Both the position numbers and the translations under genes were made by a program. This document shows, piece by piece, positions 1-64,000 of a DNA stretch of 64,000 nt; within the stretch, counting starts at the first letter, position 1, and each line of letters begins with the position of its first letter. Source of the stretch: Limnomonas spitsbergensis. Its lineage: Eukaryota; Chlorophyta; Chlorophyceae; Chlamydomonadales. The stretch lies in contig JAYJMM010000120.1 in assembly GCA_037349105.1 (NCBI GenBank), positions 2,439,001 through 2,503,000 of the forward strand, read 5' to 3'. The notes under the pieces were generated by a model. It did no database searches, was not told the origin of the DNA, and saw only the letters and a list, made by a program, of their open reading frames with translations.

Positions 1-286
1 GAAGGGATATTGAAGTGGTATACCCAAGGAGACTGGGAGTGGGGGATAAAAAGATGGGGCAGAGGGGAGAGGGGAATGGTGCTTGACGAGACGACTGACA
101 TGGAGGACTCTCAAGCATGAGGGATAAGTTTGCGGAAACAAGCCCAGCAGGGCAATAAATCGGGAAAGCCCAATAGGCCTTCAGACAAGAGTCAAGATTT
201 GTGTTCCAAGAAAGAGGACAGGGTGACTCACTGACGACACATTCAGGGGGAAACACGGTCCAGGGTTTAGCCCCTATTTTACCCAC

Positions 287-1382
287 CAACGTCCCTGTCG
301 TAGTCCTTGGCCACGTTCCCTGACGTCCACGGAATTGCATCTCCCTTGCTGTGCTCCTGCACCCTATCCGCACTGCCCACTCGCTTCAGCCAGCACTGCT
401 GTCCACACTTGGCAGGATCAGAGCACCACACCCAGATGTTGCAGCCTCGGGTGGACTGACAGGACCTGGCGGGCAAAGGTAAGGGAAGCTGGATCAGGCG
501 GGAGAGCAAGCAGGCAGGGAGACAGACAGGAAGATGTTGCAACCCAGGGTGGACTGACAGGACCTGGCGGGCAGGCGGAAAGAGTCCATCCTTGAAATCG
601 TACGACGGGTCAAGGAGAGAAAAACCTCCTCCTGCCCAGCAGGCAACTCTACGAGGTCGGCGACTGACTGCCTCACTTGCAGCATGCTGTCGCGGAGTCC
701 GTCGACAGCGCCCCACGGTTGTTGTTTGAGCTCCCAGGGGCGACGACTTGGCCCCAGTACTCGGAGTTCGCATATTGCGAGGGCAGGCCGCACTCATCTG
801 TATCCTCCCGATTGGCACGTCGGTGGATCACATCAGTGCTCCCTGCATGCCGTAAGACCACATGAGAATGGAAGCAAACAAACTATGATGATGGGCACGA
901 TATACCACTGCTCTGGCCTCACTCAAGGAGGGGTGCCGCTACATGAGTGCTGCATGCTACAACATGCAAACCATAGCCTATGATTGTAAGTCTTTGATTG
1001 CAAAAGTAGGCCATGCTGATAAGGAACCAGAAGCATGTGCATGCAACGCTGGGGATTTGAAATGGTGAGGCCATCTGCTAAGCCCCTGAAACACGACGTG
1101 CACACATTTTGAAAAGGCAAAGTATCAGCGTTAGCACCCATGCTGGCCTCGTGCCAGTGCGGTGTCGCGACACTGCCATGCAGCCCATACGGCAGACTAC
1201 CTAATCTACACTGTTCTACCGGTATTTCGGCCTGAATGGATCAGGAACTCACCAGCCTGATGAGGCGTGCTGATCCCTCTCTGGACGACGATGTACAGGA
1301 CGAAGGAGGAGACAGCGAGGACACCTAAAGTTGCAAATACTTTCCAAGACCTTACAGTTCGTTTCGGCTTAGTGAATTTCAT
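287..1382 (-). CDS. PAN/Apple-cyclophilin membrane protein, copy A (3' end off window)
   Basis: Three exons read leftward: 1253-1382, 677-842 and 287-465, each with GT-AG borders and matching phases. Exon 1 starts at the ATG ending at 1382 and encodes a short basic N-terminus then a hydrophobic stretch (VFATLGVLAVSSFVLYIVV), probably a signal anchor. Exons 2 and 3 encode a PAN/Apple-like Cys-rich module (DEC, ACCKSCQ, GCNIWVWC, CWLKR). Exon 3 is 179 nt, the same as in the complete copy at 12185-15011. Bases 1-36 on this strand match the end of intron 3 of that copy, so exon 4 (start of the cyclophilin domain) lies just outside the window. The intron before exon 3 holds a duplicated exon-start segment near 535-570. 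Function is inferred from family resemblance only. Confidence 0.7.
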
Positions 1383-2384
1383 ATGAATAATTCTTATGAT
1401 GCAGTGCGTTTAGAAACCGGTACCGGTATTTGAATGCATAACGGTGCTCGTCGACTCGTTAGTTTTTACAAATCACGGCAGGATACGTCATTTAAAACCG
1501 TTCGTCCTTGGAGGGCACCTCATTCGAACGTGAAGGGCGTGAGGTCTATTGCATCCTGCATGCTACGCAGACGGGGCTCATATTCAGGACAAGTAATCAG
1601 AGGTGCTGCTGCGCAGCACGAAAAACGGCAGAGCAGTCAGGTATGTGACTTTTCAGAGGGCAGGCGCAGTCAGGCGCGGACGGGGTCACCTGGACCCCAT
1701 GCAAACCCCCTCGCCATGTTGCAGGATTTCAAAATATTTGCCACAACTCTATCGCTGGCTAAGTGCGTGTGTTTACGAATTGCGCAAAGAGAAGCGAAGC
1801 CACAGCTGTCGGCCGTCGCGTGACACCAGGGGACAGGGTGACGACACCTTACGTCATCCGCCGTGATATCCAGCTTTGGTAGCTGAGTTTCTCATTTCTG
1901 CACCTCGGCCTTTGATGTCTGGCAGGAATAACCTTAATAAATACAGCCGGTTCATTTGCGCTGTAGCGAATAAAGTTTCCGGGACGTTCCAGAAACATCG
2001 GGCTGACGGACGGACGGACGGACGGACGGATACGGGGTGACTCTGGGGGCTTCGCCCCAGGGACCTTCGGCCGCCTGGGGGGGCTCTGCCGAAAATACAG
2101 GCGGCAGCAACCTGCTCGGAGCACGCACCCGCTCGGGGCTGCCTAACATTTGAATAATTTACGGCCGATGGGTCGTCGATCCTGAATCGCTGATGGCAGA
2201 TGTGAGATGTGAGACTAAAAGAGTCATCACCACTTGTAATACTGGTTATAGTGTCACCAGAGCTGAACTTCTATGCTGCCCTAGATCATGCCCCCACACC
2301 CCCCCCCCCTTGACCTTTGACCCCTGCATGCCTCTCTGCCTTCAGTCCCTTCACTGTACGTTTTTGCAACATCCACATCAAACG
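1383..2384. other. Intergenic stretch with an ACGG microsatellite
   Basis: This is the upstream side of the leftward PAN-cyclophilin gene. I see no convincing exon. A short (ACGG)n tract lies at about 2006-2030. An open frame at 1434-1823 has no recognisable domain. Confidence 0.4.
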
Positions 2385-3960
2385 TAAAGCTGTCTATATC
2401 TACTATCTGCATGACGTCATTGAGGACCAGTACCATACTCTCCTTTTTGCCCATCGCACACTTCTCCTCCGCAACTTCTTTGATGATGGCCCATGAGGCT
2501 TTACCCCATCTGCACCCCACATCACACTGACCCTCGCTCCTGACACTATGTCTGCAACTCAAGGCCACATTCTTCGTCGATGCAACAATTCACATATGAA
2601 GGCCTCTTTTATCTTCCGCCACAACCAGGGTTACACAGTACGGCCGTATTGGCAAAAAAAACCGTACCGTATCCGTACCGTACCGTACCGTTTGGCCGTA
2701 CCGTACCGCTCGGAACTACCGTATTGTCCATCTTCTGACTAGCCCAGCCAAAAATCCCGTACCGTACCGTACCCGTACCGTACCGTATGACCGTACCGTA
2801 TTTCCGTACCGGGTTACCCTGGCCACAACCAGGCCCTCTGCGATGTCCAAAGTTCTCTCATACCGGTAGGCGGCACAAAAAGTCAAAAGTGGCATATTCA
2901 CATCTCCCTCGATAACCCAGCCCCCCAGCCCATGACATTACCCTTGATCCAGCCCATGACATTGCCCTTGGTTGACCAAACCCATGCATGACATTGCCCT
3001 TGACCATTCCAGGACACCGCTCTCCAGGCCTATAGGCCTGCCTCCTCCTCGATGCTACCTGGCCAATGGTCTCCTCCATGTCAAGTAAGTTACACCTCTG
3101 GGACCTACTTGACAAAGGCTCGACGCATCAGCATCAAACTTTCTCGTTGGAAACTATATGAAGAAGGGGGAGAGGAACAGAAGTGTTATCATCATTGACA
3201 TATGCCGACCTTGTACGATTTGTACGCACTGCTGGATAAACCCTCTCCTAGCCCTAGACCCTCAGGCCACCCTACCCATTGCAGCCGATGAAATGGTTGC
3301 TCCTCCCTTTTCGTCACTTATCCCCTATGCTCTGACCCCCTTCCCCTCATCCTTACATCCACAGTTATCATGATTGGCTTCACTGACTGCCATTTGCTAT
3401 TAAGATACCATGCAACTCTTTCCCTAATTTGGTATAAGAAATGTCCTGTCCCTCTTCTTGTTCAGCAGCAGCAGCGGCTGTTCACAGTCCTGTCTGCCTT
3501 TTCCATCAATTGTCTCTGAAGTAGTTTCCTTGGACATAGTCCGCCACTGCCCCCCCTCGTTCTTAAGAGCCCGCCGTAGATCAATCTTTATCTGAAGGGT
3601 TTACAGGCGAGGCTTACTGTACTGCCCCATGTCCGTGCCCAATGAGCCTTCTCTTCCGTTGCCCAGTAACTCCTCAACATGTTGGGTCCAAAGCCAGGAC
3701 ACATACGCTCAAGTCACACATTGGCCCCATTATGTCAAACTTAGGCTTCTCCACTGGGGCAAAGCTGGAGTACAGGCCACTCCCTATCCCAAGATCATCA
3801 TCTTACAAATCAGCAAATATCAGCCCAGAGTATGGTCAAGCGACATCTGTCTGCTAGTGCACCGGCAGCTAGACTAATAACATCTCCCTCTTCCTTCTAG
3901 TTTCTCCCTTTTGGACGCCCACGCGGCCGAGCTTTGAGCGGGCCCAGAGGTGTAACGTTA
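2385..3960 (+). mobile_element. Decayed retroelement fragment, related to the copy at 63.5-64 kb
   Basis: A stretch at about 2398-2430 reads YYLHDVIEDQ and pairs with FYLHDLIEDK at 63493. The tail at about 3901-3953 (CCCACGCGGCCGAGCTTTGA, then AGAGGTGTA) resembles the last 60 bases of the window. The 63.5 kb copy has a Cys/His cluster typical of the C-terminus of non-LTR reverse transcriptases, so this is probably the same family. The frame here is broken many times, and a MITE has inserted at 2626-2821. The boundaries are approximate. Confidence 0.4.
2626..2821. mobile_element. hAT-type MITE rich in CCGTA repeats
   Basis: A 196 bp insertion starts CAGGGTTAC and ends GTTACCCTG, so the ends are inverted repeats. 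It is flanked on both sides by the same 8 bp, GCCACAAC (2618-2625 and 2822-2829), an ideal hAT-style target-site duplication. The interior is made of CCGTA/ACCGT repeats and has no coding capacity, so it is non-autonomous. Confidence 0.75.
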
Positions 3961-4833
3961 TTGACTAATAACATCTTGGCCTTGCTGGGTGGCACTTTCA
4001 TTAGGGCTGTTCCTGTGGAAAGTAGCTGGAATGACGTGTCAGCCTCAGTCAGGTAAGGGCCTTGATCGTGTTCATTCAGCAGATTTGACTCGGTCATCCT
4101 TTCGTATTCAACAGCCAATCTCCTGAAGACGGAACCAGGTAAGATCTTTACAACGCCATGTCTCTACCAGGGCAGGCACCCATGAGACCGCGTCCCCCCA
4201 AACACTCCTGATTTGAGCAGAGGAAGCTAGCTTGACCCACCTCTTGCTGAACCCCCTAACGAGAAACAAGGAGACATCCGTTGTATCTTCGAAAAATAAC
4301 TCGGGGTATAACTCGAATCACATAGCACATCCATGCTCGGCTATTGAAGCAGGGGGCATCATGTTTCCCAGAAGACAAGCTCTCAAGGGCAAAACGATGC
4401 ATGGCCAAGCCCAAGTAGACATTAACCATCTTGCAATGTGCACCCCCCAACGACCCGCATGATGAGTCGCCTTTCGGTTTTTAGAATACCGATATCTACC
4501 AGAGACACCAGGGGGACACAAACTGCTGGAATATATGGACGGAGGGTCCCTGACATAGATGTAAAGAGTTGAAAAAAACCAAACCAAAACGGCACAGGAA
4601 TACAAATTATTCTGATATAATACCGGTTGTTGTATGATGATACGGTGCGAGCAATTTCTGGTGATTTCAGTACAAGTTGTTTCACAATCCTCTCTGTACG
4701 TATCAGCAGATCTAAAGAAGTGAGGCTCTGCTGGGAGCTCTGGATTTCCTGGCCTCCCCCAAGCACACTCAAGCACTCCTGGCGTGTACTGGACACCAAG
4801 AGTGACACTAGACACTACACTACACATATACTC

Positions 4834-4838
4834 TTACA
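4834..4838 (-). promoter_or_regulatory. Candidate poly(A) signal of the aquaglyceroporin gene
   Basis: TGTAA on the minus strand about 90 nt beyond the stop codon at 4929. TGTAA is the usual green-algal poly(A) signal. Confidence 0.35.
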
Positions 4839-4928
4839 AGTGTTTTCAGTGTTTTTATTCATGGACTCTCTTGGAATATATGGGGGCTCATCAGAATTTA
4901 CCTCGTGGGAGGAGGGGGGGCACTCTGC

Positions 4929-7900
4929 CTACCCTAGATATGTGGTGTTGGGGTACGCGACAATTGGCACTGCCGGCCAGATCCTAGCCTCGATGGCCAT
5001 CACCAAACCAGCAGCTACGCATGCCCCCACCAGCGGGGCAACGACAGGAATCCAGCCGTAGTACCATTCGCTGGGCCCCTTATTGGGGATGGGCAGCAGG
5101 AAGTGCGCAATGCGAGGCCCCAGGTCACGGGCTGGGTTCACCGAGAAGCCGGTCGGGCCTCCGAGGCCCAGCACCTGGCACACGATGTACAGGCCCGCGT
5201 ACAGGGGCATCAGGGCTTCGCCAGCAAAGCCTTGGTTGTTGGTCCGAGTAGCCATCAGCTTCAGGCCGACAATCAGCATCACGGTGGCCATGAACCTGTG
5301 AGTACGCATAACAGAGCTGACTGGTTAATAGCTTTTGCTACAATTCAGCTATACGACCTGGCCATCAGCCGGCAAGGCTAGGTGCAGCAAGGTGCCCTGT
5401 TGCTTGGGCCACCAGCTGCAGGCTGGTCAAGGTTAAACCCTAGCTGGCCCAGTGGTGGCCGTCTGGCGGCCCCTGAGGTAGCCTGGCACGTGCAAGCATG
5501 TAACTGGGGAGTAAGCTGTTGAGGAGGCGAGGAGCGTGACGGCAGTGAGTCAGCATGTGCAATAAGTACGATCTTATGTGCATCATGCCATTATGCATTC
5601 CACGCATCATTTGAGCACAGTGGCTAAAACTTCACAGTGTCACTAATTCACGAAGGCAGCAGATACGCGGATGCTTCGTTTGTCTGCGTAGAAACAGAGC
5701 AACTGGAGCAACTGCAACGCGGCGGTCGTCTGACTTCTGCAATCGACTCACTCTGTTAGGAAGTTGAAGGGTGGCGAGTAGATGGCCGGCCTCGTCGTGA
5801 ACACGGACAGCTTTGCGTTCTGATCTGCGATGATCGCCGCGTCATACAGAGCCATCACACGCTGCCTCTGCATCTCGAGGGCCGCAGCAGCGGCGGCCTC
5901 CGCTGGCGTGGCATTGGGGTCTATCTCCTCGCCCCCCCCCTCCGTGATTGCAGCCCTTGCGATGGTTGGGTTTTTGCGCAGCATGCTGAATGCAGCCGGG
6001 ACCTTCCGGGAGCTCTGCGGTCTGGGCAGTGGCGAGGTGTCCCCCGGCTGCTCCAGCACCACCTCGTCCTCGAAGGAGCCGTGATGCTCCTCCTCCCCCA
6101 CCGGCTTCAGCGCCTCGTCGCGATTTGAATACTTCATGCTCACGGCGGGCTGCAAGGAGTTGGCTTTGGGGACGTTGGAGATATCAGAGCCGGACGGTGC
6201 CCCCTGCAGCGGGGCAGCGGACGCGGCAGCCGCGGCTGCGTAGTACAGCTGCATCTGCGGGGCCACCAGCTGCTCCAGTGTTTCCTGCTGGAAGGCCCGA
6301 CTGATCTGCGACCTGCACCGTCCAGGCACGTTTGCGTTAAGGAGGAGACAAGGTTTTAAGCACAGAAGGGGGGGGGGGGCTGGGGATAGGCTCCTGGTCA
6401 AAGGTACATTGATTCTTGGAACCCCAATGGCCAAGCAAATCATCGTAGTAAGCGTACTCCATTAAAAGGGAGGGGTCAGACCTCGTTTTTTTATGAACAT
6501 CAGCGTTTCCAAGCCGTGGCTGGTACTGAGATCAGTGGCATGGATATTTGAATTTCTTGGCACTGGCTGCGGGTGCAGCTTCAGCACTTACCGGGTCTGT
6601 GTCGCACGCCGCTTAAGGACTGGACCTCCGGACGTACTGCTGCCGGCGTCGTCCATCCATCCGGGAGCCTGGGAAGCGCGCCGGCCAATGTCGGAGCTGC
6701 GCCTGCCCCCAGCCTCAGCATCCTCCAGGGTCAACCTCACCTCCGCGTGGGCCAGATCCGAATTCCTGTGACCAGCGTTTAACTTTTAATATATATATTC
6801 AAATTCAGATGATGGAAAAAGATGAGATAAATGGGGAGAAGGCGCATTTGCTGGCTGTATTTACCAACAGATTCAGAAACTTGCAAAGATGAGTATCAAT
6901 GCAGGAAATAACATGCAGCAGTAACTTGTCAACAGTGACAGGACAGTGCCTGTCCCTGAATTTATATACTGCATGCCTACAGTCCATACCACTACCCGTC
7001 ACAAACAGTGTTTGCTTCAGAGCCCGATAGACAACCTCTGGGGCCCTGCCGCCTGCCGGGCGGCCATCGCAGGGACCAAACATGCCCGGCCCACAGCCAA
7101 TGGCCCAGGCATCAGGCCTTGCTGCGGCACAAGCCCCCCACGGCCGCAGGCTGTGATGCAGCTGATGACTCGCTCCTAAAACTAAACAGTGGACAGTTGC
7201 TGCTCACTTGGCAAAGCTGGGCGAGACAAAAGTCCCCCTACGATCCAGGCCGTCAGGGGCGTCCGATGCCTCTTGATCCTCGTTAATAGGCAGCAGCCTC
7301 TCCTCCTTCCAATCGTCTTGCGGCGCAAACTCGTCGTGGTTGACCGTGTAGTACATCACGTTGGTGGCCACCAGGCGGGCCGCCCGTTTGAGACCCGCAA
7401 AGACCTGGCCAGGCGCGGTGCTGGCCTCTGATGAGGTCTCCGATCCCTCGGAGGGTACCACTGGGCCACTACTACCAAGGATATCGTGGTCACCAGAGGT
7501 TGCGACACCCAGGCCGCCGCTGGCGCCCGCCTGAGTCTTTCGGCGCTTACGCGACATTTTCTTCTTGAGCCCCTGCGCCCACGGTCATAGTTTGCGGAAT
7601 TGTGGTTCAGAGACAAGTAGCGTCATTGGCAAGGCTAAGATGTGGTTTAAATCTGAGTTTGTGACACCTGTGTGCCGAGCCACCCCACCTCCCTTGGTCA
7701 TCTGTCCAAGGTAACATTATCACAAAAAGATACCTGTACCCCGTGACCACGCCCATCCATGTAACTGCCTGGCCAACCCACTCCAACGAATTCTGGGAAA
7801 TCGTACCGAGAGCCAAGGGTTGTGAGGGTTGTATGAGACAATCTCAATCCCGGTCTTGGTCAGCGCATCACGGTTTCGAAGCAGGTTGTCAGAGTTGTTT

Positions 7901-8682
7901 TGCGCAGGCGGCTCAGGTACTGTCTTGAAGTGAGGCAGCCAGTGCAGCCAGGTGCACACTGCACCTAAGAAGGCCCCCACCATCTGAGGAAGTAAAAACG
8001 ATCATCAGTCATACAGGCAGGGCATCTCCCAGCCACAGCAGGCCAGGGTCAGGCACATGCTTCAGCCAGTGTGCATGTTGAAGAGCATGTCCAGCAAGTG
8101 GCAATGCAAGTAAGAAATTCAAAAACTATGCAGGTGCACGTTCCTACCTGAGAAGCCGACAGGGCCAGGAACTCTTGAAAATTGATGTTGCCCATGACCA
8201 GATCCGCCAGGCAGAGCGCCGGGTTGAGGTTCGCACTGACATGACCGAACATGACGCCGGGTACAAAGAAAGCAAGGCCATACCCCATTGCGATCCAGCC
8301 GAAGCCCATCGACTGACCCTTGGCTCCTGGGAGCAACGCGTTGGCTATCACCTGGGAGGCAATCGAAGGGAGGACTTAAGGTTGCAGGTTCCTTTTTCAT
8401 AATGACAAGATCATAAGACATGTATCGATGTTCTTATCAAGCCACTATCTGAAAGATAAACTGCACTGTCTTGTCTGTCTGGCAACGTGAGGTTTCTGTC
8501 AGAGCACTACCGACTGCCGACAGGCAGCTGCAACACACCGAGCATCCCAAGTAGATGCCGAACAATGTCCCCAGCAATTCAGTGACACATTTTGTGCCGA
8601 GAGTAAACACGATGGGAACGACTTCAGTGCTCATTCTTGTAGCCAAGGCCGACCGGATACTAGACGAGGTAGCGTGGCTCAA
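4929..8682 (-). CDS. Aquaglyceroporin (MIP family) with a giant loop insertion
   Basis: A membrane channel expected to pass glycerol or water. The seven exons are 8539-8682, 8148-8351, 7807-7983, 7208-7572, 6592-6765, 5752-6312 and 4929-5295, all GT-AG with continuous phase, giving 663 codons. The first half has TM1 (ELLGTLFGIYLGCSV) and the first NPA box (SANLNPAL, about residues 91-93). The last exon has the second NPA box (GFSVNPARDLGPR, about 595-599). The Asp after NPAR and the preceding GF are GlpF-like and favour an aquaglyceroporin over a pure water channel. Family members are usually near 250-300 residues. Here exons 4-6 add about 366 residues between TM3 and TM4, with a basic cluster (KKKMSRKRRKT), an Ala run, and RRSS, RRAS and RRAT motifs. 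The start is the first in-frame ATG; a second lies 16 codons in. Introns carry SINE-like repeats. Confidence 0.85.
5337..5500 (+). repeat. SINE-like dispersed repeat
   Basis: A diverged copy in the last intron of the aquaglyceroporin gene: GCTACAATTCAGCTA, GGTGCAGCAAG, GCTTGGGCCACCAGC, GGTCAAGGTT, GGCCCAGTGGTGGCCG. Better copies are at 11325 and 25130. Confidence 0.6.
7005..7185 (-). repeat. SINE-like dispersed repeat (inverted copy)
   Basis: The minus strand carries the family core: GTTTGGTCCC near 7075, a GCCGTGGGGG block near 7140, and GCATCACAGCC. It lies in an intron of the aquaglyceroporin gene. Confidence 0.55.
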
Positions 8683-10227
8683 ATAACGAGCAACTCTCTG
8701 AGGCTCTGATACAGGCGGCCGATAGCTGAAGCATCAGTAAGCTTGAAAGCAAACCAACTTGACGTAGAAGCTTCGCACACATTTGCGGGCGACAAAGTTT
8801 TCACGGTCAACATCCTCGACAGCAGCAGGGTAGGGTTGCAGGCAGGCCAAAAGGCCAGTAGGCGCAGGCGTTCGCGTAATCGGGGTGTAAGGGATCAATA
8901 GCATTCACCTTTATTGGTAGTCATTGGGCGTGACGACTGGCGTATCGAGACATGGTCGGCCCACAGACTGCCCTAAAGTGCATCGAAGGCCACCTCGGAC
9001 GTCACGCATCATGATAGGAGTACCTTGGGAGTACACAATGGCAACCCCCTGATAGCAACCAATACAGCAGTGAAGTCTCTCCCGGCCTCATCCATTCACA
9101 CTACCTGGCCCTTTCGAACATGCCTTACGCTCGTATACCGTGGGCGTTTTCTCCTGTCGGGGTTTTCGCAATTACAACGACCATGAGGGGCCATTGGCCT
9201 GCTTTGATGGGCCAGCGCTTCGGTCAAGTGGTGCCTAACGAAGCTTCAAAGTCTGATCAAGTGTCAAAATAGTTTCCTGTAGGACAGCTGCTAGCCTGCG
9301 ACCTGCCTGCCTTACGTAGACTGACATGCACGCCATCTACCATCCTAGGCCGGCCGTGTAGATCCCTGCTGCTGCTATTATGCAAGCTCTAAACTCGTTT
9401 GTACTTGGTGCTCTGCCCTGGACGGCATCATGATCAGTTGGATGGCCGTCAACCACAGGCCTGGTGGTGTGCTGAAGCAACGGTGCGAGCTCAGGTCGAC
9501 TCCAAATTTACAAAACCTTACAGCCTGACGGGAGGCCAGAGCCAATTTTAGTCTGCTTGGCTACTCCGTGTGTTAGATTCGTCCCCGCCTGTGGCCAAGG
9601 TTTTTGTTGGTGCAGCATGTCCTGATACCTGAGCCTCCCACTCTCGGCAAGCCATGCTGCGGCCAACCGGTGGCTGTCTGACAGTCCCTAAATGTCATCT
9701 GCTCACTCGAATAGCACTGGGAGGGATCCTTGTTCGCCCGCATCATCACCTTGTCTAGCTCTCTTCACCTGGGTGCCCAGCCACAGATATTTTTGCATGA
9801 GGATCAAGGGCGGCTAATGGGTCATGAGGCTGCATCATGCACCTCTGCCTCAGGACATATCTCCGGCAGTACACCTCGAAACGTCATATTGATATTAATC
9901 AGTGCTCAACTTCAACCTGATTGGCTGTGATGTGAAGAGCGACAACGGCCCCTAAGGCCTCCTGGAAGTCGTGAGAGTCGCTGGAAAGACAATTAAAACA
10001 CACCAAGACTTTACTCAATGGAATGTGACACAGTTCCCTGTCACTAACACTTTACTCGTGTATGATACAGAACACAGTTCCACTGTTTCAGCACATGCTG
10101 CAAAACCAGCAGCATGGCAATCATACATTTCTGTCAAAGCTGCTGACTGTCTGTCGGGGCAGACCCAACACTTTTTATACATGTTGGTACTGAAAAGCTC
10201 ATCTCTCCCCCCTCTGCCTCCCCCCAG
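8683..10227. other. Gene-free stretch upstream of the aquaglyceroporin
   Basis: It lies between the aquaglyceroporin start and the first surviving exon of the broken cyclophilin copy. It should contain the aquaglyceroporin promoter. I looked for exons 1-3 of the PAN-cyclophilin family here (the CNIWVWC and CWLKR motifs) and found none. Confidence 0.4.
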
Positions 10228-11019
10228 CCTTCTTGCCGGCAGTGGATCCCACAATCAGCACGGTGGCACTGACCACCTCACGTGGCATCATCCGGATCCG
10301 TCTACTTCCCAATTGGTCGGAGAGATCGGTCGACTATGTGCGGCGATTGGCCATGATAGGAGGCCTCTGTACACCGCAATTTGGATTCTACCGGGCAGAG
10401 CCAGGGTTCCTGCTGCAGGTGAGGCGTATCTGATTGCTGTGTAATATGTACATCCACGCAGCTATGGCAAGTAGAATGCATCATGCAACAGATTAGCCAT
10501 CAGGGCACGAACCCAGGTTGCATTCTACAAGCGGCACATTGTCTTATAACAGGAGTGTTCGAAATGTGGAACCGCGAGACGGTACGAGCAAATTGTGTTT
10601 ATTACCTGTCGACATGCCTGCACCTCCTCGAGACATAACTTGCATTCAAGCCGCGTGACTGTGTGTGGACGCCTGGACAGCTTTTGCTTGACGTTTGCTG
10701 TGCATGCACCTTCACAGGGCTTCATGCAGGCCTACATCCCCGCTAACAACATCACCACGCCTGGGCCCAAGCTCATGGAGCGAGGCGACATAGGCTGGGC
10801 AGGGGGCTCAGCAGGCCCCCAATTTTTATCTTCTTGCACAGCGATCCAGCCAAAGACTGAAACCATGACAACACCGTATGGGGGGAGGTGGCAGGTCAGG
10901 GGAGCATGGTGGTGGTGGAGAAGGTTGTGGCATTGCCAGCGGTGGGAGAGAAGCCAGGGGACATGATAATGATGTCAAAACGGGAGGCATTCACAGTTTC
11001 TGTTGAACGCAAGGTGTAA
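10228..11019 (+). pseudogene. Cyclophilin half of a PAN-cyclophilin gene, frameshifted (copy B)
   Basis: Two exons, 10228-10418 (191 nt, same length as exon 4 of the intact copy) and 10718-11019, align with exons 4 and 5 of the gene at 12185-15011. Exon 4 is intact and includes FYRAEPGFLLQ. In exon 5 one base is missing after the TTTTT at about 10827-10831 relative to the intact copy. Read in the ancestral frame, the codon matching the cyclophilin active-site Trp is TGA (AAAGACTGA). Downstream the ancestral frame stays open to a TAA at 11017-11019. Exons 1-3 are absent upstream. A retained splice variant cannot be excluded, but a pseudogene is the simplest reading. Confidence 0.75.
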
Positions 11020-12184
11020 ATCATCGGGAAGCTTGGTTCTGATTTACTCCATACGTCGGGGTGGATGGCAATTTTTGTTTAGGTATCCTCGTCATGGCCA
11101 AGAAGGCGGATGCCCTCCATGCAAGTTTAGAACGATGAATACCCGCTGGGCCCTGGTGAACGCTCGGCCGTGTGGGGCTGGTAGGGGATGAGCAAGCTCA
11201 AATCCAGCAACATGGTACATGTGAGGGCAGCAAATGAGCTGAAGCGCATTACCGCATGCAAGATGTTCGCGGAGAGCCCTTGGGCAGCTTCAGGGTGCAA
11301 TGCTGGTGCTTTCCACTGATCATTTTAACGTGCTTCAGCTACAATTCAGCTACATCACGACATACGGCTGTGGGGGTCTGGTGCAGCAAGCCCTAAAGAT
11401 CGGGCCACCGGCCGTAGGCCGGTCAAGGTTTGGTCCCAGTCGGCCCAGTAATGGCCGCCCTGTGGCCCTCCAAAGGTGCTCTGGCAATAACTAAAATAAA
11501 CACTGCTCCTCTCTAACAGTCAAAACTAACAACCATGAGTCGTGACAGGGCCTCAGCCACTCGCATACCATATGCATGTCATGTGAAATTGTACAGTCCA
11601 GCTGAGCGTCACAATTGATGCATGGGACAGGTGCTCGCAAACCGGTACCAGGACAAAAATGATGTCCCATGATGCCTCACCATGGGGAAGCCTGCCCAAT
11701 TTATGAAGTACGGACTTATCCATGCTGAATGATAGATGGTTGTGAGCAGGTTGTGAGTGGTGTGTGGGTCTGCCCATCCCTTCCAAGCTCTTGACAACAT
11801 GATGACCTGTAGATTTCACCGGTAAGTTGAAGGAGGTTCCTGATTTGTCAATGCTCTGCCAAGAGAATGATGAGAACAGCATTTCGATGTGGGCAGTTAG
11901 GGCATCTGAGTCGGCATCAGACCAGATGGGAAAAGTTTCCCAAGAAGAAAGTGTCAAAGATCCCAAGGACCAGCATCCTACGAGCCATATCAGCATTCTG
12001 ATGTCGACAACCTGCCGGTATCATCTCCTTTCTTCCTCAGGATGATAGCTGGACGAAACTCAATGCCAAAAAGTGTGGAATTCCCTTCGTATGAATGCTC
12101 GAATTTATCGAGCTTCAAAATTGCGTTGTCCTTAGAGGTAAACATATTTTTGCTATCGATAACCGTAATTAAAGCTGCTAAAAT
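11020..12184. other. Intergenic stretch between cyclophilin copies B and C
   Basis: It contains one SINE-like repeat (11325-11505) and otherwise nothing I can assign. An open minus-strand frame at 11553-11996 has no recognisable features. The 3' part should hold the promoter of the gene starting at 12185. Confidence 0.35.
11325..11505 (+). repeat. SINE-like dispersed repeat (good copy)
   Basis: It begins GTGCTTCAGCTACAATTCAG, carries TGGTGCAGCAAG and GGTCAAGGTTTGGTCCC, and ends ACTAAAATAAACACTG. The two internal blocks loosely resemble Pol III A and B boxes about 45 bp apart, which hints at a tRNA-derived SINE. This is inference. Confidence 0.65.
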
Positions 12185-15011
12185 ATGAAGTCGATCAAGC
12201 ACAGAGGCAACTCGCAATCATCAGTGGCCGTGGCAGTGGTGTTTCTCACTGCTGTCATGGGATTACTCCTCTACCTCTCCGTCCATCGAGCTCACAAATT
12301 CAGCGACACCATACAGGCAGCAGCTGGAGCGGGTAAGAGCAGAGCACGGCCTGTCATGATCATGCCTGCATGAGCGTCCGGCCATGCTATCAGCTAAAAC
12401 GCATGATGATTCAAGGTCAGCAGTCCAAATCTTTCAACATCGTCATGTTATGCAAGTCCCTCCTTGGTTGCTCATTCAATTTCATGGGCTGGTGCATTGC
12501 TGGACGCTGCAGCAGTTTAAATCTCACTGCTGGACACTGCAGCCGTTCCAACGAAGAACACAGAGGCGGAGGATGAGTGCAGGGTGGCGGCTCACCATGA
12601 GCACGGAGAGCTTTGGGGGGACGTGGTGAAGCCTGGGGCGCTACCTGACGATGGAGGGAAGGGTTTGAAAGCCGATTCGGCGACGACATGCTGCAAGTGA
12701 GGACTTAAGAGGCTAAGCTGCGGTGGCCCTGAAGCAAATTTTGGACTCACCAGTACTTTGGGGGGGGGGGCATGCAAATCCACGGCCAGACTGCCTGCTG
12801 GCACCCCTGTGCCGGCAGGGCCCTAGCCTTATTGGGCCTACGGCAGGTGGCTCAAACAGCAGGGCTCTATACACCCACACCCCTCGGCCATGGGCCGTGA
12901 TGTAGATGACTTGTAGCTGAAGCACTCTAAAGCAACCTGTGGGAACCCTCAGGCACTCAGACGCGGATTCAGGTTGTGGGGGACACACTTCCACTTCCAC
13001 GAAACAAATTACGCTCCTGTCACATTCGATGAGCAGTTGAGTGAGATCCACACCTTTGCTGCCTGCCTGATGTCAGGAGCTTGGAATGCAAGATTAGCTT
13101 TTGGGCCAGGCTTTTCTATAAGGATGTAAGGTCTCCACTTTATTTGTTAATAAAATTATAAATTCATTTATTGAATTGATGTTCAAACGTTTTAAATAAG
13201 TCCCTTCTCTGTCGGACTCCCCAATGTGACTCCTGTCTCTCCTGGCTTGACTCCTGCCCACTTGCCTGCCTGTCTACCTCCCTGCCCGCCAGGTCCTGTC
13301 AGTCCACCCTGGTTTGCAACATCTTCCTGCCTGTCTACCTGTCTACTCTAATGGCTTGACTCCTGCCCACCTGCCTGCCTGTCTACCTACCTGCCCGCCA
13401 GGTCTTGTCAGTCCACCCTGGTTTGCAACATCTTTCTGCCTCTCTACCTGTCTACTCTCATGGCTTGACTCCTGCCCACCTTCCTGCCTGTCTACCTACC
13501 TGCCCGCCAGGTCCTGTCAGTCCACCCTGGTTTGCAACATCTTTCTGCCTGTCTACCTATCTACTCTCATGGCTTGACTCCTGCCCACCTTCCTGCCTGT
13601 CTACCTACCTGCCCGCCAGGTCCTGTCAGTCCACCAAAGGCTGCAACATCTGGGTGTGGTGCTCTGATCCTGCCAAGTGTGAACAGCAGTGCTGGCTGAA
13701 GCGTGTGGGCAGTGCGGATGGGGTGCAGGAGCACAGCAAGGGAGATGCCATTCCATGGACGTCGGGGAAAGTGGCCAAGGACTACGACAGGGACGTTGGT
13801 GGGTAATAGGGGCTAAACCCTGGACCCTGTTTCTCCCCGAATGTGTCGTCAGCCACTGCCTTGTCATTCTTCAAAAGAACAACGGAACACCGTACAAGCT
13901 GTCGAGCTCAGTGGTACAAGCAGCCTCTTTCCACTTATGATCCCTTTCAACCCTATTTGCCCTCCCTTCCCTCTCTCCCCTCAGGCCTCCTTGGGTATAC
14001 CACTTCAATATCCCTTCATGCCAGTACTGAACACTTCATCTCTTTCCTCCTCCTCCCAGCCTCCTTGCCGGCGGTGGATCACACCATCAGCACGGTGGCC
14101 CTGACCACCTCACATGGCATCATCCGGATCCGTCTACATCCTGATTGGTCGGAAGGCTCGGTCGAGTTTGTGCGGCGATTGGCCATGACAGGGAGCCTCT
14201 GCACGCAACAATGCGAATTCTACCGGGCAGAGCCGGGCTTCCTGCTGCAGGTGAGGGTGTGAGAAAGGGGGGGTGTTCTGGGAGACGCATGACGAAGTTT
14301 TCCTGCATGGCACCTGCATTCAATCTGTGTCCAGGATGGCCGATGCCTCGCATGGTCCTGTGGGATGCTTGATAATTGACAGGGCGAATCGACAAGGTAA
14401 TCGACTTGAGTGTTGCCGGCAGGAAAATGCTGTCTGTGCAGAAGACCCGCCGGCAGCCTTGCTTCTTTGATACCCCGGACATGTACTTACTCTGAACATA
14501 TTTGCATTAATGGATGTGTACAGGCTATTGCTTGACGGTTGCTGTGCCTGCATCTGCTCGTAACATATCTTGCATTCAAACTGTGGGACTGTTTGTGGGC
14601 AGGCTTTTGCTTGACCATTGCCGTGCCTGCACCTCCTCGTAACATAACTTGCATTCAAACTGCGTGACCGTGTGAAAACACTTGTTTTCCCTACCTGGTC
14701 ATGTGCCTGCACCCTCACAGGGCTCCATGCAGGCCTACATCCCTGCGAACAACAAAACCACGCCCGGGCCCAAGTTCATGGAGCGAGGCGACATAGGCTG
14801 GGCGGGGGGTTCTGCAGGCCCCCACTTTTTCATCTACTTGAGCACTCAGCCGGCCAAAGACTGGAACCATGACCACACCGTCTGGGGGGAGGTGGCGGAT
14901 GCGGAGAGCATGGCGGTGGTAGATAAAATCGTGGTCCTGCCAACAGGGGGGAAACCCGGAGAAATGCGGATCATGGAAGACCGGGAAGCGTTCAACATGT
15001 CAGTTGCCTAG
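12185..15011 (+). CDS. PAN/Apple-cyclophilin membrane protein, intact copy C
   Basis: Five exons, 12185-12332, 12543-12696, 13620-13798, 14060-14250 and 14721-15011, all GT-AG and in phase, give 320 codons. Exon 1 encodes a basic start and a hydrophobic signal anchor (VAVAVVFLTAVMGLLLYLSV). Exons 2-3 form a Cys-rich PAN/Apple-like module (DECR, TTCCKSCQ, GCNIWVWC, CWLKR). Exons 4-5 form a cyclophilin-like peptidyl-prolyl isomerase domain. FYRAEPGFLLQGS matches the Arg/Phe/Gln active-site segment, and HFFIYL, AKDW and HDHTVWG match the later Phe, Trp and His positions. The protein is probably held in the secretory pathway with both domains on the lumenal or outer side. PAN modules bind proteins or carbohydrates; the ligand is unknown. 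Intron 2 holds a 109 bp tandem repeat that copies the exon 3 acceptor. The gene is one of a local cluster of copies. Confidence 0.8.
12765..12930 (-). repeat. SINE-like dispersed repeat (inverted copy)
   Basis: It lies in intron 2 of the intact PAN-cyclophilin gene. The 5' end on the minus strand is the GTGCTTCAGCTACAAGTC block near 12910-12927, followed by the GGCCGAGGGGTGTGGG segment. Confidence 0.6.
13240..13640 (+). repeat. 109 bp tandem repeat copying a splice acceptor
   Basis: The segment CCAGGTCCTGTCAGTCCACC recurs with its AGGTCCTGTC part at 13291, 13400 (one base changed), 13509 and 13618, an exact 109 bp period. The last copy is the real start of exon 3 of the PAN-cyclophilin gene. 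The earlier copies keep the AG acceptor and about 20 bases of exon, then diverge. Confidence 0.85.
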
Positions 15012-16205
15012 GTAGGGTGGGGCTAGGGTCGTGAAACTGTGTTGGTCGCGCATGCACGCCAGCTGCCTTGGCCTGTCCATACCGGTGCATACAAAATAAA
15101 CATTAAAATATACCTGCCGCAAAGGCATTTTCCGCAAGGCTGATCATGTTTGGGGGCTTTCAGGGACCCATTCTGCCTCTTTCTGCCTTCGATTTGAACC
15201 TTGCAGCCTTGAGATTTGAGTTGAAGGTCATGTCTCTACAGCGGAGTTATTTCTCCGGTGTCATGTCACCCTTGGCGAGACGCGACCAGCTTACAGACAC
15301 AGGCCCAAGCAGCATGGCTGCCGGTGCATTGGGTTTCTGGCCTAAGGCTTGGAGGTAGATGAAATGTAGCTGATCTGTAGACTGTAGCTGAACCTCAATG
15401 AGCACCGTCCTCCACTACTGTGCCAAATAGCAAAAGCGTGCGATGTGCAGAACAAACAACCTGCCTAGACCTTAACACATGCATGCCATGAATGAAAGTG
15501 ATGTAACACCTGACTTTGCTTGTCTATGCTACGTATAAGAGCATAGTCTGATGCACCTCAGTCTAAAATGCGCGCGTTCATGCCAGTCGGAAGAGCCGTC
15601 CCTTTCGGCTCGAATGAGCCAAGCGTTGAGCACTGCTACACCCCTGAGGCACAATGGCTGCTGGGACACCATTAATAATCGTGACTCACACACAGCCAAT
15701 GGATAAACCACAATCATCATGCAGCACTGCTACACCCTGGGGCTAACCATACGCTTCACGCAGCACTCCGAGCCACATTTTGACCACACCACACCCACAC
15801 GTCGCATCCTACGGTGGCTTAACACGCTCTACGACACAACAAACAAGATTATAATGCAGTGATGGTTAGGCAGCCCTCTCAGATTTTGTGCCTACACCAT
15901 GCCGGCTGTCCCCAGGCTTTTCCCCTGCCTGGTAATGCACACAACGTCCAACTTGGGACAAGGTCTCACGTTGGCACTGCACGCTATGCACAAGGTAGCA
16001 AGGCGCCCGGCGCGTCCTCGGACATGCGCTCCGCGCGGGGTCAAGCTGAAGGGGTCAGCTTCAGCAAAGAGGCTTGGCTGTACATGGACTTTCAGGGCCT
16101 CAAGGGTATGAATGGAGGTCCACACGTAGACACTTGGAGACAGGTATACAGCCCAGGCCAGACCTGTCTAAGGCCATGGATCCTGTTTCCTTGCTCTTCC
16201 CCTAC
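15012..16205. other. Intergenic stretch after PAN-cyclophilin copy C
   Basis: A TGTAA at 15502-15506 is a candidate poly(A) signal for copy C. A partial SINE-like end lies near 15358-15400. An open frame at 15859-16347 has no domain I recognise and overlaps the exon-2 relic, so I do not call it a gene. Confidence 0.35.
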
Positions 16206-16294
16206 CTGCAGCATGCCGAGGCAGATTCGGCGTGCACTCCCTGTCCCTCTTTTACTCCTGCTGTGCCAGGCTGCACTATTTCACCATGCAGCTC
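16206..16294 (-). pseudogene. Relic of exon 2 of a PAN-cyclophilin gene (copy D)
   Basis: Read on the minus strand, this encodes ELHGEIVQPG then HAESASACCR and is followed by GTAGGG. Exon 2 of the intact copy encodes ELWGDVVKPG then KADSATTCCK followed by GTGAGG, with the same spacing. In-frame stops lie just upstream and I find no exon 1 or 3 beside it, so only a fragment survives. Confidence 0.5.
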
Positions 16295-16968
16295 AACTTG
16301 AGGTCTTTAATAATAGATGCTGCATGCATCCACCTCTTGATAGGTGACTAGACCTGCATGGCTGCGAGGTCAGTAGTGCACGTCACTAGATCGGTGCACA
16401 TGACAGGCAGCGCATGGGGGCAAGTGCCCTTTTGCTGCACATTACTTTCGTCCAGAGCAGCGATCATACTGGATGGCAATGTCTTCCCCTCGCGTAATGT
16501 ACTAGTAAGGCGGTGTCCGTGGCAGGGACACGTAGGTGGCAGCCGCAGGGAAGAAGAGGTAGGGATTTGTTCGCTGTGACCCTAGCAGGCTAGCTATGCA
16601 CCACCTTCCCAGGCACCAGTAGGATCTAGCTGGACCACTGAACAGTCCACCGTCAGGTCTTCTCTCAGATCTGAAGCCATTGTATAAAATCATTCGGAGA
16701 CTTCATTTCGTTATCCACATCCTCACCAGGTGCTCACTAGCATTTACAAAGTGTGTCAAGACAAAGTTTAAACTTTAGGTTCATGGCAAACGGTATTTTT
16801 CTACCTGCCATATCTATCATGCTCCGTAATGGAGTGACAACATCAAGCGTTTGGTCCTGCTTGGAGGTCCGACGGCCACAAAGGAATACTAGGGCATCGC
16901 TCAGGGCTCTTGATGTCCACTTGTAATAAAATATACGGTACGACAACATCAGCTCGAGAAGCTCTGGC
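16295..16968. other. 3' flank of eIF4A3 and spacer
   Basis: It probably holds the 3' UTR of the eIF4A3 gene up to about 16740. I see no separate gene. Confidence 0.35.
16744..16748 (-). promoter_or_regulatory. Candidate poly(A) signal of eIF4A3
   Basis: TGTAA on the minus strand about 220 nt beyond the stop codon at 16969. Confidence 0.35.
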
Positions 16969-19900
16969 TTAAATCAGCTCTGCCACATTCATCGGCATCT
17001 CGTCAATCTGCGTAATTCAGACAGGGCATTAGAGACATGGTTCAGACAACAGGGTGCCATGCTGCCATCTGCCCCGTGCCAAGGGTCACAATCACTGTTC
17101 CTACATCCAACCCCGACAAGGCATCCAAGCCCTCACCTGCGTCGAGTAGTACTGCTCAATGTCGCGCAAGATGCGGATGTCGTCATTCCGCACAAAGTTG
17201 ATTGCCACACCCTTGCGCCCGAAGCGTCCAGATCGTCCAATCCTGCAACGCAAGTAGCAAAGTATCAGTTCAGGCTCAAGATCTGAGACACCTCTGCGGG
17301 AGTCCACCCCTCATTTGCCAGATGTGCATCCCTTCCCCAGACAAACAAAGCGGGTGCACGACAATGCAAGCTTTTCTTCACCTGTGAATGTAGAGCTCTC
17401 GGTTGTTGGGCAGGTCATAGTTGATGACCAAGGACACCTGCTGCACATCCAGCCCACGGGCCCACACGTCTGTCGTGATCAGCACGCGTGCAGAACCCGC
17501 CCTGAAGACAAATGTGTGAGAAAGGCACCAGGATCAGCGAGAGTGAGGTGCAGGCATGTCAGTGCCTGCCATGATGAGCACATATATTCAGGGCCCGCCC
17601 TTCAAGGCGAGGGCACAGTGAGACCCAGGGATGTCAGCCGCGGCAAACACAGGAAAGCAAAACGATTTCAAAGACACCAACCAGCCATGAAAATAATAAG
17701 CATACTTGGCAGATGGGAAAGGTCACATAGGCGCCATAGGAACCCACGATGGCAATGTGGGCGCAAGCAGTCAAGAGACACATGCTCAGCGTGTCTGTAT
17801 CACACCACAGTTCATCATGGTTGAAAGCTGCTTCAAATTCTGCTTTGTTCAGGCTCAAAGCAATCCTGAACACACAGCCCTCCTCAAGTCCACCTGAACT
17901 CTCCCATGATGGCCTCTCGCTCCTTCTGCACCATGTCTCCGTGCATGGAGGCGACAGTGAAGTTGCTCTGGCGCATCTTCTCCGTCAGCCAGTCAACCTG
18001 CACCCCAAAAAGGTTGAGGACATCAGACCAGTGCTCCTTTTTGTGTGCTTCAGCTACAACCTGGCCTTCGACTGGCAGGACACGGTGCAGCAAGCACGCC
18101 GTTGCTCAGGCAACCAGGCGATAGGCTGATCAAGGTGTGGTCCCCATCAGCCCAGCCGCAGCGTCCCGACGGCCCACCAAGGGTGGCCTAGCGCATACTA
18201 CAGCACACAACGCGTCAGGCCAAGGTTTCGCACCCCATCATACCAGCACAATACAAGACACGACTACATCCATCAATCGCTAACCAACGCAATGTCCTCC
18301 ACCTCTCACTTTTCTCTTTGTGTTGCAGAAGATGACAGCCTGTGTTACGGTGAGTGTGTCGTACAGGTCACACAACGTGTCAAACTTCCATTCCTCGCGC
18401 TCAACCGCAACGAAGAACTGCTTGATACCCTGGAGAGCATCAAGGAAATTATAGTGATGATAAGCTGGCAGCCCGGCAGGCATATCAACTCATACAGGTT
18501 CCAGACACAACTCACAGGTGTTTACAGGTGCACTTAATTAAATATATATATGTACCGAAAGGCAAAAGTCTGCAACCCATGTATTTAATTGAATAAATTA
18601 GAACGTAGGACTCGTGCCACCTAAGTAACAATTGGATATATGTATAAGACACAAGCCATGCCCCCCATATGGAACCAGTACCAATAATGAAGCCGACCAC
18701 ATCAAACCTGTCGTCCCCTGTCGCCTCGTAAGCCTGCCAGGTCAGGCAGCCCTCCAGAGCCCTCCAGCACCTACCTCCAGCGTCAGCTCATCACGCTTCA
18801 CTAGGACGCGCACAGGGTCGGTCATGAACTTGTTGGTCATCTCCAGGACCTCAGCAGGCAGCGTGGCGGACACCAGGACGACCTGTGAGCACATCAGGCG
18901 GGGTGAGCTGGAGGGTGAGGGGCTGAAAGAGGCACGGGTACAGCATGGGCGGGCATGCATGAAAGCAGGGTCAGACATTGCTACGTGGAGCTACCATGCC
19001 ACCGTATTTTAGACGGTGGCATGGTAGCTCAAAGCATGCGAGAGTTCCTCCCCAAGCCAGGAAGCTGGAGAGTACATGCAAGACTTTTGGACTTATAAAC
19101 CTAGCATTACAGTCATTTTTGAAATGCATGGATACAGCCGAGCAGTTGCATGCGTTCCTGTGTGTGTGTGCGTGAGCTTAAATGGCATCCTGATGTATGC
19201 ATTATCCCATTCATCCGTAGGCATACCTGGGTCTCAGGCGGCAGGTAACGGTAAATATCGTAGATCTGGTCCTTGAAGTTCTTTGCAAGCATTTCGTCAG
19301 CCTCATCCAGCACTAGCGTCTTGATGTGGCGAGTGCGAAGCACTTTACGCTTGATCATGTCAAAAACTCGGCCTGGTGTGCCGGATACGCAGTGCACCCC
19401 GGCCTCCAGCTTGCGGATGTCCTCCCCTGATGTATAGGGCAGGCACCAGGATATATTTAGGATGCAACAGCTACTGCTCAATTTCATCAAGACCTACGGC
19501 CGAGGGGGCCTGGTATAGAATGCCCAAAGGCTTGGGCCACCGGCCATGGGTCGATCATGCTTAGGTCCCAATCGGACCAGTGGTGGCCGCCGGCTTCACC
19601 CAAAATAGGGTCTAGTGCGTGCAAAAAGAAATACTGGATCGCAGCGTGTCCTGCTTGATGCATGAAGAGCATCATGAGAGTGGACGCCCGAAATTTAGGA
19701 GCACCATGCAAGGTGGACAGTAGCATGCATGGTGGACAGCACCATGCCACATAACACTAGTGGGCAATCGCATCATACTATGCTATACTGTAAGCAAGCG
19801 TGAGGGCTGAGGACTGTCACCTAAGCTCTTCCCTCCGACGCATGAATGAGCTTGGACGTTCATGTAGTCCCCCACAGCCAAGATGACCTTTTCCGTCTGC

Positions 19901-20278
19901 TGTGCCAACTCCCTCGTTGGTGATAGGATGAGCACTTGGCACCTGTGTCATAGGTGCAGTTGTGTTCGAGCTTGCGTTCTGCAAAGAGAAGATCGTCAAG
20001 ACTCACTCTCGCATATTCGTCTCCAGCAGCTGGCAGGTCGTCACTGCGATGAGGGATGATTTTCCTGTTCCAGATTGAGCTTGGGCGATGACGTCGCGAC
20101 CGCTGACGATGGGCAGGACAGCCCGTTGCTGAATGGCAGATGGCTTCTCAAAGCCGTACGCATAAAGTCCTCGTAAGAGCTCTTCTTTCAAGCTCATTTG
20201 ATCAAACGAGGTGATGACCTTGACACCCTTTGACGTCTCAAAGTGCATCACCTCCTCCGCATCCTCTTCCATGGCCAT
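16969..20278 (-). CDS. EIF4A3: DEAD-box helicase eIF4A-III (exon junction complex core)
   Basis: An ATP-dependent RNA helicase expected to clamp spliced mRNA just upstream of exon junctions in the nucleus. Nine exons: 20007-20278, 19821-19942, 19227-19426, 18775-18882, 18310-18429, 17894-17997, 17382-17501, 17137-17242 and 16969-17007. Phases are continuous over 396 codons, close to the family length. Motifs in order: Q motif [12 protein letters not shown], Walker A AQSGTGKS (Ser where Thr is usual), PTRELA, GG before [39 protein letters not shown] and [13 protein letters not shown]. The end, [17 protein letters not shown], is diagnostic of eIF4A3 rather than eIF4A1. The long introns carry SINE-like repeats (18040, 19465) and a perfect hairpin (18988). 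It is divergent with the unknown gene at 20842. Confidence 0.95.
18040..18205 (+). repeat. SINE-like dispersed repeat
   Basis: In intron 5 of eIF4A3, antisense to the gene. GTGCTTCAGCTACAACCTGG, GGTGCAGCAAGC and a GGTGTGGTCCCC block identify the family. Confidence 0.6.
18988..19030. repeat. Perfect 18-bp-arm hairpin
   Basis: GAGCTACCATGCCACCGT (18988-19005) and its exact reverse complement (19013-19030) flank a 7 nt loop, ATTTTAG. It lies in intron 3 of eIF4A3. Confidence 0.9.
19465..19640 (+). repeat. SINE-like dispersed repeat (diverged)
   Basis: In intron 2 of eIF4A3. Recognised by GGGGGCCTGGTATAGAA, GCTTGGGCCACCGGCCAT, GGTCCCAATCGGACCAGT and GGTGGCCGCC. Confidence 0.55.
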
Positions 20279-20841
20279 GGCGGTCTGAGAGACTTGGGCG
20301 GCTACATAAATAAAACGAAGTTAAATAACCTGGTCTATACTTTTAGGGATGGAACGATTCCGACATTGGATTGTCACCTCAAGGGTGCTCGATTCAGAAA
20401 CTTCGGTCCAGGGGTCAATATGCACCAAGGAAAATTCAATACAGCTACGAGGCCAGCGCTGAATCTGGTGCTGATACTTGTCCGTGAGACGGAAAATACT
20501 CCCATGGTGGGCAAGTGTTGAAAAGGTTGGAATCACGCAAAACGTAGCAGGGAAGGAAGGAAGCATTGATCAGGGATCATTGGATCAACCAGTCTATGCA
20601 TAAAAGATATATTGCAGCCTCGACCTGATATTCATATGAGTGTGGTTTAACATTTTGAGGGAGATCCACGATGCTGTAGTTTGAGGAGCTTCCTCAGGAA
20701 ACAGGTATTGGCAACATCCTGTTCAAAGTGCATGGCTTATCTTCCCCTCTATTCGTAATGCTTCAAGACCCAGAGCCACTGTTTGAGATCGTATGGGAAA
20801 ATATACAAGGCAACCATGCCACATGATTTGCATGCAGGGCC
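20279..20841. promoter_or_regulatory. Divergent promoter region
   Basis: A 563 bp spacer separates the start codon of eIF4A3 (leftward) from that of the uncharacterised gene (rightward), so both 5' UTRs and promoters must lie here. I do not see a clear TATA box. Confidence 0.45.
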
Positions 20842-22457
20842 ATGGCACTCAATAAGAGGAACGAGCTGGACAAGGTGTTAAAGCAGATGCAAAGGTGCAG
20901 CAGGGTTGTCAGAAAGCTGTCTAATGCCACTGTCGAGCAGCCTGACACGCCCCCAGGGGAGAAACTGGGCGCCGATCCAGATCAGCTGATCAAGGCGCTG
21001 CAGACGGCTATCAGAGAGATGAAGCCAGACATGAGGCCAAGCAAGCCACAGGCCTTTGCTGATGAAACTCAGGATCCCAACAAAGCTCTTGAGGCCGAGG
21101 TTGACAAGACTGTGGCATTGACGACAGGCCAAGGCAAGCCCAGGTCACCCGAGAGCATCGCCAAAGACGTGCTAGCCATGCACTGGAGGCTGCTGGAGTC
21201 AGGAGATGCAATGCGTTTCTTTTTGTCAGATGCCCTACAGAGGAAGCTAGCTGCTTGCCTTCCCAATTCGACGTCGTTGATTGAGGCTGAGCCTGCAGCG
21301 ATGCAGCAGCAGCTGCACCAGCTCCGCGTCCGCTGTGCCATAGCCAAGGGCCGGCACACTGTCAGCTTTAAGGGCTATGGAGCTGCGACAGAGTTGCTGC
21401 GGTGAGGAAATTCTTGCATTGGAGGCAGTCCTTCTTTTCTTTACTCCAATCTTTTTGTTCCTGCTTTGATCATAATTGAAGCATGATGGTGTGAGTGGTG
21501 CTTGATCCCCTGGTCGGCCAACCTGCACTGTCGTCATGTGATGTTCGTTAGTTCAATCTGCTTGGTGATGGCTTGCTTGAAATGTTGCACAAGGCAAGGT
21601 ATAAATCATGCTTCCGGCCGTGCTGACGTTTCAGGCTGCTTGCCTCACAAAACGAGCCCTCGATCAAGGCCGTTCTGAAGCTGCCGCAATCGGCGCCCAC
21701 GACGCCGTTCGAGGCCCTGGGCGTCGCGAGCGAGACCCGCTGCGAGGCGGAGCTTCAGCTCTCGTTTGACGTCCGCGGCATCTTGATTCCGCCTCGTGAG
21801 ACGTTCCCGGTGTCTGGCGTTGAGCCCGGCCCCATGATGGCAGCCGCAGCACTCAACTCGCTTCTCACCAAATGGGACACAGTCGCTCTCGAGGCAAAGC
21901 TGCCAGGGCCCGGATGCAGCGCTGCCGCCGCTGCCCCCTCTGCATCGGGACTCCTCTCCTTCCTCCCGCCTCCCATGGTCCTACCAGCAGGGTCGGATCC
22001 GGGCGTCGCGCTGGTCCTATGCAGCCGGGCCATGCGCGCGCTGCACGATGTTGGGAAGGGCGCCTGCGCGGTGGTGCAGTGGGCAGGGAGAGGCGGTGGC
22101 GGCTCCGCCGCGGCCGGCGGGCTCGATGAGCTTCAGCCAGCTGGTTTTGTCATCACGCTGGCCGAGCTGTGCATGAATGATGGAAGGGGCATCATGCTCA
22201 AGAACTCACCGAGCGTGGTCAGTGAGGCGCTGGTGGACAACGGACAGGCTGAGGCGGACCCGCGCCACCCGCTCTCGCGGCGCTTTGACGCCATCTTGCT
22301 GGGCGTGGACAGCATCATGTCGCACTACGGCGCGGACATTGAGCTTGCCATGTGTGAGAGCTACATTGAGGGCTTCGTTCAGCAGACCAGGGAGCGCTTT
22401 GGGAGCTCCACCATGTCGGGCTCCACCATGTATGATGGCGATTCTGACGATGATTGA
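20842..22457 (+). CDS. Uncharacterised 460-residue protein
   Basis: Exon 1 is 20842-21401 and exon 2 is 21635-22457. The GT-AG junction splits an Arg codon (RLLASQ). Exon 1 product: a charged N-terminus (NKRNELDKVLKQMQRCSRVV) that could form a helix, then a mainly helical-looking stretch rich in Leu, Ala and Glu. Exon 2 product: segments FEALGVASE and LQLSFDVRGILIPP, an Ala/Gly-rich low-complexity middle, a Gly run (GRGGGGSAAAGG), then GFVITLAELCMNDGRGIML, and an acidic tail (DGDSDDD). No signal peptide or membrane span is apparent. I do not recognise a family. The acidic end and lack of a targeting signal suggest a cytosolic or nuclear protein. A TGTAA at 22660 is a plausible poly(A) signal. 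Confidence 0.75.
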
Positions 22458-22659
22458 GTACGAGTGACAGTACGAGGCATGTCATCTATTCCAGATGTAT
22501 TTGAAATCCAGGGTCCCTCCTAGCGGCGTGGCCAGGGTAGCTGAAGCGTGGGTGTCCTAGCTAGGGCTTGTATACTGTATCAAGAAACCTCCGTGGACGC
22601 ATCGATGCATGCGGTGGTGGGGTATTTTCAGTACCCTGAGCCGCGTCATGCTACGTCAT

Positions 22660-22664
22660 TGTAA
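22660..22664 (+). promoter_or_regulatory. Candidate poly(A) signal of the uncharacterised gene
   Basis: TGTAA about 200 nt beyond the stop at 22457. Confidence 0.35.
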
Positions 22665-24122
22665 CCCTGAAAGGATTCCTGTTCTTCATATAAACACTTT
22701 AAGTACCTTCAATCTTAATGCCATGCGGCGGCCATCGACAAGGCTTGAAAGGCAGGAAATCTAACAGCATGCGAATGTAGAGTTCCAGAGCTAGATGCTT
22801 ACTGAGCCGCACTGTCTATACTCTAAACTGATCCTTCTCTAACATGTTATGTGCTGTTGGCATGGTGGTCTGGTGATGACGCATGCTGTATGCTATGTAA
22901 GGGAATGCCTTCATGCACAAGGTTGTACCCTCTATACACTTTTTTGAGCTCATTATAATACCAAACGATATACAGGCTTCTGTGAAGAAGAAGATATGAG
23001 CTTGTGCAAGCTTAAATAAAACCATTTGACTAATATGGGGCAGGCCAAATGGGATTGCAAGGGGTCATATGGAAGCTTTCATAGAGAGTAAAGCATAGCA
23101 ATATACGAAATTACAAGTTCCCACACATGTCAGGGTTCAGTAAGACAGACAACAGTAGGTCAGAATTGAGGTAGTCGGGGTTGAGCAGATCAGGGCCGAT
23201 CGAGTCAGGGTCGAGCATGTCAAGGTTGAGCAGGCCAGGGTAGAGCATCCTACCTACAACCACCACAATCAGAGTTGAGCTAGTCAAGGTGGAGGAGGTC
23301 GGGGTTGAGCAGATCGTGGTTGGAACAGGCCAGGTCAGGGTTCAGGAAGACGGGGCTGAACAGGTCAGGGATGGGCAAATCACGGTTGAGCAAATCACGG
23401 TTGAGAAGGTCAGGGTTGAGCAGGTCAGGGTTGAGCAGGTCAGGCGTGGGCAGGTTGTCACGACGTATGACTGCACCGCGCGTGTGACTGCGCCAACTAT
23501 TTTGTACGACTGCACCGTGCGTTTGACTGCGCCAGTGTCTGGTGTTCTTTTTGCCTGGGTTGCCCTGTCTTTAGGGTGCACCCCTTAGCCGCGACAAGGT
23601 CAGGGTTGAGTAGGGCAGGGTTGAGCAGGTCAGGGTTGAGCCGTCGCCTTCGAGTACCCGTTGCCTTCGAGTACCCGTTGTCAGTGTGTTTCCAATTTTC
23701 CATTGGAGGTTGGGAACAGTTATGCTCCTGTCGGTTTGACGGTTACTTGATTGCGGTTACGACCCGCCAAGCACCCGTTTACGTCTCCACTGCACAAAGC
23801 CTGGCCAATTCATTGATCTCGGAAGGAAACAATTAGCGGCTCATATACGATTGTTCAGCTGTTGTTGTTTTGTGCCGAAAATCTGTGGTACCCCGCCACC
23901 GAAGCATCCATCAAAAAGCCTCGTCTAAAGTGTGAGGTAGTGAGTGAGTGACTGCGCATCCTCGTCCGAACAGGGAGGGTGCAGGGAGAGACAGAACTGA
24001 AAAAAAAATCCCGAAACATCAGTAAAGATACGATAGCTAATTGAGTAATCGAGCAAGGCGGCAACTCTTCCAGGCCTCGCTACGCGGTCGTTGACTCTCG
24101 ATGCTGGATCCGCAGCGGTGAG
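22665..24122. other. Spacer before the receptor cyclase
   Basis: No gene seen apart from tandem repeats at 23140-23660. The 3' half should hold the promoter of the receptor cyclase. Confidence 0.35.
23140..23660 (+). repeat. Degenerate 15 bp tandem repeat (GTCAGGGTTGAGCAG)n
   Basis: The words GTCAGGGTTGAGCAG and GGTCAGGGTTGAG recur many times with point changes. A 60 bp unrelated block with GACTGCACCG repeats interrupts the array at about 23465-23580. Confidence 0.75.
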
Positions 24123-27100
24123 GTGCAGCCTATGACTCGGCCTTGCATCATTTGCCTGTGTCTCCCATGGATCTCCATGCTACTACCGCTTCGAGTCAGC
24201 GGTGCCCCTCAGGGGCCATGCAACGCAGAGTCCCAACGATCTGAGCTGTCCCGCTTCTACAGCAGCACGCATGGCGACACATGGATTGTCAGCACCGGGT
24301 GGAGCCATGAATTGCAGACTGATAACACCACCACCACCACTGGCAGCTGCATGCCGCTGGTTGGCGCCGCCCTGCCCGACCACTGCTGCTGGCATGGCGT
24401 GACGTGTTGCAGTGTTGCGCGGTGCCAGGCGGGCATCGAGTGCAACTGCACCTATGGCCTCGTTACGTCGCTGAACCTGGGATCAAACAATGTGGGTGCC
24501 ACACTGGGATGCATACACATCGGAGTCATGCAAGGACTTGCGGGGACTGCATCAGGGCCACATACAACAAACTGCAGAGACTGCAGACCTCAATCGTCTG
24601 GAAACCCCCCTTTGCAGAGCACTTTGGGTGGGCCACTGCATCATCTGGCCTTTCAGTATCTGTCATCTTGTACAGGCATGCCGTGCTCTTAAAAAAACGA
24701 CACCTGATCTTGAGCTGTTGAAAACCGAGCCTGTCCCACAGCCCGCACTGTGTCACCGCGCCCAGGCTCACTCTGCCCAGCATTCCCTGCTCCCGACCCC
24801 TCTCCCGCCTGTCCCTGCATCCACCATCCCCTACCGATGCTTCCACAGCTGACAGTGGACCAGCCCTCCTCAGCCCTGACTTCTGGGGAGTTCGGCTGGG
24901 CCCCACTGGCGGCCACGCTATGGTGCAGCATCGAGGAGCTTGACTTGCACCAGAACCAGCTGCCAGGCTCTGTCCCCGATGACATGACCCCGCTGCTCCG
25001 GCTCAAGAGGCTCAACCTTGCTGACAACTCTCTCACCGGGACGTGAGTGCTGCACCCGCTCGCCTGATGGGGAATGCGTGCTTTGCGAAGCAGACCACAG
25101 AGAGTCAGCTATTTTTTGTAGTGAGTGGTAGACCACTATCAGCTACAGTTCAGCTACACTGTGCCCCCCAGCCACAAGCCCCTGGTCCGGCCAGCCCTGC
25201 TGCTTGGGCCGCTGGCTGGAGGCCGGTCCAGGTTTGGTGTGAATCGGCCCAGTGATGGCCGCGGGGCGGCCCAGCAAAGGTGGTCCGGTACTCACTAAAA
25301 TAAACACTGAAGAGTACATCTGGTGCATAGGTCTGTGTGCATCTTGGTATAGAATCCTGCGTCTCCGGGATGTGGATCTGGTCATCGGAAAGTCTGGCGG
25401 CTGAGCCAGGTATTGGAACCTGGTTTTAAGATTTATCAGCTTCTCCCTCGCACTTGTTTGTGCGGTCCTGTGTCTCTCTCTTCCTGTCTTCGTGTGTTTG
25501 TGGGTGTGACCCCATGTCCTGTGTTGCCCTCCTCCCGACTTTGTTTGTTTGTGTGCTCGTGGTTGACTCTGAACCCCAAACCCTGTGTTGTTCTCCTCCT
25601 ATGGTTTACAGTCTTCCCGACTCCCTGCGTGACTTGTCGGCGCTGGAGTACTTGGACCTGTCGTGGAATCATTTGACAGGTGACAGTCGAACCAGGGGTC
25701 AAACTCCTTATAGGATGCCTCAGCTACAATTTAGCTACATCACCGCCTGATGTGACGAGGGTCACAGGCGCAGCAAGCGTTGCTGCTTGGGCCGCCAGCC
25801 GAAATTTGGTCCCCATTGGCCCAGTGGTGGCCACGGGGCGGCCCCCCTGATGTGGTCTAGCGTGCAGTAAACAAACAGAGCTCTGAGGAGGCAAAAGGGT
25901 GGGGTGCTGTTATAGCCAGGTGGGAGAGGCTGCCAAATTGTCGTCCTTGGCGCTCAATACCTCTGGTAATTTCATCGTGCTCCAGCTAAAATGCAGCTGC
26001 ATGGTGGCCCTTGACCCATGGCCTCTTGCTACATGCCGTACTGCTTGGGCCACCGGCTGTAGGTCGGTGAAGGTTTGATCCCCAGACACCCAGTGGCGGC
26101 CGCCCACCCGCCTGCCAAAAGTGGCCCGGTGCGCACACAAATAGACTCTTTTGAATACCTCTGCTTATTCAGGCATGCAACTGCTGTGTTAATAAGCCGA
26201 CGCAGACTTGCAAGCGGTCCATTTGGGTCCCAGTAGGCAAGGCAAGGCAAGGCAATTGACAGGCTGTTAATTAAGAAAAAAATGAACAGCTGATCAAGCA
26301 TCTTCCTCCTCTGTCACGCTTTGACAGGCTGGCAATTCGAATATAAGTGAAGCACTGATCCAGCATCTCCCTGCCACTCAAACCTGGACGTGCTGTTTAT
26401 TTGAATATGGATGGATTTCTGATCCAACAACGTGTCCCCTCTTCCCCTGGGCAGGCTCGGTGCCTGCTAGCTTATGTGGCAATGGAGAGGGCAGCCCGCT
26501 CGTATTTCTGTTGCTGCGCAGCAACAGGCTGGATGGCAGCCTCAATATCACAGCATGCAGGAACCTCAGCTTTGTGGATGTCACAGTAGGTTTGTCAGTC
26601 ATGTGCAATAGAGCAACCCAACCTTGTACAGTTGCAAGAGGGCTAGTGGTTGGCCTGAGTGTTATGGGGGCTCGGTCTCTCACCGGCCTCTTTGCTTCCT
26701 CAGGGATGTGCACGTTTCTCTCTTTCAGGGCTGGGGGACCCAACTCCTGGACAGGTGGAAACCATTTATATTCCCCTCCCAAAAAATGTGGGTGGACCAC
26801 AGGTTGGTGTGGATGTCATGGAAAGTGTGGGAGGGCTGCAAGTAGGTGTGGGATGTCAAATTTGGGATGAACATCACTTTGTGGGATGCTCCATGTGTAG
26901 GTGTGCACAGGCTGGCTGATCCGCTGCGTCAAGACATCTTTTCTGTGGGATGTCACTGTCCGGACACTCTTCCTGTACTGCCACTGTGTCCAGACAACCT
27001 TTCGGTACTGCCACAGTGACCAGACGCCCTTTCTGTATTGCCATTGTACTGCCACTGCCTTTCAAGGCACCCTGTCTTATCTGCCATTGTCTCAAAGCAC

Positions 27101-30100
27101 CATTTTGTACTGCCGCTCACACATCACCTTTCCCATATCAACATTTGCACGTAATGCCTCATGGTCCCTATCAGGTAGCAGCCCAATCTGCCTGCTTCCC
27201 CCCCCCCTTCCCCCTCCACCCCCCTCCCTCTTCATCTGGTTCGCCCGCTTGTCATACCCCCCCCCCCCACCTCCTACTGCTCCTTTCAACATAACAGTTT
27301 GATGTCGGGCTACATCCCCCCTCTCCATCTGGTTTTCCTGCTCGTCATACCCCCCTCCCCCTTTGCTGCTCCTTTCAACAGAACAACTTCATGTCGGGCG
27401 ACATCCCCCCTCTCCAGCCGCACAACCAGCTGCTTGCCGTGCACCTCGGCCGAAACAAGTTCAAGAACATCATCAAAGGGAGTGGGATCGTAGACTTGAA
27501 CTTAGCTTACAACAAGTGAGCAGTGGCATGCAGCGTCAGTGCAACAAAAGCTCTTACATCCAGTGCGGATGTGGCTTCGGCCCCGAGCTGCGCTGCTCCC
27601 TTAACCCGCACGCCCCAGGAGGCCTTGTTTTCTTTATTTCTTTCTTTCTCTCTACAGGATGTGACCTGGAGGGGACGTGCGGGATGAGCATGACCTGCTA
27701 TCACTGCTTTGCAATCACGCGATGATTCCGAAATTTATACTGTAATTACGGCCCCTAACTGGTATGAGCAGCTGACTTCGCCTTGGAATTACGGTGGCTG
27801 AAACTCAGCTACGTAATTCGGCCACCGTAAGGATCGTCATCGACACAGCACTGGCTGCAATGCAATAGCTAGGTGTGACCCCCAACTGCCTCAAGTCGTA
27901 GAAGCTGCGGCTGGTGGTAGCCTCACCCCAAAGAGTATTATTTGTTATAATGATGTGTGCCGCATGTACCGGTATGTTGTGTTTTGCAGTGCAACAATAT
28001 GCATCACTCTGTCTCACTAAGCCTGAGAGGAGGCGACTGTCCCGTCTGTCTGCTTGTCCAGCCTGTCCCGCTTATCTCCCCTATCCCGCTGTGTCTCGCC
28101 TGTCCCGCTTATCCTGCGTGTCCCGTATGTCTCACTTGTCCCGCTTGTCCAGCCTGTCCCGCTTGTCCAGCCAGTCCCCCTTATCCTGCGTGTCCCGTAT
28201 GTCTCACTTGTCCCTCCTGTCCCGCTTGTCCCACCTGTCCCGCTTGTCCAGCCTGTCCCGCTTATCCTGCCTGTCCCGTATGTCTCACTTGTCCCTCCTG
28301 TCCCGCTTGTCCAGCCTGTCCCGCTTGTCCTGCCTGTCCCGTATGTCCCACTTGTCTCTCATGTCCCACCTGTCCCGCTTGCCCTGCCTGTCCCGTATGT
28401 CCCACTTGTCTCTCATGTCCCGCCTGTCCCTTCTGACCCCTTGTCAAGCTTGCCAAGCTGCCCTTTGAACCATGCATACACAAGAACCTGCCCGACGTGA
28501 ACATGTACATCCCTGCACCATGCTGGCGCTGCCTGAAGCCTGACTACCCCTCGCCCCTGCTGTGTACAGCTTGACCGGGTCAGTGCCCGAGGACATGACT
28601 GTGCTGCTGGCCCTCCACTCCCTCAACCTAATCAACAACAACATCACGGTGGGTAGGGCAGGGTACACACACATGCACTAAGACACATGGTACACACGCA
28701 TACACTAAGACACATGGTACACACGCATGGTACACACGCATGCACTAAGGCACATGGTACACACGCATGCACTAAGACACATGGTACACACGCATGCACT
28801 AAGACGCATGGTACACACGCATGCACTAAGACACATGGTACACACGCATGCACTAAGACACATGGTACACACGCATGCACTAAGACACATGGTACACACG
28901 CATGCACTAAGACACATGGTACACACGCATGCACTAAGACACATGGTACACACGCATGCACTAAGGCACATGGTACACACGCATGCATTAAGGCACATGG
29001 TACACACGCATGCATTAAGGCACATGGTACACACGCATGCACTAAGACGCATGGTACACACGCATGCACTAAGACGCATGGTACACACGCATGCACTAAG
29101 ACACATGGTACACACGCATGCACTAAGGCACATGGTACACACGCATGCACTAAGGCACATGGTACACACGCATGATACACACGAATGCACTAAGGTACAT
29201 GGTACACACGCATGCACTAAGACACATGGTACACACGCATGCACTAAGACACATGGTGCACACGCATGGTACACACGCATGCACTAAGACACATGGTGCA
29301 CACGCATGGTACACACACATGCACTAAGACACATGATACACACGCATGCACTAAGACACATGGTTCACACGCATGTTACACACGCATGCACTAAGACACA
29401 TGGTACACACGCATGGTACACACGCATGCACTTAGACACATGGAACACACGCATGCACTAAGACACATGGTACACACGCATGGTACACACGCATGCACTA
29501 AGACACATGGTGCACACGCATGGTACACACGCATGCACTAAGACACATGGTGCACACGTATGGTTCACACGCATGTATTAAGACACATGGTACACACGCA
29601 TGCACTAAGACACATGGTGCACATGCATGGTACACACGCATGCATCAAGACACATGGTACACACGCATGATACACACGCATGCACTAAGACACATGGTAC
29701 ACACGCATGATACACACGAATGCACTAAGGTACATGGTACACACGCATGCACTAAGACACATGGTACACACGCATGATACACACGAATGCACTAAGGTAC
29801 ATGGTACACACGCATGCACTAAGACACATGGTACACACGCATGATACACACGAATGCACCAAGGTACATGGTACACACGCATGCACTAAGACACATGGTA
29901 CACACGCATGATACACACGCATGCACTAAGGCACATGGTACACACGCATGCACTAAGGCACATGGTACACACGCATGCACTAAGACACATGGTACACACG
30001 CATGCACTAAGGCACATGGTACACACGCATGCACTAAGACACATGGTACACACGCATGCACTAAGACACATGGTACACACGCATGCACTAGAACACATGA

Positions 30101-33100
30101 TACACACGCATGCACTAAGACACATGGTACACACACATGATACACACGAATGCACTAAGGTACATGGTACACACGCATGCACTAAGACACATGGTACACA
30201 CGCATGATTCACACGAATGCACTAAGGTACATGGTACACACGCATGCACTAAGACACATGGTACACATGCATGATACACACGAATGCACTAAGGTACATG
30301 GTACAAACGCATGCACTAAGACACATGGTACACACGCATGATACACACGCATGCACTAAGACACATGGTACACACGCATGCACTAAGGCACATGGTACAC
30401 ACGCATGTATTAAGACACATGGTACACACGCATGATACACACGCATGCACTAAGGCACATGGTACACATGCATGCACTAAGACACATGGTACACACGCAT
30501 GCACTAAGGCACATGGTACACACGCATGGTACACATGCATGCAATAAGACACATGTTACACACGCATGCACTAAGACACATGGTACACACGCATGATACA
30601 CACGAATGCACTAAGACACATGGTACACACGCATGCACTAAGGCACATGGTACACACGCATGTATTAAGACACATGGTACACACGCATGATACACACGCA
30701 TGCACTAAGGCACATGGTACACACGCATGCACTAAGACACATGGTACACACGCATGCACTAAGGCACATGGTACACATGCATGGTACACACGCATGCAAT
30801 AAGACACATGGTACACACGCATGCACTAAGACACATGGTACACACGCATGCACTAAGACACATGGTACACACGCATGCAATAAGACACATGGTACACACG
30901 AATGCACTAAGACACATGGTACACACGCATGGTACACACGCATGCACTAAGACACATGGTACACCCGCATGCACTAAGGCACATGGTACACACGCATGCA
31001 CTAAGACACATGGTACACACGCATGCACTAAGACACAAGGTACACACGCATGTATTAAGACACATGGTGCACACGCATGGTACACACGCATGCACTAAGA
31101 CGCATGGTGCACACGCATGGTACACACGCATGCACTAAGACACATGGAACACACGCATGCACTAAGACACAAGGTACACACGCATGTATTAAGACACATG
31201 GTGCACACGCATGGTACACACGAATGCACTAAGACACATGGTACACACGCATGGTACACACGCATGCACTAAGGCACATGGTACACACGCATGCACTAAG
31301 ACACATGGTACACACGCATGCACTAAGGCACATGGTACACACGCATGCACTAAGACACATGGTACACACGCATGCACTAAGACACATGGTACACACGCAT
31401 GCACTAGAACACATGATACACACGCATGCACTAAGACACATGGTACACACACATGATACACACGAATGCACTAAGGTACATGGTACACACGCATGCACTA
31501 AGACACATGGTACACACGCATGATTCACACGAATGCACTAAGGTACATGGTACACACGCATGCACTAAGACACATGGTACACATGCATGATACACACGAA
31601 TGCACTAAGGTACATGGTACAAACGCATGCACTAAGACACATGGTACACACGCATGATACACACGCATGCACTAAGACACATGGTACACACGCATGCACT
31701 AAGGCACATGGTACACACGCATGTATTAAGACACATGGTACACACGCATGATACACACGCATGCACTAAGGCACATGGTACACATGCATGCACTAAGACA
31801 CATGGTACACACGCATGCACTAAGGCACATGGTACACACGCATGGTACACATGCATGCAATAAGACACATGTTACACACGCATGCACTAAGACACATGGT
31901 ACACACGCATGATACACACGAATGCACTAAGACACATGGTACACACGCATGCACTAAGGCACATGGTACACACGCATGTATTAAGACACATGGTACACAC
32001 GCATGATACACACGCATGCACTAAGGCACATGGTACACACGCATGCACTAAGACACATGGTACACACGCATGCACTAAGGCACATGGTACACACGCATGG
32101 TACACACGCATGCAATAAGACACATGGTACACACGCATGCACTAAGACACATGGTACACACGCATGCACTAAGACACATGGTACACACGCATGCAATAAG
32201 ACACATGGTACACACGAATGCACTAAGACACATGGTACACACGCATGGTACACACGCATGCACTAAGACACATGGTACACCCGCATGCACTAAGGCACAT
32301 GGTACACACGCATGCACTAAGACACATGGTACACACGCATGCACTAAGACACAAGGTACACACGCATGTATTAAGACACATGGTGCACACGCATGGTACA
32401 CACGCATGCACTAAGACGCATGGTGCACACGCATGGTACACACGCATGCACTAAGACACATGGAACACACGCATGCACTAAGACACATGGTACACACGCA
32501 TGCACTAAGGCACATGGTACACACACATGTATTAAGACACATGGTACACACGCATGGTACACACGCATGCACTAAGACACATGGTACACACGCATGCACT
32601 AAGACACATGGTACACACGCATGCACTAAGACACATGGAGCACACGCATGGTACACACGCATGGTACACACGCATGGTACACACGCATGGTACACACGCA
32701 TGCACTAAGACACATGGTACACACGCATGCACTAAGACACATGGTACACACGCATGCACTAGAACACATGATACACACGCATGCACTAGAACACATGATA
32801 CACACGCATGCACTAAGACACATGGTACACACGCATGGTACACACGCATGCACTAAGACACATGGTACACACGCATGCACTAAGACACATGGTACACACA
32901 CATGGTACACACGCATGCACTAAGACACATGGTACACACGCATGGTACACACGCATGCACTAAGGCACATGGTGCACACGCATGCACTAAGGCACATGGT
33001 ACACACGCATGCACTAGAACACATGATACACACGCATGCACTAAGACACATGGTACACACGCATGCACTAGAACATATGATACACACGCATGCACTAGAA

Positions 33101-36100
33101 CACATGATACACACGCATGCACTAAGACAGCTGCGTTGCGTCTGAAAGCATTTTCTTCAAATCCTTAGTATGCTTCCACAAGAGAGAGGCCAGGACTTGA
33201 ATCCGCCCGGGTATGTCACTCTCCTTGTTGTGTGACTGATGCAGGTGGTAGTGTTGTGCTGAAGCAGTCAGTGAAGTTGCTTCAATGCAGCTCAGGGATT
33301 CCGAATCCGATTAGGGGGGAATTTGAAAACGGGCCCCCCTGGTTGGTAGCCGCCTGCTGACGAACATTCCCTCGATGGTTAATTGAAAGACGCACCTATG
33401 GCTTGCCATCACGGCCAGAGCGACTGTGAAGCATGTATCTATGGCAATGCTGCTGTGGCCTGTATGCCACGCTGCCCCCACTCCTCTCCTGTGTTTTTTC
33501 AGGATACGCTGCCCGCTGCCGCCCTCTCTCTCCTTTCATTTGCATAGCACACAGCCCCCTTCCCTCCTGTGGTATTTGCAGGGCACCCTTCCACCCTCTC
33601 TCCTGTCAAGCGGCTCCCTCTCCTTCCTGGACATTTCCGCAAACTGGATCACGGGGTCAATTCCAGAATCCATCAGGTGAGGGCAGCGTGTATTTCAGAG
33701 CAGCTGAGAGGTGAGAGTAGCTGAGATGTGATGGCAAGTGAGAGGTGCGGGCAGCTGAGAGGTGAATGTAGCTGAGAGGTGAGAAAAGCTTAGAGGTGAA
33801 TGTAGCTGAAGAGGTGGGAGTAGCTGAGAACTGAATGTAGCTGAGAGGTGGGAGTAGCTGAGAGGTGAATGTGGCTTAGAGATGATAGTAGCTGAGAGGT
33901 GACTGTAGCTGAGAGGTGACTGCAGCTTAAATTTGAGGGGAGGCATTTGGGGGGAGGTAATTTGAGGAGATGTGGATGCAGCTGGGTTGGAAGGGCGGCT
34001 GAGGGGTTTGTACGGAGGTGTGTCTCCAGAGGCTTGAGGCCCCATCAGTGCCACAAGCTTGTCCCTGGTCATGCCAGGCATGTTGTGCACATCGCTTGGA
34101 GTTGTATGAGCTGTCGTATTTGACAGGCCCCCCGCTGCCTCCTGATGCCCCCCGCTGCCTCCTGCTGCACTGTGCTCCCCCCTGTTGCACTGCGCTGCCC
34201 CCCCACTGCCTCCTGATGCCCCACGCTGCCTCCTGCTGCACTGTGCTCCCCCCTGTTGCACTGCGCTGCCCCCCCCACTGCCTCCTGTTGCACTGCGCTG
34301 CCCCCCACTGCCTCCTGTTGCACTGCGCTGCCCCCCCGCTGCTTCCTGTTGCACTGCGCTGTCCCCCACTGCCTCCTGTTGCACTGCGCTGTCCCCCACT
34401 GCCTCCTGTTGCACTGCGCTTCCCCCCCGCTGCTTCCTGTTGCACTGCGCTGTCCCCCACTGCCTCCTGTTGCACTGCGCTGCCCCCCCGCTGCCTCCTG
34501 TTGCCCTGCGCTGTCCCCCACTGCCTCCTGTTGCCCTGCGCTGTCCCCCACTGCCTCCTGTTGCACTGCGCTGCCCCCCCGCTGCCCCCTGCCCACCACT
34601 CCCTAATCCCTGGACATCCCACATCCCCCCTTCCCTCTGCAGCCGAGCCAAGTCGCTTTCCTACATGGACTTGTCCAACAATAGCCTGGTGAGCAGCCTA
34701 GCTGTCCATCGGAGGAGGGGGGGGGGGCATGCTGGCTGACCTGTGGATGGTAGGCGGTTCTGGCTGGCATGCCAAGCTAATGCAAGCAGACCCACATGTT
34801 TATCAGGAGCCCAGTGAGATGTCTGTCTGGTTGTTTAAAAGGGGGGGGGGGGGGGGGCATGCTGACTGACCTGTGGATAGGGCCAGGTTATGTTTAATGG
34901 CTGTCTGATGCAAGCAGACCCACATATTCAAGAAGATCCTGGCGAGAGGGGCTCCTTTTCCATATGCCTCATGCCTGTAGTGTGTTGAACGAAATATCCT
35001 CCTCAGGCGGAATCCTGATCCTTTCCCATCTGTCTGTGTTGAGCTTTAATATTCTTCTCAGATGGAACCCTGATCCAGACAGAACCCTCATCCATGCCTG
35101 TGTCGAACCATGGCTGTTTACTCCTGTCCTCAATCCGCATTGAACCTAGCGCTGCTGCGACCTGTTCTCATCAGATGGGATCCTTGCCGGACGGCATGGT
35201 CAGCGTGCTTACCTCACACGGCAGCCACGTGGATCTGCGCCTCAACTACATGTCCTGCTGTGGTGTTGGCTTCGTGCACGACGCAACGTTTTCTTCTGTC
35301 GGGTGAGGGTTGAAGATTTAGGGTTCAGGGTTTTCTTTGGCGGCCGAGGGTTTAGGGTTTAGGATTCAGGGTTCATGATTTAGGGTTACGGGTTTTCTTC
35401 TATCGGGTGTGGCAGAAGCTGGTGGGTGGTGCAGGGGTCCCGTGTGCATTGCCTGCCCTCTTCAAGGCGTCTCTTCATCCACTTTCCCTCCCTCGCCCCC
35501 TGCCCTCTTTATTGAAGGACCTCCTCATCCCCTCAACCCTTCACTTGTCCCCTGCCCTCTTCATTCCCTCTGTCCCTCTCTGGCCCCCTGCCCTGCAACC
35601 TGAGCACAGCTACCAGTTGTGCAGTACAAACTCTGTCCCTCACTCGTCCCCTCATCCCCTCTGTCCCTCACTGGCCCCCTGCCCTGCAACCCCTGCCCTG
35701 CACAGCTATGAGTCGTACAACCTCTCCGCGCCGCGTCTGCCCAGCAGCCTGGCATTCTCCTCCCAGCTCAGACCGGTCAGCTTCAAACCGGAGTACCCAA
35801 ATGCAACGTGGGCGTACAACGCAGGCAACTCGTCATACACAGGCCTAAGGTACGCTCCGATGTACTGGTATGATATATTTGAATTCAAAGGCAATCGGTG
35901 CGGGTATGCACCGATGCATTACGTGTTTGAATCCGATATTTTTTAAATTCAAATATATCACACATATATACCTGCGCCGGAGGAACTGGCCAGCAGCGGG
36001 AGGGAGGGGGGGGGTATGCGCTTGCCTGCAGCAGCCTGGCCTTACCCTCTTCAGGCTGCCCCTACATGAGCATCTCCGCATTGGGCTACTCAGCTGGAAC

Positions 36101-39100
36101 CGCCTCTGCGTGCACTTGCCGCTGAGGTGTGTGTAGCCAATGGATGAATTATTCAGTTGTTTTTTGTGATATAGCCTTCCGGTAAGGTGCTCGGACTCCC
36201 TCTTTGGTCCACCAGGCCAGGCTCCAGGCACTTCCCCCACACCCCCAGCATCCACTGAGAATGCTGCCCCGGTCATACTGTCCATACCTTGACCTGCTAT
36301 CCCACAAATACTGCCGGACATTCCCCACAAAGCCCTGAACCCTGAACCCCAAATCTCCAGCCCTAAAACAGCAGCAGGGAGAGTTTGCTCTGAGCTGTGC
36401 TCTGGGCTTCATTCCCACGCTACTGCTCGGTGTGTGTGTGTTGGTTGCTAGCCCAGGGGGGTCACTGGATTTCGCTGGCTGTCCTCGCTGTCCTTAGCGC
36501 CTCTACCGGTTTACAGGCACGTGTCCCATGCATAAAACGCGATGCTCTATCAGACTGAAAAACTTCAGAAACAATTCTGATGCTCTGCCCATTTAGAGAG
36601 GCATCACCTAAATATATTCCTGTGGGATCCACAAGGACCCTCACCCTGCTCTGCCTGTCACCCTGGACCTCCTCCTCTACCGATTTCCCAGCTGCCCGTA
36701 CCTGCACCGAGCTGACGAGCCCGACCAGCAGTACTATCTGTTGGACTGGTTTCTCGACCCAGAGTACACCATGTTTGCTGGATGCGAATGCGCACAGGTG
36801 GGGCAGGGGGTGGGGTGGGGGTTATGAGAGGTGGGACAGGGGTGGGGTGGGGGAGACAATAGATGTGGCGGGGGTGTGGGGGGGGGGGGATAAGAGGTGG
36901 GGCAGGAGTGAGGGGTGGGGGGTAAGAGGTGGGGCAGGGATGGGGGGGGTGGGGGGGGGGGGGATAAGAGGCGGGGCAGGGGTGGGTGGGGGGGGGGTTA
37001 TAAGAGGTGGGGCAGAGGTGGGGGGGGGGGGTTATAAGAGGTGGGACAGGGGTGGGGGGGGGGATAAGAGGTGGGGCAGGGGGAGGCGAGGGTGAAACAC
37101 ATACGTCTTTAGTTTGGACGCTTTCAGCCTGGCTGACAGGCATGCGGGTAAAGGGTTCAGTTTGAATGGACGCCACAAGTCCGATTGACAGATCTCCGCT
37201 TCTCCTCTGTCAGCCTCCGCATTGCTTCGCCTCATCCACCCCTGTCTCTTAAGCTTCTCCTTCGTCAGCCTCCTGACCAGACTTCTCCTCACCCACCCAC
37301 CCCTTCTCCTCCTCACCCACCCTGTCAGCCTCCTGACCAGACTTCTCCTCACCCACCCACCCCTGCTTGTCCTCACCCACCCTGTCAGCCTTCTGACCAG
37401 ACTCAAGCTTCTCCTCACCCACCCCTGTCAGCCTCCTGACCAGACTCAAGCTTCTCCTCAACCACCCCTGTCAGCCTCCTGACCAGACTTAAGCTTCTCC
37501 TCAGCCAGCCTTGCTTCTCCTCACCCACCCCTGCCACACGCTTGCACCTGATCCTCCTCCATTTCCCTCCAGTCCTCCGGTGTGTGAGCTGGGCACCCAG
37601 CTGGTTTGTTAGGTGGGGGTCTTCTTACTATTTTTGAACCTGAATCCCTTAACGCCTCTTTCTCCTCCTTCTCCATCCCCTCTGCTCCCTCTCCTCGTAC
37701 TCTGTACCTGCAAGACTCCCAACCCTGCTCATAGCTGACAAACACATTCATTCATGTGAAACCGTTTTGCTATGTTTCGAGTGATCTTTTGAACCCTGAA
37801 CCCGAATTCCTAACTTGTTTTTAACCCTGAGCCAGTACGCGTTAACCTTCTCCTACCTACCAGTACTTTAGGGTTTAGGGTATAGGCTCCTCCACCCCGT
37901 TCATGTGCACCGTGTGTCTGCAGGGCTCCCAGCTTGTCTACGTGATGCATTCCAACCTGCCGGTGGCTCAGTGTGTGGACCGCTCAGCCGCACCTGCACC
38001 CTGGTGAGCACCTGGGCACTAACCAATTCATCTGATGACTTTACCTCGCACCTGCGCCCTACCTGAGCACACCATAATCCTGCACCTGCACCCTGGTGAG
38101 CACCTGGGCACACACTGAGTCAGGTGATGACATTATCCCGTTAGTCTTGGCTTCAGGATTTTTTTTCTCTGATTCAGCTGATGATGTAATCCCAATTGGT
38201 CTTGGCTTCAGGATCTTCGTTCACTGAATCAGCTAATTACTTCATCCCGTTTGAATCGACCTGAGAACCTTGAAGGTTATTTCGAACGAGTCGATGTCAT
38301 TGTCCCGTTTGATTTTTGTCTGAGAATCTTCGTTCTTTGAATCAGCTGATGACATTGCCCTGTTTGTAATGGACTGAGGACCTCTGTTCTTAGAATCACT
38401 TTCTTCCATAGTCCCATTTGATTTTGGCCCTGAGGATCTTTGCTCTTTGAATTAGCAGACATGCATCCTCCCGTTTGAACCTGCTCGAGACTCTTTGAAC
38501 TCTGATTTGCCTGGTGAGCATGCTTTACGGAAGTTCACTAGCATGGACCCAAAGATCTTCACACTCCGAATCAGCTTATGGACATGATCACTGAGAGGCT
38601 TTGGCACTCAACGAAACATTGTGCTGTGCCTGTCATTTAGCAGCCCTGCAGTGGACAACATCAGCAGCACATGCTGAAGTGACCGATCGCCCTAATCATC
38701 GCCTGGGTGGCTATGTGCCCCCTGAACGCCCTTTAAACCCTCAACCCTTAGCCTTCAACCCTAAACTCTGGCTACCTGTGAGCAACTGCTTAAAACCCCG
38801 TACACACCCGACTGCCTGCCTACCACTGTGTGCCTGGCTGCCTGACACTCACTCCCGTGGTTCACACGCGTGTCCAGGTGGCAGCTCTACCCTTGGACCC
38901 TGGTCATCATCGCACTGGTGGGGGCGGCCTGTTTCATGGCGCTGGCACTGGTATGTGTGTACAAGGTGAGCTGGCGCTGCTATGTGTGGACAGGTTGAGG
39001 TGGCGCTCGTATGTGTGTATAAGGTGAGCTGGCGCTGGTATGTGTGGACAGGTTAAGGCGGCGCTCGTATGTGTGTACAAGGTGAGCTGGCGCTGCTATG

Positions 39101-42100
39101 TATGGACAGGTTAAGGTGGCGCTCGTATGTGTGTATAAGGTGAGCTGGCGCTGGTATGTATGGACAGGTTAAGGTGGCGCTCGTATGTGTGTATAAGGTG
39201 AGCTGGCGCTGGTATGTATGGACAGGTTAAGGTGGCGCTCGTATGTGTGTACAAGGTGAGCTGGCGCTGCTATGTATGGACAGGTTAAGGTGGCGCTCGT
39301 ATGTGTGTATAAGGTGAGCTGGCGCTGCTATGTATGGACAGGTTAAGGTGGCGCTCGTATGTGTGTATAAGGTGAGCTGGCGCTGGTATGTATGGACAGG
39401 TTAAGGCGGCGCTCGTATGTGTGTACAAGGTGAGCTGGCGCTGGTATGTATGGACAGGTTAAGGTGGCGCTCGTATGTGTGTATAAGGTGAGCTGGCGCT
39501 GGTATGTATGGACAGGTTAAGGCGGCGCTCGTATGTGTGTACAAGGTGATCTGGCAGGAGGTGGGGAGCGTTTTGCCTCATGGCGCTGCTGCTCGGATGT
39601 GTGTATTGTACGAGCTGGTGCCCTTCCTTTCACCATTTGTTGCTCAAATGTGTGAACAATGTGACGTGGCGCTCATTTGTGTGTGTGTCCCCTCTCCCCT
39701 CCCCTCTCCCGTTTCCCCTCTCCCCTCCCCTCCCCTCGTATCAGGGGAGGGGAGGGGAGAGGGGAAACGGGAGAGGGGAGGGGAGAGGGGAGGGGAGGGG
39801 AGGGGAACGGGGGAGGGGAGGGGAGGGGAGGGGAGAGGGGAACGGGGGAGTGGAGGGGAGAAGGGAAAGGGGAGAGGGGTGGGGAGAAGGGTTAGGGGTT
39901 AGGGGTGTACTCACTACAATCAACCCTTCAGGATCCCTCAAGCTTGGGGAAGATACCTCATTCTGCCCAGGTTGTATCTTTTGTCAAAGTTGTTTCTTTG
40001 ACCAGCATTGATACATGCTAGCGACTCCCTCAATCCCTCCTCTATGCCCCCTCCCTCTCCTGATCTCCTTGCCTCTACCCCTTTCTTACCTTTCTCACCC
40101 TTCTCTCTCACCCCCCCACCCTACCCCCGCCTCTCGCCCTGGCTATCAGAGGAGTGTGCGCCCCAAGGTGCTGCAAGACATGATCGACATGCGTCGGCGC
40201 CTGAAGGGGCAGCCAGTCAGCGGCACCGTCTCCATTGTTGTGACAGACATTGAGGGATTCTCAGGTGGGGTTTCGGAGCATATGTGCGGTTCCGGTGCAT
40301 GAGGGCAGAAGTGGTGTCCCTGTCCTCATGCCTGCTGCACTCCGCCGTTCTTGCCCTAACGAAGGCAGCACAACTAACGAAGTTATACATAAAGAGAATG
40401 TGCCCATCTGACTCAACCGGCCCGCCTTCATGTTTCCTGCAGACCTCATGAAGTTAAAGCTTAAGGGATTCGCCCACCTGACTCTACTGGCCCCGCCCTC
40501 ACGAAGGCAGCACACCTACCAAAGTTATACCTAAAGAGGATGTGCCCATCTGACTCTACCAGCCCCGTCCTTCTGTCTTCCGCAGACCTCACGAAGTTAT
40601 ACCTAAAGAGGATGTGCCCATCTGACTCTACCAGCCCCGTCCTTCTGTCTTCCGCAGACCTCACGAAGTTATACCTAAAGAGGATGTGCCCATCTGACTC
40701 TACCAGCCCCGTCCTTTTGTCTTCCGCAGACCTCACGAAGTTATACGTAAAGAGGATGTGCCCATCTGACTCTACCAGCCCCGTCCTTCTGTCTTCCGCA
40801 GACCTCACGAAGTTATGCCTACAAAGGGATGTGCCCACCTGACTTTACCAGCCCCGCCCTTTTGCCTTCCGCAGACCTCACGAAGTTATGCCTACAAATG
40901 ATGTGCCCATCTGACTCTATGGAGTACCGACCCTGCCCTCATGAAGGCTGCACACCTAACGAAGTCATACCTAAAAGGGATGTGCCCATCTGACTCTACT
41001 GACCCCGCCCTCACCAAAGCTGCACACCACACACCTCACAAACTTAAATTTATGAAGGATGTGCCCATCTGACTCCACGTACCCCACCCTCCTGTCCGCT
41101 GCAGACCTCATGAAGTCCTACCCGGAGCACATGGTGATGGCTCTGCTGACACACAACAGCATCATGCAGAAGGCCAAGTGGGACAACTTTGGGTCCGTGA
41201 TTGAGCAGGAGGGAGGTGGGTGAGGGGAGGTGGGGGGGGGGGGGGGGGGGGAGGGGGGGCTGTGGGGGGGGGTGGGAGGCGGGTGGTGGGCGGGCTGGTG
41301 GAGGGGAGGTTGGTGGGGGGCAAGCTGATGCGGGGGGAGTTTGATCAAGGGGGGGCAGGCTGGTAGAGGGCGGGCTGGGGGGGGGAGGCTGATGGGGGGC
41401 AAGCTGGTGCGGGGGGCATGGATGACAGGGGTGCACTGGGGACAAAGCGGGTGAATCAGAAAAGGGTTGACTGAGATGTGTGTTCAAGGAATCCTTGCCT
41501 TGCAACGAAGCCTGCTCTGTGATGGGAGATATTGTCGCACTCGAGGAGAGCCAGTCGCGCTCTTGAGCTGCACAGTCAGTGAGTGTCCTGGCATCATTTT
41601 TAGTTTCTTCACTTATATCATTATATGATAGTGATAGTGGTAGTGGCGACCGATTAAATCCCATGGGGCAAGGTATGAACGCTCCACCTGCACTACACTG
41701 ATGAGGCCTCATTGACTTATGTTCGGCCCAGTCCCCGCCCTTGCGCCTGCCATGACCCCACCATGCCTCATGCACGCTGCATGTCCTAAAACCTAAACCC
41801 TAAACCCTTAACCCCAAACCATGCCTTATGCCTAATGCATGCTGCACATCCTAATACCTAAAACCTATAACCCGTTACCCTAAACCATGCCTGCTGCTTA
41901 ATGCATGCTGCACATCCCTACCCCTAAAATCTAAACCATTAACCCTGACCCCATGCCATGCCTAATGCCTAATGCACGCTGCAGATTCGTACTCCATCAT
42001 CTTCCAAGAGGCCGTGGACGCGGTCACCTTCTGTATCCAGGCATGTGGGGGCGGGGGAGCAGGACATGGGGAGGTTTCTCCGTATCCAGTCAGAGGGAGC

Positions 42101-45100
42101 AGGAGGAAAGGAAATGGGGCGATGCTTTTGTATCCGGGATGTGGGGGCGAAAGAATGAGAAGGGATGTGTGAATAAGGGGATGTGTGGAGTAAGGCTGTG
42201 CCATGCCATATTAGTTGGACCCTGTGTATGTACACTTTTTGCACACTTTGCACACTTTTGTCCCCATTCCGAACCTCGTAGCTGCCATGCTCGCGTGGAA
42301 AAACCTTGAACCTCAAAGGCAGTGCGAACAGTGTTGAGCGATTTACGGTCGTGACGGTCGGCCTTTCAACAGTGCCACAAATAGTGAATGTATTTTCAGT
42401 ACAACTTTACAAATAATGTGCAGATTTCAGTAAATGTTTACAAATATTGTACGGATTTTCAGTGAACATTTTACAAATATTGAACATGTTTTCAGTATCG
42501 TAAACATTTTACAAGTATTGTACGGGTTTGCAGTAAACATTTTACAAGTATTGTATGGGTTTGCAGTAAACATTTACAAGTATTGTATGGGTTTTCAGTA
42601 CACATTCTAGAAAATTGTACTTTTTTCAGTGAATATTTCAATTTCTTTTTCGATGTAATACGCCGTCTCACATCACACCCGAATCCCTTTCACGGTGTCA
42701 TAGCCCAACACTGAATTATGTCAGCCTCCTTCTCCTCCTTCCCCCTACATGCATGACGACATTTCAGGCTTTGTTGCTGACTGGCTTGCCCTCTTGAACT
42801 GTTGAGCGCGAAGGCTTTAACGCGAGCCCCTCCTCCCCTCCCTTCATTTCCACCATGCAGACCCAGCTGCTCCTGCAGACCCAAGCATGGCCCCAAGAGC
42901 TCTTCTCTGACGGAGACGGGCCTCAAGGGAACAACTCCCTTACGAGTGAGCTGGCAGTGGCACCCTGCTGATCACGCATTGTCATGATCTGGCTTGGGCT
43001 GAACAGAGCGGCGGTGATGTCAACATGCTTCATAATTTGCATCCCATTTACGGCTGTTTTTACTGAAGATTCTAGGGTGCCAGGGGGCCCATGGGACATT
43101 CGTCCTCAGTCTCTCAAGGTGCAAGGGGGTCGTCCAATAGCAGCCATGCTGCCATGCAACCATCCTACTATGCGGCCATGTTGCCACGGTGCCATGCAAC
43201 GACGCTGCCATGCTGCCACGCTGCCACCGCGCAGAAGCGGGAAGAGCTTCTTTGCCATGCTGCCATGCTACTATGCTACTATGCTACCATGCTGCCATGC
43301 TACTATGCTGCCATGCCGCCAACGCGCAGGGAACGGGAAGAGCTTCTTTGCCGGAGTGAGGCGGCGCGTCAAGAGGATGGTTGGTTCTGGAGCTCCCTAC
43401 TCGATGGATCGAATGTCCTCTGCATCCTCCTCCCTCATTGTGAGAAGCAACAGCAGCTACTTGCATCCAACTGCCAGCGGGCATGCCCTGACCACAAACC
43501 CTATAGTTGTGTCGAAGCTCACAGCCAGCATTGACAAGGATGCCGCTCGCAGCTTGGGCGTCAAGGGCCAGGTGATGAAAATGTTATCCAGTAGCAACAA
43601 CCCCAGTCAGGTCACCAGGAGCAACAGCCCTGCAACAGCTCGAGTGGACAGAGCCGCAACAGCGTCTGCCGGAAGACTGCAGTCAGCCGTAGACGCAGCA
43701 GACACCAGGGAGGAGGAGGAGATGGAGGAGGAGGAGGAGGAGATGGAAGAGGCTTGTACTGGCTTAGGGCGGAGCAGGGCTGGACACCGTGCGAGGTCTT
43801 ACACTCACTCGAGCAGCATGGCCAGTGAGCGTGGGCAGGTTGGGTCAGGCGCCTGGTACACGCCTATGGCCTCACCACTTGGCCACGAGCAAATGAAGAC
43901 AGGGCCTGCCGCCTTTGACATGTCCACAACATCCCCGCTGCACCGCCTCGCTGGCACCTCAAACGAAGCTCCTCAAGGCATCCATCAGGCCGCTCGCAAC
44001 ATACGCCAACCGCCACACAGCGTATCTGAATCTGGCTCTGTTGTGAATGGTGGGTGTCAGGTGCTGCTGCAGGTGTCTCGGGGTAAAAGCTGAACACCTG
44101 AGCCTTAGGGTAATACCTGATCGCCTGGAGGACTTTTGCATGTTGAGGGGTGTTGCTTCAGGTGTTGCTTCAGGTGTCTTGGTGGGTAAAAGCTGATTGC
44201 CAGTGTCTCAAGGTAATAGCTGATCGCCTGGAGGGCTTTTGCATGTTGAGGGGTGTTGCTTCAGGTGTTGTTTCAAGTGTCTTGGTGGGTAAAAGCTGAA
44301 CACCTGGGTCCTAGGGTAATAGCTGATCGCCTGGAGGGCTTTTGCATGTTGAGGGGTGTTGCTTCAGGTGTTGTTTCAGGTGTCTTGGTGGGTAAAAGCT
44401 GATTGCCAGTGTCTCAAGGTAATAGCTGATCGCCTGGAGGGCTTTTGCATGTTGAGGGGTGTTGCTTCAGGTGTTGTTTCAAGTGTCTTGGTGGGTAAAA
44501 GCTGAACACCTGGGTCCTAGGGTAATAGCTGATCGCCTGGAGGGCTTTTGCATGTTGAGGGGTGTTGCTTCAGGTGTTGTTTCAGGTGTCTTGGTGGGTA
44601 AAAGCTGATTGCCAGTGTCTCAAGGTAATAGCTGATCGCCTGGAGGGCTTTTGCATGTTGAGGGGTGTTGCTTCAGGTGTTGTTTCAAGTGTCTTGGTGG
44701 GTAAAAGCTGAACACCTGGGTCCTAGGGTAATAGCTGATCGCCTGGAGGCTAGGCTTTTGCATGTTGAGCTGAGAGAGGCATGCCTGCCGGCATAGCATT
44801 CATATCATGCGGAGCTGCCCCTCGTTCCCCCCCCTCTGAATGACGCCTCCGGCCCCATGCTAGGACCTGCCTTCCTTAAATACTGTCGCTGCTGAAATCT
44901 GCTGCCAAACAAGCTCGGATGCTCCGCTTCCCTACGTCAGTTGATGCCTCTGTACCCCCTCTGCCTCAACCTCCTTGCCCCCTGCACTTCCGCTGCCTCT
45001 GGATCTCCCTTTAGCCCAGGACCTACATTTACCCCTGGACCTACCCTGCCCCTGTACCTCCCTTGCAGGATTAAGGGTCAGGATGGGTGTGGCAACAGGC

Positions 45101-48100
45101 ACGTTGTCCCCAAGTGCTTCCCCGGCTGGATCTGCTGTGATGGATCTAGCAAAGGGTGAGGACAAAGGACATCCAGAATGCAAAGACTCTGTCCCTACCG
45201 TACATGTCCCTTGACTCTGCAGTGAATAAACCTTTTTAGCCTCTGGATTGCCCACGTCAACATATGCCGCCATTTGAACGTATTTTGGAAAGAAATGTAC
45301 CGGTTGATTTTTCGCTTCTTTTGTGTCTTGCTTGTATCTTAAGTCTGACCCGTAGCTTTGTTGGCCACAAGGACGCGTGCATAGACCCGACACAGATTCC
45401 AGATTTCAAATTTCAAAAGTTCACAGTCCATGCCCGCAGTCCATGCTCCATAATAATAATAATAATAACGGCATGCCGGTTTATCACTCCACCCCCCCCC
45501 CCATCACACACACACAAACACTCACATGTTTATGAATATTGCCAGCACATCCCCATCTTCCGCCCTCCCCTTGTGCAGTCGTTTCTGACGCTGGCTTTGG
45601 CGGCCAGGTGCTCTTGTGCAACGCCACCTTCCGGTCCGTCAAGGAGATGTGCCGGGACCTGGGCAGAGTGACATGTAACGGGCTGCGGAGAGACGCGACG
45701 GACTGGTCCCTTTGGAGGTGCTTCAGGAGGTGAGGGCTGCCCGCATTCAGGTGTGCGACTGTATAATGACACCGAGGTGCAAAAAACGTATGTTTCTAAC
45801 CAATAGCCAACCGACAGGTCTCCATTGCTGACTGTTTTAGTATTTTATACTAAAATCTGATATGGTTGCAATCAGATCAAGCGAAATACTCGGTTGTCGT
45901 TTCCGTACCCCAACGAGGTGTGCAACAACCGAGTATTTCGTTTGATTGAATTGCCGGCACTTGTGTCCGCTGGGTGCGTGCCCGCATATCTCGCCTGGTC
46001 ACCTTGTTTGCTCTGTTGCAATGCTGGTCTAAGCACCATATCAACTGGCCTGCCTGCCTACTTGCCTGCCTGCCTGCCTGTCTGCCTACCAGCCTACCCC
46101 TACCTACCTGCCTATCTGCCTGTCTCCTGCCCGCCTGCCTGCCCCTACCTGCATACCCCTACCTACCTGCCTACTTGCCTGTCTACTTGCCTGTCTCATG
46201 CCTGCCTGTCTACCCCTACCTGCCTACCCTCCTGTCTGCCTGCCTGCCTCCCACCTGCCTACCTGCCTGCCCCCTGCCTTGCCTGCTTGCCCATTGCTTC
46301 CCCAGCTCCTTGCCATGGCCTGACTCCTAAGATGCTCCCCACAAACCAGCCAGTCTAAATTGGGAGGAATGTAGTCAGTGACCAATTCAGGTTGTTTTAG
46401 TGCGTACCAGACCACCTTTGAGAGGCTGCCGGGCTTCCACTGATGGGCGGGTTGGGAGCAGACCATGACCCTAAGCCCACAAAACAGGCCCCACAGTCCT
46501 CACCCTAGGGCTTCCTGCACATTGTCCTGAGGGGTACATGCAGCTTCAGGTCCCACTAGTCTCCTTGTGTGTCCCTGAAGGTTTGGGGATAAGGCTCTCC
46601 CAGAAGGCCCTGCAAAATCCGTGCACGGATACATGTCTCATCAAAAACCCCTCCGGATCCAATATCCCGTTTAAAACCCCGAAAGAGGATTTACCGCTAC
46701 GGTAGTTAGAAACTAAAAAACTACAAAGAATAAAACGGCAAAAAGGCAAAAAGGCGGCTGTTTTGACCCAATGCAGAAAAAATAGTGTTAGGGCTAGGGG
46801 GGGCTTTGTTGATAATAAAAAACCCGCCCGCGCTCAGGTCTCGCGACAAGAAGCAGGACTCAGACGCTGTTCTCTTGGACATGGGGCTCTACACCAAGAG
46901 CTTCGGGCTGCTGCCGCTGGTCCTCTCGCCGGCCCACTTCTTCCAGAAGACGGCCAAGGAGCGCCGGACGGGCCTGTCCCTGTTGACAATACCCGACAGC
47001 ACGATCAGCTTTGATGGAGAGATGTCAAAGTCTGCAGCGGTCATGCCGGGACGCAGGCTGGGCGCCAGCAGTTTTCAGGATAGGGACTCAGGTGCCGCTG
47101 ATGTGCCCGCCTCTGTCAGCACAGCCTCTGGTGCGCCCTCTGGTGCGGCCGCCACTGTCCTGGGACGCAGGCTGGGCGGCAGCATTTCTCAGATTAGGGA
47201 CCCAGGCGCCGCTGCTGTGCCTGCCTCTGCCAGCTCAACCTCTGGCGTGGCTGACGCTCCTACGTTGGGACGCCCACTGGGCGCCAGCAGTGTCCAGGTT
47301 AGCGATCCAGGCGCTGCTCCTTTGCCCACCTTCTTAAGCACCACAACCGGCGAGCCCTCCGCTCCTCCCGAAGCCTCTCCCCCCACTTCCGTTCCTCCAA
47401 AACATAGCGGTGACCGTCCATCTGCGCCTGCTGCACGGGTGGGCTGGGCTACTGTCATCGCCACGCCAGCAGGGGCACCCCTGGCGGCTGCGACGCCCAC
47501 AGCAGCAGCATCCCACCAGACGTTATCACTGCAGAAGAAAGGCTGGGCCGCGGTCTTCGCTGCTGCCAGCGCTGCCGGCGAGATGCAGTCCGAGGCATTA
47601 GAAGGGAGTGCCGAGGAGCTGCCCGACAGCAGTAGCCAGCGCTCAATGGCCACGACGACGGCGACCCGCGCCCCAGGCTTTAGTCCCTGGGGACGGGCGA
47701 GCGCCCCGGGCCTGTCCAGCGCACGGGGCCTGGCCAACGCTGGCGCCCGCGGCTTTGCGTCGGTCGGCAAGAGCCTCGTCGGCATGCTCAAATCAGCGTC
47801 GCGCTTCGCGGACGGGAAGGCCGATCTGCCCCGGTACCAGCTGCTGCAGCTGTACCAGGTGAGTGGTGTTGAGAGGGAATGATGCCCGCTGCAGGGCACG
47901 TGCCTGTACCTTTGCCTTTGCAAGAGCATGTTCCAGGGCAAGTGGTCTGCCCCGGTATCAGCTGCTGCAGCTGTACCAGGTGAGTGGTGTTGAGAGGGAA
48001 TGATGCCCGCTGCAGGGCACGTGCCTGTACCTTTGCCTTTGCAAGAGCATGTGCCAGGGCAAGTGGTCTGCCCAAGTATCAGCTGCTGCAGCTGTACCAG

Positions 48101-51100
48101 GTGAGAGGTGCGCCCGCTGCAGGGGGCATGCCTGTTCCTGTACCTGTCTACCTTTGCATGTGCATGTGATCTGCCCCAGTATCAGCTTGTGCAGCTCGAC
48201 TGGGTGAATGGGGTGATTCCTGCTGCTGGGGGGCGGGGGGGTCTGAATGCCCGTGGCTCCCATGCTTGACTGTTCTGCCTCTGTACCAACTAGTGCAGCT
48301 GTGCCAGACGAGAGGGATGCCGCCTGCTGCTGGAGGGGGGCACAGGGGCGTCTTATAGCACAACCTGAATTGCTTAAAACCTAACAATGGCAGCGGGGCC
48401 CATTTAGTCTTTTTGCCACATGGATGAGACCTATCACGAGTCCGAGGACATCTGTATCCTCAAATCCCCTCACAGGCATTGCACATGTGGGTCAACTGGG
48501 TAATGAGGGGGGCACGGGGGCGTCTTAAAGCACACCCTAGATTGTCAAATAATATGAGATATGATGTATCCCTGTCACAAGCCCCGCTTCATTCTGCACA
48601 GTCTGTGTCGCCATCAGGTTGATCTCCCTCTCTATCCTTCTACACACTCCATCTTATTCCAAGGCGTCCCTTAAAACATCATGGACAGCCTTATAAACAG
48701 TGGATGTTACTCACAGAACGCTACACGTCTCTGGGGGAGGGGAGGATGGCTGCTGTAAGGGGGGGGGTCTTCGCGCCTGGGGTATTTGAACCTCAAGTTT
48801 ATATTTTGACAAAAGAAGGGAGGGCCCCGTGGGGCCACTTACTGTCCGTGGCCCCAATTTAATCCGCAGTGTTCCAGAAGTAGCACCCATTACGTGTCCT
48901 TGTGGCTCCTCACACCACTCCTCTGCTCCTGCATCCTCTCCTCCCTGCCATTCAAGGGAAGGGGCCTGTCACCTAGGGGGCCGGACCAGTTCCCCGGCTT
49001 AAAATGCAGGGTACGCTTCCAATTGCTGTCATGAAAATATTTGCCCCATTATCAAAGGTAAAGATCAAACATCAAGCCATAGTGCTGTTTCCCTCGCTTT
49101 CTGCCGCCGTCCGAATCTGTCTGATTCTGAACACCATCGCAGGCGCTCCTGCAGGTGCACCTGGCTTGAATGCTCTGTCTGCTCCCACCTTCTGCTCCCA
49201 CCTTCACCTGCCACCCTCCTGTCGCTTGGCCTGCCGCTTGGCGTGTAGGTGCTCCTGCAGGCACACCTGGCTTGGATGCTCTGTCTGCTTCCACCTTCTC
49301 CTGCCACCCTCCTGCCACCTTCTCCTGCCACCCTCCTGCTACCTCCTGTCGCTTGGCCTGTAGGTGCTCCTGCAGGCGCACCTGGCTTGGATGCTCTGTC
49401 TGCTTCCACCTTCTCCTGCCACCCTCCTGCCACCTTCTCCTGCCACCCTCCTGCTACCTCCTGTCGCTTGGCCTGTAGGTGCTCCTGCAGGTGCACCTGG
49501 CTTGGATGCTCTGTCTGCTTCCACCTTCTCCTGCCACCCTCCTGCCACCTTCTCCTGCCACCCTCCTGCTACCTCCTGTCGCTTGGCCTGTAGGTGCTCC
49601 TGCAGGTGCACCTGGCTTGGATGCTCTGTCTGCTTCCACCTTCTCCTGCCACCCTCCTGCTACCTCCTGTCGCTTGGCCTGTAGGTGCTCCTGCAGGTGC
49701 ACCTGGCTTGAATGCTCTGTCTGCTTCCACTTTCTCCTGCCACCCTCCTGCTACCTCCTGTCGCTTGGCCTGTAGGTGCTCCTGCAGGTGCACCTGGCTT
49801 GGATGCTCTGTTTGCTTCCACCTTCTCCTGCCACCCTCCTGCTACCTCCTGTCGCTTGGCCTGTAGGTGCTCCTGCAGGTGCACCTGGCTTGGATGCCCT
49901 GTCTGCCTCCATGATCCAGAACCCGCCTTCCGTCACCCTCCTGGTCCCCTTGTTGCAGGTGATCCTGTCACCTGGCCTGTAGGTGATCCTGCACACTGCC
50001 CCTGCCGGTGCTCCTGGATTGGTAGATGAACATGTGCACAGGATCCTGACCCCACCTTCACCCGCATGTTGCCTGGCTTGCAGGTGATCCCCCCGCCGCT
50101 GCTGCCCCGTGGTCGTCTGTTTGGCAGTACCCTGGCCCTCAAGGCAGCTGAGTGGGAGCAGCTGACGCCGGCTTACTTCGACGCCCCAGGTAGGGTGCCT
50201 TGGACTGAGGGGTCAAGGTATGTTGGACTGAGGGGGTCAAGGTATGGTGGCCTGAGGGGTCAAGGTATGGTGGCCTGAGGGGTCAAGGTATGGTGGACTG
50301 AGGGGGTCAAGGTATGGTGGACTGAGGGGGTCAAGGTATGGTGGACTGAGAGGGTCAACGTATGGTGGACTGAGGGGTCAAGGTATGGTGGACTGAGGGG
50401 GTCAAGGTATGGTGGACTGAGGGGGTCAAGGTATGGTGGACTGAGGGGGTCAAGGTATGGTGGACTGAGGGGGTCAAGGTATGGTGGACTGAGGGGGTCA
50501 AGGTATGGTGGACTGAGGGGGTCAAGGTATGGTGGACTGAGGGGGTCAAGGTATGGTGGACTGAGGGGGTCAAGGTATGGTGGACTGAGGGGTCAAGGTA
50601 TGGTGGACTGAGGGGGTCAAGGTATGGTGGACTGAGGGGGTCAAGGTATGGTGGACTGAGGGGGTCAAGGTATCGTGGGGGCTTGCGCGAGGGAGGGTTG
50701 GAAGTGGCTTTGCTACACAATGAGGCTTGATAATGCCTGGCTAGGAAGAAAGTGTGGGGCTGTGAAATTAATAAATTATGCACCGGTGCCTCCTCCAACC
50801 TTGGAGTATCCCCCATGGTCGGCGTTTATTCAGCATAATGTAGCCTCATTTGAGCGTCCTCTCGATAGTCACTTGACTTCCTTTCGTTTGTTTGCTCCTT
50901 GAATGACGCTGCTTACGTTTGTTCATTGGACTTGATTCAAACACGTGCCCCCCTGACTGTTGATCCTCCCCAGCTTCCTCATGTTGCCCGATCGGCCCGG
51001 CGGACAAGATGCCGGCTGTCCAGTGGATTCCACCAGTCACGCATGCCTTCTGCAAGGTGAGCAGCAGGTCCCGCTGTATGGCATTAAGCATAGGCAACAG

Positions 51101-54100
51101 GACCCGCTGCATGGAATCAGTATACTTGTATGCGCAATTAAGCATCAAGGCCCGCTCCATGGGATCCAGCAGAAGCCACTACATACGTACCTTTTATAGG
51201 ATGTGGGTCTCATCTATTGGTGCTACCAGTGGCCGCGGCTCCCCTTGCAAACAGCGTCACAGATCCGCTGATCAGGGCTGAGCTTGCCCCAGGACTCCTG
51301 CACATCGAGATCTTTCTTTGCTGTCCCCTTTGCCCGCATTAGTTAGACAAGGGAAGTGCTTCCTGTTTTCAGCCCAGGGATTTTATGCCTTGTCTGCCCC
51401 TAGATGTGTACGCTGCGGCACTGCGCTGTGCCTGTGTTAAGACGACTCAAGGGATGCTGCCAGCAGCCTAATGGAAGCGTACAGCCCGGGCATTTGTTTT
51501 TCCTGATTTCTGCCTGTTGCCGCGCCCTGTCTTTTGTTAGGTGGACAAGGGTCTTCCTTCCATCAGCCTTTCTAAGCAGGACCTGGAGGATGTGCATGCA
51601 GAGCTGGTGGCGATGATGAACAGTGTGATGAGACAGGTGAGGGGAGGCAGGTGAGGGGAGGCGGGTGAGGGGAGACAGGTGAGGGGAGGCAGGTGAGGGG
51701 AAGCAGGTGAGGGGAGGCAGGTGAGGGGAGGCAGGTGAGGGGAGGCAGGTGAGGGAAGGCAGGTGAGGGGAGGCAGGTGAGGGGAGGCAGGTGAGGGGAG
51801 GCAGGTGAGGGGAGACAGGTGAGGGGAGACAGGTGAGGGGAGGCAGGTGAGGGGAGGCAGGTGAGGGGAGGCAGGTGAGGGGAGACATGTGAGGGGAGGC
51901 AGGTGAGGGGAGACAGGAGAGGGAAGACAGGTGAGGGGAGGCAGGTGAGGGGAGACAGGTGAGGGGAGGCAGGTGAGGGGTGACAGGTGAGGGGAGACAT
52001 GCGAGGGGAGACAGGTGAAGCGAGACAGGTGAGGGGAGACAGGTGAGGGTAGACAGATGAGGGGAGACAGGTGAGGGGAGACAGGTGAGGGGAGGTAGGT
52101 GAGGGGAGGCAGGTGAGGGGAGGCAGGTGAGGGGAGACAGGTGAGGGGAGGCAGGCGAGGGGAGGTAGGTGAGGGGAGGCAGGTGAGAGGAGGCAGGTGA
52201 GGGGAGACAGGAGAGGGGAGGCAGGGGAGGGGAGGCAGGGGAGGGGAGACAGGTGAGGGGAAGCAGGTGAGGGGAGGCAGGTGAGGGGAGGCAGGTGAGG
52301 GGAGACAGGTGAGGGGAGGCAGGTGAGGGGAGACAGGTGAGGGGAGACAGGTGAGGGGAGGCAGGTGAGGGGAGACAGGTGAGGGGAGGCAGGTGAGGGG
52401 AGACATGTGAGGGGAGGCAGGTGAGGGGAGGTAGGTGAGGGGAGACAGGTGAGGGGAGACAGGTGAGGGGAGGCAGGTGAGGGGAGACAGGTGAGGGGAG
52501 GCAGGTGAGGGGAGGTAGGTGAGGGGAGACAGGTTTGGAGAGGCAGGTGAGGGAGACAGGTGAGGGGAGGTAGGTGAGGGGAGGCAGGTGAGGGGAGACA
52601 GGTGAGGGGAGGCAGGTGAGGGGAGACAGGTGAGGGGAGGCAGGTGAGGGGAGGTAGGTGAGGGGAGGCAGGTGAGGGGAGGCAGGTGAGGGGAGACAGG
52701 AGAGGGGAGGCAGGGGAGGGGAGGCAGGTGAGAGGAGGCAGGTGAGGGGTGACAGGTGAGGGAAGACATGTGAGGGAAGACAGGTGAGGCAAGGCAGGTG
52801 AGGGGAGACAGGTGAGGGGAGGCAGGTGAGGGGAGGCAGGTTAGGGGAGACAGGTGAGGGGAGGCAGGTGAGGGGAGGTGGGGGAGGGGAGGCAGGTGAG
52901 GGGAGGCAGGTGAGGGGAGGCAGGTTAGGGGAGACAGGTGAGGGGAGGCAGGTGAGGGGAGGTAGGTGAGGGGATACAGGTTAGGGGAGGCAGGTGAGGG
53001 GAGGCAGGTGAGGGGAGGCAGGTGAGGGGAGGTAGGTGAGGGGAGGCAGGTGAGGGGAGACAGGTGAGGGGAGGCAGGGGAGGGGAGACAGGTGAGGGGA
53101 GGCAGGTGAGGGGAGGCAGGTGAGGGGAGGCAGGGGAGGGGAGGCAGGGAGGGGAGGCAGGTGGAGAGACGGGGGAAGGGAGGCGGGCGGAGTGTAGGTG
53201 GGGTCTAGGGGATTGGGTTTGCGGTCTGGGTGGCGTATGTTCTTGTAGGGGGGGGTCCCTGATGAACAGCAAGATGCGGCAGGTGAGGAATGGCGGTGCT
53301 GGATAGCGGGTGGCGAGGCGGGTGGTGGGGAGAGGCAGTGTTGGATAGCCGGGGAGGCTACTGGCTTAACGGGTGGTGGAGGTAGATGGTGGGGAGCGGC
53401 GGTATTGGATAGCGGATGGAGTGGCGGGTGGCTGGCCGGGTGGAGAGGGGATTGGCGAGGAGCGGTGGTGCTTGATAGCGTGGCGGGCTCCTGTCTTCAT
53501 GGGTGGACGGGCGGGTTGTGGGGACAGGCAATGCTTTATGTCGGGGGCTAGGTGGGTCGTTAGGTGAGTGGTGGGGACTGGGTAGAGGCGATGTTTGATA
53601 GCGGGAGGCTAGGTGGGGGAGAGACGATTTGTAGGCAGGTCAGAGTCGGGTCGGAGCTGTCATGTATGGCGGGGTTTTCGATCGAGCATCGTGTCATTGG
53701 ATGCTGGGCCTTCTGAGGCTTGGTTACACATTTTCCTGCTGATCCTGCTAATCCTGCCACCGTGGACTTTGGGGTGCATTGCCCCATGACAGATTCCCAG
53801 GAGCTACATGGTGCGTGACCAGGACGGAGAGCTCAAGTACATTGCAGCCTTTGGTAGTCCTGAGGTGAGGCCGTAGGATCAGGGAGTCGCAGGGGCCAAG
53901 ATGTATATCCAAGGCACCAGGTCGCAAGATGCAGGAGTCTAGGATTCGCAGGGGCCAAGATGTATATCCAAGGCACCAGGTCGCAAGATGCAGGAGTCTA
54001 GGAGTCGCAGGGGCCAAGATGTATATCCAAGGCACCAGGTCGCAAGATGCAGGAGTCTAGGAGTCGCAGGGGCCAAGATCTCTCCGAGGAAGCAGGACGC

Positions 54101-57100
54101 AGGAGTCAAGCAGTCCCAGGGTCCAAGATTCATCTGAGGAGCCAGGTCGCAAGATATATCTGAAGAACCAGGCCCAAGGGACCAGGGAGGGGGTCCAGGG
54201 AACTGAAGGCTGGAGCCTGAAAATCCTCCAATATCCCGGGAGCTGTTGAGGGGGATGGGTGGAAGACCCGTGACTGATGGGCGCCTTGATAAAGTATCCC
54301 AGTGATTTATGCAGGCGTGCATTTGGAGGGCACGGCTTCGAGAAGCTTATTGAATCCAGGGGGGAGAGGTCTGGCAGCTGTGTTGGAAAGGCGTTGTGTT
54401 CGAACTCTGCCCCTCATCTGTCCGAGAGGAGTGTCTCACCCCTGGCCTCCCTCTTCCGGTCCCATGCAGGCGGCCCTCACCTGGTGCTTGGCGGTGCAGG
54501 AGTGCGCCATGTACCTGTGCTGGCCCGCCTCCGTCCTGGCACATTGGGGCGGCGAGGAGCGGGGCGAGCAGGGTCAGCTGCTCTTCAGGGGGCCGAGGTA
54601 AGGAGGCATAACCTCAGGTGGGGCTGTGATGGGAGAGGTGCGAGTAGGGTCAGAGGCTGTTCAGGGGGCCGAACGGGATGAGCGTGGGGGGCAGCAAGCA
54701 TGCATTTCCAGGACCCACCCCTTGTTGACCGTGGCGGAATATCCCCTTCATCAGGATATGCATTTCCTGATGTGTTTTCATCATGCATTCATGGTGGTGG
54801 AGGTTAAGATGAGGATGAGCGAGAGGATGAGGAGGCAGGTATGATGAATGTGCATGCTTGCATTCTCCTGGGGTTGATAATCCTCGCAGTCATGGGAGGC
54901 ATGCTAGCATGTGCTGGCAATGCACCGACTGGACTGCGTTGTTTGTTTCCCCCGCCCTTGCAGGCTCAAGATGGGTGTGTGTGAGGGCGTGCCTGGCTCT
55001 GTGATGCCGGACCACATGGGCCGGGCAGACTACCACGGCACAGGCGTCAACCAGGCGGCCAGGTTCATGGATGCAGGTGCGAGGGAGTTCGCAGTGTTTG
55101 CTGTTGCTGCTGCTGTTGCTCATATGCTCATGCACATGCTTATGCTTGTCCAGCTTGACCCGCTAGTTCAACGCCTTTTCCATCCCTATCTCTCGCGCGT
55201 CCTGTCTTGTCCTTTTCATTGTTCTGGCAGTTCTCATGGTTGTAATCACAAACACATGGTTCTCAATTTTTGTTTCTTCTCACTGTGCTCTTTAGTTCGC
55301 GTTGTTCACACATGAATCTTTTTTCCCTCCCTGTCCGCTATTCCCACACCGGTTGCTTGGTACAACATTGGACCTCCAACCTGGCTATCATATTTGAAAT
55401 GCAATACTTCTTCATTGTAACAGTCCCCCACTCCTCGGTGCGCTACCCACTGACGGGCCAGTCCTTGCGCGTTACATAATTTTCTCATTCCTGTCATTGT
55501 TCTTGATTCATTGAAATTTGCATCATTTTTCTTGTTCTCACTGTCCTCACAACCCCATTGCGTCATCTGCGTTGCAATCCTCATTGTTCTCATGCTTGTC
55601 CCCAGCGGCCCATGGCGGCCAGCTTGCCTGTGAGGAGGACCTGATGGTGCGCGTGTTCAGCAGCTGGGACTTGAACAGCAGAGTTGCCGGCAACGCAGCA
55701 GCGGCAACCGCAGCTGCTGGTGATGACGGAGAAGAAGAGGAAGACGATGAGCCTCCCATCACGCTGGTCCTACCAGCACATGTCCTGGCTGGATTGAACA
55801 GCCCTCGGCTCAACATCCTTCGGCTGCCAACGCTTCAAGAGGCAGACCCTGGCGAAGTGAGTCACAGCCCTCCGTCTACACGGCCCCCTCCACACACACA
55901 CACACTCATGACATTGGATTGGTGCCCACGTTTGCTTGTGCTTTTGTTACCTGCCTACAAGAAAATGCCACCTATTTTTTCTCCTGTGCCTTCCAGGAGG
56001 TTCCCAAGCTGGAACAGCCGCTGGAAAGGGAGCACCGACAAATGCTCCTCAAGGCTGACATCGCAATAGAGATGACGCCCGCAGAAGCGCCTGCTTCAGG
56101 GCGCGGGCCGCAGGGGTCAGACATGGCCTCTGCTGGACTTGAGAAGCAGGCCACTGCACTCGATTCGAGACAAAGCTCTGAGCCGCCTAGCTCCTTGACT
56201 GTTGAGTCCACTGCCTGTCCTAGGTCTGGGGGGAGGACAGAAGAGGACCTGAAAGCTGGCGGGCCCTTCGCTTTTCTCCGTGCCGGATCCGCCGGGCCCA
56301 ACCGGTCTGGAGGGAGGACAGATGAGGACCTGAAAGCTGGCGGGCCCTTGGCTCCTCTCCGTGCCGGATCCGCCGGGCCCAACCTGCCTCCGATTGCTGC
56401 GCCAGCCTCCCTGCTTGGCAAGCCGCAGCAGGCTTCTCAAAGGCCATGCGAAGACCTCCCAAACGGATGTGCCGACTTCCAAGCTCCCCACCCATCTGCC
56501 AGGGTGTCGCTGCAGCCCAGTGGAAGCCTTGTCGGCAGGTCGCGCCTGCCGGCCTGTAGCACGATGGAGGGTGACGAGGGTGTGGAAGCTGCGGTCGCCT
56601 TCAGGCTGGGCAGCTACAGGTGGGCTCTCAGGGGTGGGGGCGTCAGGAGTGTGAATATAATAGCCTTGTGGTCACACTCGCTCAATGATCGATATCAGAA
56701 GCGGTGTTTACTAGCTGTGATGCCTCCTCCAGGCAGAGGCGGCGTTTTAGAATGGGGACTTTTGCGGACCTTGTGACCAGCATGAGATTTGTGTGGCTGC
56801 AGGTTCAAAGGCTCCAGTGAGGCGCTGTCCATGGTGCACGTCTCAACGGCATCTCTGGCAGGACGCAGGTGAGGGTTAAGGTTTAAGGCTTATTCTGGTG
56901 GGAATGGGATGAGATGCGGGCACTGTGATGCTGTCATAAGGATATCATGCTGGAGGTCTGACTGTTGGCGCAAACCTCCAGAGGACTAGTATACTCTACC
57001 AGACGAGCTACGAAGATTCCCATGACAATGTCTGTTACTCTGATGGGCAGGTCGCATGGTTCCCACCTCACTGGTATGCATTATGGTGCCCCTCCCCCCC

Positions 57101-57306
57101 ACATCCTCAGGTTCCCCTCTGAGGCCCTTAAGGGTGGCAAGGGGGGTCGCGTCAGTGAGGCCAGTGGTAAGGCTGCTAGGACGGCACACATGCCCGTGCT
57201 CAAGGTGGTGGATGAGTACCGCAGGCTGTCCGGTATTGGGAAGAGCTTTTCCTCTCGAGGCAGCGGCCTAAACGGGCGTTTCCATGAAGACCCTGGTTGG
57301 CGTTAA
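24123..57306 (+). CDS. LRR receptor-type nucleotidyl cyclase with tandem cyclase domains
   Basis: Exons: 24123-24491, 24849-25042, 25612-25679, 26455-26585, 27382-27515, 28570-28648, 33582-33676, 34643-34688, 35175-35302, 35706-35849, 36055-36126, 36692-36797, 37924-38003, 38878-38965, 40150-40264, 41105-41215, 41985-42040, 42861-42945, 43330-44082, 45069-45155, 45579-45729, 46838-47858, 50084-50189, 50974-51056, 51541-51636, 53793-53864, 54470-54597, 54964-55076, 55606-55856, 55997-56619, 56803-56868, 57111-57306; 1948 codons, in phase. The protein has a signal peptide, an LRR N-cap (CCWHGVTCC), about 11 plant-type LRRs (NSLTGTLPDSL), a Cys-bearing stem and one TM (about 556-576). Cyclase domain 1 starts with [12 protein letters not shown] and EQEGDSYSIIF (metal Asp about 611 and 654) but has Met/Lys at the Asn/Arg sites. 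It contains a 250-residue insert (exon 19). Domain 2 lacks the Asps but has GVNQAARF (Asn about 1562, Arg 1566). Together they could form one active site making cAMP or cGMP. Intron 17 uses a GC donor. TGTAA at 57711. Confidence 0.87.
25130..25315 (+). repeat. SINE-like dispersed repeat
   Basis: In intron 2 of the receptor cyclase. CAGCTACAGTTCAGCTACA, GCTTGGGCCGCTGGCTGG, GGTCCAGGTTTGGTGTG, then ACTAAAATAAACACTG at the 3' end. Confidence 0.65.
25715..25880 (+). repeat. SINE-like dispersed repeat
   Basis: In intron 3 of the receptor cyclase. CAGCTACAATTTAGCTACAT, GCTTGGGCCGCCAGCCG, TTGGTCCCCATTGGCCCAG and GTGCAGTAAACAAACAG. Confidence 0.65.
25980..26150 (+). repeat. SINE-like dispersed repeat
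   Basis: A second copy in the same intron 3, in the same orientation: CAGCTAAAATGCAGCTGCAT, GCTTGGGCCACCGGCTGT, GGTGAAGGTTTGATCCC, and GTGCGCACACAAATAGACTC at the end. Confidence 0.6.
26955..27115 (+). repeat. About 30 bp tandem repeat in intron 4
   Basis: TACTGCCACTGTGTCCAGAC and its variants recur about five times, each followed by a CTTTC/CTTTT block. Confidence 0.65.
27285..27400 (+). repeat. Duplicated acceptor and exon start (exon 5 of receptor cyclase)
   Basis: CTCCTTTCAACATAACAG followed by ATGTCGGGCTACATCCCCCC (about 27281-27322) is repeated as CTCCTTTCAACAG followed by ATGTCGGGCGACATCCCCCC at the real exon 5 start (27382). The upstream copy is a decayed pseudo-acceptor. Confidence 0.75.
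28030..28440 (+). repeat. 15 bp-based tandem repeat (CTGTCCCGCTTGTCC)n
   Basis: The 15 bp word CTGTCCCGCTTGTCC recurs with changes and forms larger units of about 75 bp. It lies in intron 5 of the receptor cyclase. Confidence 0.8.
28650..33127 (+). repeat. 4.5 kb 25-26 bp minisatellite filling intron 6
   Basis: The unit starts ACATGGTACACACGCATGC and continues ACTAAGAC. Variants have GATACACACG, CACTAGAACAC or short GGTACACACGCAT units. It begins just after the donor at 28649. Blocks around 30.0-31.13 kb and 31.32-32.45 kb repeat each other at an offset of 1316 bp with very few changes, so a higher-order duplication is recent. Open frames inside it on both strands are by-products of the repeat. 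Confidence 0.95.
33680..33930 (+). repeat. 17-18 bp donor-like repeat (AGCTGAGAGGTGAATGT)n
   Basis: It begins at the exon 7 donor (ATCAG|GTGAGG) and repeats a segment containing AGAGGTGA, a donor-like word, about a dozen times. Confidence 0.75.
34130..34590 (+). repeat. About 30 bp C-rich tandem repeat in intron 7
   Basis: CTGTTGCACTGCGCTGCCCC then CCACTGCCTC recurs about fifteen times. Open frames through it on both strands are by-products. Confidence 0.85.
35305..35400 (+). repeat. Degenerate telomere-type repeats (TTTAGGG)
   Basis: GATTTAGGGTTCAGGGTTTT and GGGTTTAGGGTTTAGGATTC occur right after the exon 9 donor. TTTAGGG is the plant and green-algal telomere unit. Confidence 0.65.
35871..35960. 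repeat. 90 bp double hairpin, MITE-like
   Basis: TGATATATTTGAATTCAAA (35871-35889) pairs with 35942-35960 at 18 of 19 positions. Between them is a second perfect palindrome, ATCGGTGC-6 nt-GCACCGAT. It lies in intron 10, about 20 nt after the donor. Confidence 0.75.
36798..37090 (+). repeat. G-rich donor-derived repeat (AGGTGGGGCAGGGG)n
   Basis: The exon 12 donor reads CACAG|GTGGGGCAGGGG. The same AGGTGGGGCAGGG word plus ATAAGAG recurs through intron 12 to about 37090. Runs of G up to 13 bases give G-quadruplex potential. Confidence 0.75.
37195..37520 (+). repeat. About 46-60 bp C/T-rich tandem repeat in intron 12
   Basis: GTCAGCCTCCTGACCAGACT followed by TCTCCTCACCCACC recurs about six times. 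Confidence 0.75.
37985..38115 (+). repeat. Duplicated exon 13 donor
   Basis: CACCTGCACCCTGGTGAGCA followed by CCTGGGCAC, the real exon 13 end and donor (38003|38004), is repeated at about 38086-38112. A decayed copy lies near 38047. Confidence 0.8.
38940..39560 (+). repeat. 58-60 bp repeat copying the exon 14 donor
   Basis: The transmembrane exon ends GTATGTGTGTACAAG|GTGAGC. Units in intron 14 repeat GTATGTGTGTATAAGGTGAG then CTGGCGCTGGTATGT about ten times. Confidence 0.9.
39688..39791. repeat. Perfect inverted repeat, 49 bp arms, CT/GA strands
   Basis: Arm 39688-39736 (all C and T except one G) is the exact reverse complement of 39743-39791, with a 6 nt loop CGTATC. GA-rich repeats continue to about 39905. 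It lies in intron 14 of the receptor cyclase. Confidence 0.95.
40430..40920 (+). repeat. 72 bp repeat copying the exon 16 acceptor
   Basis: The real acceptor is CGCTGCAG|ACCTCATGAAGTCCTACC at 41105. Units in intron 15 carry TTCCGCAG ACCTCACGAAGTTATACC about six times between 40570 and 40890. A copy near 40435 keeps CTGCAGACCTCATGAAG exactly. Confidence 0.88.
41216..41420 (+). repeat. Poly-G and G-rich tract after the exon 16 donor
   Basis: A run of about 20 G near 41231-41250 and many GGGG groups with GGCTGGTGG spacers. It has strong G-quadruplex potential. Confidence 0.8.
41760..41985 (+). repeat. About 65 bp repeat copying the exon 17 acceptor, with telomere-like words
   Basis: The real acceptor region is CCTAATGCACGCTGCAG|ATTCG. 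Upstream copies near 41770, 41830 and 41895 read CATGCACGCTGCATG or AATGCATGCTGCACATC. CCTAAACCCTAAACCC type words lie between them. Confidence 0.78.
42040..42150 (+). repeat. Duplicated exon 17 donor (GC donor)
   Basis: CTGTATCCAG|GCATGTGGGGGCG at the exon end is echoed by TTGTATCCGGGATGTGGGGGCG at about 42126-42148. Confidence 0.65.
42390..42640 (+). repeat. AT-rich 37 bp tandem repeat in intron 17
   Basis: CAGTAAACATTTTACAAGTA then TTGTACGGGTTTG recurs about six times with changes. Confidence 0.75.
43140..43345 (+). repeat. ATGCTGCC/ATGCTACT repeat with duplicated exon 19 acceptor
   Basis: CGCGCAG then AAGCGGGAAGAGCTTCTTTG at about 43228-43255 copies the real exon 19 start (CGCGCAG|GGAACGGGAAGAGCTTC at 43330). 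The spacer between them is (CATGCTACTATGCTGC)n. Confidence 0.8.
44070..44760 (+). repeat. About 103 bp repeat copying the exon 19 donor
   Basis: The exon 19 end is GGTGTCTCGGG|GTAAAAGCTG. Units with GGTGTCTTGGTGGGTAAAAG CTGA recur near 44186, 44289, 44392, 44497, 44598 and 44701. Two unit types, CTGAACACCTGGG and CTGATTGCCAGTG, alternate. Confidence 0.9.
45876..45946. repeat. 22-bp-arm hairpin in intron 21
   Basis: ATCAAGCGAAATACTCGGTTGT (45876-45897) pairs with 45925-45946 with one mismatch, which would be a G-U pair in RNA. The loop is 27 nt. A smaller palindrome, TTTTAGTAT-TTT-ATACTAAAA, lies just before it. Confidence 0.85.
46040..46310 (+). repeat. (CCTGCCTACCTGCCTG)n repeat in intron 21
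   Basis: CCTGCCTG, CTACCTGCC and TGTCTGCCT words recur. It resembles the filler inside the 109 bp repeat at 13.3 kb. Confidence 0.75.
47820..48330 (+). repeat. 121 bp repeat copying the exon 22 donor
   Basis: The exon end CAGCTGCTGCAGCTGTACCAG|GTGAG at 47858 recurs at about 47979 and 48100. Decayed copies lie near 48190 and 48305. The 121 bp spacing is exact for the first three. Confidence 0.92.
49140..50085 (+). repeat. 91/115 bp repeat related to the exon 23 acceptor
   Basis: Units contain GGCCTGTAGGTGCTCCTGCA GGTGCACCTGG and CTCCTGCCACC blocks, with 91 or 115 bp periods. The real acceptor is GGCTTGCAG|GTGATCCCC at 50084, and nearby units at about 49957 and 49980 read TTGCAGGTGATCCTG and CTGTAGGTGATCCTG. 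Confidence 0.82.
50190..50675 (+). repeat. 23 bp repeat starting at the exon 23 donor
   Basis: GGTCAAGGTATGGTGGACTG AGG recurs about twenty times directly after CCCCAG|GTAGGG. Each unit holds a donor-like CAAG|GTATGG. Confidence 0.9.
51057..51180 (+). repeat. Three degenerate units with CCCGCTGCATGG in intron 24
   Basis: CAGGTCCCGCTGTATGGCAT, CAGGACCCGCTGCATGGAAT and AAGGCCCGCTCCATGGGAT are spaced about 40-60 bp apart after the exon 24 donor. Confidence 0.6.
51630..53165 (+). repeat. 1.5 kb array of a 14 bp donor sequence (CAGGTGAGGGGAGG)n
   Basis: Exon 25 ends ATGAGACAG|GTGAGGGGAGG, and the 14 bp word containing CAG|GTGAGG is then repeated roughly 100 times. Variants are AGACAGGTGAGGGG and AGGTAGGTGAGGGG. 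Long minus-strand open frames of [11 protein letters not shown] type are by-products. Confidence 0.93.
53865..54180 (+). repeat. 59 bp repeat in intron 26
   Basis: AGGAGTCGCAGGGGCCAAGA followed by TGTATATCCAAGGCACCAGG recurs three to four times from just after the exon 26 donor. Confidence 0.85.
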
Positions 57307-57710
57307 TACAACTTTCGCTACCAGTCCATTGCAGGAGCCGGTCTGGCGGATGGACGTGTATCGAGCGGTTAGTTTGGATCGAATAATCAGAGTGGAGATC
57401 GCGTTAGGGGTGCTGGGATGTATGCTGACGTACCAGAAATATCTCACCGTAGATACAGATCAGTCAGATTGAAGTTTCTGTGCACCCCTCCTATACCTGG
57501 AGCGCAGACGACATGTCACAAATACCCACCAGACACTTTTAGAGACACTCCTCTGACAAAAATCCACCGTTGGGCAATACTGGCAGATAACTGGCAGTAG
57601 TAAACTTGAATACAACTTGAATTGGGGACATCGATGTAGGACAGGGACATCGCTTTTCCTGCCGTTGGATAAACTGTCAAATAGGAAATTTTATTAATTA
57701 ATACTGAAGT

Positions 57711-57715
57711 TGTAA
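57711..57715 (+). promoter_or_regulatory. Candidate poly(A) signal of the receptor cyclase
   Basis: TGTAA about 405 nt beyond the stop at 57306. Confidence 0.35.
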
Positions 57716-57908
57716 CAAGCTTTGAGCGCGCTAAACACAACACCCATCTGAGAGATTTCATGGCATAGCCTCCGCAAGACGCCATGGCCAATCCTCACAG
57801 CTCAGCCTCCTCATTCTTAACCCAGCGGCAAGCAGGGTCCAGCGGGGGTGCACCATTTTGAACTGTGCTGCCAGCATGACACCTGTTGAGACCTTGCTTG
57901 CTTGCTTC

Positions 57909-57913
57909 TTACA
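57909..57913 (-). promoter_or_regulatory. Candidate poly(A) signal of the ORP gene
   Basis: TGTAA on the minus strand about 320 nt beyond the stop at 58229. Confidence 0.35.
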
Positions 57914-58228
57914 AGTTTCTAAAGAGACAGTTGGCGTAGAGACAGTTTGACGCCATCGCCACGGAGCCTTTCTTGAGCAGGGCCCAGAGAGGCAACTTAT
58001 TGAGCAAAAAACAACGTAGCTTCTACACCCTATCCTGAGTGACAACTGCAGGTCCCCTCTACCCAGTGCACAACGCTGACCCCCTCTCCTGCCATCAACA
58101 CGACGTCATAGCAAGCACTGCCCAGTGCACATGACAAACAAAGTCATCCGCCTCCGCATTAGGACCTCGCGTCAAGGCGAGCCCGGCCTGGCTCCGCTCC
58201 TGAAAGTATCTCAAGCCCTCAAACCCGA

Positions 58229-61200
58229 CTACAGGCGAGTGTGGATCTGCGGGTATTGCCAAGGGCTGAACCCCTTTCCGTCCACCTCGGCCTTCTTGCA
58301 GCCGCCAGGGCGCTCAGGCTGTTTCAGGTAGGCGCCGTTCCACTCCCAGAAGGGAACCTGCAGCCCAGTGTGGGCAGGGCCCCGCAGTTTGATTGTGGAG
58401 GGTGTTTAAGTTACATTCGCCAGGAAAAACTGCAACCCAGTGCGGGCAGGAGACCCAAAAGGAACAAGGCAACCAGCTGCTGCACTCATATGAGGGGCAC
58501 CTTTGGCTGTCAGCCACCACTGGGCCGATGAGATCTCAAACCTTGATCGGCCCACGGCCGGGGTCCCAAGCAGCAGAGCTTGCTGCACCAGGCCCCCACA
58601 CAGCAGTCGTATCTGAAATGTAGCTGAAATCCCCTAAACTAAACAGTGGCACACACACCTTTGAGAGATCTAGCTCGCCCTCCAGCAGCACCGGCTTCTC
58701 CACCTTGTTAAACCAGCGGGGAACCCAGGTGTCGCCGGCCTTCTCCCGCTCGCGCTTCTCCGCCCGCTGCATCTCCTCCAACCGGTACTTCTCAGAGCCA
58801 GCGCTGTTTGTCTCCCCGGCATACAGGGCGGAGCGGTCGGGACGGCGCCTGATGCGGGAGGGGAGAGAAAGCACCACAAAATGACAGGGCGATGCTACTA
58901 GCCGCAGCGAACGAGTGGGGTCCCATCGGGCTATGATTTTTATATGCCTCCTCGTGATTATTTGACTCAGCATGCACAACCAGCCGAGGCACTCCTTTTC
59001 CTCTTTTAACCTGGTGCACCTAACTGGCGCGAACCAGTGATCGTTTTAGGATGCTTCAGCAAACAACAGCGAAAACCCGGCCCTAGGCAGATCAAATGTT
59101 GGTCCCAATAGGCCTTGAAGTGTACCCAGCAGCCCCCCCAAAGGTGGTCTGCCGCACACTAAAATAAAGACTGGCATGAACCACAGATATAGTCCCAGCG
59201 GCAGGGTAGGTGCACCTTTCTCCTGTCACAACCATTGTGTATGTGGGCATAAGGGGCAGTGAAGGCACCCCCTAATCTCCACTAACGGCAGTGTGGGTGC
59301 CGAGCTGCAGCTGGCCCTGACAGAGAGACCCACTGCCAGCCGGAGGGCAGCGGTACACCCAAATCTCCAACAACGGCTGTGGGCCCATTTAGTCTTTTGC
59401 CACATGGGAGAGACCTATCACGAGTCCGAGGGCACTTGTATCCTCAAATACCCTCACAGGCATTGCACATGTGGGTCAACTGGGCAGTGTGGACTGGGTC
59501 AACTGGGTAGTGTGGACTGGGTAGTGTGGACTCTTGCACCACCAACAACACCAGTTGTGCATACTGACTATCACAGTTTATTATTATTGTTGCCACATGG
59601 GATACCCAAGAAATTATTGCCACGTGGGAGCGCCTCAATAAAGAAACCCACCGTGAGTATACTGACACTAGCACATTGTATTCCTACTGCCACATGGGTG
59701 ACTCAAACAAGAAACCCACCGTGAGTCAGAGGGCATCGGCACCATCAGCCCTTGACAGCCGTTGAGCTTGTGGGCAAACTGCGTAAAGCTGTAGTAGTCC
59801 CCCTGGGGCTTCTCCACACAGGTCCACATGCGGGTGGGCTGCACGCCTTCGGCGGCCTTGCCAGCCTCATCACATGCCACCATGTCGCAGAACGCATTCC
59901 ACTTGCCAGACAGCTTGACTTTCTTGGCGCCAGCTGCAGGGGTTAGGGTTAAAATGCCAGGGTCAAGCGGTGCCAGCCTCATCACAGGCCACCATGTCAT
60001 TAAGGGAGTTCCACTTACCAGGCAGCTTTTGACTTTTTGGTCGCTGGCTATAAGATCATTGGTGCGTTTTGTTAGGGTGCTTCAGCTACAATTCAGATGC
60101 ATCACGGGCCACCCTGAGGGAGTTCCCTTTTCCAGGCAGCTTTTGACCTTCGGCGGCTGCAAAATCATCAAGGCAACTGGAGATAGGCAGATCATGGGGC
60201 GAAGGGGTACCGGTATTCGGTATGATGGGCAGATATGATGGGCAGATGAGCAGATATGATGGGAAAATAAGACTCATTTGATGGGCAGATTGGCAGGTAT
60301 GATGGGCAGTCTGGGATTGCAACAGTGTTCGTAACCGAACTCATGATTGTTGTTGAGCAGTGGTGATAGGAAGGCACAGAAAGGCTGCCAATGCTGCTAA
60401 ACTCCCAACTGTTCAACCCCCATCCCCCAACCCCCGACTGTTGTTGAACTCCCAACTTTGTGAGACGGCTGTGGGTGACAAACTACGTTTGATAGCCACC
60501 AAAGTCAGTCCATTGGTATTGACACATGCACCTTCTGTCCAACAAGAATGCCAGAGACCTCAGGGGATGCATGATTGCATGGGATGTACACACGCACCCT
60601 TGTCGGTAACGAAGCCAGAAAACTCGTGGCGGCCATAGCCAAACCAGCCGCAGGGCGTGAAGTTGAGCGCGCACTTCATGCCCGAGGACGGGCAGGTGAG
60701 CAGAAGCTGGCCAAACGCGTCCACCCACGTGCGCCCGATCACAATGTTGTGCACCATTGCGTTTGGAGGTACGAGGGTGTAGACCTCATTGTGCCCACGA
60801 AGGGTGATGCGGGTTCGACCTGGGAGGCAGGGCCAAGAATCTGAGGGCATGCGCTCATGATTTACTTTATCTTCCACAGACATCAGTGACTGTGGTGCTT
60901 TTCTTTGGGGATTCCTACTTGAGGCGTACCACAGTCTGATGTTCCTCACACATCTCCCTATTTCGAAAGTACTTGGCTTGCATGTTTTTTTACTTTGTTT
61001 CAAAAATCTTGAAAATATGACAGCCCAGGACATTCAGACTAAAAACGTACAACAAACAATAAGTTACAGTCATGAGCCTCCATGCGACAAGGAAATGCAT
61101 GCCCTCCCTGACCCTCGCCTGAGCCCCCTCTTAGCGTACCTAGCGTGAACACCTCGAGGGAATTCCCCAGAAACCTCGTGGTGGGTGCAGATACAAGATC

Positions 61201-62390
61201 GTACTGGAAGTTGGCATTCTCGGCATGTGCTGCGCAGATGGGAGGGTGGTGACTCACCTGCACATGGCCAGAGGAGGCCGCTCAGGTGGGTCAGGGCACA
61301 CGCCAGCGTTGATTTACTTAATATTGAGTAAGCAGGACAGGACAAGGAGCAGGAACGTCAGAGCTCGGAGAAACAACGGGTTCTTGATCCAGCGGCGGCT
61401 AGTCAGGTGCTTTGGTGGCAGCATTTCATTTTTTGCTGAGTGCCCTCCTAAAGGCCATTCCATTGCCGCCATGGGCATGATTAGGGCACAAATTTGACCG
61501 GTTTTTAGACAAGCCTAAGCAACATGCCTGGTCAGGCATGTGTCCTTCGGCCAGACGCCAGGGTGTATCAGTGCAGCTGAACAGCAGCCCAGCCACGAAG
61601 AAAGAAACACTGTTAGGTGGTCTTCACCTGCTCAGCCAGGTACCGTACGCCATTGCCGACGTCTAGCTCAAATGTCTCTCCAAGGATGGGATTAAATGGC
61701 TTCCAGGCCCGCTCAGAACAGCCGAAAGGCGACACGCCATATGCTGCAACCCAGGCAAACCTGAATGTGGGGAGCATGGCGATGGGAAGTGTATCCGGTC
61801 AGGTCGCCGGTCACGACAGCGTCGCCCCATGCATAGAGCTTTGCACCCAAGGTTGATTGGCCGGTAGGAAGGGCCGGCTAGATAGCACCTTTCAAATGGA
61901 TCGCTGCATGAGTTGGCTTTGTCCAATAGATCTGTGTACTCCATGATTTCAGCAGCTTTTTGTAAGATGCTGAAAGGCTCCATAATCCATACAGGCACGC
62001 TGAGGAGGGAGGTCACGTCCATGCCGATGTATTGCTGGAAGTGCTTGCTTCCCCAAGCTTGCTTCCGCTCCTGCGATCAGGATGCGGCCCTAAGTCATGG
62101 TCTCCAGAGCTAAGACGAACACATGGCTCGTGGCTGCGGCCCTCGTAAGATATCTTACGATCGGAACTAAAAGCAGTTGTTCATGAACGCACCTCTTTAA
62201 TTAATCCCTCATCGACCGCATTCGTGTCTGTGCCCTTATGCGCGGACTCTGCATCTGGATCTACCACTTCCAAGTCCTCCCATCCAAGTAATGAATTTAT
62301 TGTATCGGTTGCATAGGACACGATGCTTCCACCCAAGCTGTAGATGGAGCCAAATAATGTGTTCGAACTAGCAGCAGGCGGTTCAGCCAT
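58229..62390 (-). CDS. Oxysterol-binding-protein-related lipid transfer protein (short ORP)
   Basis: A cytosolic lipid carrier expected to exchange sterol or another lipid, often against PI4P, at membrane contact sites. Eight exons: 62193-62390, 61889-62070, 61628-61760, 61140-61257, 60598-60819, 59720-59933, 58659-58848 and 58229-58318. All are GT-AG and in phase, giving 448 codons. Landmarks in order: IGMDVTSLLSVPVWIMEPFS (sterol-lid region), DPFERFAWVAAYGVS, KPFNPILGETFE, the family signature EQVSHHPP, WVDAFGQ, GRHEFSGFV, LSGKWN, PSDSRRRPDR, and a C-terminal WVPRWF. There is no PH, ankyrin or FFAT-like segment; the N-terminal 60 residues are unique and acidic. The length fits the short, single-domain class. 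The last exon (CKKAEVDGKGFSPWQYPQIH) is less conserved. Introns carry SINE-like repeats. Confidence 0.93.
58515..58650 (-). repeat. SINE-like dispersed repeat (inverted copy)
   Basis: In the last intron of the ORP gene. CACTGTTTAGTTTAGGG at one end, then CAGCTACATTTCAGATACG, TGGTGCAGCAAGC, GGCCGATCAAGGTTTGA on the minus strand. Confidence 0.65.
59045..59175 (+). repeat. SINE-like dispersed repeat (shortened)
   Basis: ATGCTTCAGC, ATGTTGGTCCCAATAGGCC, AAAGGTGGTCTGCCGCACAC and TAAAATAAAGACTGG. In intron 6 of the ORP gene; the middle part is shortened. Confidence 0.55.
60075..60130 (+). repeat. 5' fragment of the SINE-like repeat
   Basis: GGTGCTTCAGCTACAATTCA GATGCATCACGGGCC matches only the first 35-40 bases of the family. 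Confidence 0.5.
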
Positions 62391-63486
62391 AGTCGTAGTC
62401 CAGTATGTAAGTAAATAAAGTTATCATAAATGAATTAAAAAGCCATGAGCCTAATCAGAGCTTTTAATCAAGGACAACTTGCACAAGTACGGGAGTATAG
62501 ACCTCCTACTTGGGGCCAGGTTTGGGGCCCTCCATAATGCGTTCTTCATACCTTGGCTCGTTCGTTCATCCCCACTTAAAAATCAAAACAAGCAGAAAGT
62601 CTATCCGGGGGGGCGTCATACCTGCCCATGCCACCACGTCAACCACGTAAACTGTTACCCTGGTTACTTTGGGGCTACTTCGCTGATACATGACAATTAC
62701 CCTGGCCCCAGCTTGAAAACATCACATGGAATGCATTTGACTTCTCAGATCTCATGCAGCCTTGGTTCAGGTCCTTCGTCTTGACACTGATCCCACCTTT
62801 CGGATTGATGGCCCTGACCAGATGGCGCACATCTAAGCAGCCACCCAATCAACAAACTCCCACTCAGTGGCCTCTGCAGATTCATATCATGGATTCATGG
62901 CTAACACACAGGGCTTCGCTCGCTTTTAACTGGATCCTCCTACCACTCATCCCTCCTCTCCTTATGTGTGTCACTGTGCCCACGGTCTGCCCCCACCTGG
63001 CACCACACCTGCCCAATCCCCTCCGATCTCCACCAGTTCCTCACTCGCCGGTTCGCAAAATGGCCATTCCCCGCTGGATTACATGCGGCAGCCCAATTTT
63101 GATCGCACCTTATCCCTCCCTCCTCATTCCCACCCATTTGTCAATGCCCATTCGTGTTTTTCGAATAATTTCGATGGCCACAGTTCCCAGTACCCCCACT
63201 TGAACCCTCACGGGGGTTACTCCTGCCTACAACACAAACGGGGCTTGTGTTCCAGATGCTTCCGGCGCTTACTTTGGGTTGCCTTTCATTTTACAGTTGA
63301 TGGCACCGCCCAAGCAGTTAACCCAGATAATGGCAATTGTGGACCTTACAAAATCACAAAAGCACTAGGCAGAACTTGGGGGCGTCTCGATCAGGCCCCC
63401 ATGCCTTTCCCCCCACCTTGAAAACTGCCCCCTCCCCAACTATCATCACTGGCAGTCTCTGCTGCAGCATCCACCTCGTGCATTAA
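62391..63486. other. Upstream region of the ORP gene and unassigned sequence
   Basis: The ORP promoter should lie in the first few hundred bases. Overlapping open frames at 62754-63203 and 62966-63421 (ending GRTWGRLDQAPMPFPPP) may belong to the retroelement downstream. I cannot assign them. Confidence 0.3.
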
Positions 63487-63924
63487 GCTATCTTCTACCT
63501 GCATGATCTCATTGAGGACAAGCCTGACCCTCTCAACTTCTCCTCTCTTGGGCGCTTGCTGGCCTGCATGTGCTCCTCGAAAAGGCAAAACACATGGCGC
63601 AGCGAACAGCAGAGAGAGGCGCGTTGCTGCCAGCGATGTGGGTCAAGGGGTGATGGCGAGCATGTGGAGGATGCACTGCATGGTTGCTTCCAATGCCCTA
63701 GTGTCAGGGAGCAGCTAAAGGAGCGTGGGATGGCAGGTCCCCCAATCGGGGCCTCGCACTTCCACCAGCTGTACCAAGCCGAGCAAGGGTGGGATGCATT
63801 TGCTTTTGTGGACGCTGTTGTAGGCATTGTGGAGGGCTGGTTACAAGAGGAGCTCAGGTGTCGGACCTGTGTGCCTTCACGGCCTCTCCTTTTGTTCCTT
63901 CCTTTTGTTCCCTCTTCCGTTTAG
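63487..63924 (+). mobile_element. Non-LTR retroelement 3' end (reverse transcriptase C-terminus)
   Basis: An open frame without its own start reads FYLHDLIEDK, then a Cys/His cluster CCQRCGSRGDGEHVEDALHG followed by CFQCPSVREQL. The CxxC, H and CP...R..L spacing resembles the zinc-finger-like end of LINE reverse transcriptases. A TAG ends the frame at 63924. The following 75 bases match the tail of the relic at 3.9 kb and run off the window. The 5' part is missing or broken. Confidence 0.5.
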
Positions 63925-64000
63925 TTCCTTTCTTTTTCTCCCTTCTGAAAAGTCGAGCGCTCACGCGGCCGAGCCTTCTTTTGCATGGCCCACAGGTGTA

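Follow-up and report, generated by a model that had tools for sequence, protein, structure and literature searches.

Tandem arrays in the introns of a receptor cyclase gene

The window analysed here is a stretch of 64,000 nucleotides from the green alga Limnomonas spitsbergensis. Most of its tandem arrays lie in a gene whose product resembles LRR-receptor guanylate/adenylate cyclases (Table 1). Joining of its 31 exons between 24132 and 57306 yields a single open frame, which runs for 1905 codons and ends in a stop. The coordinates assigned to the gene in an initial annotation made from the sequence alone were right. Twenty-nine of the introns are of the GT-AG type, and one (intron 17) is GC-AG. 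The Pfam domains LRR_1, LRR_8 and Guanylate_cyc were detected in the product. The joins around exons E12-E17 and E21-E28 are bridged by matches to relatives, and these bridged joins correspond to the transmembrane and cyclase regions. Relatives of the gene include sequences of Chlamydomonas eustigma, Haematococcus lacustris and Dunaliella tertiolecta; none was found in the viral contigs scanned. Rfam and tRNA scans did not detect RNA genes in the window, and RNA genes were thus rejected as a cause of the arrays. Introns are numbered hereafter according to the 31-exon model, and their numbers may differ from those of the initial annotation.

Tandem arrays make up 45% of the cyclase intron sequence, while array coverage of the window outside the cyclase is 1.7%. 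None of the 16 borders of eIF4A-III, a gene of the same window, is duplicated, and 7 of its 154 intronic points fall in duplications. The load thus differs strongly among genes. The 109-bp repeat that the initial annotation mentions for the PAN-cyclophilin gene was confirmed; it forms an acceptor array.

Table 1. Genes, tandem arrays and duplications located in the window (TRF, tandem repeat detection; exon bases, number of exon bases contained in the unit).
Feature	Description	Positions	Strand	Basis
LRR-receptor guanylate/adenylate cyclase-like gene	31 exons, open joined frame, most arrays of the window	24132..57306	+	
PAN-cyclophilin acceptor array	109 bp x 3.7 (3 intronic copies plus exon)	13237..13635	+	TRF
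PAN paralogue acceptor	same acceptor in 2 copies, 96 bp apart	284..611	-	paralogue comparison
Intron 4 acceptor array	89 bp x 2.1, 35 exon bases	27226..27416	+	TRF, point and event tests
Intron 6 giant minisatellite	27 bp, start ~9-13 bp after donor, not border-spanning	28658..33129	+	TRF
Intron 9 donor array	41 bp x 2.1, 15 exon bases	35288..35373	+	TRF, point test
Intron 12 G-rich arrays	32-34 bp, from donor, 2 exon bases only	36796..37083	+	TRF
Intron 13 donor	exon end and donor copied 92 bp downstream	37990..38112	+	shuffle and point tests, by eye
Intron 14 donor array	58 bp x 10.6, 23 exon bases	38943..39555	+	TRF, point test, by eye
Intron 15 acceptor array	~72 bp, 18 exon bases	40353..41122	+	point and event tests, by eye
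Intron 16 acceptor-side array	65 bp, 11 exon bases (weak)	41763..41995	+	shuffle, point and event tests
Intron 18 acceptor duplication	~95-103 bp, 23 exon bases, amid 8-bp repeats	43150..43352	+	event test, by eye
Intron 19 array	103 bp x 6.9, fails donor-spanning tests	44057..44769	+	TRF
Exon 21 tandem duplication	in frame, 114/105 bp spacing	47048..47326	+	self-alignment
Intron 21 donor array	121 bp x 2.4, 34 exon bases	47825..48110	+	TRF, point test, by eye
Intron 21 acceptor-side array	91/115 bp, end 172 bp before acceptor	49198..49911	+	TRF, point test
Intron 22 array	24 bp x 20, start 11 bp after donor	50201..50678	+	TRF
Intron 24 donor array	14 bp x 110, 7 exon bases	51630..53163	+	TRF, point test
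Intron 25 array	59 bp x 3.3, start 18 bp after donor, not border-spanning	53883..54079	+	TRF
Intron 26 donor-side duplication	74-76 bp, copy stops at exon border	54545..54672	+	event test, by eye
Exon 29 tandem duplication	in frame, 81 bp x 2	56223..56384	+	TRF

The initial annotation had proposed that the repeat units of many cyclase introns include the local exon border, either the exon end with its donor or the acceptor with the following exon start. Borders were evaluated against shuffled sequence, by a two-sided point test that scores borders lying inside duplicated units, and by an event test in which events are duplications from BLAST self-alignment, with unit lengths corrected by TRF. 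For the arrays of introns 7, 12, 19, 22 and 25, inclusion of the border was not borne out. Relevant observations can be listed as follows:

(i). Border copies are readable by eye in introns 4, 9, 13, 14, 15, 18, 21, 24 and 26. The two-sided point test is passed by donors 4, 9, 13, 14, 16, 21 and 24 and by acceptors 4, 6, 8, 12, 15, 16 and 21, and the event test by acceptors 4, 9, 15, 16 and 18 and donors 14, 21 and 26. The acceptor of intron 18 fails the point test because its copy has a gap, and the donor of intron 26 fails it because its copy stops at the border.

(ii). In introns 7, 19, 22 and 25, the arrays begin 25, 31, 11 and 18 bp inside the intron, respectively, and the border is outside the unit. 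None of donors 7, 12, 19, 22 and 25 passes the two-sided point test. When compared with shuffles, donors 7, 12, 22 and 25 reach a p value of 0.002, mainly owing to the intron side (8-12 exon positions aligned). Introns 17 and 23 were also on the initial list; their donor and acceptor, respectively, are significant in the shuffle test only (p 0.02 for donor 17, p 0.004 for acceptor 23), and fail the point and event tests.

(iii). The decoy donors of intron 14 are in register, with GTGA kept in all ten and GTGAGC in nine of the ten. Extension of the exon to a decoy introduces stop codons in all three decoys tested in intron 14 and in the one tested in intron 21. In intron 15, TRF delimits 8.7 copies across 40377-41011. 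Acceptor-like copies within the acceptor-side array of intron 21 are degenerate.

The proposal that this process lengthens introns and multiplies copies of splice sites was supported.

Duplicated borders in other genes and their frequency

Tandem duplication was also found to be a genome-wide phenomenon, as had been anticipated from the window. In 18 random 10-kb stretches (180 kb altogether), TRF arrays with a score of at least 100 cover 22.1% of the sequence, with a range of 0-50%. Border copies were seen in two conserved genes of these stretches, VTC and myosin, and also in PAN-cyclophilin and in cyclases other than the one described above. In VTC, the acceptors of introns 1 and 2 are duplicated with units of 102 and 182 bp that contain 52 and ~30 exon bases, the latter figure read by eye. 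In myosin, duplicated acceptors are found in introns 2 and 4, with units of 106 and 194 bp and 59 and 11 exon bases. The duplication of VTC intron 2 and a donor match in myosin intron 1 passed the point test and failed the event criteria. Two additional cyclase genes provide further cases. In the L006 cyclase of contig C119, which is included in no border count, a 125-bp array holds six copies of an ~85-bp exon start, and AG precedes five of them. The L028 cyclase carries a donor duplication of 158 bp.

The sample of other genes consisted of 15 introns from seven conserved genes located in the random stretches (RPL3, 2; FtsH, 2; MPG, 1; myosin, 4; VTC, 3; RlmN, 1; TIC110, 2). Joins were derived from coding-score exon lists and a PWM, and were kept only if the product was recognised as a conserved protein; for intron 1 of TIC110, the second-ranked join was used. 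Pfam matches above the cut-off were obtained for VTC, myosin and MPG only, and the AAA match of FtsH was below it. The names RPL3, RlmN and TIC110 are putative. In this sample, 5 of 30 borders lie inside duplicated units compared with 6.1 expected, and four of these five border duplications are at acceptors. The event test in genes other than the cyclase gave 4/14 compared with 3.4 (P 0.47).

How often borders would be reached by chance depends on the null model. Against shuffled sequence, 21 of 60 cyclase borders score at p<=0.002, intron-side matches included; shuffled sequence is, however, an unsuitable null for introns as rich in arrays as these. In a suitable null, the same units are placed at random in a gene with repeat-collapsed introns, which represents the state before expansion.

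In the point test, duplicated units contain 14 of 60 cyclase borders compared with 7.7 expected (binomial P 0.018), a ratio of 1.8 by bootstrap (1.1-2.6). When the cyclase and the other genes are pooled, the figures are 19/90 and 13.8 (P 0.086). In the event test, borders are included in 8 of 24 non-exonic events of the cyclase compared with 4.2 expected (P 0.038), in 12 of 38 events of all 56 introns compared with 7.6 (P 0.053), and in 11 of 22 compared with 5.7 if only units of at least 50 bp are considered (P 0.011). These expectations rest on the TRF-corrected unit lengths, a correction that may overshoot slightly as intron 18 was assigned an 8-bp unit. They supersede those obtained with the lengths reported by BLAST (8/24 compared with 6.9 in the cyclase, 12/38 compared with 11.1 in all introns), which were too high because BLAST reports multiples of short units.

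Other counts show no significant excess. Among the 34 non-exonic TRF arrays of the cyclase, 5 extend across a border and include at least 7 exon bases, compared with 4.3 expected (P 0.44), and the excess was not significant in any of 14 settings (P 0.26-0.65). A strict ungapped detector, which splits arrays and misses degenerate border copies, gave 3 compared with 5.2 in the cyclase and 4/63 compared with 8.4 overall. On the side of an excess, 3 of 6 borders are duplicated in three further cyclase introns; these come from six cyclase paralogue pairs, of which L003, L029 and L030 were left out for want of a convincing join.

Altogether, random placement accounts for half to all of the border events seen. 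A residual excess at borders, at most about two-fold, may exist, as a possibility rather than an established fact. The initial annotation had argued that a random minisatellite would not reach exon borders this often, and had proposed to check the overlap of repeats and borders throughout the genome. In the samples used here, the argument draws weak support: the point and event tests of the cyclase favor it, whereas the array spans, the ungapped detector and the borders of the other genes do not.

Growth of the arrays and possible causes

Comparison of copies within and between genes offers a view of how the arrays grow. In both PAN paralogues, the intronic copies possess common changes that are absent from the exon, and the copy numbers of the paralogues differ (2 and 4). 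The decoys of introns 14 and 15 also have common changes that are not found in the exon. Such changes indicate that the border was captured once and that the intronic unit was amplified afterwards. Turnover is also seen in the cyclase paralogues L003 and L005, which are 95% identical over 2311 bp and carry 10.4 and 7.5 copies of an 81-bp array; this is a difference in copy number only, in an array not known to span a border. Exonic tandem duplications are in frame in all three exons that have one (21, 114/105 and 81 bp), as expected if selection acts as a filter. At the place of intron 15, which is 840 bp long, the relatives have introns of ~150 and 195 bp (by eye), and at the place of intron 25, with 605 bp, their introns are ~195 and 185 bp long; however, the relatives were found as read-through open frames, which biases the comparison toward short introns.

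We consider it likely that these patterns reflect a pervasive local tandem duplication of minisatellite type, which is tolerated at exon borders and is observed here through an intron-dense gene. Segments of ~10 to 150 bp would be duplicated in tandem, to a first approximation anywhere, as the placement tests suggest, and slippage or unequal exchange may be the molecular cause. Many copies would carry a spare border because the introns, of ~540 bp before expansion, would exceed the units in length by a small factor only; in simulations, a fifth to a quarter of the events include a border anyway. Duplication of a border would be tolerated, with a complete exon and its own splice site left at the outer edge of the array, presumably as the first donor or the last acceptor. 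The captured piece of exon would then drift as intron, and the array would grow by copying of the intronic unit. Longer introns with many decoy splice sites might thus be formed without any machinery that targets junctions.

A different view is that borders are moderately preferred places for duplication, by up to about two-fold, in connection with splice-site sequence or transcription. The excesses in the point test and in the event test, above all for the longer units, speak in its favor, as do the three duplicated borders in the further cyclase introns. The TRF spans, the other genes and the ungapped detector speak against it. Besides, a mild excess may be in part an effect of detection: as the exon hardly changes, a duplicated exon piece should remain recognisable for longer than an intronic pair, and this slower decay of exon copies could produce such an excess by itself. 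We regard a border preference as unlikely.

A second alternative links mutation to splicing: the G-rich 5' end of introns could be prone to co-transcriptional R-loops or slippage, and arrays born there would take up the donor. The initial annotation had contemplated breaks or slippage of this kind at AGGT-type sites, and the cyclase agrees with the idea in part. Array starts at 35 bp or less from a donor are 11 of 34 compared with 3.7 expected (P 0.00075), and this crowding persists in 14 of 14 settings (P 0.0005-0.026). It is donor-specific, since acceptors show 3 compared with 3.7. Furthermore, AGGT is found in the unit of 8 of the 11 donor-near arrays and in 5 of the 23 others, and the GC skew of cyclase arrays drops along the intron, being highest on the donor side and lowest on the acceptor side (rho -0.62, P 1e-4, n=34). 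In other genes, a similar drop is seen at a score of 70 (rho -0.71, P 0.004, n=14), but not at a score of 100 (rho -0.33, P 0.35, n=10). The crowding does not extend to the 15 introns of seven other genes, where 2 starts are found compared with 1.55 expected, a comparison of low power, and border duplications in other genes occur mostly at acceptors (4/5). In addition, array-free intron ends show the same skew, albeit weaker, and the skew of the arrays may therefore be nothing but amplified local composition. The skew of the donor context does not differ clearly with and without arrays (P 0.089). Taken as an account of the border duplications, R-loops or slippage at donors seem improbable.

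A broader speculation is that transcription through splice-site regions seeds the arrays, so that a strand-polar process drives intron growth and decoy build-up throughout the genome. Such a process would place arrays rich in G at donors and arrays rich in C toward acceptors, and would affect borders at up to twice the chance frequency. We view this reading as rather unlikely, and place it between the two previous ones.

Creation of these introns by introner-like mobile elements, or by tandem duplication of AGGT-containing exonic segments, is highly improbable. Two relatives (P0011 and P0015) that read through intron 25 and are devoid of intron 26 might suggest intron gain, and the exon end does have a copy inside intron 26, which breaks off at the border. 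However, the sequence that follows this copy has no significant match to exon 27 (P 0.81). As intron 26 was the sole candidate for gain at AGGT and the test of its flank was negative, this mode of origin was rejected. Most copies run from exon into intron, and thus copy a junction that already existed; introns 15, 16 and 25 have positional counterparts in relatives; and the three array units searched in the whole genome, including those of intron 15 and of the intron 21 donor, which match their own locus only, are not dispersed, all matches being at the own locus or at an adjacent paralogue.

Tandem arrays are generally error-prone in genome assemblies. Mis-collapsed or falsely expanded arrays might be feared here because, according to its published description, the L. 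spitsbergensis assembly was made from PacBio CLR reads (PMC11228838). An artefact of this kind is nevertheless very unlikely: array copies differ from one another in patterned ways, arrays are common to paralogues, and all cyclase arrays except that of intron 6 are shorter than 1.6 kb, while the reads are described as having an L50 of ~33 kb at 63x (PMC11228838).

Local tandem duplication of minisatellite type thus remains our preferred explanation. A striking pattern of repeats at junctions can largely follow from frequent duplication, short introns and the tolerance of splicing. The loci described above also provide a natural test bed. In intron 14, eleven donors that hardly differ follow one another; in the cyclase of contig C119, one exon start of ~85 bp recurs after each of five AG acceptors. 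Loci of this kind could reveal the rule used by the spliceosome to choose among equal sites. In addition, the observations suggest one route to long introns in this algal group.

Comparison with known repeat systems

The initial annotation knew of no named system of this sort, a view that is partly answered by two earlier reports. Internal tandem repeats (minisatellites) have been described at exon-intron boundaries of human paralogues, where they modify introns (PMC2812944). The likeness is considerable: in both cases units lie at borders, copy number changes between paralogues, introns are altered, and coding copies are mostly in frame. The arrays described here are made of head-to-tail units of ~10-200 bp (TRF), the border is inside the unit in 8 of 24 cyclase events, introns 7, 19, 22 and 25 being exceptions, and copy number differs between paralogues both in PAN and in the L003/L005 pair. 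As far as the available part of the report goes, the human case involves recent segmental duplicates and includes transcript evidence of altered splicing (PMC2812944), while the algal arrays are dense and are described here from DNA.

The second report concerns Chlamydomonas reinhardtii and Volvox carteri, which belong to the same algal order. Tandem repeats are there densest in introns and commoner near intron-exon junctions (PMC3887541), and the high repeat density of introns resembles our observations; the excess toward intron ends has a parallel at the donors of the cyclase, though not in the 15 introns of other genes. The portion of that study available to us counts repeats by position and does not describe units that contain the border itself, which are the feature of the present alga (PMC3887541).

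Two other systems share elements with these arrays. One standard model of intron gain invokes the duplication of splice-site sequence in tandem (PMC3443670, PMC4974935, PMC2891723), and here, too, the duplication includes such sequence and potentially usable copies of GT and AG arise. In that model, as outlined in the parts of these papers at hand, a new intron is formed from duplicated exonic sequence, whereas existing introns are lengthened in our case. Introners are also intron-associated repeats with splice sites; they are presented, however, as dispersed families (PMC9860276), while the three units that we searched in the whole genome are local, with no similar elements across many introns. 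Altogether, the arrays of L. spitsbergensis are a dense new case of an already known type of repeat.

Intron 26 and the donor of intron 17

Two relatives in which intron 25 is read through lack intron 26 of the LRR-receptor guanylate/adenylate cyclase-like gene. The intron contains a copy of the end of exon 26, and this copy ends at the exon border; a possible interpretation is that intron 26 is a lineage-specific gain, but comparison of the sequence after the exon-end copy with exon 27 was negative. Intron 17 (window 42041) is of the GC-AG type, the sole non-GT donor among the 30 introns of the gene.

Gene clusters in the window and on contig C20

Several pieces of a PAN/cyclophilin-like gene family are found in window 231-15010. 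They show 78-88% identity over aligned parts and make up a local gene duplication cluster. On contig C20 of the same assembly (~232900-276900), 12 cyclase-domain matches lie on the same strand with a spacing of ~3.4-5.8 kb, and all except one harbor one in-frame TGA. These matches form a tandem cluster made of either cyclase genes or pseudogenes.

Features located in the window
Feature	Position	Strand or orientation
PAN/cyclophilin-like piece	231-575	-
PAN/cyclophilin-like piece	10187-10993	+
PAN/cyclophilin-like piece	13237-15010	+
Cyclase intron 26	54598-54963	
Dispersed repeat copies	5331-5472, 7072-7165, 11313-11505, 12807-12931, 18049-18136, 19468-19591, 25182-25309, 25960-26123, 58513-58649, 59077-59173	both

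Dispersed and tandem repeats

A dispersed repeat of ~80-165 bp, with 69-77% identity in aligned pairs, looks like an old interspersed element unconnected with the tandem arrays.

Arrays detected by TRF amount to 22.1% of the 180 kb sampled across the genome. Open frames are repeated four times, in 2679-bp steps and on both strands, in one sampled stretch, L023 (G000:C113:1500001-1510000). This tandem repeat, with a unit of ~2.68 kb, exceeds the TRF limit used (500), and the array score of the stretch is therefore 0%. Table 2 of the published genome description lists 0.10% satellites and 22.78% unclassified interspersed repeats (PMC11228838). When the latter percentage is set beside our 22.1%, minisatellite arrays may make up much of the unclassified class.
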